Below, one piece after another: positions 1 through 33,438 of a stretch of 33,438 nt of DNA. The notes under the pieces are model-generated. The model worked only from the letters and a program-made list of their open reading frames with translations, ran no database searches and was not told the DNA's origin. Source of the DNA: an uncultured Verrucomicrobiota bacterium. GTDB lineage: Bacteria > Verrucomicrobiota > Verrucomicrobiia > Opitutales > Opitutaceae. A program made the translations under genes and the position numbers. The number at the start of each line of letters is the position of its first letter. Positions within the stretch are counted from its first letter, which is position 1. The DNA lies in contig CAJXQX010000044.1 in the NCBI GenBank assembly GCA_913058185.1, positions 1 through 33,438 on the forward strand, written 5' to 3'.

Positions 1-679
1 GCTCGGAGTAGTTGTGCGTATTGGCGACCTCGATTCCTTGGATCAGTCCTTGATCGATCATTTCGAGATGAAAGTCGGTCAGCTCCGCGATGCCGCTGGG
101 TTGTTGAGAGGTCCAATCGAGATGGTTGAGAAATACAAAAGCTTCTTGTTCTCCGGCTGCCTTGAGGGCGTTCTCGGCCGGCCAGTTTTTAATCGCTTGG
201 GTATACTCCTTCGAGTGCGGCGAGATATCGGTCGGTTGGTGCACGAGGGCATTTGAGTCGCTCAGGAAGAGGGCGTTCAAATGGCCGACAGGTTGGCTGC
301 GAGTGATTTCAGAACCGTGGATCACAAGTAGACCACTTTCCTTGGCGGAGGAACTGGCCTGTTGCCAAGAGCGATTACGATCTGGATGCGGAATGTCAGC
401 CTGATGGGGCTGGTATTCGAGATGCTCGGTGATCGCTAAGGCGTCCAGTCCATCGCGAAGAGCTTCCTCAACTCGAATATTAGGCCAGACGTGTCCGTCG
501 GAAAATACCGAGTGAGTGTGGGGATCCAACGTGAGCGTAAGATACTCGGCCGTATCGGGAAATTCGATGGCGCGTTCGGGATTATCTTTGGGATCAAATT
601 TTACCGACCCATGGGCCCACAAGAGTGAGGCCGAAATCGAAAGTAATCCGAGCGTGGAGGTGAGTTTTGTAAAAGCCAT
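1..679 (-). CDS. Exported PHP-family phosphoesterase (Sb-PDE-like), 3' end outside window
   Basis: The reverse strand reads open from the ATG at 677-679 to the window edge (226 residues seen). The N-terminus is a signal peptide (hydrophobic stretch STLGLLSISASLLWA), so the product is exported. It is followed by PHP-type metal-binding motifs: DPHTHSVFSDGHVWP near residue 50, AITEHLEY near 75, GSEITR near 110, GHLNALFL near 120 and FLNHLDW near 180. Histidine/aspartate sets of this kind bind the metal cluster of PHP phosphoesterases, and the FSDGHVWP wording resembles Sb-PDE-type phosphodiesterases as I remember them. It is probably a periplasmic phosphoesterase; the substrate is unknown. It follows the SDR gene after 148 bp containing a strong hairpin, so it may have its own promoter. 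No Shine-Dalgarno sequence is visible. PHP assignment is fairly sure, subfamily less so. Confidence 0.75.
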   Translation of the reverse strand, partial: MAFTKLTSTLGLLSISASLLWAHGSVKFDPKDNPERAIEFPDTAEYLTLTLDPHTHSVFSDGHVWPNIRVEEALRDGLDALAITEHLEYQPHQADIPHPDRNRSWQQASSSAKESGLLVIHGSEITRSQPVGHLNALFLSDSNALVHQPTDISPHSKEYTQAIKNWPAENALKAAGEQEAFVFLNHLDWTSQQPSGIAELTDFHLEMIDQGLIQGIEVANTHNYSE

Positions 680-746
680 GGGGTATTGGGGGAGGGTGAA
701 TGGCGAAGGATTCGTTGCAGAGATTGACCCTCGTTATCCGGACGTA

Positions 747-779
747 GCAAGGGGCGATCCTCAATGGATCGCCCCTTGC
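747..779. terminator. Perfect 14-bp hairpin, possible terminator of the SDR transcript
   Basis: Arms GCAAGGGGCGATCC (747-760) and its exact complement (766-779) flank a 5-nt loop (TCAAT). It lies between the minus-strand SDR (stop at 828) and the minus-strand PHP gene. There is no T-run after it on the minus strand, so it may be a rho-assisted terminator, an mRNA-stabilising hairpin or a REP-type unit. Confidence 0.6.
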
Positions 780-827
780 GTGCTAAGTTTTGTCAGCGTC
801 CGGGTCGGACGCGTTGAGTTCGTAATA

Positions 828-1598
828 CTAGAGCCGCGGCATGGTGAGGCCGCCGTCGACCATTATTACCTGTCCGGTGCTGAAGGGGAAATCGCCCCGA
901 GCCAGCGATGCGACGGACTTGCCGATGTCCTCGGGGAATCCCCAGCGCGGTTGGACGCAGAGGCCTTCTTCGATGAGCTTGTCGTATTTGTCGGTCACAC
1001 CTGAGGTCATGTCGGTTTTGATCACGCCGGGGCGCACTTCGTAAACCGGGATGCTATCATCACCGAGGCGGGCGGCGAAGAGCTGGGTCAACATGCCGAA
1101 GCCGGCCTTGGCGATACAGTATTCACCGCGATTGATCGAAACGACCGTGGCGGAAATCGAAGTGATGTTCACGATAGCTGCTTCGAAGGAGGAGTCGGCC
1201 TGCTTGGCCGCGACCATTCCTTTAGCAAACGCTTGGGTCAGGAAGAATACCCCTTTGAGGTTAGTATCCACGACCCAGTCGTAGCTCTCTTCGGATGTCT
1301 CGAGGAGATCGGCCCGAACCTTCGGCGCGACACCGGCGTTGTTGACGAGGAGGTTGATCGAACCGCCGGCGAGTTCAGTGGCGGTGGCGACGATGCCAGC
1401 GCGACCTTCGACACTGCCGATGTCGCCGCGAGCGTAGCCCACATTGACACCATGAGCGCGAAGTTCATCGAGAGGGCCGGTGATCGACTCTTCGGCCCGA
1501 ACACCGTTGATGACGAGGTTCCAACCTTCTTTGGCGAGGGCGGTGGCGATACCGAAACCGATACCACGAGAGCCGCCGGTTACTAGTGCTGTTTTCAT
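828..1598 (-). CDS. Short-chain dehydrogenase/reductase (SDR), FabG-like
   Basis: A 256-residue NAD(P)-dependent oxidoreductase of the classical SDR family. Visible motifs are the Rossmann glycine motif TGGSRGIGFGIA (residues 7-18), NNAG near 88, the catalytic YCIAK (YxxxK) near 160 with an upstream Ser in ITSISA, and the post-active-site VRPGVIKT. Length is normal for the family. It is the fifth gene of a minus-strand run (TIM-barrel, XRE-cupin, GH88, TIM-barrel, Gfo/Idh, SDR), so it probably oxidises or reduces a sugar or keto-uronate from glycan breakdown rather than an acyl-ACP. The name FabG or 3-oxoacyl-ACP reductase is a frequent automatic label for this group and should not be read as function. 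ATG at 1598 directly begins the Rossmann strand (MKTALVTGG), so the start is secure. Confidence 0.85.
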   Translation of the reverse strand: MKTALVTGGSRGIGFGIATALAKEGWNLVINGVRAEESITGPLDELRAHGVNVGYARGDIGSVEGRAGIVATATELAGGSINLLVNNAGVAPKVRADLLETSEESYDWVVDTNLKGVFFLTQAFAKGMVAAKQADSSFEAAIVNITSISATVVSINRGEYCIAKAGFGMLTQLFAARLGDDSIPVYEVRPGVIKTDMTSGVTDKYDKLIEEGLCVQPRWGFPEDIGKSVASLARGDFPFSTGQVIMVDGGLTMPRL

Positions 1599-1606
1599 AG
1601 AATTAT

Positions 1607-1689
1607 TTGCCCACTAAAAACACGAAAGTTCACGAAATCCTGAATAGCAGAATTTTGGTTTTAGTATTTTTAGTGTGCTTCGTGGGAGA
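1607..1689. repeat. Imperfect inverted array of CACTAAAAA/CACGAA words
   Basis: The gap between the SDR and Gfo/Idh genes holds short repeated words: CCCACTAAAAACACGAA on the plus strand at the left end, and on the minus strand at the right end CCCACGAAGCACACTAAAAA followed by TACTAAAA. The two ends are thus related in inverted orientation. Similar CACTAAAAACACGAA-type intergenic repeats are, from memory, common in Verrucomicrobiota and related genomes. A short open frame crosses it but has the composition of the repeat. Confidence 0.45.
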
Positions 1690-1691
1690 AA

Positions 1692-2828
1692 TTAGAGTTC
1701 CGGGATATCGAGCCAGCGGCGTTCTTCCCATGATTGGATACCGAGTTCGGCGAGTTGCACACCCTTGGCGCCTTCTTGGAGATTCCAAGGGAACGGGGAG
1801 TCGGTGACGACATGCTTGAGGAAGAGTTCCCACTGCACCTTGAAGGCGTTGTCGAAAGGCTCTTTGGTTGGAACCGGAGTCCAGCCGTCCTTGTAGTTGA
1901 TTGGGCTGTCGGTGTCGGGACTCCAGATGCAACGAGGCGTGGCAGCGTCGGATTGGAATTTACAATCGCGGAGACCGGCAACCGCAGAACCCTTCGTTCC
2001 GTCAACTTGGAGAGTGAGCAGATCATCGCGATCAACACGGACGTCCCAAGAGGAATTGAAGTGGCAGATGACACCGTTGGTGAGCTCGAACGTGGCGTAG
2101 GCCGAATCGTCAGCGGTGCATTTGTATTTTTTACCACTCTCATCAACGCGCTCAGGGATGTGGGTAGCACCGAGGCAGGTGAGAGACTTGATGTTACCAA
2201 AGAGGTTTTGGATCACATACTGCCAATGACAGATCATATCGACGATGATGCCTCCGTCGTCTTCCTTGCGGTAGTTCCACGAAGGACGTTGTAGGGTGTC
2301 GTGCTCACCGGTGAATACCCAGTAACCAAACTCGCCGCGCACGGAGAGAATCTCGCCGAAAAATCCGGTGTCGATGAGGTGTTGGAGCTTCATCAAGCCA
2401 GGTAGCCAGAGCTTGTCTTGGACAACGCCGTTTTTGAGGCCAGCGGCAGTGGCCTCGTTGTAGAGCGCCATGGCTTCTGCGGAGGTGGTCGCGGTGGGTT
2501 TCTCGCAGTAGATGTGCTTGCCGGCAGCAATCGCCTTACGCACGCCGTTAGGGCGTTGGCCAGTGAGAGTGGAGTCGAAGTAGATGACGTTCTCAGGCTT
2601 CGCGAGTTCGGCATCGAGATCGGTGGAGACCTTGGTGAGGCCAACCCGTTTGGCGAGAGCTTCGAGCTTGGCTTGGTTACGTCCGACGAGGACTGGGTCT
2701 GGCATGATCACGTCGTCGCCGATTTTGACGCCGCCTTGGTCGATGATGGCCTTGATCGAGCGGATCAAGTGCTGGTTGGTGCCCATGCGTCCGGTGACGC
2801 CGTTCATGATAATTCCGACTGTTTTCAT
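1692..2828 (-). CDS. Gfo/Idh/MocA-family oxidoreductase
   Basis: A 378-residue NAD(P)-dependent dehydrogenase of the glucose-fructose oxidoreductase / inositol dehydrogenase / MocA family. The N-terminal Rossmann fold starts MKTVGIIMNGVTGRMG, where the glycine motif is slightly divergent. The family signature EKPTA lies near residue 110 (AGKHIYCEKPTAT). The C-terminal alpha/beta domain contains the conserved GG-DMICHW segment near residue 196, whose His is the usual catalytic position. Length is typical. Family members oxidise hydroxyls of sugars, inositols or uronates. The neighbours (two TIM-barrel epimerase-like genes and GH88) point to a carbohydrate intermediate, and Gfo/Idh plus TIM-barrel pairs commonly occur together in such loci. 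Exact substrate cannot be assigned. Confidence 0.85.
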   Translation of the reverse strand: MKTVGIIMNGVTGRMGTNQHLIRSIKAIIDQGGVKIGDDVIMPDPVLVGRNQAKLEALAKRVGLTKVSTDLDAELAKPENVIYFDSTLTGQRPNGVRKAIAAGKHIYCEKPTATTSAEAMALYNEATAAGLKNGVVQDKLWLPGLMKLQHLIDTGFFGEILSVRGEFGYWVFTGEHDTLQRPSWNYRKEDDGGIIVDMICHWQYVIQNLFGNIKSLTCLGATHIPERVDESGKKYKCTADDSAYATFELTNGVICHFNSSWDVRVDRDDLLTLQVDGTKGSAVAGLRDCKFQSDAATPRCIWSPDTDSPINYKDGWTPVPTKEPFDNAFKVQWELFLKHVVTDSPFPWNLQEGAKGVQLAELGIQSWEERRWLDIPEL

Positions 2829-2870
2829 ATGTATTAAGTTATTGGTTACTTGTTGTGGTTTTTAAGATTG

Positions 2871-2920
2871 ATCCACCTTCGCCAAGGCTTCGGCGGATTA
2901 GCGCCCAACGCTCTGCGTTG
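2871..2920. repeat. Two REP-like hairpins between operon genes
   Basis: The first hairpin pairs ATCCACC (2871-2877) with GGCGGAT (2892-2898), one mismatch. The second is a perfect 6-bp stem CAACGC/GCGTTG at 2906-2911 and 2915-2920 with a 3-nt TCT loop. They lie directly after the stop of the upstream TIM-barrel gene and before Gfo/Idh, so they may modulate intra-operon expression. They resemble the other GC-rich hairpins in this window. Confidence 0.5.
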
Positions 2921-2923
2921 AGC

Positions 2924-3757
2924 CTAAGTGTGGTTGCGGTAGGCTTGGATGATCTGCGCGAGGTATTCGTCTTGATCTCGCGCCCAGAGGCGGTCGGAAA
3001 AGATTTCAACTTCATTGAAACCGTTGAATCCAGCGGCCTCGACCCATCCGCGAATCTTGCGGATGTCGATACAGCCTTCGCCCATCAATCCGCGATCATT
3101 GAGGAAATCGGTGGTGGGTGAACGCCAGTCGCAAACATGGAAGGAGAAGAGTGCGCCGATTTTTCCGCATCGAGCGATTTCCTGCTCCAGAGCAGGATCC
3201 CACCAGAGATGGTAAACATCGGCGGCGACGCCGACATAGGGCGAGTTGAGTTGCTCGCACATGTCGTTGGCTTGGCCGAGAGTGTTTACGGCTGAACGAC
3301 TGTCGGCATACATCGGGTGAAGCGGCTCGATGCCGAGCTTTACTCCAGTTGCTTTACAATCGTCGAGCACAGCTGCGATACCTTCAGTTATTTGAGCACG
3401 CGAGTCTTCGAGGGGTTGCCCTGGGACGGCGCCACATACCAGCACAACGAGCGGGGCACCCAGTTCGTGAGCTTCGGCGATGGCGCGACGGTTGTCATCG
3501 ATCGCGGTCTGACGCTCAGCGGCGGTGGCTCCGGGGAAGAAGCCGCCCCGGCAGGTTGATACGATCGAGAGATCGTGATCGCGCAACATGCGACCGGTCG
3601 CGGCGATATCACGGCCGGCGTAGGTGTCACGCCATACGGTGATACCTTTCACGCCAGCAGCGGAGAACTTCTTGGCGGCAGTTTCGATGTCCCACGATTT
3701 TGTGGTGATGGTGTGGATACAGAGCCGATCGAGGTCGGTGAGAGGAGCAGCGGACAT
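2924..3757 (-). CDS. Sugar phosphate isomerase/epimerase, xylose-isomerase-like TIM barrel
   Basis: A 277-residue protein of the AP-endonuclease-2/xylose-isomerase-like TIM-barrel family. Visible family features are the first strand LCIHTITTKSWDIETAAKKFSA, the metal-ligand segment GIEPLHP near residue 145 (Glu), the VAADVYHLWWD segment near 178 (Asp, His) and EVEIFSD near residue 252 (Glu). This E-D/H-E pattern is the divalent-metal site of the family. Relatives are hydroxypyruvate isomerase, 3-keto-sugar epimerases and inosose enzymes. Its place between GH88 and a Gfo/Idh dehydrogenase suggests it isomerises or dehydrates the keto-sugar made by the dehydrogenase; that is inference. The ATG at 3757 gives a normal-length N-terminus. 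Confidence 0.8.
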   Translation of the reverse strand: MSAAPLTDLDRLCIHTITTKSWDIETAAKKFSAAGVKGITVWRDTYAGRDIAATGRMLRDHDLSIVSTCRGGFFPGATAAERQTAIDDNRRAIAEAHELGAPLVVLVCGAVPGQPLEDSRAQITEGIAAVLDDCKATGVKLGIEPLHPMYADSRSAVNTLGQANDMCEQLNSPYVGVAADVYHLWWDPALEQEIARCGKIGALFSFHVCDWRSPTTDFLNDRGLMGEGCIDIRKIRGWVEAAGFNGFNEVEIFSDRLWARDQDEYLAQIIQAYRNHT

Positions 3758-3817
3758 GGGAAGAGTTGAAAACTGAAAAACGGAGAGGCTGAAAAACTGA
3801 AAATAAGTTAACCGACC

Positions 3818-3846
3818 CGCCGTCGCTCTCGTTGAGAGCTATGGCG
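3818..3846. repeat. REP-like nested hairpin
   Basis: CGCC (3818-3821) pairs with GGCG (3843-3846) and GCTCTC (3825-3830) with GAGAGC (3834-3839) around a GTT loop. It sits just after the GH88 stop codon and before the TIM-barrel start. Immediately before it on the plus strand (about 3770-3806) the word CTGAAAAA/CTGAAAA is repeated. Confidence 0.5.
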
Positions 3847-3860
3847 AGATTGGTCCGGCC

Positions 3861-5234
3861 TTAATTCTTTAGGCAGCCGAAAAACGTGTAGTGCGGTTGA
3901 TCCTTGATCAGACGCGTCACGTAGAGGGCAAGTTCGCGGATGTGGTAATCGCCCCACATGCAAGCTTCGTTACAAGGGACCTTCTGGCCTTCGGGGATGT
4001 TGTCCCAGCCATTGGGCTGGTGGTAGACCGAGTGCAGCAGAAGACCGTGATGGGTTGGATCGACGCCGAGGTAGGTGTCGGTCAAGAGCGTGCGTAGCGT
4101 GGTCAGGCCGGCTTGGTAGTAGCGCTGACCGTCTTCGGTCTCGGTGCCGAGATAGCGACCAAGTCGGATGAGACCTTGAGCGCCGATGGCGGCGGCGGAA
4201 CTATCGACCGGCTCGTGATCGTTGAATGGGTCGGCGGGTTGGTTCAGGTAGTCACCCATTTTAACCAGACCGGGTGCTCCACCATCCCAATATGGGATGC
4301 CGTCGGTAGGGGTGTTTTTGATGAACCAATCGCAGGTGGCGCGGGCAGCCTTGAGCATGAGCGCTTTCCATTTGGCGCGACCACCGAATGGTTCAAGCTC
4401 CTCGTCGGAAACGGTCTCGAGGAACTCGAGTTGCTCCGGGAAACCGACCATGGCCCAGGCGAGTCCGCGGGTCCACGTAGTGAAGCCGGAGTAACCTTGT
4501 TGAGAGTTGGGGCAACGGAAGCGGCCGTCGTTTGGATTGAAGACGGATTCGTGAGCGGTGCGGCCCCACTCATCGTAACTGTCACGGCCTTCACCGTAGA
4601 ATACCGAATAACGGGCCGTGGATTCGATGTGCTCAAGAGCGCGACCGAGCAGCGAAATGGCTTCATCGTTTTCGCCCATCAAGGGGTGGCCGAGTTTATG
4701 GGCGACCATAACGATGCGGCAGGAACGGATCGTGTCGACGAACAGCGATTGCGGCCCGTTGAAAGAGTAAATGTAACCACCACCGTCGTGAGTGGGCGCG
4801 TAGCGTGAAGCTTGAATAGCGCCGGAGAGTTTTACCGCGAGTTCGCAGAAATCGACGTGGCTGGCGGGGAGACGTCCCTCGTGCTGGAGTCGGAGCCAGT
4901 TGCCGTAGGTCGAGAGATTATTGAAGCCGTGATCGTGCACGCCAATGTGCGAAACGTGCGAAGCCATACGCTCGAGCGTGAGGCGTTGGGCTTCCTTAGC
5001 GTGGCGTTCTTCGCCGGTGGCGTCGAATTGGAGGAATGCGGAGCCGTAGTAGAATCCCTCGGTCCATTCGGTCCAGCCTCGGGTGGAGTATTTTCCGTTT
5101 ACCGTGAATACGGGCGAGCCTTGAGCCGGATCGTATTCCTTGAGCATGAGGTCGATCTTGTCGCCGGAGAGTTTCCAAAAACGCTCGAGGGCAGGTGAGA
5201 GATCGGCGGGTGAGAGTTGGTCGTCGATGATCAT
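3861..5234 (-). CDS. GH88-family unsaturated glucuronyl hydrolase
   Basis: A 457-residue (alpha/alpha)6-barrel glycosidase of family GH88. Family marks are HDHGFN at 100-105, with Asp101 matching the first catalytic Asp of characterised GH88 enzymes; FVDTIRS with Asp167 matching the second; the GYSGFTTWTRGLAWAMVGF segment; and DSSAAAIGAQGL near residue 342. GH88 enzymes hydrate the C4=C5 double bond that polysaccharide lyases leave on non-reducing-end uronates (from glycosaminoglycans, ulvan and similar), releasing a 5-keto-4-deoxyuronate. No signal peptide is visible, so action is probably cytoplasmic. The gene follows the XRE-cupin regulator by 27 bp and is likely co-transcribed. It links this operon to the heparinase-like lyase at 14702-16822. 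Confidence 0.9.
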   Translation of the reverse strand: MIIDDQLSPADLSPALERFWKLSGDKIDLMLKEYDPAQGSPVFTVNGKYSTRGWTEWTEGFYYGSAFLQFDATGEERHAKEAQRLTLERMASHVSHIGVHDHGFNNLSTYGNWLRLQHEGRLPASHVDFCELAVKLSGAIQASRYAPTHDGGGYIYSFNGPQSLFVDTIRSCRIVMVAHKLGHPLMGENDEAISLLGRALEHIESTARYSVFYGEGRDSYDEWGRTAHESVFNPNDGRFRCPNSQQGYSGFTTWTRGLAWAMVGFPEQLEFLETVSDEELEPFGGRAKWKALMLKAARATCDWFIKNTPTDGIPYWDGGAPGLVKMGDYLNQPADPFNDHEPVDSSAAAIGAQGLIRLGRYLGTETEDGQRYYQAGLTTLRTLLTDTYLGVDPTHHGLLLHSVYHQPNGWDNIPEGQKVPCNEACMWGDYHIRELALYVTRLIKDQPHYTFFGCLKN

Positions 5235-5261
5235 GATAAGTTATGAAATAAAGAGGGGGGA

Positions 5262-5810
5262 TTAGTAGCGTTTGTCTTTGCGAAGATGGAGAATGAGGAA
5301 CCGGGTGTCCTCGATTGCCGCGTAGGTGTGCTCTTGGATTGCGTCGAATTGCACGCTTTCGCCGGCCCGCATATCGCAGACTTCACGGGGAAGTGTAAGT
5401 TGGAGACGGCCTTCCCAAACCCAACAGAGCTCGGTGTCGTCTCGATGCACTTCCGGTCGGGAAATATTCGCGCCGGCGGGCGCCGTTCCAAGCAGGGCGG
5501 CGAGATTGGCGTAGCGGATTTCGCGGAAATCGAATTGGCCGGTGGAGTGGGACTTCTCAGCCACGCGATGAGCGAGAGCGGCTTCACTCATGGCCAATAG
5601 ATCAGTGGCGCTAAGCCCAAAGGCGCGGGCCAAGCGATAGAGCGTATCGATTCCGGGAGTTTGTTGATTGCGCTCCAGTTTGGAAATTACAGCCGCAGAG
5701 ACGCCCGAAATAGATGACAGCGCATCGAGCGTCATATAATGCTGTTGGCGCAGTGCGCGCAACACCTGGAAATCAAAGGGTAGATGTTCATGGGTTTTCA
5801 AAATCGGCAA
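5262..5810 (-). CDS. XRE-family regulator with C-terminal cupin domain
   Basis: A 182-residue transcription factor: a helix-turn-helix at about residues 13-68 (LRALRQQHYMTLDALSS then SGVSAAVISKLERN) followed by a cupin-fold effector domain at about 100-175 (PEVHRDDTELCWVWEGRLQLTL, RAGESVQFDAIQEHTYAA). This architecture is common in bacterial regulators that sense a small metabolite. The start is unusual. The only upstream candidates in frame are non-ATG codons (TTG at 5810 or 5801); the first ATG (Met26) would cut into the HTH, and an in-frame TAA lies about 18 nt further upstream. TTG at 5810 is therefore chosen. It sits at the head of the GH88 operon and is the obvious candidate for its local control, separate from the LacI regulator. 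Confidence 0.85.
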   Translation of the reverse strand: MPILKTHEHLPFDFQVLRALRQQHYMTLDALSSISGVSAAVISKLERNQQTPGIDTLYRLARAFGLSATDLLAMSEAALAHRVAEKSHSTGQFDFREIRYANLAALLGTAPAGANISRPEVHRDDTELCWVWEGRLQLTLPREVCDMRAGESVQFDAIQEHTYAAIEDTRFLILHLRKDKRY

Positions 5811-5874
5811 GAAAGCCCATAGAATTTACATTAAACGAAAAAAACCAAGCCAGTTTTCGAAAAACATGATGATT

Positions 5875-6735
5875 TTAGGCCCAATTGTTGGTCTGGCGAA
5901 GGAATGCCGGCATAACGTCTTCGATGTCGGCAAGTTCAGGATTCCAGTGTTGTTCCCACTCGAATGAAATTTGAGCATTGGGTTTTCGTTCACGCAGTAA
6001 TTCCCCCAAGGCTGGCCAGGGGAATTCCCCGGTTCCGGGTTCCACATAGGTAAAGGGTTTCCGTTTAGACGGCCGATCGACACTGTCTTTGACGTGGTAA
6101 TGCACGGTGCGCTCCTTCACGAGTAGGTAATACTCCAGCAGGCCCTCTCCGTTGCGCCAGGTGTGGTGAGTGTCCCAAAGCACGTGGAAATGCGGTAGTG
6201 CTTCGAGGATGGCACGGGAAGTCCTGAGATTTGCCATCGCATCGTGGGTTTCTACCGCGATATCGCAGCGGAAGCCGTGATCATCCCTGAGTTTTGCCCA
6301 AGTCTCCAAAAATACGCGGGTCTGCTGGAAGGTAGATTGAGAAGGGGACTCCCCGATCGTTCCGCCGTCAAAGATACGCAACCACGGGCAATCTAACTGA
6401 TCCGCTAGTTGGGCGAATGCCGTCAACTTCTCCAACTCAATGTCCGTGCGATCCAGCAATTTCACCGAGGTGCCCAGCATCGCGAGTGATAGTCCATACT
6501 CCTTTAAGTCCTGACGTGCCTGATCAACAGAAGGGAGTAGGGCCCCGAATTTGGAGGGTTCAACAACTTGGCCGTCAAGACATCGAATTTCGACAGCATT
6601 TAGGCCCGATTGGCGGGCAAATTCGAGGACCTCTAGCCAGCTTGATTGCGGGGCTCCGAGAGTGCTGAAACAACGATTGGGCTCTAAGTTAGTGAGCGGG
6701 AGATTTGAGGAAGTTGCGGAAGCGAATGATGGCAT
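5875..6735 (-). CDS. Sugar phosphate isomerase/epimerase (TIM barrel)
   Basis: A 286-residue xylose-isomerase-like TIM-barrel protein. Family features are FSTLGAPQSSWLEVLEFARQSGLNAVEIR at the first strands, CDIAVETHDAM near residue 160 (Glu, His), HVLWDTHHTWRNGE near 190 (Asp, His, His) and ISFEWEQHWNPE near 263 (Glu). These are the expected metal-site positions. It is the first minus-strand gene diverging from the TonB receptor and is followed 64 bp later by the XRE-cupin regulator. It is only distantly like the TIM-barrel gene at 2924-3757, so the operon has two such enzymes, perhaps for two steps. Reaction unknown. Confidence 0.8.
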   Translation of the reverse strand: MPSFASATSSNLPLTNLEPNRCFSTLGAPQSSWLEVLEFARQSGLNAVEIRCLDGQVVEPSKFGALLPSVDQARQDLKEYGLSLAMLGTSVKLLDRTDIELEKLTAFAQLADQLDCPWLRIFDGGTIGESPSQSTFQQTRVFLETWAKLRDDHGFRCDIAVETHDAMANLRTSRAILEALPHFHVLWDTHHTWRNGEGLLEYYLLVKERTVHYHVKDSVDRPSKRKPFTYVEPGTGEFPWPALGELLRERKPNAQISFEWEQHWNPELADIEDVMPAFLRQTNNWA

Positions 6736-6893
6736 GGGGTTAACGGAGAAATTTTAGAAGACAGGCGGGCAAAACCGTAGCGAAATACGACAAACTAGAT
6801 CGGTGAATTGATAAATATTTAAAATAAACTTAATTCAATATAACGGACAGCTCTATAGGCGTAAATGTCCTTAATTTCAAAAAAAATTTCCAG

Positions 6894-6924
6894 TTGACAG
6901 GTGCTCAGGTAATATATTCATAAT
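6894..6924 (+). promoter_or_regulatory. Putative sigma70 promoter of the TonB receptor gene
   Basis: A perfect -35 box TTGACA lies at 6894-6899. The best -10 match is CATAAT at 6919-6924 (long 19-bp spacing); TTCATA at 6917-6922 would give 17 bp. Either -10 lies inside the 17-bp operator candidate, so a bound repressor would block polymerase. Confidence 0.5.
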
Positions 6925-6932
6925 TATTAATC
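6916..6932 (+). promoter_or_regulatory. Operator candidate, copy 1 of a 17-bp repeated box
   Basis: ATTCATAATTATTAATC occurs here and, as an exact inverted copy, at 23392-23408 before the symporter operon. The first 16 bases form a near-perfect palindrome around AATT (one mismatched pair). It overlaps the likely -10 of the TonB receptor promoter, 58 bp before the ATG. The adjacent LacI-family regulator is the best candidate to bind it. Confidence 0.55.
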
Positions 6933-6990
6933 ACGCGGTTTGATCGTCCTAACTTACTGCTTAACACCCCCAAAAAAACACCCTACACCC

Positions 6991-9900
6991 ATGTTTGATC
7001 GGACCTCCCCCGTCGCTCGTATTTTGAAGAGCATTTCCGCTGCGACCCTCGTAGCGTTTCCTTTGCCAGTTTTCGCCCAAGAATCGGCGGAAGAAGAAGA
7101 AGATGTCGTCACGATGTCGGTCTTCAGTGTCGATGCCAGCCAGGATCAAGGCTACCGCGCGACCAATTCTATTTCCGGCACATCGCTAAACGTGGCGATC
7201 CAAGATCTCCCGATGCCGATTGAGGTAATCACATCGGAGTTTGTGGAAGATCAACAGGCCACAGACTTTAAGGAAGCGCTTCGCTACACCTCAGGTGTCT
7301 TTACCTCTGAGTTCGACGAAAGCGGCGGTTCCAACTCTGCCGGAGCCAACGAATCCTACTCCAATGAGCGTTCACCTTCATCACGGGGAGGGGTTGGCGG
7401 AAGATTCTCCAATGCGGTGAGCATCCGGGGATACAACGTGCAGTTTCAGAATCGCATGGGTTTTCGCGTTGGAGGCACCGTTTCTGAATACGGGGTAACT
7501 CTGGGGGGCGCGCTTGATTCTCTGAATTACGAGCGTCTCGAAGTCGTGCGTGGCCCGTCTTCGTTGCTTTACGGCATCGGCGTTCTCTCGGGAATCGTTA
7601 ACATTATTCCGAAACGCCCATTGGCGGAGAATCAATTTAAGATCAATGCGTCCATAGGCAGCGACGGTTACCAGCGTTTCACGGCTGAGGCCACGGGGCC
7701 TTTGACTAAGAATCTTCGCTATCGTGTCGCCATTGCTGATGAGGAGCGAGACCACTGGACCGATTTCCAAAACAAGGATTTGGAGTTCTTCGTTGGGCAG
7801 CTCGAGTTTCAACCTTGGAAGACAATCAATATCTTGGCCGAATACCAGAAGTCGACCACGCGCTATGAAGGTATCGGGTCTCAATACATTTACGACAACT
7901 TGAGTGACCGTTCTTTTGGCGGGGAGAACCGCAACGCCTTCAACGAACAATTCAACTGGGCGCGTGATTTGAACGGAGCGTCAAATACCTATCGTATCTC
8001 CGGTCCGGACACGTTCGAGGAGCGGGAAGAGTGGGATTCGTTCGTAAATGTCGACATCATCCCCAATGAAAATTTGACCATCAATCTAGGTGGATATTGG
8101 GGCGGGCAGGAGACTAACCGTTTCGATATCGAGCCAGCCACGATCAACAACCAAGAGGCCAATCTATTTGTTAAGCGCCGGATTCGTTTGGGCCGGACCG
8201 AGCCACCTCGTTACCGCACCATTATTCAATACGTGCCGGACGAGTTCATTACCCAATATGATAATCCTCCTTCTGCGGTCTTCAACGACACCACCGATTT
8301 TAAAACGATCCGTTACTACTGGATGGATACGCCGCAAGAGGGGAAGTTTGAGCAATACCGGGCTCGGTTGAACTACACCTTCGAGACCCCCTTCATCAAG
8401 GGGCCAGCTAATCACAGTTTATTGATCGGTCGTCATGATATTAAGGATACCATCGACTACGATCAAGGAACCGAGCTCTTCCCTCGTTTGTTTGAGGCGG
8501 TCAATCTGACTCGAAATCCGGTACCGTCTTCCACTGATTCACTGGAATTTCGCAACGTAGGCACCATTGATCCTATTCGTTACAACGGTGAGTTGTTAGC
8601 TCAACCTGGTCGCGAATACCAGCAGACGGATATTTGGTATCAAGGTTCGTTCGCGGTTTACCAAGGACGTTTCTGGGATGATCGCATGATGCTGATCGCG
8701 GGATTGCGCCACGATCGTTATCAAGGACTGGAAAAACAATACGATCGTGGGGAGCCTCGGACGGGATTAATCGACAACCCGACGAACGAACTGAACGGGT
8801 TTGAAAGTGAGGAATATAACTTTGATGAGCCGATCGCGATCACGACCAACACCGTCGCATTCCGCTACGACATTCGGGAGGATCTAGCGATCTATGCATT
8901 GGCCGCCGAAGGCGTTTCACCTAATACGGGTGCGCTGGACGGAAACGATGATTTCATTGATGCTGAGCAATCCCTCTCCAAGGAAATTGGAATTAAATTT
9001 GAACTCATGGAGGGTAAACTCTCCGGCACTATCTCCGGATATCAAATTGAGCGTTCCAATGCGATCTGGAGCTTTGCCTTCGCGCCGAACCCGAGAGCGT
9101 GGGTGGGCGGCACAAACTCAGACGGTAACCGGGCTCGTGGTCTGCAAGACTTTGACGCTTCGGAGGTCTTGGATGGATCTGGGCCAATCGCCTACGGCGT
9201 TGATCGTTCCTACTTCGATCCAGCGGATATCGCTCGTGACCCCGTAACCCGCCAATTCCCTTTCGGTATCGTAGCTCTCGAAGGCCAGCACAACGGAACT
9301 CCAAATCCCCAGACTTACGTTTATCTGGACTATGCTAACCTCGATGCCGCGGGCTTCAGAGATGAAATCGAAGCGGCGTTTCGTGATTCTGATCGGGTTC
9401 GTGGGTTCACGAGCGACGAGATCAACTCGATGTTCTATACCCGAACCACGGGCACATTTTCCGGTCTGAATCCTAGCGGAGTAACCGGTAATACGAACGT
9501 GACCTTTGGCGATCGCGCTCGGGGATTTGATATGCAAATCATCTATGCGCCGATCGAGAATTGGCAGATGATTTTCAACTACGCTCACACTAAGCGGGAG
9601 ATTACCGATCCCTTTGGTATGGTCGCAGCTATCGATCAGATTTCCGGTGTCGAATTCGGCACGGAGTATGACAGCTGGGTTCGTGCCTTGGGTCGTGCCG
9701 CCTATGGTCTTGAGGAAGTCGATAACAATGGCGACGGCCTGCCCGATCAAATCCTAAAGGACGGTCAACCCGTATCGTTAACAAATGTCGTTCCGGCTAA
9801 TTCCAATACCGGTGGAATCGAAGGTGCGAACCTCTTCCTCGGGGCCGAAGACGAAGCGTCGTTCTGGAATAAGTATACCTTTAAAACCGGTCCACTCAAG

Positions 9901-10224
9901 CGGCTCTCTCTTTTGTTCGGTGCACGTTACACCGGGCCTGCGGCCACTGCGGTGACGGTGGGAGGAGCCAATTTGACGGCGAATCTTTATCCGACGCCTC
10001 CGACTGAAGCGCGTTATGAGTTCGATGCGGGCCTCACCTACACTCGCAAGTGGGGTAACTCCCAATGGCGCTTTGCTCTCAACGCCTACAACGTCGCCGA
10101 TAGCCAGAAGTCCTATAGCGAGGCTAGCTACAGCAACCTCTCCACGGGCGGAACCGAACTCCGCCGCACGCAAATTTATCACACCCCGCGATCCTATCGC
10201 TTCAGCGTCGGTGTGACCTTCTAG
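6991..10224 (+). CDS. TonB-dependent outer-membrane receptor
   Basis: A 1,077-residue outer-membrane active transporter. The ATG at 6991 gives a clean signal peptide (basic MFDRTSPVARILK, hydrophobic core, cleavage after VFAQ); an upstream in-frame TTG at 6940 would spoil it. After cleavage comes a probable TonB box (EDVVTMSVFSV), then the plug domain (LPMPIEVITSEF, SIRGYNVQ, LDSLNYERLEVVRGPSSLLYG, SGIVNIIPKRP) and a long beta-barrel ending in the terminal aromatic strand RFSVGVTF. There is no STN domain, so there is no sign of sigma/anti-sigma signalling. The size and style match oligosaccharide receptors of Opitutaceae-like bacteria, but a siderophore role cannot be excluded by sequence. 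Neighbours and the shared operator box argue for import of a glycan fragment handled by the minus-strand operon. Confidence 0.93.
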   Translation: MFDRTSPVARILKSISAATLVAFPLPVFAQESAEEEEDVVTMSVFSVDASQDQGYRATNSISGTSLNVAIQDLPMPIEVITSEFVEDQQATDFKEALRYTSGVFTSEFDESGGSNSAGANESYSNERSPSSRGGVGGRFSNAVSIRGYNVQFQNRMGFRVGGTVSEYGVTLGGALDSLNYERLEVVRGPSSLLYGIGVLSGIVNIIPKRPLAENQFKINASIGSDGYQRFTAEATGPLTKNLRYRVAIADEERDHWTDFQNKDLEFFVGQLEFQPWKTINILAEYQKSTTRYEGIGSQYIYDNLSDRSFGGENRNAFNEQFNWARDLNGASNTYRISGPDTFEEREEWDSFVNVDIIPNENLTINLGGYWGGQETNRFDIEPATINNQEANLFVKRRIRLGRTEPPRYRTIIQYVPDEFITQYDNPPSAVFNDTTDFKTIRYYWMDTPQEGKFEQYRARLNYTFETPFIKGPANHSLLIGRHDIKDTIDYDQGTELFPRLFEAVNLTRNPVPSSTDSLEFRNVGTIDPIRYNGELLAQPGREYQQTDIWYQGSFAVYQGRFWDDRMMLIAGLRHDRYQGLEKQYDRGEPRTGLIDNPTNELNGFESEEYNFDEPIAITTNTVAFRYDIREDLAIYALAAEGVSPNTGALDGNDDFIDAEQSLSKEIGIKFELMEGKLSGTISGYQIERSNAIWSFAFAPNPRAWVGGTNSDGNRARGLQDFDASEVLDGSGPIAYGVDRSYFDPADIARDPVTRQFPFGIVALEGQHNGTPNPQTYVYLDYANLDAAGFRDEIEAAFRDSDRVRGFTSDEINSMFYTRTTGTFSGLNPSGVTGNTNVTFGDRARGFDMQIIYAPIENWQMIFNYAHTKREITDPFGMVAAIDQISGVEFGTEYDSWVRALGRAAYGLEEVDNNGDGLPDQILKDGQPVSLTNVVPANSNTGGIEGANLFLGAEDEASFWNKYTFKTGPLKRLSLLFGARYTGPAATAVTVGGANLTANLYPTPPTEARYEFDAGLTYTRKWGNSQWRFALNAYNVADSQKSYSEASYSNLSTGGTELRRTQIYHTPRSYRFSVGVTF

Positions 10225-10299
10225 ACTCTCTCAGTTTGTTAGCGGCTGCCCACCCATTCCCGGGACAGTCAGCTGCAATCACCCCAAAACCAAAAAAAC

Positions 10300-11478
10300 A
10301 TGAAGAAAATAAACATAGCACTCGTAGCCGCAGCGCTGCTCACCGCTCCAATCGCCCAAGCGGCGTGGGAATCGGTTAATAACTTCGATTCTGGCAGCAC
10401 TGCTGGTATCACCCTCACCCGCACGTTCCCTGAGGAAACCACCAACGGTGGTATCTCGATCATCGCGGATCCCAATGATGCGTCCAAGGGCATCCTAGAA
10501 ATGGATCCCGGTATCTTCGGCGGTGATGGAACTCAAACGTTCAATGTCTGGATCTCGATCCCGTTTTCCGATATCGCTGCAACCGGAACGCTCTACGCCA
10601 AAATGAAGCGTGGTGAGTTGGTTGACGTTGTCTGGGGAACCTCCCCAACCGCGGAACCTGCTTCCTACGGTGATTACTCCTCAGCGCTTCGCTGGGAACT
10701 CGACGGCATCTTTGATTACCGTGCAGGTTCCGATGGTTACCCCGAGGTGACCAATGGTTCTTCGACAGCCGATACTTGGTATGAGACTTGGTTCGTGCTC
10801 AATTCCACCAGTCAAACCTATGATGCCTACATCAAGGGCGGCACCGAATTCCCTACCCAGACTAAGGTAGCAACCGGCGCATCGTTCCGTAAACAAGGCA
10901 CCGATCCTCAGAATCGCTTTTACGTGCGTATGTCCACGGGTGATATCACCAATCCAAAGTCGGTTGATAAAGTATGGCTGGACGATGTAACCGTCGACGC
11001 TTCTGGCGAAAATCTCACCACCCCAGGAACTGACATTGTTGTTCCAGATCCAGGTGTTGTCCCAACCCAGAATGGCTCCGGCGAACTCTCGAATATCTCC
11101 ACTCGTGGCGCAGTCTCTTCCGGCGAGAACGCTATGTTCGTTGGTTTCGTTCTTCCTGATGACTCCCGTCGCGTGCTCATCCGTGGTGGTGGACCAATCC
11201 TCGGTGGATTCGGCGTTAACGGTTTCCTCGCTAACCCTGTGATTACGGTTCGCAACTCCTCCAACGAGGTTGTCGCCACCAACACTAACTGGGAAGATAA
11301 CAGCAACTCCGCTTCGATTGCTCTCACTGCCGCTTCCGTCGGCGCGCAACCATTCACAACCGGTTCTGCTGACTCTGCTCTGATGCTCTTCCTCGCGAAG
11401 GGGGCTTACACGGTTGAGGTTTCCAGCGGCGACACCACTACCGGTGTTGTTCTCGCGGAAATCTACCGGATTCCTTAA
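10300..11478 (+). CDS. Secreted beta-sandwich protein with verrucomicrobial C-terminal domain
   Basis: A 392-residue exported protein with signal peptide MKKINIALVAAALLTAPIAQA. Residues about 22-240 look like a jelly-roll/LamG-like beta sandwich (WESVNNFDSG at the start, WYETWFVLNSTSQTYDAYI in the middle, KVWLDDVTVDA at the end), as in carbohydrate-binding or laminarinase-associated modules. A Thr/Pro linker (240-257) leads to a C-terminal domain at 258-392 that is clearly homologous to residues 459-593 of the next gene (GELSN-STRG, RRVLIRGGGP, FGVNG, LANP, ATN, AEIYRIP end). No catalytic motif is recognised. It follows the TonB receptor by 75 bp with an A/C-rich leader, so it may be co-transcribed and act as a surface glycan-binding protein; that is inference. 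Confidence 0.75.
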   Translation: MKKINIALVAAALLTAPIAQAAWESVNNFDSGSTAGITLTRTFPEETTNGGISIIADPNDASKGILEMDPGIFGGDGTQTFNVWISIPFSDIAATGTLYAKMKRGELVDVVWGTSPTAEPASYGDYSSALRWELDGIFDYRAGSDGYPEVTNGSSTADTWYETWFVLNSTSQTYDAYIKGGTEFPTQTKVATGASFRKQGTDPQNRFYVRMSTGDITNPKSVDKVWLDDVTVDASGENLTTPGTDIVVPDPGVVPTQNGSGELSNISTRGAVSSGENAMFVGFVLPDDSRRVLIRGGGPILGGFGVNGFLANPVITVRNSSNEVVATNTNWEDNSNSASIALTAASVGAQPFTTGSADSALMLFLAKGAYTVEVSSGDTTTGVVLAEIYRIP

Positions 11479-11529
11479 GGGAATTCTGTTCGCATCAAAT
11501 CACCATTCGGTGACTGATTGAAAAATTCG

Positions 11530-11568
11530 GCGAACGACCACGCATTCCGCGAGGTCGTTCGCTTTTTT
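11530..11568 (+). terminator. Rho-independent terminator
   Basis: Arms GCGAACGACC (11530-11539) and GGTCGTTCGC (11553-11562) form a perfect 10-bp stem with a 13-nt loop, followed by TTTTTT (11563-11568). It ends the TonB receptor/beta-sandwich transcript, so the next gene should have its own promoter or depend on read-through. Confidence 0.9.
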
Positions 11569-11597
11569 CTTAACTTTTTGATTAGTATTTTTCTCAA

Positions 11598-13379
11598 ATG
11601 AAGCTCCTCAGAACTCTCAGTTTGGTCGGTATCCTTGGCGGGATCGTGGCCCCAATTTCAGCGCAAATCTCGGACCCCATTCCCGGTTCGATCGATAAAG
11701 GAGATCTTCTCTTGGAGATCGAAAACTGGCTTCGCGCTCCAGCAACGGGTGGCAGTCCCCGCACCCGGATTTCCGTGACCAAGCCCGCTTACGATGGCTC
11801 GAACCGTGTCTTCAGCTGTGACCTTCGTGGACAGTTCTACGTGATCAGCAACGGCACCCTCACCGAATACGTTGATTTCAACGACGTCTTCCCGAATTTC
11901 CAGCCCGAGAATCGACTTGGAACCGGATTTCATTCCTTTGCGTTTCACCCCCTGTTCGAAACCAATGGAAAATTCTATACCGCGCATACCGAACCTGTAG
12001 GTTCAGGCCCGGCAGACTTCACGATGCCGAACTCGGATACGATCACGATGCAGAGCGTGATCATGGAATGGACCGCATCGATTCCCTCCGCCAATACCTT
12101 CTCCGGAACCCGTCGTGAAGTCATGCGGGTCGAGTATCATGAGCAGGTCCACAATGTGCAGGAGATCGCGTTCAACCATTTCATCGATTCAAGCAATTCT
12201 GACTATGGCATGCTTTATATCTGCTCCGGCGACGGAGAGGCCGTAAACCAAGGTTTCCCTGAAGTAGGACATCGCCTCGATACCGTTTACGGCACGCTCC
12301 TGCGGATCGACCCGATGGGAACAAATGCTACCAATGGAAAATATGGTATCCCGACGGATAACCCCTTTCTGAATGACAACAACGCGAATACCTTAGCCGA
12401 AATTTATGCCTGGGGATTCCGCAATCCGCACCGGATTGTCTGGGACTCAGAAAATCCCGATCGGCTATTCCTGTTCGATATCGGAGAGCGGAGTATCGAA
12501 GAGGTAAACCTCATCGTGAAGGGTGGAGACTACGGTTACAGCCAACGCGAGGGCACTTTCCTGATGAATACGGCGGTCGACTCCGATGTGGTCTTCCCGT
12601 TGCCGGCGAATGAAAGTTCTTTCAACTACGTGTATCCGGTCGCGCAATACGACCACGACGAAGGTCGTGCGATTGCAGGCGGCCAAATCTATCGCGGAAC
12701 CAAGTGGCCAGAGCTGAACGGCAAATTGCTCTTCGGTGATATCGCCAACGGCCGAATTTTTTATGTAGATGCCGATAGCCTTACCTTAGGTTCTCAAGCC
12801 ACCTTCAAAGAATTGCGGCTGAAAAATGTCGTCGAACGGAGTCTGTTGCAGATCGTGGGGCAATCCCGCACTGATCTTAGATTCGGCATCATGGAAGATG
12901 GGGAAATCTTAATCACCACCAAGCGCGATGGATGGATTCGTCGATTCACGCCACCGCCTGAGCCAGAGATGAATGGCACGGGCGAACTCTCAAATCTGTC
13001 CACCCGCGGTAGCGTAGGTGGTGGTGGCGATGTCATGATTGGTGGATTTGTCATCATAGAAAACAACCGACGTGTCATGGTTCGTGGCTTAGGTCCGACC
13101 TTGGCGGCCTTCGGAGTCAACGGAGCTTTGGCCAATCCTAAGATCACCGTTTATAATGCGTCGGATGAGGTCGTCGCCACAAATGATGATTGGGGTAACG
13201 AATCGAATGCTGCGAGTATTGCTCTCACTGCGATGTCACTCGGTGCGACCGCATTGGCCAACGGCAGTGCTGATGCCGCTACCATGCTCTTTCTGCCCAA
13301 GGGGGCCTACACCGTTCATCTCGAAGGGGTGGATGGTGGAACCGGCGTTGGTCTCATCGAAATTTACAAGATACCTTAA
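11598..13379 (+). CDS. Secreted PQQ-type sugar (glucose/sorbosone) dehydrogenase-like protein with C-terminal domain
   Basis: A 593-residue exported protein. A signal peptide (MKLLRTLSLVGILGGIVAPISAQ) precedes a six-bladed beta-propeller of the glucose/sorbosone dehydrogenase family at about residues 45-455. Marks are FHSFAFHP, the GDGEAVNQGFP loop, GTLLRIDPMG, EIYAWGFRNPHRIVWD, LFLFDIGERSIEEVN and IAGGQIYRG. Family members are soluble, often PQQ- and calcium-dependent, and oxidise aldoses or related alcohols in the periplasm or outside the cell. A proline-rich linker leads to the C-terminal domain at 459-593, shared with the upstream gene. Whether PQQ is actually used is not provable here and no PQQ synthesis genes are present. 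Only 35 bp separates the T-run of the preceding terminator from the ATG. Confidence 0.82.
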   Translation: MKLLRTLSLVGILGGIVAPISAQISDPIPGSIDKGDLLLEIENWLRAPATGGSPRTRISVTKPAYDGSNRVFSCDLRGQFYVISNGTLTEYVDFNDVFPNFQPENRLGTGFHSFAFHPLFETNGKFYTAHTEPVGSGPADFTMPNSDTITMQSVIMEWTASIPSANTFSGTRREVMRVEYHEQVHNVQEIAFNHFIDSSNSDYGMLYICSGDGEAVNQGFPEVGHRLDTVYGTLLRIDPMGTNATNGKYGIPTDNPFLNDNNANTLAEIYAWGFRNPHRIVWDSENPDRLFLFDIGERSIEEVNLIVKGGDYGYSQREGTFLMNTAVDSDVVFPLPANESSFNYVYPVAQYDHDEGRAIAGGQIYRGTKWPELNGKLLFGDIANGRIFYVDADSLTLGSQATFKELRLKNVVERSLLQIVGQSRTDLRFGIMEDGEILITTKRDGWIRRFTPPPEPEMNGTGELSNLSTRGSVGGGGDVMIGGFVIIENNRRVMVRGLGPTLAAFGVNGALANPKITVYNASDEVVATNDDWGNESNAASIALTAMSLGATALANGSADAATMLFLPKGAYTVHLEGVDGGTGVGLIEIYKIP

Positions 13380-13414
13380 CCCACCAACTTAGTTACCCGG
13401 TAAGGGGTTTAATA

Positions 13415-13452
13415 GATCGCGGGGATTCCCCAGGGTGTGGGTCCCCGCGGTC
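13415..13452 (+). terminator. Terminator-like hairpin after the sorbosone dehydrogenase-like gene
   Basis: GATCGCGGGGA (13415-13425) pairs with TCCCCGCGGTC (13442-13452): 11 bp with one G-U wobble and a 16-nt loop. No T-run follows, so termination would need Rho or be leaky. It starts 35 bp after the stop codon. Confidence 0.55.
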
Positions 13453-13664
13453 GCTTAGGGGGTTAACTCATAGTGGAACGCGCCGCTACCTCGCATAGCG
13501 ATACCTTGAACTTTAACCAATATGGTTAAAATTTGGTGGGGTGGGTTTCGTGGGTTTGTTGTCGTCTGAGCGGTAGAGTGGAGAGGCGTCGGACGACACG
13601 GAGATATCGTCTCTCTGGAGCGGTGAGGTGAATGCACCCGTTACGAATCTCTCGGCGCGGGTAG

Positions 13665-13691
13665 GGCGGTTTCGCCGAAACCGCCGGTTTC
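13665..13691. repeat. Overlapping alternative hairpins (REP-like)
   Basis: GGCGGTTTC (13665-13673) pairs perfectly with GAAACCGCC (13677-13685). The same GAAACC (13677-13682) can instead pair with GGTTTC (13686-13691). The two structures exclude each other. The layout resembles intergenic REP units. Confidence 0.5.
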
Positions 13692-13903
13692 AACCACGGA
13701 GACCGCTCTTGCTCAGCCTTTCCACCGGGCGGCGCGCTCGGCGAGCACGGCCTACCGTCTAACCACTGAACGAATCCCCACTCGTCGGAATTTAGCAAAA
13801 AGAATGGGAAGTCAGATAAGCCCAGAGTTGATGGCCCCGGGGATCATCATCGTTAATTGTCGGCTCCGAAAATGGAGGAGGACGGTTTAAACAATGCTCT
13901 GGT

Positions 13904-14686
13904 CTATGCCGCCCACACACCGCCGTTAATATCTAACGTGGCGCCAGTGATGAAACCATCAAACTCGCTGGCGAAAAATACCACGGCGCGCGCGATGTCT
14001 TCGACCTTGCCTGCGCGCCCAAGCGGAATGCCAGCGATCGTGGCATTGGCGGATTCGTTGGAGGTGTGCGTGTTGTGAAAAGAGGTTCCCAGGATGAGTC
14101 CTGGTGCCAACGCGTTGACTCGAATTCCTTTCGGGCCGAGTTCGTTGGCCAACCCCCGCGTGAAGGTGAGCACTGCGCCTTTGGAGGTGGCGTAGGCGAG
14201 TGAACCTGGATGACCACCTTTGCGACCGGCCAGGGAGGCTAAATTGACAATGCTGGCGCCACCACGGGTGGCGGCAGCTGTTTCGAGGTGCGGTTGAGCT
14301 GCTTGGGAGACACGCCAAAGACTGTCGACATTGAGCGCCATGACCTTGGTCCAGAATTCGTCATTGATGGTTTCGAGATTGTGACGCGCAACCAAGGAAC
14401 CGGCATTGTTAATCAGGATGTCCACTCCACCGAGTGATTCGACAGCGGCTGACACCAGTTTGGCGCCTCCATCAGAAGTGGTGAGGTCACCCGCGGCGGC
14501 CCCAAATTTACGACCGAGTTTGGCTGCGATGGCAGAAAGCTCCTCGGCTCCGGCCGCACTGGTGTGATAGTGGACGAACACGTCGCAACCCGCGTTGAGT
14601 AGGGCAGAGCTGGTCGCAAGACCGATACCTTGGGCTCCCGCGGTGACTAAGGCCCGTTTACCGTTAAGTTTGGTAGAGTCGCTCAT
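13904..14686 (-). CDS. Short-chain dehydrogenase/reductase, last gene of the lyase operon
   Basis: A 260-residue SDR. The Rossmann motif reads TAGAQGIGLAT (residues 15-25), NNAG follows near 93, the catalytic YATSK (YxxxK) near 166 with Ser in VNLASLAG, and the C-terminal GATLDINGGVWA end is typical. It begins 15 bp after the lyase stop and ends the seven-gene minus-strand operon. The family covers sugar, keto-acid and acyl-ACP reductases. The context favours a sugar-acid or keto-uronate substrate, for example a 5-keto-4-deoxyuronate/2,5-diketo step as in KduD or DehR-type reductases, but this cannot be told from sequence alone. Confidence 0.85.
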   Translation of the reverse strand: MSDSTKLNGKRALVTAGAQGIGLATSSALLNAGCDVFVHYHTSAAGAEELSAIAAKLGRKFGAAAGDLTTSDGGAKLVSAAVESLGGVDILINNAGSLVARHNLETINDEFWTKVMALNVDSLWRVSQAAQPHLETAAATRGGASIVNLASLAGRKGGHPGSLAYATSKGAVLTFTRGLANELGPKGIRVNALAPGLILGTSFHNTHTSNESANATIAGIPLGRAGKVEDIARAVVFFASEFDGFITGATLDINGGVWAA

Positions 14687-14701
14687 GATTTTCCAAAGGT
14701 G

Positions 14702-16822
14702 TTATTCGATGACGAGACGGGTGTCAGTCAAAGTGAGGGTGTCTGTCTTTCCGTCGGGGCGATGGACCACGAGTTGACCCTCGTCATTGCGATAGGCCTG
14801 GATACGAGCCACCTTGTAACGGTCGGGTTCGGGCCACAATACCGAGAAGACTTCGTGTGTGGCGGCCAGCTTACGCGTGGTCAGAGTAAGATTGGCGTGA
14901 TCGCGCCACTCAGCAGTGACCCAAGCATAGGTTTCCTTGGAACGATACCGCGGATCTATGGGAGCCGGATATTCGTCGGTGATATCAGCAAACCAGGTAA
15001 GTGGAGGCGTGGCCATCACTGCCGATAGCGCGGCTTTTCCACCCACGATTCGGGCGGTTTGATCTCGGTTCTGCCAGCTCATGCCAAATTCGCCATGGAG
15101 TAACCACGATAGTTGAGAAGGGTAAGATGTTGTCACCTGATCGCGCACAATCACATAACGTTGATCGATAAAGACTAGGTCCCGTAAAACCTTCTTAAGA
15201 TGGTTCCCTGGTTGCATGGTATCGTAGGCCGTTTTGGCATCGCCCGTGGTCCACACGTAACGATCACCCACTTCAAATCTGGTGATTTCACCCGAGGCAT
15301 TCTTGTCCTGTTGCCGTTGGCCCAATCCATCGATGAGGACACCGTTTTTGGAACGAGTTTGCCAGGACCATGCTTTGTGATGGGGGGAACGGTGAAACTC
15401 TCGGTTAGCAGAATTGATGGCTAACCCTTCGCCATAGCCATTGATAATGAAGGTGTTTTGATCAGGGTGACTATGACTGTAAGACCCGTAGGGTGAACTC
15501 TTGAAAGTGATATGAATATCGTTCTCTGGGTCGCCCAAAGCGGAGTGCATAGACACCCAACCCACATCATCAAAAAAGTGAGAAGACGGTAATTCGGACA
15601 AGGGCGCCGGCTCTACCTTCGGGAATCGGCTGCCGATAAAGTTACGGATTAAAAACTCGCCAGCGGTGGGATAGGTGCGGGCCAGTGTCCCCATGCCCAT
15701 CAGAGCGGGCGATTCACGCGGATCGTCGCACAGTGCGGCGTAGGTCAGGAAATAACCATTTTGCTGAACCCGCCCCAGATGATTGAGGTAGTCGGCCATC
15801 ACGGGTTCCAAATTGAAATGCCCCGCGTTGGAGACGTCACCGAATGTCGTGTGGAGGTAAGGCTGGACGTTGTAGAGGGCGAAGTATCCGGTGTTCTTCC
15901 AGAAGGGAGAGGCGTAGGCGAGAGGATCATCAATGGCCAGAAGACCATCTTGGAAACCGGCGTGTTCGAAGGTGCCGCGCCAATAGGCGTTACCCTCGGC
16001 CCAACCTCCGGCATCACCGGCGAAGGGACTGAATTGGTCGCGGTAAAAGGTGTAGGAAAAATCATACCAATCATGGGCTTGCTCGGGCAGGTCGTCCCAA
16101 AGGGCGAGACCGGTGAGGCCAACCATGGCCATAAACCGAACAGGGTGACTAGAGGGCTTAACTTCGAGTGAATTTCGTTTGAGTCCAGCTATGTTGGACT
16201 TGCGAATCCAGCGCACGGTGCGTTCACCGCGCTCTTTAAAATGGGCCAAGACTTTGGCGCGTTCGGCCGCCGTCAATTCATCACGGAGCTGATCGTAGAC
16301 CATGGGGAGTTTGCGCCAGAGGCGGAAGTTTCCTTCGTCGTTGTAGTAAACGTCGGTAGCACCTGGAACTTCTCCGGATTCCCAGTCAGGGCCGAGAACC
16401 CAGTCGGTGGATGTGAGTAAAAACTCCTTCGCTTTCTCGAGATATTTTTCTTCATCCGTCACCAACCAAACGAGCGTAGCTGCTTCCGCAATTCCGGCGA
16501 TGTTGCCAGTAAGGTCCTGCACTCCACGCCAACGGTCGGTTTTGTGCGAATCGCGTTTGCTCGGTTCCGGGTCGCCGTAAGTGAGGGGATCTTCCGGATG
16601 AGGGAAGGACATGTAAGTCGCGTCTAAGTCGCGTTTGATCGCATCGAACGCAGCAAGCCCTTCCCCTGTGGTGCAGTAGGCTCGAAACGCATCTCGCTGA
16701 CCGGCGACCACCATGGTGCGTGGTCCACTGGCGGGAACTTGATATGGTGTGTCGGCGGAGAGGCACCCAGCGGTAGCCACTAACACCGACAAAGTGACGG
16801 GGAGAAATCGTTTAATATTCAC
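14702..16822 (-). CDS. Exported heparinase II/III-like polysaccharide lyase
   Basis: A likely 706-residue secreted or lipid-anchored lyase. I chose the GTG at 16820-16822: it lies 2 nt after the DUF2264 stop and yields a proper export signal (MNIKRFLPVTLSVLVATAGC, then LSAD). The upstream ATG at 16927 would overlap the previous gene by 100 bp and put the signal 36 residues in. A Cys at the end of the hydrophobic core suggests a possible lipoprotein. The N-terminal half is an (alpha/alpha)-toroid of the DUF4962 type (GDAGGWAEGNAYWRG). The C-terminal beta-sandwich has the heparinase II/III signature near residue 445 (GSYSHSHPDQNTF). Such enzymes cleave uronate-containing polysaccharides by beta-elimination, producing the unsaturated ends that GH88 removes. 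Exact PL family and substrate are open. Confidence 0.8.
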   Translation of the reverse strand: MNIKRFLPVTLSVLVATAGCLSADTPYQVPASGPRTMVVAGQRDAFRAYCTTGEGLAAFDAIKRDLDATYMSFPHPEDPLTYGDPEPSKRDSHKTDRWRGVQDLTGNIAGIAEAATLVWLVTDEEKYLEKAKEFLLTSTDWVLGPDWESGEVPGATDVYYNDEGNFRLWRKLPMVYDQLRDELTAAERAKVLAHFKERGERTVRWIRKSNIAGLKRNSLEVKPSSHPVRFMAMVGLTGLALWDDLPEQAHDWYDFSYTFYRDQFSPFAGDAGGWAEGNAYWRGTFEHAGFQDGLLAIDDPLAYASPFWKNTGYFALYNVQPYLHTTFGDVSNAGHFNLEPVMADYLNHLGRVQQNGYFLTYAALCDDPRESPALMGMGTLARTYPTAGEFLIRNFIGSRFPKVEPAPLSELPSSHFFDDVGWVSMHSALGDPENDIHITFKSSPYGSYSHSHPDQNTFIINGYGEGLAINSANREFHRSPHHKAWSWQTRSKNGVLIDGLGQRQQDKNASGEITRFEVGDRYVWTTGDAKTAYDTMQPGNHLKKVLRDLVFIDQRYVIVRDQVTTSYPSQLSWLLHGEFGMSWQNRDQTARIVGGKAALSAVMATPPLTWFADITDEYPAPIDPRYRSKETYAWVTAEWRDHANLTLTTRKLAATHEVFSVLWPEPDRYKVARIQAYRNDEGQLVVHRPDGKTDTLTLTDTRLVIE

Positions 16823-16824
16823 AA

Positions 16825-18720
16825 TCAGGAGGTGATTTGAGGAATGAGTTCGTGCTCGAGTGACCAATTTCCGAGCGAAGGATGCTGGAATTCGATTTGT
16901 CCCGGTTGAGATGAAACGATTGTCCATGCTTGAGCTTCTTCGCGGTCTGATCCGACCCAGGCGAGAGCGACTAATACTCCCGTTTCGCCAGCGGCATGAC
17001 CGTTTGAATCGGTATGGGCCACGGCCGTGGTATGGAAAGGCCGGCGCAAGTGCGTCCGCAAAGTCGAATCATCGAGGCGTTTTTCCCAATCGTGGCCAGT
17101 GAAGCCGTGGAGAGGATGCAGGATGGAACCTTGGCCTTCCGACCAAACGGATAGCAGGTCATTTTTCGCGGATTTTTTGAGCGTAGCAGGATCAGCAGAA
17201 CTCAGCGCATATCCACCGACCCGTAATACGGCCGGTTGGCGATTTTCGAATGCGTGAATTTGGAAAATCCATCCCGCCTTCCACCAGACTCCGGTATCGA
17301 CACTGCAATTGGTCTGTCCCGGTTTGAATCCCAGATTGTAAACGTAGCGAACGTGGTCTTCTTCCATCTCAACCGTGACGGTTGAGTGGCGGCCGAACAC
17401 TCGGCCATCAGGGATCTCCATAGTCAACGCCGAGTCCGGCGACCAGTTGGTTGGGTTAGGACGAGCGAGGGTGAAATCGACCCCGGTGCGATAGGCAGTC
17501 TTGCTCCATTTCCAAGCTCCATAACGCAGATTCACATTGGAGATTTGAGAACCGGAGTTGATGATCTCAACTTCGCCCCCGACACTGCGAACGGTGAGCC
17601 CGGCCGTGGGAATGTTGCAGGTGTGGTCACCGAGTTCGGAAGGTAATGGTTCTTCCGGAGCATGCCAAAATTCGTGATCAGGTGGAAGTAAAAGAGGAGA
17701 TAGTCCTTTTGCCGACCAATAGGGTGAGCCACCGCAGGAATAGGTTTCTCCGAGGTCAGGGAACTCATCGAGCCAACCCATCGAGAGCAGACCTTGCGAT
17801 TGTTGGATCGGATGGCGGAGGAAGAAATCGAAATTACGGGTGCAGAGACGTCGTAGCTGACCGAGCGGTAAGTCGGTGGCATCCAGGGCCACGGCGAGAC
17901 CGAAGACGTTTATGCCATTGAAGCGGTAGGTGATCGAACGTCCGAAAGCCGGATGTTCACCGGAAGCGGCGAAGAAGTGGCGGTAGTCCCGCACAAACGG
18001 ACGAGCCCAATCCTTCCAACGTTGAGCTCTAGCGGGATTAACATGGCCGTGAAGGCGAGCCCACCAGAGGCCGTAAAAATGAAATGCGTAGGCGTTGTAA
18101 TGATCGTATGCTTGATTGATGCCATCTTCAAACCAGCCCCCACCGCGATGCATGCCTTCGAGGCGATCCAGGAAGGTGTCGATCACGATGCGGTCGGTCG
18201 ATCGACCGTAACCTTTTGTAATGAGGAATTCCAGAATGTGGACCCCCATGAAGTAATGATTGTTGTTTACGATGCCATTGCCGCGCGCGGTTCCGAGCCA
18301 TTGCGCGACTTGATCCTTGTGCGCCTGACTGAGTGGCTCCCACAAAACCTCAGGAGCAATTTGGAGTGCGATTGCTAACAGACCAATCTCAACGTGATGT
18401 TGGTGGTAGTTGGCATCTGGACCCCAATAGTCAGGACTATTCGGGTCGGACCCAACGGCTAGTCCGTTGCGGAACCATTCACCGAGAGTCCGCCGCAAGT
18501 CTTCATCATCAGGATGATCAGCGCTCTGAAGCCAGTGCGCAGCGAGAAGCAGAGGACGGGCGAAAGACTCGAGCCTATCTGCTTGGACGTCGTGATCACT
18601 GACTTGGCCTTCGATCGGAATATCGGCGGCACCGGGCGCCATGAAAGGCACCAGCGGCTCTAATAGACTCCGAGTCTGATTTTGCCAGTGACGGTAAGCG
18701 GGAGGAAGATCGATAGACAT
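16825..18720 (-). CDS. DUF2264-domain protein
   Basis: A 631-residue protein of the DUF2264 family, recognised from DHDVQADRLESFARPLLLAAHW near the N-terminus, GPDANYHQHHVEIGLLAIAL, NNHYFMGVHILEFL, GGGWFEDGINQAYDHYNAYAFHFYGL and GRSITYRFNG. ATG at 18718-18720 (MSIDLPPAYRHW) is preferred because it starts at the domain and 25 bp after the previous gene's stop; an upstream ATG at 18801 would add 27 residues inside that gene. No signal peptide, so probably cytoplasmic. DUF2264 has no settled function; its predicted helical-toroid region followed by a beta-rich part resembles polysaccharide lyases and glycosidases. Sitting right before the heparinase-like lyase in the operon, it is a strong candidate for an enzyme acting on imported uronate oligosaccharides. 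Confidence 0.8.
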   Translation of the reverse strand: MSIDLPPAYRHWQNQTRSLLEPLVPFMAPGAADIPIEGQVSDHDVQADRLESFARPLLLAAHWLQSADHPDDEDLRRTLGEWFRNGLAVGSDPNSPDYWGPDANYHQHHVEIGLLAIALQIAPEVLWEPLSQAHKDQVAQWLGTARGNGIVNNNHYFMGVHILEFLITKGYGRSTDRIVIDTFLDRLEGMHRGGGWFEDGINQAYDHYNAYAFHFYGLWWARLHGHVNPARAQRWKDWARPFVRDYRHFFAASGEHPAFGRSITYRFNGINVFGLAVALDATDLPLGQLRRLCTRNFDFFLRHPIQQSQGLLSMGWLDEFPDLGETYSCGGSPYWSAKGLSPLLLPPDHEFWHAPEEPLPSELGDHTCNIPTAGLTVRSVGGEVEIINSGSQISNVNLRYGAWKWSKTAYRTGVDFTLARPNPTNWSPDSALTMEIPDGRVFGRHSTVTVEMEEDHVRYVYNLGFKPGQTNCSVDTGVWWKAGWIFQIHAFENRQPAVLRVGGYALSSADPATLKKSAKNDLLSVWSEGQGSILHPLHGFTGHDWEKRLDDSTLRTHLRRPFHTTAVAHTDSNGHAAGETGVLVALAWVGSDREEAQAWTIVSSQPGQIEFQHPSLGNWSLEHELIPQITS

Positions 18721-18745
18721 TATCGGTAAAATTCGGATCGGGTAG

Positions 18746-19750
18746 TTAAGTGGAATGATCGTAAACGACGGGAGTGATTTGGCCGGAGAGTTCCTCTCCA
18801 TTCAGATACGCGGCTAGGTTCAATAAGCCGTGGGCACCGGCATCTCTGCGGCGATCTGACGTTGGGCCTGCTAAATGCGGTGATAGTGAAACATTGCTCA
18901 GCCCGCGGAACCCAGAGTCTGCCGGCAGTGGTTCCTGAGAGAATACATCCAAACCGATGGAAATCTCTCCTTCCCGAGCGATTTTTTCCAACGCGATTTC
19001 ATCAACGGTGGCTCCACGTCCGACATTTACAAAAACACTGCCTGGGCGAAGGAGTCGAAGGTGGTCTTCCCCGATCGAGCGACGGGTTTCTTCGATCAGG
19101 GGGGCGAGTTCGACGATGACGTCGTGTTCGCTCATTAACTCGTCCAACGACGCGATTGAGCGGACATTGTCAGCGATACCTTTTTCAGGATTCATATCTG
19201 GTGCGAGAACGCCTATGTTGCAGCCAAATGGGCGCAACAGCTCGATCAGTGAGTGAGCCACGCGACCATAACCACGAAGCCCTACGCGTCGGCCAAACAG
19301 GGAGGCGGTTTGACTAGTGCGTGCTTTCCAAGCACCATGAACGTGCATTTGCACCGCCCAGTGAGGGGAGCGTCGCAAACAACTCAATACATGAAGCAGT
19401 GCGCCTTCCGCGACGGTTCGACTGATGGAATGTCCCCAGTTGGTGACGACAAGACTATCGGTGATATGCTGACGGGTAACGAGTTTCTTAACCGATCCGG
19501 CGAGGTAGCACACGTAACGGAGCGCAGGTGGCAAGACGTCGGGAAGGGGAGGCGTCTTCCAGCATGAGACCAGTATCTCTGGATTAATCTCACGCAGACG
19601 CTCGTGCCACTCTTCCAACGAAATGTCCGATGGATCGATGTGAGTGTGCGGTTTTGAATAGGAGAGGAGTTCGTCGTGCATGCCGGCCGGAAGAAACTCG
19701 CGAGTTTCGATATCCGTTAGGCATTCGAGGAGAGGTTTGGGGGTAAACAT
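18746..19750 (-). CDS. D-2-hydroxyacid dehydrogenase (PGDH/glyoxylate reductase-like)
   Basis: A 334-residue NAD(P)-dependent D-isomer 2-hydroxyacid dehydrogenase. The nucleotide-binding motif is RVGLRGYGRVA, where the last Gly of the usual GxGxxG is Ala. The catalytic triad is visible: Arg in NVGRGATVDE, Glu in DVFSQEPLP and His in SPHLAGPT. The start is taken at the ATG 19748-19750 (MFTPKPLLECL), two bases after the manA stop; an ATG at 19771 would overlap manA. Family members reduce 2-keto acids such as hydroxypyruvate, glyoxylate or 2-ketogluconate. Within this operon a sugar-derived 2-keto acid is the likely substrate, and it may pair with the IdnO-like SDR. Confidence 0.83.
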   Translation of the reverse strand: MFTPKPLLECLTDIETREFLPAGMHDELLSYSKPHTHIDPSDISLEEWHERLREINPEILVSCWKTPPLPDVLPPALRYVCYLAGSVKKLVTRQHITDSLVVTNWGHSISRTVAEGALLHVLSCLRRSPHWAVQMHVHGAWKARTSQTASLFGRRVGLRGYGRVAHSLIELLRPFGCNIGVLAPDMNPEKGIADNVRSIASLDELMSEHDVIVELAPLIEETRRSIGEDHLRLLRPGSVFVNVGRGATVDEIALEKIAREGEISIGLDVFSQEPLPADSGFRGLSNVSLSPHLAGPTSDRRRDAGAHGLLNLAAYLNGEELSGQITPVVYDHST

Positions 19751-19752
19751 GT

Positions 19753-20847
19753 TCAAGCAGGAGGTAGGCACTCGAGGATCCGAGCAGATGGAGTGCGGGG
19801 GGTAATCTGCAGATCGGTCAGACCCGCAGGGGTGAAAAATTTGTCGTAAGTTTTTAGATGGTGAGTCTTGCCACCTGCGCTTACTTCAACTTCTCCGGCC
19901 GTGACGATATTGATCGAAAACGTGTCGGAGGATTTGGAAAAACTGTCCGCGACATGAGTCTGACCGACGCGGAAGCACGACGTCTTATCGGTGCCAATCA
20001 ATGTCTCCTGCCAAGACTCCGAGCTAAGCGCGGTGCGGTCGGAGGGAGCGCAAGCGAACTTGGTCGCCACGGATTCGAGCGGATAGGCGGACTGGTCCAC
20101 CATGGAGAGTCCAAAATCTACGTCGCGCCCCATGAAACGGGCAGCCTCTGGTAACACGTATCCGGCTCGCTCAAACTCAAATCTAATGGCAAAATCGGTG
20201 GGCTCCTGAATCTCTACCATGAATAAACCCTCGCCAAGGGCATGGGGTGTTCCGCCGGGAATGAAATAGGTGTCTCCGGGTTTTACCGGGATCTTATCGA
20301 AACAAGCTTCAAGGGCGGCAATGTCCTGGGTTTCAATCCAGTGCCGTAGATCATTCTGATCGGGCGGTCGCTGAAACCCGACGTAGATGAAGGGATCGGT
20401 GACATCTTCTCGGACCGAAAGGATGTGGTAGGCCTCGGTTTTTCCACTCGGGGAGTTTAGCACCCGCCGAGCAAACTCATTGGAAGGATGGCATTGGAAA
20501 TGGAGTCGGATTGCTGAATCTAAAAACTTGATAAGCAGCATGGGAGAAACGCCGTGTTTCTCCACGTGATCGGCTCCCAAAAAGTAAGTGGGATCTGATT
20601 CCAGTAAGGCTTTAAAGTCGTGGATTTCGTCGCTGACTAAAACCTGAGAGACTCCTTCTTGCACCGATTCGCGTCCCCGGTTTACGGCGCGTGTCATGGA
20701 GCCAATCCAGTCCTCCGAGAAATGAGAATCATCCGGGGCTGGTTTACCGGCCAATCGATCCAGCGTCGCTCCACCCGGATAAGTCCGCCAGACGCGATTT
20801 TGCGGCAAGAGGACTAACTGGTCGTGTAGAGGTTTAATGGATACCAT
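19753..20847 (-). CDS. manA: Mannose-6-phosphate isomerase, class I
   Basis: A 364-residue cupin-type metal isomerase that interconverts mannose-6-phosphate and fructose-6-phosphate. Zinc ligands are all in place: Gln118 and His120 in HFQCHPSNEF, Glu138 in GKTEAYHIL and His202 in GGTPHALGEG. Length fits the short class-I form. It lies 8 bp after the IdnO-like SDR start-to-stop chain and directly before the hydroxyacid dehydrogenase, so it is an operon member. Its presence could mean the glycan carries mannose, or that this paralogue acts on another phosphorylated or free aldose; sequence cannot decide. Confidence 0.85.
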   Translation of the reverse strand: MVSIKPLHDQLVLLPQNRVWRTYPGGATLDRLAGKPAPDDSHFSEDWIGSMTRAVNRGRESVQEGVSQVLVSDEIHDFKALLESDPTYFLGADHVEKHGVSPMLLIKFLDSAIRLHFQCHPSNEFARRVLNSPSGKTEAYHILSVREDVTDPFIYVGFQRPPDQNDLRHWIETQDIAALEACFDKIPVKPGDTYFIPGGTPHALGEGLFMVEIQEPTDFAIRFEFERAGYVLPEAARFMGRDVDFGLSMVDQSAYPLESVATKFACAPSDRTALSSESWQETLIGTDKTSCFRVGQTHVADSFSKSSDTFSINIVTAGEVEVSAGGKTHHLKTYDKFFTPAGLTDLQITPRTPSARILECLPPA

Positions 20848-20855
20848 GGCAAAAA

Positions 20856-21617
20856 TCAGATTACGGCAGTTAGACCGCCATCGAGCATCAGAATCTGACC
20901 ATTGAGGAAATCAGAAGCGGGGCTCGCCATGTAGACTGCTGCGCCGGTGAGGTCGGACACCTTGCCCCAACGACCGGCTGGAGTGCGGCCCTTGATCCAG
21001 CCATCAAATTTTTCGTCAGCCATCAAGGGGGCAGTGAGTTCGGTCGCGATGTAACCGGGACCGATACCATTGATCTGAATATTGTGCTGGGCCCATTCAC
21101 CACACATCGCTCGAGTGAGCATTTGTAGTCCACCCTTGGCGGCCGCGTAGTTGCCCGTCGTGGGTCGAGCGAGCTCACTCATGAGTGAGCATATGTTGAT
21201 AATTTTACCTGCTCGAGACTCGATCATGGCCGGGGCAAAAGCCCGGCTGACGAGAAAGGCACTGGTGAGGTTGGTCGAAAGGACGGTCTCCCAATCCGCC
21301 AGGGACATGTCGATCAGAGGCGAACGTCTTTGGATGCCGGCGTTATTAACCAACACATCAATGGGGCCGATGGTATTGGCGGCGGCGGTCACTTCACTCT
21401 CAGAGGTGACGTCGAACGGACAACCGGTAACGGCCAAGCCGGCCGCTTTTAATTCGGCTACGGCAGCGTCCAGTTTTGCGGTATCGCGTCCATTTAGAAC
21501 CACCTCGGCGCCCGAATGCGCCAAAGCGCTGGCCAACGCTTTTCCAATGCCCTGGGAAGAGCCGGTGATAAGTGCTTTTCGGCCTTGGAGGCTGAAGTTC
21601 GGTGCGGAATTATTCAT
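20856..21617 (-). CDS. IdnO-like SDR (gluconate 5-dehydrogenase family)
   Basis: A 253-residue SDR. ATG at 21615-21617 follows the symporter stop by 4 bp; a TTG at 21620 could add one residue. Motifs are TGSSQGIGKALA, NNAGIQRRSPLIDM, IINICSLMSELARPTTGNYAAAKGG (catalytic Ser and YxxxK) and NGIGPGYIATELT. The NNAGIQRR, INICS-SEL and GRWGK/SDFLNGQ strings match the E. coli gluconate 5-dehydrogenase IdnO as I recall it, more than a generic FabG. IdnO reduces 5-keto-D-gluconate. Related enzymes (KduD) act on 2,5-diketo-3-deoxygluconate from uronate breakdown. In an operon with an exported uronate lyase the KduD-type role is plausible; the two cannot be separated by eye. Confidence 0.85.
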   Translation of the reverse strand: MNNSAPNFSLQGRKALITGSSQGIGKALASALAHSGAEVVLNGRDTAKLDAAVAELKAAGLAVTGCPFDVTSESEVTAAANTIGPIDVLVNNAGIQRRSPLIDMSLADWETVLSTNLTSAFLVSRAFAPAMIESRAGKIINICSLMSELARPTTGNYAAAKGGLQMLTRAMCGEWAQHNIQINGIGPGYIATELTAPLMADEKFDGWIKGRTPAGRWGKVSDLTGAAVYMASPASDFLNGQILMLDGGLTAVI

Positions 21618-21621
21618 CAAG

Positions 21622-23370
21622 TCAGGTCGGTTCTTCGCCCTTTGAATGGCGGACCAGTAATGTGCCGATCCCCATCACCGTGAGTCCGCAGAATACAAAG
21701 GATAGTCGTCCCAGCGGAGGGTTGGGAATCAAGGTCATCAGTAAAACCACGGCGCCGTAGGGAATACAGAGCCAACCCATCATGCGGGCCTGTTTATTGT
21801 CGGATGAGGGAGCTGATTCCTCTTCGGCGTAGTTGACGGGTCTATCCACATTTTTGGAGAAGATTTCGATGTCCGCCTTAACCGCAGGATCCTGAAATTC
21901 GTAGAATCGACGGGTGAAGAGGAACCACGCTACACCGGCCCCGGTGATTGTGAATACGCCAATGCCTTGTTCCCAGTTCTGACGTTCCCATGTCGTAATT
22001 CCATCGGTGGAACCGAATATTCCGACAGCCCAATCGATATTAAGAAACGTGTTGGTTAGGAAACTGACAAAGAAGCAAACCACCAGCGTCGACCATCCAG
22101 TCCAACCCGGGGTCCGGCGGATGATTAATCCCAGCACGAGCGGAACCACATAAGGTAGGCTCACCAGGATTTGGAACTTCAACATCAGTTCGAACAGTGA
22201 GAGGCCCTTAATCTGGCTATAGAATATCGCGATCATGATCACGAGCAGTCCCAGCACGACGGTCACACTCTTACCGACATTGAGTAGTTCCTTGTCCGTG
22301 GCGTCGGGTCGAAGTATCGGTTGGTAGAAATTCTTGACGAAGATACCCGCATTTCGATTCAGCCCTGAATCCATCGAGGACATCGTGGCCGCAAAAATAC
22401 CTGCCGCCAAAAGCCCCATCATGCCAACCGGGAAAACGGTTTGGGCGATGGCGAAATAGGCACCTTCCGCCGGTTTACCCAAGCTGGGGAAAACGGTGCC
22501 TAGATCCGTGGGATTCATCGACTGAATCATGGGAGGAAGGAACCAAAAGAAGACGCCTCCCAAGAAAAGACACCCGGCGAGAATGCCGGCTTTTCGGGCA
22601 TGCTTACTGTCCTTCACGCAAAGATACCGGGACGCATCGTTGAGGTTGTTGGTCGACAGAAATTGTTTCAGGAAGATAGCGACACACCAAAACAGGAGAT
22701 AATCATCAGTGAAGAGCTTACCCATATCCAGCCGCGTGGTGCTTAGTTTCTCCACGACCGTGTGAAAGCCGCCGGCGTGAGCCACCGCGAGCACTGCGGT
22801 GATTATCGTGATGGGGATGAGGATAAGCACCTGCACGAAGTCACTGGCGATAACCGCCCAACTTCCACCCAAGAGAGACATCAGGAGCACACAAAGTCCG
22901 GTAATGACGATGGTGATTTTTACATCAAATCCGAATGCAGCTGAGAAAAAGATACCCATGCCGTAGAGCCAGATTCCTCCCGTCATCAACTGCAGCGGCA
23001 TGATAATCCACGTGAAGGTTTGTTCGCTACCTCGCCCAAACCGTTGCTTGACCGCTTCCATCGAAGTAATCACCCGCAGCTGTCGCATTTTGGGGCCAAA
23101 GTAGACCGCGTTGAAAAAGAAGCCCACGGCGTTGGCGACAAAGATCACCATGATGGGCCATCCATCCAAGTAAGCGCGACTGGATGCACCGGTGAAGGTC
23201 CAAGCGCTGAATGATACCATGAAGGCTGATCCTCCAGCCATCCACCACATCACCTGTCCGCCACTCCGGAAATAACTGCCGACATCTGAAACGAAGTGCC
23301 GGAATACCCAGCTGATCGTCAGCATGAAAACAAAGTAGAGAGCGAGAACAGCGAGGTCGTAAGGTGTCAT
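21622..23370 (-). CDS. Sodium:solute symporter (SSS/SGLT family)
   Basis: A 582-residue inner-membrane transporter with about 13-14 hydrophobic segments, starting MTPYDLAVLALYFVFMLTISWVF. The core contains WWMAGGSAFMVSFSAWTFTGASS (first inverted-repeat helix), WAVIASDFVQVLILIP and GLLAAGIFAATMSSMDSGLNRNAGIF, which are typical of the SSS family; the last holds the conserved Ser/Ser sodium-site region. The protein should bring a sugar or uronate oligomer across the inner membrane with Na+. It is the first gene of the seven-gene operon and is preceded by the 17-bp operator candidate 21 bp before its ATG. No Shine-Dalgarno sequence is visible. Confidence 0.92.
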   Translation of the reverse strand: MTPYDLAVLALYFVFMLTISWVFRHFVSDVGSYFRSGGQVMWWMAGGSAFMVSFSAWTFTGASSRAYLDGWPIMVIFVANAVGFFFNAVYFGPKMRQLRVITSMEAVKQRFGRGSEQTFTWIIMPLQLMTGGIWLYGMGIFFSAAFGFDVKITIVITGLCVLLMSLLGGSWAVIASDFVQVLILIPITIITAVLAVAHAGGFHTVVEKLSTTRLDMGKLFTDDYLLFWCVAIFLKQFLSTNNLNDASRYLCVKDSKHARKAGILAGCLFLGGVFFWFLPPMIQSMNPTDLGTVFPSLGKPAEGAYFAIAQTVFPVGMMGLLAAGIFAATMSSMDSGLNRNAGIFVKNFYQPILRPDATDKELLNVGKSVTVVLGLLVIMIAIFYSQIKGLSLFELMLKFQILVSLPYVVPLVLGLIIRRTPGWTGWSTLVVCFFVSFLTNTFLNIDWAVGIFGSTDGITTWERQNWEQGIGVFTITGAGVAWFLFTRRFYEFQDPAVKADIEIFSKNVDRPVNYAEEESAPSSDNKQARMMGWLCIPYGAVVLLMTLIPNPPLGRLSFVFCGLTVMGIGTLLVRHSKGEEPT

Positions 23371-23391
23371 GGGGTAGAAAACCCAATCGGA

Positions 23392-23408
23392 GATTAATAA
23401 TTATGAAT
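23392..23408 (-). promoter_or_regulatory. Operator candidate, copy 2 of the 17-bp repeated box
   Basis: The minus strand reads ATTCATAATTATTAATC, identical over 17 of 17 bases to 6916-6932 before the TonB receptor. It lies 21 bp upstream of the symporter ATG and 46 bp downstream of the lacI-type stop codon. A clear -35/-10 pair could not be fixed here, but CATAAT within the box is a -10-like match. Confidence 0.55.
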
Positions 23409-23454
23409 TCTCAACCACGAAATTGCCGCATAGGCGGATTTTTGGTCTTATTAA

Positions 23455-24504
23455 TCAATCGACCGATGCGGTCGACTCGCCGATGTGCAGCTTGGAAGCG
23501 AGCACGAGATCACTAAAGATACCTTCACTCGAACCGAGTTGCTGATCCGTGATCATAGCCGCGGCTCGGCTGCCTAAATCCAACGGATCACAGCCCGCGG
23601 AGGTGATCCGGGGGGTGTATTTTTTCGCCGTTTCAGAGAAGTCGGCAGCGGCAATACTACAATCTGCAGGAACATGATAACCAGCATGTTGCAATGCCCG
23701 GATCGCGCCGATCGCCATCGAAATATTATAGGTTACAAATGCGGTGGGGAAGTCAGGGCGCTTGATGCCAGGCATTATGCTGAGCATGGCTTCATTTCCT
23801 TCGGCTCGATCGCCTTCTTTGCGCAGAACGTCGTAGCGGGGATTGTGCTTCAGACCGAGGTTAGCCAACGAAGACTTGAAACCGTTGAATCGAGTCTCAT
23901 GGCGACTCAGACCAAAGTTCCCCCCGAGCCAACCGATGCGCTTATGTCCGAGGTCGTGGAGGTGGGTAACGGTGGATTTCAACGCTTCGGGTTCGTTACC
24001 GATGATTGAGTGGCAAAACCCGGCGTGACGCGCTGATACGGCAACAATCCGTCGGCTATGCCGTTGTAGTAGGGTGAGGAATTCTTCACTCACCTGTCCC
24101 ATTAATATAATACCTTTGATGGCATGTCCGGGGCCGAAGAATCGGGCCAAGCGTTCATCGTCCAACGAGTCTTCGGAGCCGAGGATCGAGGTGGTAAAAC
24201 CAGTATCTAGGGCAGAGCTGTTGATACCGTGATAGACGTGACTGAAGTAGCTGCCTTGAGTGTGAACTTGGACTCCCGCTCGCATGATCACCCCAATTTG
24301 CCGGGTCCGCGTATCGGAAGGAGAATTCTCAATTTTTATCCCCTTCGGTTGGTATCCCGCCGAAATCGCGTAATCCCATATCTTCTTGTAGGTTTGAGGG
24401 TTTATGCGCTCGCTCTGTCCGTTAAGGGTGAGTGAAACGAGCGCCTGAGATACTCCTAGTTCTTTGGCGATAGATTGCTGTGAAACTCGACGTGGTTTAG
24501 GCAC
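23455..24504 (-). CDS. LacI-family transcriptional regulator
   Basis: A 349-residue repressor/activator. The N-terminal helix-turn-helix (RRVSQQSIAKELGVSQALVSLTLNGQ, residues about 5-30) and hinge helix region (SERINPQTYKKIWDYAISAGYQP) are intact. They are followed by the periplasmic-binding-protein-like effector domain (residues about 65-345; RQIGVIMRAG, GHKRIGWLGGNFGLSRHETRFNGF, PTAFVTYNISMAIGAIRAL, SIAAADF, PLDLGSRAAAMI). It lies upstream of and in the same direction as the symporter operon, separated by 84 bp holding the operator candidate. It most likely senses a sugar or uronate intermediate and controls that operon plus the TonB receptor, which bears the same box. Confidence 0.92.
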   Translation of the reverse strand: MPKPRRVSQQSIAKELGVSQALVSLTLNGQSERINPQTYKKIWDYAISAGYQPKGIKIENSPSDTRTRQIGVIMRAGVQVHTQGSYFSHVYHGINSSALDTGFTTSILGSEDSLDDERLARFFGPGHAIKGIILMGQVSEEFLTLLQRHSRRIVAVSARHAGFCHSIIGNEPEALKSTVTHLHDLGHKRIGWLGGNFGLSRHETRFNGFKSSLANLGLKHNPRYDVLRKEGDRAEGNEAMLSIMPGIKRPDFPTAFVTYNISMAIGAIRALQHAGYHVPADCSIAAADFSETAKKYTPRITSAGCDPLDLGSRAAAMITDQQLGSSEGIFSDLVLASKLHIGESTASVD

Positions 24505-24526
24505 ATTTAAAGTATTACTGATAACT

Positions 24527-24532
24527 ATTATA
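24527..24532 (-). promoter_or_regulatory. -10 box of the lacI-type gene
   Basis: The minus strand reads TATAAT, 22 bp before the ATG at 24504. TTTAAT at 24550-24555 is a weak -35 at 17-bp spacing. The surrounding bases ATTTATAATAGTTA match 11 of the first 14 positions of the 17-bp operator box, hinting at autoregulation. Confidence 0.45.
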
Positions 24533-24556
24533 AATGGACAATGTTATTAATTAAAC

Positions 24557-24566
24557 GGGGGGGGGG
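24557..24566. repeat. Homopolymer run of ten G (plus strand)
   Basis: Ten consecutive G residues just upstream of the lacI-type promoter candidate (C10 on the coding strand). Runs of this length can slip during replication. It is also a frequent site of sequencing length error. Confidence 0.7.
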
Positions 24567-24981
24567 CAGAAGTCCTAGTGTTTTCGAGAAAATCAGACCC
24601 TTCAGATGTCGAACATCGTGGAATGTCGATTTTCTCAAGCCATGGGCATTTTGAAAATCGATAATCCCGCCTCAGCTGAATCCGAATAGGCTATTTAATC
24701 GAGTTAGAGCGCCGCCTCCAACTCGATTGAGTCAAAGGGTAGGAATGGGACTCAGATTGGGAACTGTCCCGAACGCTGAATAATCAGTTGAGCCGTTAGC
24801 GGGTGCATTCCGGAACGTTGCAGGGCGGTGTGAGGAGCTGAATCATGTGCCGATTTGAGGGATATATGTCATTTCAACAAACGTCGCCGGTCGACCCAGC
24901 GGATCAGAAACCGCTAAGGGACTCGGGGGCGGAGGCACTACCTTGGAGTACTCCTCAAACTGAATACTTACGCTCTTGAGG

Positions 24982-25821
24982 TCACTTAAACTTGTTTCGC
25001 ATGTCCTGCAGTCCAGGGATTCCCGCCATCAAATGCTGATGTTTAGCGTCGAACCGCTGGATCAATGAGCGCTGCTGTTTGCCCACCAGAATAGTAAAAA
25101 TATAGCCCCGATGGCCAGGGGATGTGCTCGTGGGGTGATAACCATTATCCACCACAAAGGTTGAACGATGTTGAGTCATCACGGCCGTCGGCTCTTCGCC
25201 GTCGCGGTAGTGATACTGACCACCGAATCCCGACTCGGGATCGAAGCGGTAGTGATAGACTTCTTCGAATGCGGTTTCTTCCGGCGGGGCCTCCTGATCG
25301 TGTTTGTGAGGCGGGTAGCCCGACCAACAACCGGGCGATGCGTAGAGTTCACTCACGAGTAGATTTCCGGCCCGACCATTGGCTGACTGTCCTAAGATAT
25401 GGCGGATGGTGCGTTTGGAGTGCGTCTCGATGGATCCAACTTCGACGCTTTCCACCGCTGCGGGTAAAATCCTAAACGGCGCATGGACCTCGGTCGTGTA
25501 TCCACCCGCGATCGCGATTTCGGCCGCGCCCACTGAGGCGGTGATTTTTACTTCCGCTCCGGTTCCAGCGTAAACGGAGTCCGCACAACCGGACCAAATG
25601 TTTTCTCGTCCGCCGATTTCACTAAATGATTGTTCGCCGACTTGCACTTCGACTTTCCCTGATAGCACCACCAGCAAGAGCTCAAAGTCATACTGACGGT
25701 CGACAATGATCTCCCCGGGTTCGAGCGTGACCAACCGAAAGTAGGTCAGTGGAATATCAGATGATCCCGCAGGGATGATCGTTTCGTCGGTGGCTTGGGG
25801 AGGGGAGATGTAGCGAGCCAT
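24982..25821 (-). CDS. iolB: IolB/KduI-family isomerase (5-deoxy-glucuronate isomerase-like)
   Basis: A 279-residue bicupin metal isomerase. The start is the ATG at 25819-25821 (MARYISPPQATDE), giving the normal family length; an upstream ATG at 25950 runs into the permease pseudogene. The C-terminal cupin carries the metal motif GYPPHKHDQEAPPEETAFEEVYHYRF, and the later NGYHPTSTSPGHRGYIFTILVG is also typical of IolB. IolB converts 5-deoxy-glucuronate in inositol breakdown; the related KduI isomerises 5-keto-4-deoxyuronate from lyase/GH88 action. No other inositol genes (iolC, D, E, G, J clusters) are obvious here while lyase, GH88 and an IdnO/KduD-like SDR are, so a KduI-type role is worth considering. 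It lies 65 bp after the dead permease and upstream of the LacI gene. Confidence 0.8.
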   Translation of the reverse strand: MARYISPPQATDETIIPAGSSDIPLTYFRLVTLEPGEIIVDRQYDFELLLVVLSGKVEVQVGEQSFSEIGGRENIWSGCADSVYAGTGAEVKITASVGAAEIAIAGGYTTEVHAPFRILPAAVESVEVGSIETHSKRTIRHILGQSANGRAGNLLVSELYASPGCWSGYPPHKHDQEAPPEETAFEEVYHYRFDPESGFGGQYHYRDGEEPTAVMTQHRSTFVVDNGYHPTSTSPGHRGYIFTILVGKQQRSLIQRFDAKHQHLMAGIPGLQDMRNKFK

Positions 25822-25886
25822 GGAGCCACCCGTGAACCGCCAGTTGAGCGGAGTCCATCCCAATTCTGCGCCCTGAATCGAGATTC

Positions 25887-27830
25887 TTATTCGTCGCGCA
25901 GGGCTACCATTGGATCGATCCGAGTCGCTCGGAGGGCGGGCAGGATGCAAGTAATGGCCGCGACACTCATGAGTAAAATTAAGGCACCAATAAATGAAAT
26001 CGGATCGATTGGACTCACGCCGAACAATAGATGTTGGAGCAATCGTGAGACTGCTAGGTAGCCGACCAATCCGATACCCGCCCCAATTCCACCAGCCACA
26101 TACCTTGGCGTAGAATCAGATGTAACACATCGTTAGCGGCTGCACCGAGGGCCATTCGAATGCCCAATTCTTGCGTCCGTTGACCCACGCTAAAGGCGAG
26201 CGCGCCATACACGCCTAAGGATGCGAGCAATACTGCGATACCGCCAAAGACACCTAATAGTACCATGGGAGTGCGCTTGCTCTGGAGCGTGCTGTTTATC
26301 CGGTCCGATAAGGTGCGGATTTGGTAAACGGGAAGTTCGGGATCAATATTCAAAACAGTGCTGCGAACAGCCTCGATTAAACTCGCGGGCGCCACCTGGG
26401 TTCGGATGGTGAGGGTGATGCCATTCACCGGTCTCTGCGCATAGGAATAGTAGATCGTTTCCTTCCGGATGGGATCATCCAGGCCGAGGCTTTTGATGGG
26501 AGTGATAACTCCGACAATTGTGCGCACGTTTCCTGGAGTAGGCTCGTCTGAACCGCGGTAATTTTTTACCCAATAGGATCTTGGTCGGGGAAATAGCGAT
26601 CCACCAAAACCTGATCGACAATCACAACTTGTTCGCCATCGGCGTGGTCAAATTCGTTAAAATTCCGTCCTCGTAGTAGCGGAATTTTGAGGGTTTCGAA
26701 AAACCCCGAAGTGACGGCCCTGATTTATCCGTGAGGGGCCGATACCCCTGCTGGTGGAGTGTATCCCACGATACGATACGTCCCCTGACTGTTGGAGTAG
26801 CCGAATGGAGCGATACTTGAAAGGCCAACGGTTTCAACGCCCGGAATGCTGAGAAGATCCTGCTCGAGACGATCGGCAAAATTCAAGAGTTGGTGATTTT
26901 CACCGTAAGCATAGTCGGGGAGCGTGAGTCGAGCGGTCAGCACTGAGGTGGAATCGAATCCAGTCGGCTGTGACTGGAGTTTCTGAAAACTACGGGTCAA
27001 TAGAGCGGCGGTGGTCAGCAGCATGAGTGAAAGCGCGATCTCACCGATCACCAATGCACTGCGAAGTGTGCGTAGACGGCGACCTCCGGTGGTTCGAGAA
27101 CTGCCCGACTGCAACGCATCTCCCGCCGAGGGCCGAGAGGCTTGGAGGGCAGGGATCAAGCCGAAGATGAGTCCGGTCAAACCTGCACAGCCCAACGTGA
27201 ATCCAAATACCGTTAGATCCAGTTCGATCGTCTCGCCTCTAGCTAGGTCAGTAAATTCCAAGGCTTCCATGCCTGAGATTCCCCATAATGCGATCAGGGC
27301 CCCTAGCGTGCCACCAATGATAAATAGCAAAAAACTCTCGCTTAATAATTGGCGAATAAGAGTCCACCGGCTGGCTCCCAGGGCCGAGCGGATGGCGAAT
27401 TCTCGTTCCCTCGAGAATGACCGAGTTAAGAGGAGATTAGCCACGTTGGCGCAGCCGATCAAAAGAGCGGCGATGACCCCGGCTTGAAGCAGCTACAGCA
27501 TCGAGCGAACTTCCTTCGTTTCCATTTCGAGGAAAGACTGAGCGATGCCGGTGAAACCGCTGCTCTCCACCCAGGGGCGGAATTTAGGATAAACCTGCAA
27601 ATTCTGTTCAATAATTGCCGCGCAATCTGCGCTGAGCATTTCCGGGGTAGTGCCCGGCTTAAGGAGGGCCACCATGTCGGAGTATTCGTTACCTCGCTCA
27701 TCAATGGTTTGCTGCTCCGGGGTGAATGCGAATGGGACCCAGAGTTTGATGTGAGCCGCAGGGAAAGCGAAAGACGGGGGCATGACGCCTATCACCTCAT
27801 AAATTTCGCCATTCAGACGGATTGCATCGC
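25887..27830 (-). pseudogene. Decayed ADOP/MacB-type ABC transporter permease
   Basis: About 650 codons of an Acidobacterial-type duplicated orphan permease (MacB_PCD and FtsX domains) can be read on the minus strand, but only through several defects. From the 5' side: the N-terminus is lost at the IS junction near 27825-27845; RLNGEIYEVIGVMPPSFAFP to VRSML is followed by an in-frame TAG (27493-27495), then LLQAGVIAALLIGCANVANLLL continues in the same frame; a second in-frame TAA (26725-26727) precedes FFETLKIPLLRGRNF; a frameshift near 26570 (after DPIG) leads to YRGSDEPTPGNVRTIVGV; and another near 26100 leads to the C-terminal FtsX end IDPMVALRDE. The intact protein would be an inner-membrane permease of about 800 residues. 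It is certainly non-functional here. Confidence 0.9.
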
Positions 27831-27837
27831 AGCACGT

Positions 27838-28697
27838 TTGGCTACGAGGCGAAGCAACCTGATGCTTGGATGGCCAAGTTAAAGGGAGCGCTACGCCGGA
27901 TGAGTCGAGAGCACCCTGAGTTGGGCTAGATGAAGATCGCTCGCCCGCTGAAGAAAGCAGGCTGGCGAGTCGGATCACGACTGATCCAACGGCTGCGCCA
28001 GCAGCTCGGTCTGATGGTGCCCGTGAAGAAGCCCAAGCGACGGCGCTGTGGGATCTCCACGGGACTTCCGACGAAGGCGACGCATCCCAATCACGTATGG
28101 ACGTGGGACTTCGTGCACGACACGACGATGCGTGGTGGCAAGCTACGTATGCTTACGGTCCTCGATGAATACACCCGGCAAAGCCGGTGCATCCACGTGG
28201 ATCGTAAGATCAACGCACGCAAGGTGCGATCAATCATGAACCGGCTGATTGCCGAGCACGGAGCTCCGGAGCATATCCACAGCTACAATGGCTCAGAATT
28301 TATCGAGAAGGAGTTGCGAGCATGGCTCGCTTCCCAGTCGATCAAGACGCTCTACATCGATCCGGGCAGCCCTTGGCAGAATGGATACATCGAGAGTTTC
28401 CATGCTCGGTTACGCGACGAATGCCTCAACCGTGAGATGCTCTACACGCTGACCGAAGCTCGGGTCGTGATCGAAGACTGGCGATGGAAATACAACCACC
28501 TGCGACCCCACGGTTCGTTGGGTTATATCAGTCCCATCGAGTTTGAACAAAAGCTCGAAGCAGAATCCTCCACTCAAGGGAAGGGCTCCAGTCGGCCTCC
28601 GGCCTCCCTTCGCCCATCCCTTGACTTACTCTACACCCTCAACCACTACATCACCCCATCCAGACTAACTGTTTAGGTGGACCAGTTTGGGTAACCC
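27838..28697 (+). mobile_element. IS3-family insertion sequence remnant
   Basis: Transposase-like coding sense starts near 27840 (in frame: EAKQPDAWMAKLKGALRRMS, then REHPELG) and continues to 28676. The left end and orfA are missing, since the sequence joins the permease pseudogene directly. The right end runs through GGTGGACCAGTTTGGGTAACC (about 28677-28697), likely the right terminal repeat, after which response-regulator sequence begins. No second terminal repeat or target duplication is seen. The exact ends are estimates. Confidence 0.75.
27840..28676 (+). pseudogene. IS3-family OrfB transposase, inactivated
   Basis: DDE-type integrase-core transposase. From the internal ATG at 27930 it reads 248 codons: HTH-like GWRVGSRLIQRLRQQLGL, PNHVWTWDFVHD (first catalytic Asp, residue 60 of this frame), GSPWQNGYIESFHARLRDE (catalytic Glu155) and the C-terminal YNHLRPHGSLGYISPIEF. 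Two lesions show it is dead. A TAG at 27927-27929 interrupts the normal REHPELGY-KIA reading upstream, and the second catalytic residue in the SDNGSEF motif is Tyr (residue 119, TAC at 28284-28286), while the Y119-to-E155 spacing keeps the DX35E geometry. The last ~40 residues after EFEQKL look like read-through into the IS end. Confidence 0.85.
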
Positions 28698-28702
28698 GAC
28701 CA

Positions 28703-28792
28703 GTAGCCTTCGCCTTCGAAAAGCAAACGAAGAGCCTCTAAGACATCAGGTTGATCATCGGCGATGAGGATGCGCGGCGAGGAGGACGGCAT
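28703..28792 (-). pseudogene. 5' fragment of a response-regulator gene cut by the IS
   Basis: From ATG at 28792 the minus strand reads a receiver-domain start: RILIADDQPDVLEALRLLF at residues 7-25, with the acidic pair Asp12-Asp13, up to GEGY at residue 30. The frame then enters the IS end and stops at 28673-28675. This start closely resembles response regulators (often sigma54-type) that neighbour MacB/ADOP efflux genes, as I remember them. The phospho-acceptor Asp and all of the output domain are missing. Confidence 0.8.
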
Positions 28793-28843
28793 GGTTGGAT
28801 TGACCGGTTCGGTATGGCGGGTGTCAAGCTGAGGACGTCTGAA

Positions 28844-29155
28844 TTAATGAGTAGCGACCAAGGTGCGGTTAGCGGAACGGCGGGCAATGGCAGGCCGACG
28901 GCTTATCATCTTGGTGGAGCCGAAGACTTCCGAAACGGGAAGTAGGGTGTGTTTTTCTTCCGCGATGCTCAACGGAAGTTGAGGGCGAGCGTAGTCCGTC
29001 ATCAGGCTGAGCAGCACGAATGAGATGATGAACGTGCCAAATGGCACCGCGTAGGCTGCTGCGCTGGTCACCGCGAGGCCGGTGGTTTCAGCGGCGGTGA
29101 CATCGACGAGACCGACAACAGAGAAAAGAACGAGATAAGTGAGTTTGGATTTCAT
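28844..29155 (-). CDS. Small predicted membrane protein, unknown function
   Basis: A 103-residue protein. It has an N-terminal signal/anchor (KLTYLVLFSVVGLVDVTAAE), a second hydrophobic segment at about 36-54 (AVPFGTFIISFVLLSLM) and a basic C-terminal tail (SRRPAIARRSANRTL). I do not recognise a family. It precedes the truncated response-regulator gene on the same strand by 51 bp and has an AT-rich upstream region with TATA-like words, so it appears expressed on its own. A membrane accessory or stress-type small protein is possible, but nothing in the sequence tells its role. Confidence 0.6.
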   Translation of the reverse strand: MKSKLTYLVLFSVVGLVDVTAAETTGLAVTSAAAYAVPFGTFIISFVLLSLMTDYARPQLPLSIAEEKHTLLPVSEVFGSTKMISRRPAIARRSANRTLVATH

Positions 29156-29292
29156 TTTGATATATAAGTTTTAAATTTTTAATTTATTGAAGTTGTTCAA
29201 TGTAATGCATCTGTCGTGCCAACTCATATTGATATATTATAAATATATGATGTATAATTCTTTAAAATTTACGGCTTGTTTTGAGATTTCCA

Positions 29293-29424
29293 ATGAATCG
29301 AAAAATGAAACGCCGCCGGGAAAAGAAAATCCCATTTTTGGGACTGTCCGTGATCTTGAGTGAATTAGAAGTGCGATTTGCTGACTTCAGCGCATTGCTA
29401 GTCGTCATCAATATCCCGTTATGA
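29293..29424 (+). CDS. Possible 43-residue small ORF overlapping glpK
   Basis: ATG at 29293 opens a short frame: a strongly basic start (MNRKMKRRREKK), then a mixed hydrophobic part ending VVINIPL. Its TGA (29422-29424) overlaps the glpK ATG as ATGA, an arrangement typical of translational coupling. No Shine-Dalgarno sequence or homologue is known to me, and chance is quite possible at this length. Confidence 0.25.
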   Translation: MNRKMKRRREKKIPFLGLSVILSELEVRFADFSALLVVINIPL

Positions 29425-30923
29425 GTGATCCCCGATTCATCATTGCCTTGGATCAAGGCACCACGAGTTCACGAACCATCGTGTTTGATCGCGCCGGCAG
29501 GAAGATGGCGACGGCACAACGTGAGCTGACGCAACACTACCCGAAGTCGGGTTGGGTGGAGCATGATGCCAAAGAAATATGGTCCACCCAATATGAGACT
29601 TTGGTCGAAGTGATGGCGTCACTTAATTTGGCGACAACTGACATCGCTGCCATCGGTATCACTAATCAGCGGGAGACCCTAGTGGTGTGGGACAGCGAAA
29701 GTGGTGAACCGACGGGACCGGCGCTTGTATGGCAGGATCGGCGAACGGCGGATGATTGCCGGCGGTTAGTCGAGGCGGGTTTTGAAGCGGAAGTTTCCGA
29801 ACGCACGGGATTGCGATTGGATCCCTATTTTACCGGCACGAAGTTGGCGTGGATGTTGCGTGAAACCGAGGGCCTGCGGGACCGGGCGGAACGCGGGGAG
29901 GTTTTGGCTGGAACGATAGATACTTGGTTGTTGTGGAAGCTGACGAAAGGTGGCGTCCACGCCACGGATGCCAGTAACGCGTCCCGCACACTGTTACTGA
30001 ATATTGAGACGGGAGAATGGGACGAACGCATGATTGAGATGTTGGATATTCCCCGCGCAATGCTCCCGGAAGTGAAGGATTCGGTCGGAGTGTTTGGATG
30101 CGTAGCCGAAGGTTTGGTGGCCGCCGGGGTGCCGATTGCAGGAATGGCGGGCGATCAACAAGCCGCACTTTTTGGCCAGGGTTGTTTTATCAACGGAATG
30201 GTAAAGAATACTTATGGCACGGGGTGTTTTCTACTGATGCAAACTGGAGAGAAACGCATCATCTCAGCGCACAACTTGTTGACGACCGTCGCTTGGCGGA
30301 TCGGTGGCAAATTACACTACGCGCTCGAAGGTGCGGTTTTTGTCGCCGGAGCTGCGGTGCAGTGGGCCCGGGATGAGTTAAAACTCGTGGATTCGGCATC
30401 CGAGCTCAGTGAGCTCGCCGCTTCGGTGCCCGATGCCGGTGGCGTGATTTGTGTGCCCGCTTTCACGGGATTGGGCGCGCCGCACTGGGATCCCTATGCC
30501 CGAGGCACAATCACGGGACTTACGCGGGGAACTAATCGTGCTCATATTTGCCGAGCGATTCTCGAAAGTATCGCCCTGCAAAGCGCCGATTTAATCGATG
30601 CGATGAGACAGGACAGTGGATTGGAGTTGGCTCAACTTCGGGTGGATGGCGGGGCTGCTGCCAGTGATCCGTTGATGCAGATTCAGTCCAATCTATTGCA
30701 AACCGAAGTGGTGCGACCGGCTAATCTGGAATCGACCGCCTTAGGGGCGGCCCACCTGGCTGGGCTGGGGATTGGGTTTTGGACCAGCCAGACCGAGCTA
30801 AGAGAACAGAGTGAGGTGGACCAAATCTTCTCTCCTGATTCTTCCGTGGATCTTGCTACGCTCAAGCATGACTGGAAACGCGCGGTGAAACGCGCCTACG
30901 GATGGGCGTCAGCGAAGGAATGA
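29421..30923 (+). CDS. glpK: Glycerol kinase
   Basis: A 500-residue FGGY-family kinase that phosphorylates glycerol to sn-glycerol-3-phosphate with ATP, in the cytoplasm. Length and motifs fit GlpK closely: IALDQGTTSSRTIVFD at the N-terminus (phosphate loop), HDAKEIW, ITNQRETLVVWD, VWQDRRTADDC, GMAGDQQAALFGQGC near 240, and the C-terminal FGGY-type LRVDGGAAASDPLMQIQSNLLQTEVVRP. Start ATG at 29421 gives the standard N-terminus. It stands alone: no glpF, glpD or regulator is next to it, and the next gene (cysI) starts 183 bp downstream. A possible 43-codon ORF ends in the start codon. Confidence 0.95.
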   Translation: MSDPRFIIALDQGTTSSRTIVFDRAGRKMATAQRELTQHYPKSGWVEHDAKEIWSTQYETLVEVMASLNLATTDIAAIGITNQRETLVVWDSESGEPTGPALVWQDRRTADDCRRLVEAGFEAEVSERTGLRLDPYFTGTKLAWMLRETEGLRDRAERGEVLAGTIDTWLLWKLTKGGVHATDASNASRTLLLNIETGEWDERMIEMLDIPRAMLPEVKDSVGVFGCVAEGLVAAGVPIAGMAGDQQAALFGQGCFINGMVKNTYGTGCFLLMQTGEKRIISAHNLLTTVAWRIGGKLHYALEGAVFVAGAAVQWARDELKLVDSASELSELAASVPDAGGVICVPAFTGLGAPHWDPYARGTITGLTRGTNRAHICRAILESIALQSADLIDAMRQDSGLELAQLRVDGGAAASDPLMQIQSNLLQTEVVRPANLESTALGAAHLAGLGIGFWTSQTELREQSEVDQIFSPDSSVDLATLKHDWKRAVKRAYGWASAKE

Positions 30924-31034
30924 AACGGATAATATTTTGCTCATGAGTTTCTTATCAGCGGAGAGCACGGAGGGTAAGTTCAAGAGAATGGCTGATTATT
31001 CATCCTCCAATTCGAGGTCTAATCTTCGGTATCC

Positions 31035-31058
31035 TTACTAACTTACCTTAATTAGTAA
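31035..31058. promoter_or_regulatory. Inverted repeat upstream of cysI
   Basis: TTACTAA (31035-31041) and TTAGTAA (31052-31058) form a dyad with a 10-bp AT-rich spacer, 48 bp before the cysI ATG. It may be a regulator site or overlap a -10 region. No known motif is recognised. Confidence 0.35.
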
Positions 31059-31106
31059 AACTAGCTTGCTGCACCCCACTGAACGACGCATGTTCTGCCT
31101 TCGCTC

Positions 31107-32822
31107 ATGAGCTCTGACCAAGAAGCAACGAAGCCACTGGCTGCTAACGAAAACATTAAATCCGCGTCGAATTTTCTCCGCGGAACAATTGCCGAGGAAC
31201 TGCGGGATGAATCTACGGGCTCAATCACCGCAGATAACCAGCAACTAACCAAGTTTCACGGCCTGTATATGCAAGATGACCGTGACCTCCGAAAGGAGCG
31301 ACGTCAGGCGAAGTTGGAAAAAGCATTCTCGTTCATGCTACGGGTTCGGCTCCCGGGTGGACGTTGCACGCCCGCCCAATGGTTGATGCTCGATAAGCTC
31401 GCCGACGAGCAAGCGAATGGCTCACTGCGCATCACGACCCGCCAAACTTTCCAGTTTCATGGTATTTTGAAAGGAAACCTGAAACCTCTCATCAAGGGAA
31501 TGGATGATGCGTTGATGGATTCGATCGCCGCTTGTGGTGACGTGAATCGCAACATCATGGCCGCCCCGAACCCGGAGCGCACTCCAGCGCATGCGGCGAT
31601 GTATGAGCACGCCAAAAGACTCTCGGAACACACGCTTCCGAAGACCCGTGCTTACCACGAAATTTGGCTCGATGGAGAGCAAGTTGCGGGTGGCGAATCC
31701 GAAGTTGAACCCCTTTACGGTGCGACCTACTTACCGCGTAAGTTCAAGGTGGGTTTCGCCATTCCTCCGTCCAATGACGTGGATGTTTACTCTCAAGACC
31801 TAGGATTTATTGGGGTGATGGAGAATGGTGAACTCGTCGGTTACAATGTGACGGTTGGCGGCGGACTCGGCATGAGCCACGGCAATGAAGCGACTTTCCC
31901 TCGTTTGGCAGAACCACTCGGCTATGTCACCCCTGACCAAATCAATGCGATCGGAGTGGCCATCATAGAGACGCAACGTGACTATGGTGACCGCACCAAT
32001 CGCAAACATGCGCGACTCAAATACACGATCGAAGATCGTGGGCTCGCTTGGTTTAAGAACGAAGTAGAAAGCCGTTCGGGTATCACTTTGGGCGAATCGC
32101 GTGAGGTGAATTTCACCACCATCGAGGATCCGCATGGGTGGCAGGAATGTGCGGATCGCACTTGGTTTTACGGTCTCCATATCTTGAGTGGCCGCATCAA
32201 GGACCGCGAAGGTTGGCTGATGAAAACAGCATTGCGCGAAGTCGCGGAAGTTCACACCGGCGACTTCCGTCTTACCCCGACTCAGAATGTTACCATCTCT
32301 GGCGTCACGACCGATGCGAAAGCCCAGATCGAAACGATTCTGGAAAAGCACGGACTGGGTGGTGAAAACAAACAGAGCCGTTTGCGTCTGAACTCGATGT
32401 CTTGCGTGGCGCTGCCGACGTGCGGACTCGCTCTGGCCGAGAGCGAACGGATATTGCCCGAGGTACTCGAGAAATTCGATTCAGTCCTAGAGGAAGCGGG
32501 ACTGGCGGATGACGCGATCAGCCTCCGGATGACCGGTTGCCCGAACGGATGCGCCCGGCCATATCTCGCGGAAATCGGTTTCGTCGGCAAAGCGCCTGGA
32601 AAGTATGCCCTCTATATTGGAGCGAGCTACAACGGGTCCCGTTTGAATCGTCTTGTATCGCCTAAATGCACGGTTGATGAAGCGGTAGAAATGCTGCGAC
32701 CGGTCATTAAGAAATACGCGACGGAGCGAAACGAAGGTGAAGGGTTCGGTGATTTCTGTGACCGAGTCGTGCTACCAGCCGATGCGACATTCCACAGCAT
32801 TGGTTCAGGCTTACAGCTCTAG
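31107..32822 (+). CDS. cysI: Sulfite reductase hemoprotein beta subunit
   Basis: A 571-residue siroheme/[4Fe-4S] enzyme that reduces sulfite to sulfide in assimilatory sulfur metabolism. It reads like E. coli CysI throughout: FLRGTIAEELRDESTG, KFHGLYMQDDRDLR, RLPGG, TRQTFQFHGILKGN, TRAYHEIWLDGE, TYLPRKFK, VGGGLGMSHGN, and the C-terminal GFVGKAPGKYALYIG and EGEGFGDF. The cluster/siroheme cysteines are Cys433, Cys439, Cys478 and Cys482, matching the E. coli spacing. The partner flavoprotein CysJ is not adjacent, so electrons may come from a distant CysJ or from ferredoxin. The start at 31107 has no Shine-Dalgarno sequence. The resemblance to nitrite reductases (NirA) is more distant. Confidence 0.92.
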   Translation: MSSDQEATKPLAANENIKSASNFLRGTIAEELRDESTGSITADNQQLTKFHGLYMQDDRDLRKERRQAKLEKAFSFMLRVRLPGGRCTPAQWLMLDKLADEQANGSLRITTRQTFQFHGILKGNLKPLIKGMDDALMDSIAACGDVNRNIMAAPNPERTPAHAAMYEHAKRLSEHTLPKTRAYHEIWLDGEQVAGGESEVEPLYGATYLPRKFKVGFAIPPSNDVDVYSQDLGFIGVMENGELVGYNVTVGGGLGMSHGNEATFPRLAEPLGYVTPDQINAIGVAIIETQRDYGDRTNRKHARLKYTIEDRGLAWFKNEVESRSGITLGESREVNFTTIEDPHGWQECADRTWFYGLHILSGRIKDREGWLMKTALREVAEVHTGDFRLTPTQNVTISGVTTDAKAQIETILEKHGLGGENKQSRLRLNSMSCVALPTCGLALAESERILPEVLEKFDSVLEEAGLADDAISLRMTGCPNGCARPYLAEIGFVGKAPGKYALYIGASYNGSRLNRLVSPKCTVDEAVEMLRPVIKKYATERNEGEGFGDFCDRVVLPADATFHSIGSGLQL

Positions 32823-33000
32823 GTGCTTGGACTAGTGCGTTGGGACGGATAGGTTTACCTTCTGCTCTAGCCGGGATTTACGCTCGCTCATATGGTTGAG
32901 ATAGCTTTCCGATTTGCGTGTGCCGAATTCTCTCCGGACCTGTTGCAGGAATAACGGCTGGTCTCAGGGAGGAGTGTTTTGGGCAATGTGCTGAATTCGC

Positions 33001-33438
33001 TCAGCGGCGCACGGGCAGGTTCACCCCCGCTAGGTAGTCTTTAACCTGAGGAACGGTGAGCTCGCCAAAGTGAAAGAGGCTCGCGGCCAAAACGGCGCTG
33101 GCCTTGCCGGCTTCGAGGGCCTCGGCGAAGTGGGGCAGGGTGCCAGCACCTCCGCTGGCAATGACTGGCACGGTCACCGCATCGCTAATCGCGCGAGTAA
33201 GCGGCACGTCGTAACCCGTTTTCATCCCGTCGCAATCCATGCTGGTAAGTAGAATTTCACCGGCGCCTAGATCTACCGCTTGTTTGGCCCATGTAACGGC
33301 ATCGAGTTCGGTGGGATTACGTCCGCCATGCGTGTAAACGCGCCATGACTTACCGTCGGGCTCTCGCTTCGCGTCGATGGCCACAACGATACATTGAGCG
33401 CCGAATCGAGCGGATGCTTCGCGAATAAGTTCAGGATT
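33001..33438 (-). CDS. hisF: Imidazole glycerol phosphate synthase cyclase subunit, 5' part outside window
   Basis: The C-terminal part of a TIM-barrel HisF (146 residues seen), open to the window edge. Marks are [10 protein letters not shown] (catalytic Asp of the second half-barrel), [57 protein letters not shown] and [10 protein letters not shown]. HisF closes the imidazole ring in histidine synthesis using ammonia from HisH. The stop is at 33001-33003. The N-terminal half, with the first catalytic Asp, lies past 33438, so the usual neighbour hisA/hisH cannot be checked. Confidence 0.95.

What the first reader, a model, noticed from the sequence alone, without database searches (positions are those of the whole stretch)
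6916..23408. Identical 17-bp box before the TonB receptor and the symporter operon suggests one LacI regulon
ATTCATAATTATTAATC is found at 6916-6932 (plus) and 23392-23408 (minus), about 16 kb apart. In both cases it is just upstream of a transporter gene: 58 bp before the TonB receptor ATG and 21 bp before the symporter ATG. Its first 16 bases form a near-perfect palindrome, it overlaps the likely -10 of the receptor promoter, and a LacI-family gene abuts the second copy. A weaker match (11 of 14) overlaps the lacI -10. The box is AT-rich and lacks the central CG of classical LacI sites, so it may be a variant operator class.
Basis: partly seen in the sequence, partly recalled or inferred. 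Interest (0 to 1): 0.62.

Follow-up and report, generated by a model that had tools for sequence, protein, structure and literature searches.

The report
Hinge-less LacI regulon for alginate degradation
A short palindromic DNA box marks the genes that this bacterium appears to use to digest alginate, a seaweed sugar polymer, and it travels with one unusual switch protein through related bacteria, so it is very probably that protein's binding site.

Summary
The box is real, and the one-regulon reading is supported and extended. The 17-mer occurs exactly twice in the genome. Its 16-bp palindromic form RTTMATAATTATKAAY has five perfect sites in 4.09 Mb: before the TonB receptor, the symporter operon, two AlyGC-like PL6 alginate lyases and a PfkB (KDG-kinase-like) gene. 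The symporter operon also holds a relative of an oligo-alginate lyase. The substrate is therefore most likely alginate.

The LacI link is strong. Within 400 bp of 55 relatives of this LacI in the family, 32 have the box at up to 1 mismatch; the reversed pattern scores 2 of 55, and 37 other LacI-family genes score 0. In four other families of the order: 14 of 22, reversed pattern 2. Exact boxes occur in 34 of 50 genomes with the gene and 12 of 100 without (p = 5e-12).

The AA-TT centre fits the protein: the hinge Ala-Leu pair that goes with a central CG in classical operators is present in 0 of 55 relatives, against 26 of 37 other LacI genes. Binding, effector and direction of control are inferred.

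The parts
6916..6932 (+). operator box before the TonB receptor (16-bp palindrome plus C)
   Evidence: box also before orthologous TonB genes in G064 (two copies), G090, G128 and G145
6991..10224 (+). TonB-dependent receptor
   Evidence: Plug domain PF07715 3.4e-13; TonB receptor models in NCBIfam, all below cut-off
23392..23408 (-). operator box before the symporter operon
   Evidence: box between lacI and the symporter gene in 5 of 5 lacI-positive genus relatives at up to 1 mismatch of YTNATAATTATNAR
21622..23370 (-). SSF sodium:solute symporter
   Evidence: PF00474 1.2e-35
20856..21620 (-). SDR oxidoreductase, possible DEH/KDG-type reductase
   Evidence: PF00106 9.1e-58; gluconate 5-dehydrogenase and KduD models below cut-off
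19753..20847 (-). cupin / ManA-like protein
18746..19771 (-). 2-hydroxyacid dehydrogenase
   Evidence: PF02826 3.2e-39
16825..18801 (-). DUF2264 protein
   Evidence: PF10022 9.8e-95
14702..16927 (-). relative of an oligo-alginate lyase (PL15 by recall)
   Evidence: 3a0o oligo alginate lyase 3.3e-56; Hepar_II_III_C and DUF4962
13904..14686 (-). SDR oxidoreductase, possible DEH reductase
   Evidence: PF13561 4.5e-53
23455..24504 (-). LacI-family regulator (P0001, GTG start), the proposed reader of the box
   Evidence: PF13377 2.9e-24; headpiece PF00356 16.0 bits, below cut-off 27; co-occurrence with the box
24517..24532 (-). weak candidate site before lacI (autoregulation)
24982..25950 (-). KduI-family isomerase upstream of lacI; no box of its own found
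   Evidence: PF04962 1.7e-65; no further window match at up to 3 mismatches of the 17-mer

Best explanation
The box is the operator of the adjacent LacI-family protein and defines a scattered alginate-use regulon: a TonB receptor, a symporter operon with an oligo-alginate lyase relative and SDR reductases, two secreted PL6 alginate lyases, and a PfkB (KDG-kinase-like) gene. Each subunit of the dimer would read one half of TTMATAA-TTATKAA. Its recognition helix (QALVSL) has Leu where many LacI proteins have Arg, which fits T instead of G at operator position -6; the classical hinge Ala-Leu pair is gone, which fits AA-TT instead of CG at the centre. By position (16-93 bp before the start codons that could be placed) it most likely represses, and an alginate-derived oligouronide, DEH or KDG would release it. 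Shown: the sites, their neighbours, conservation, co-occurrence with lacI, headpiece changes. Inferred: binding, repression, effector, alginate as the inducing substrate.
For: All five perfect core sites of the genome precede genes that fit alginate or uronate use. Box at up to 1 mismatch within 400 bp of lacI in 32 of 55 relatives (19 exact), reversed pattern 2 of 55, other LacI-family genes 0 of 37. Set from four other families: 6, 14 and 20 of 22 at 0, up to 1 and up to 2 mismatches; reversed pattern 0, 2 and 6. Genomes with lacI: 34 of 50 have exact boxes, against 12 of 100 without it; the reversed pattern shows no association (p = 0.63); in 14 mixed genera 24 of 32 against 3 of 42, reached by 0 of 100,000 within-genus permutations. 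The eight other LacI-family loci of the own genome that PF00356 finds have no box at up to 1 mismatch. Hinge Ala and Leu together: 0 of 55 relatives, 26 of 37 other LacI genes; recognition-helix Arg: 0 of 55 against 20 of 37.
Against: 23 of 55 relatives have no box at up to 1 mismatch within 400 bp, among them three 52-54% identical ones with ALVSM or GLVSM helices (L041-L043). At up to 2 mismatches the pattern is only moderately specific (38 of 55 against 18 of 55 reversed). One of three PL6 genes of the genome (C16) has no site within 6.5 kb at up to 2 mismatches. Two 1-mismatch sites precede a multicopper oxidase (C29) and a DUF1800/CHRD plus beta-helix-like pair (C85), not obvious alginate genes. 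Twelve genomes without the gene have exact boxes. PL6 also includes chondroitinase B, although alginate lyases score best. The pattern was refined on 30 of the 55 loci, so that count is partly circular; one search is not.
Confidence: 0.87

Rival explanations
1. The box is the operator of a different regulator of the alginate genes, and the LacI gene is only a neighbour.
For: Binding was not tested. 23 of 55 lacI relatives lack a nearby box and 12 lacI-less genomes have exact boxes.
Against: Boxes flank this LacI group and not 37 other LacI-family genes, also in four other families of the order. Paralogues in one genome (two in G089, two in G127) each carry an exact box upstream. Presence follows lacI within genera.
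Confidence: 0.08
2. The box is an AT-rich promoter element (an extended -10 read on both strands) or a chance repeat, not an operator.
For: The box is AT-rich, contains CATAAT, and the receptor copy lies downstream of an exact TTGACA.
Against: Only five perfect sites in 4.09 Mb, all before functionally linked genes; window shuffles give 0.04 expected; presence tracks one regulator gene; the scan finds no promoter with 16-18 spacing at the box.
Confidence: 0.03
3. The regulon is real but serves another uronate polymer (for example a glycosaminoglycan or ulvan) rather than alginate.
For: PL6 includes chondroitinase B; a KduI-family gene lies upstream of lacI; in genus g44 a distant relative sits near genes with DUF4955 and pectate-lyase-like domains.
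Against: Best solved relatives of three boxed enzymes or operon members are alginate lyases.
Confidence: 0.12

Closest known systems
LacI/GalR-family local sugar regulons (Ravcheev et al. 2014, PMC4052901, passages seen)
   Same: Even palindromic operators close to start codons of catabolic genes, mostly local control with autoregulation
   Different: 1173 of 1303 regulators there have even palindromes with a central CG; this box has AA-TT. The passages name seven phyla without Verrucomicrobiota, and 'Verrucomicrobi' occurs 0 times in the main text.
EbgR-like LacI proteins (LacR, GalR, RafR of Lactobacillus; Francke et al. 2008, PMC2329647, passages seen)
   Same: Loss of the hinge Ala and Leu goes with loss of the central CG
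   Different: Those operators have a single central C or G (odd palindromes); this one is an even palindrome with AA-TT at the centre, and its recognition helix has Leu or Met where those are described with a conserved Arg.
AusR of Zobellia galactanivorans (review PMC8286568, passages seen)
   Same: Repressor of an alginate-use regulon, released by alginate oligosaccharides
   Different: AusR is of the GntR family; the present candidate is of the LacI family. The review also mentions AlgO of Sphingomonas as a regulator.

Membership tests
LacI/GalR transcription factor family | N-terminal helix-turn-helix plus periplasmic-binding-protein-like core | tested here: met
   Core PF13377 2.9e-24. phmmer matches spanning headpiece and core of CcpA and PurR. 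The headpiece model PF00356 alone scores 16.0 bits, below its cut-off of 27.
LacI/GalR transcription factor family | palindromic operator near the genes and near the regulator's own gene | tested here: met
   by sequence only, binding not tested
Canonical CG-centred (CcpA-like) LacI subclass | hinge Ala and Leu that insert at a central CG | tested here: not met
   Ala and Leu together in 0 of 55 relatives (Ala 0, Leu 3) against 26 of 37 other LacI genes
Canonical CG-centred (CcpA-like) LacI subclass | CG at the centre of the operator | tested here: not met
   A at -1 in 36 of 40 and T at +1 in 38 of 40 lacI-adjacent sites; the sites were chosen by an AATT-centred pattern, so this is partly built in
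PL6 alginate lyases (boxed genes on C35 and C73) | homology to solved PL6 alginate lyases | tested here: met
   AlyGC 1.3e-71 and alginate lyase 8bwk 2e-58; catalytic residues and activity not checked
PL15 oligo-alginate lyases (window 14702-16927) | homology to a solved oligo-alginate lyase | tested here: met
   3a0o 3.3e-56; the PL15 label is recalled; activity not tested
KDG kinases (C9 PfkB protein) | reaches the curated cut-off of a KDG-kinase model | tested here: not met
   best matches are KDG-type models, all below cut-off, so only 'PfkB family, KDG-kinase-like' is claimed

The most novel reading that the evidence does not exclude
An order-wide subclass of LacI-family regulators in Opitutales that has lost the DNA-kinking hinge motif and reads AT-centred 16-bp operators through a hydrophobic recognition helix. 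It would control alginate use and, through further conserved sites, secreted proteins (a multicopper oxidase, a DUF1800/CHRD protein, a beta-helix-like protein) that share one accessory domain with the boxed PL6 lyases.
Probability: 0.6. Interest if true: 0.6.

Novelty: new variant of a known kind. Interest (0 to 1): 0.55.

Why it matters
It gives a concrete regulator, operator and gene list for alginate use in this group of Verrucomicrobiota, starting from one box. It links loss of the LacI hinge pair to an AT centre of the operator in dozens of natural relatives, a clean set for testing LacI recognition rules. The regulator's DNA-binding domain falls below Pfam's LacI cut-off, so such proteins and their regulons may be missed in annotation. 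The operator can be used to find further alginate genes in uncultured relatives.

Tried and rejected
Chance or promoter element: rejected by shuffles, reversed-pattern controls and gene context. At 3 mismatches the 16-mer pattern is mostly noise (65 per strand against 48 reversed), so only sites with up to 1 mismatch were interpreted in the own genome. C14 and C78 (2 mismatches) and C76 (3 mismatches of the 17-mer) were looked at and dropped; C76 lies inside a long open frame. C121:1295 has 1 mismatch to the 14-mer TTMATAATTATKAA but 3 to the 16-mer by my count; it overlaps the start of a 221-aa frame and was not counted.

The genome-contig scan gave one relative only (its contig has the length of G128:C274 and is probably the same record, so it is not in any count). 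The PL7 search found nothing but rang in no control genome either, so it says nothing. A blastp label 'PL6' for the C29, C85, L111, L115 and L118 proteins was wrong for their main domains: Pfam gives multicopper oxidase (C29, L111), DUF1800/CHRD and a weak beta-helix match (C85); the match to PL6 proteins is a shared accessory domain. L115 and L118 were not scanned by Pfam but match the C85 pair at 67-87%.

Dropped or limited: G026 (a 129-bit fragment) is counted as lacI-negative and is not in the 55. The 55 are all matches of 188 bits or more. The 39 control LacI loci are a part of the weaker rows listed there; 2 gave no alignment, leaving 37. In the order search 22 non-family loci were tested (one with 16 bp upstream, one with 19 bp downstream only); four second matches without a locus were not. 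An earlier statement of mine that no relative has the hinge Leu was wrong; the recount gives 3 of 55.

Paper searches for a Verrucomicrobiota LacI operator or a LacI alginate regulon; no listed title or abstract start shows one, but only open-licence papers are held.
Full report
The observation. The 17-mer ATTCATAATTATTAATC is present exactly at 6916-6932 (+) and 23392-23408 (-), 58 bp before the TonB receptor ATG (6991) and 21 bp before the symporter ATG (23370). The first 16 bases are a palindrome with one broken pair. In the whole genome (G000, 4.09 Mb in 159 contigs, 99% complete) the exact 17-mer occurs only at these two places. The form RTTMATAATTATKAAY has five perfect sites and two with one mismatch.

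The regulon in the own genome. The other three perfect sites lie 17 bp before a 1188-aa protein with a Chondroitinase_B/PL6 domain (C35:14276), 93 bp before a PfkB-family kinase (C9:34862) whose best NCBIfam matches are KDG-type but all below cut-off, and at the beginning of the open frame of an 835-aa PL6 protein whose start codon is uncertain (C73:13510). On their other sides lie an amidase gene about 430 bp away (C9) and a sulfotransferase-like gene about 125 bp away (C73). Against solved structures both PL6 proteins match alginate lyases best (AlyGC 1.3e-71; 8bwk 2e-58) and chondroitinase B much less. The operon behind the second box encodes an SSF symporter, two SDR oxidoreductases, a cupin/ManA-like protein, a 2-hydroxyacid dehydrogenase, a DUF2264 protein and a protein matching an oligo-alginate lyase (3a0o, 3.3e-56). 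Outer-membrane uptake, lysis, symport, DEH reduction and KDG phosphorylation thus all have candidates, which is why I read it as alginate use; the pathway is established knowledge and none of these enzymes was assayed. PF14592 finds three PL6 genes in the genome; two carry the box, the third (C16) has no site at up to 2 mismatches in 6.5 kb.

The regulator. P0001 (349 aa, GTG start at 24504) has a clear LacI-type ligand domain, but its headpiece scores 16.0 bits against Pfam's cut-off of 27. Among 150 genomes of the family, 50 have a relative above 200 bits, and 55 loci in all score 188 bits or more. Within 400 bp on either side of these 55 genes the box YTNATAATTATNAR is found exactly in 19, at up to 1 mismatch in 32 and at up to 2 in 38. 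The reversed pattern gives 2, 2 and 18 in the same flanks, so only the first two thresholds are specific. None of 37 other LacI-family genes from the family has a match even at 2 mismatches. The box is downstream of lacI in 23 and upstream in 15 of the 55 at up to 1 mismatch; in close relatives it stands between lacI and the symporter gene. The pattern was refined on 30 of these loci, so this count is partly circular. A set not used for the pattern, 22 loci from four other families of the order (32-39% identical), gives 6, 14 and 20 of 22 at 0, up to 1 and up to 2 mismatches, against 0, 2 and 6 for the reversed pattern.

Co-occurrence. Exact boxes occur in 34 of the 50 genomes with the gene (74 sites) and in 12 of 100 without it (15 sites); Fisher p = 5.5e-12. 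The reversed pattern shows no such difference (9 of 50 against 14 of 100; p = 0.63). In the 14 genera that hold both kinds of genome, 24 of 32 with the gene and 3 of 42 without it have boxes; none of 100,000 within-genus permutations reached this (data). The eight other LacI-family loci that PF00356 finds in the own genome have no box at up to 1 mismatch.

Conserved targets in the genus. Boxes at up to 1 mismatch of TTMATAATTATKAA precede orthologous TonB genes in G064 (two copies), G090, G128 and G145 and a PL6 orthologue in G090, G128 and G145. The TonB gene of G020 was not looked for. The symporter box is kept in all five lacI-positive genus relatives of the 150-genome sample at up to 1 mismatch of YTNATAATTATNAR, and the gene behind it is the symporter in each. 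A multicopper oxidase carries a site in the own genome (C29) and in G064 (65% identical). A divergent pair (DUF1800/CHRD and a beta-helix-like protein, C85) carries an AA- or TT-centred site in the own genome, G090 and G128 (67-87% identical). These are not obvious alginate genes. They do share with both boxed PL6 proteins an accessory stretch of about 270 residues (39-43% identical), so they may be parts of one secreted system; that is a lead, not a result.

Why the centre lacks CG. Published rules tie the hinge Ala and Leu to the central CG, and Arg at position 20 to G at operator position -6 (Camas et al., PMC2978694, passages). Ravcheev et al. report a central CG for 1173 of 1303 regulators and a different centre for 49 (PMC4052901, passages). 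Francke et al. report that loss of the hinge residues goes with loss of the central CG in the EbgR-like subfamily (PMC2329647, passages). In the 55 relatives the hinge Ala column holds no Ala and the Leu column holds Leu in 3; both together occur in 0 of 55, against 26 of 37 other LacI genes. The Arg column holds Leu 37, Met 16, Lys 2 (other LacI genes: Arg 20 of 37). Forty lacI-adjacent sites at up to 1 mismatch show T at -6 in 40 and A at -1 in 36, which the search pattern partly builds in. Protein and operator thus differ from the classical pair at matching places. This is correlation, not a structure.

Mechanism. Sites 16-93 bp before start codons and a weak site right before lacI suggest repression and autoregulation. 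A match of up to 2 mismatches lies 19-28 bp before lacI in 16 of 55 relatives and in 0 of 37 other LacI genes. The claim that the receptor box overlaps a -10 element is unproven. The inducer is inferred to be an alginate oligomer, DEH or KDG.

Novelty. The protein is a LacI-family member by architecture and the regulon is of a familiar kind; the headpiece without the hinge pair and the even, AT-centred operator make it a variant. AusR, the alginate regulator described in a review, is of the GntR family (PMC8286568, passages). The main text of the paper on alginate-grown Verruconatronum does not contain 'LacI'; its table lists a KdgR/GntR cupin-HTH regulator instead (PMC13274419, passages). My searches listed no Verrucomicrobiota LacI operator, in an open-licence library only.

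Noticed in passing
G000 C29:15950-15965 (L063) and G064 (L111): A box variant precedes orthologous multicopper oxidase genes in two species of the genus; why they would share the alginate operator is unclear.
   Followed up: partly
G000 C85:4212-4227 (L062); L115; L118: A box variant with an AA or TT centre lies between two divergent large secreted-protein genes (DUF1800/CHRD and beta-helix-like) in three species of the genus.
   Followed up: partly
L012 PL6 residues 916-1187; L014 PL6 559-830; C85 and C29 proteins: The two boxed PL6 lyases, the multicopper oxidase and both C85 proteins share an accessory stretch of about 270 residues (39-43% identical) that Pfam does not name.
   Followed up: partly
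L128, L129, L133, L134, L136 (genus g44): Distant LacI relatives (37% identical) lie in clusters where boxes precede other large genes, one with DUF4955 and a pectate-lyase-like domain, which may point to another uronate glycan.
   Followed up: partly
L041, L042, L043 (genus g8): Relatives with Met for Leu in the recognition helix have no box near lacI, although their genomes hold 1-3 exact boxes somewhere.
   Followed up: no
window 24982-25950: A KduI-family isomerase gene lies directly upstream of lacI, also in G090 (L113), without a box of its own in the window.
   Followed up: partly
G000 C121:1295-1308 (L259): An asymmetric partial match overlaps the start of a 221-aa frame; probably chance, not examined further.
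   Followed up: partly
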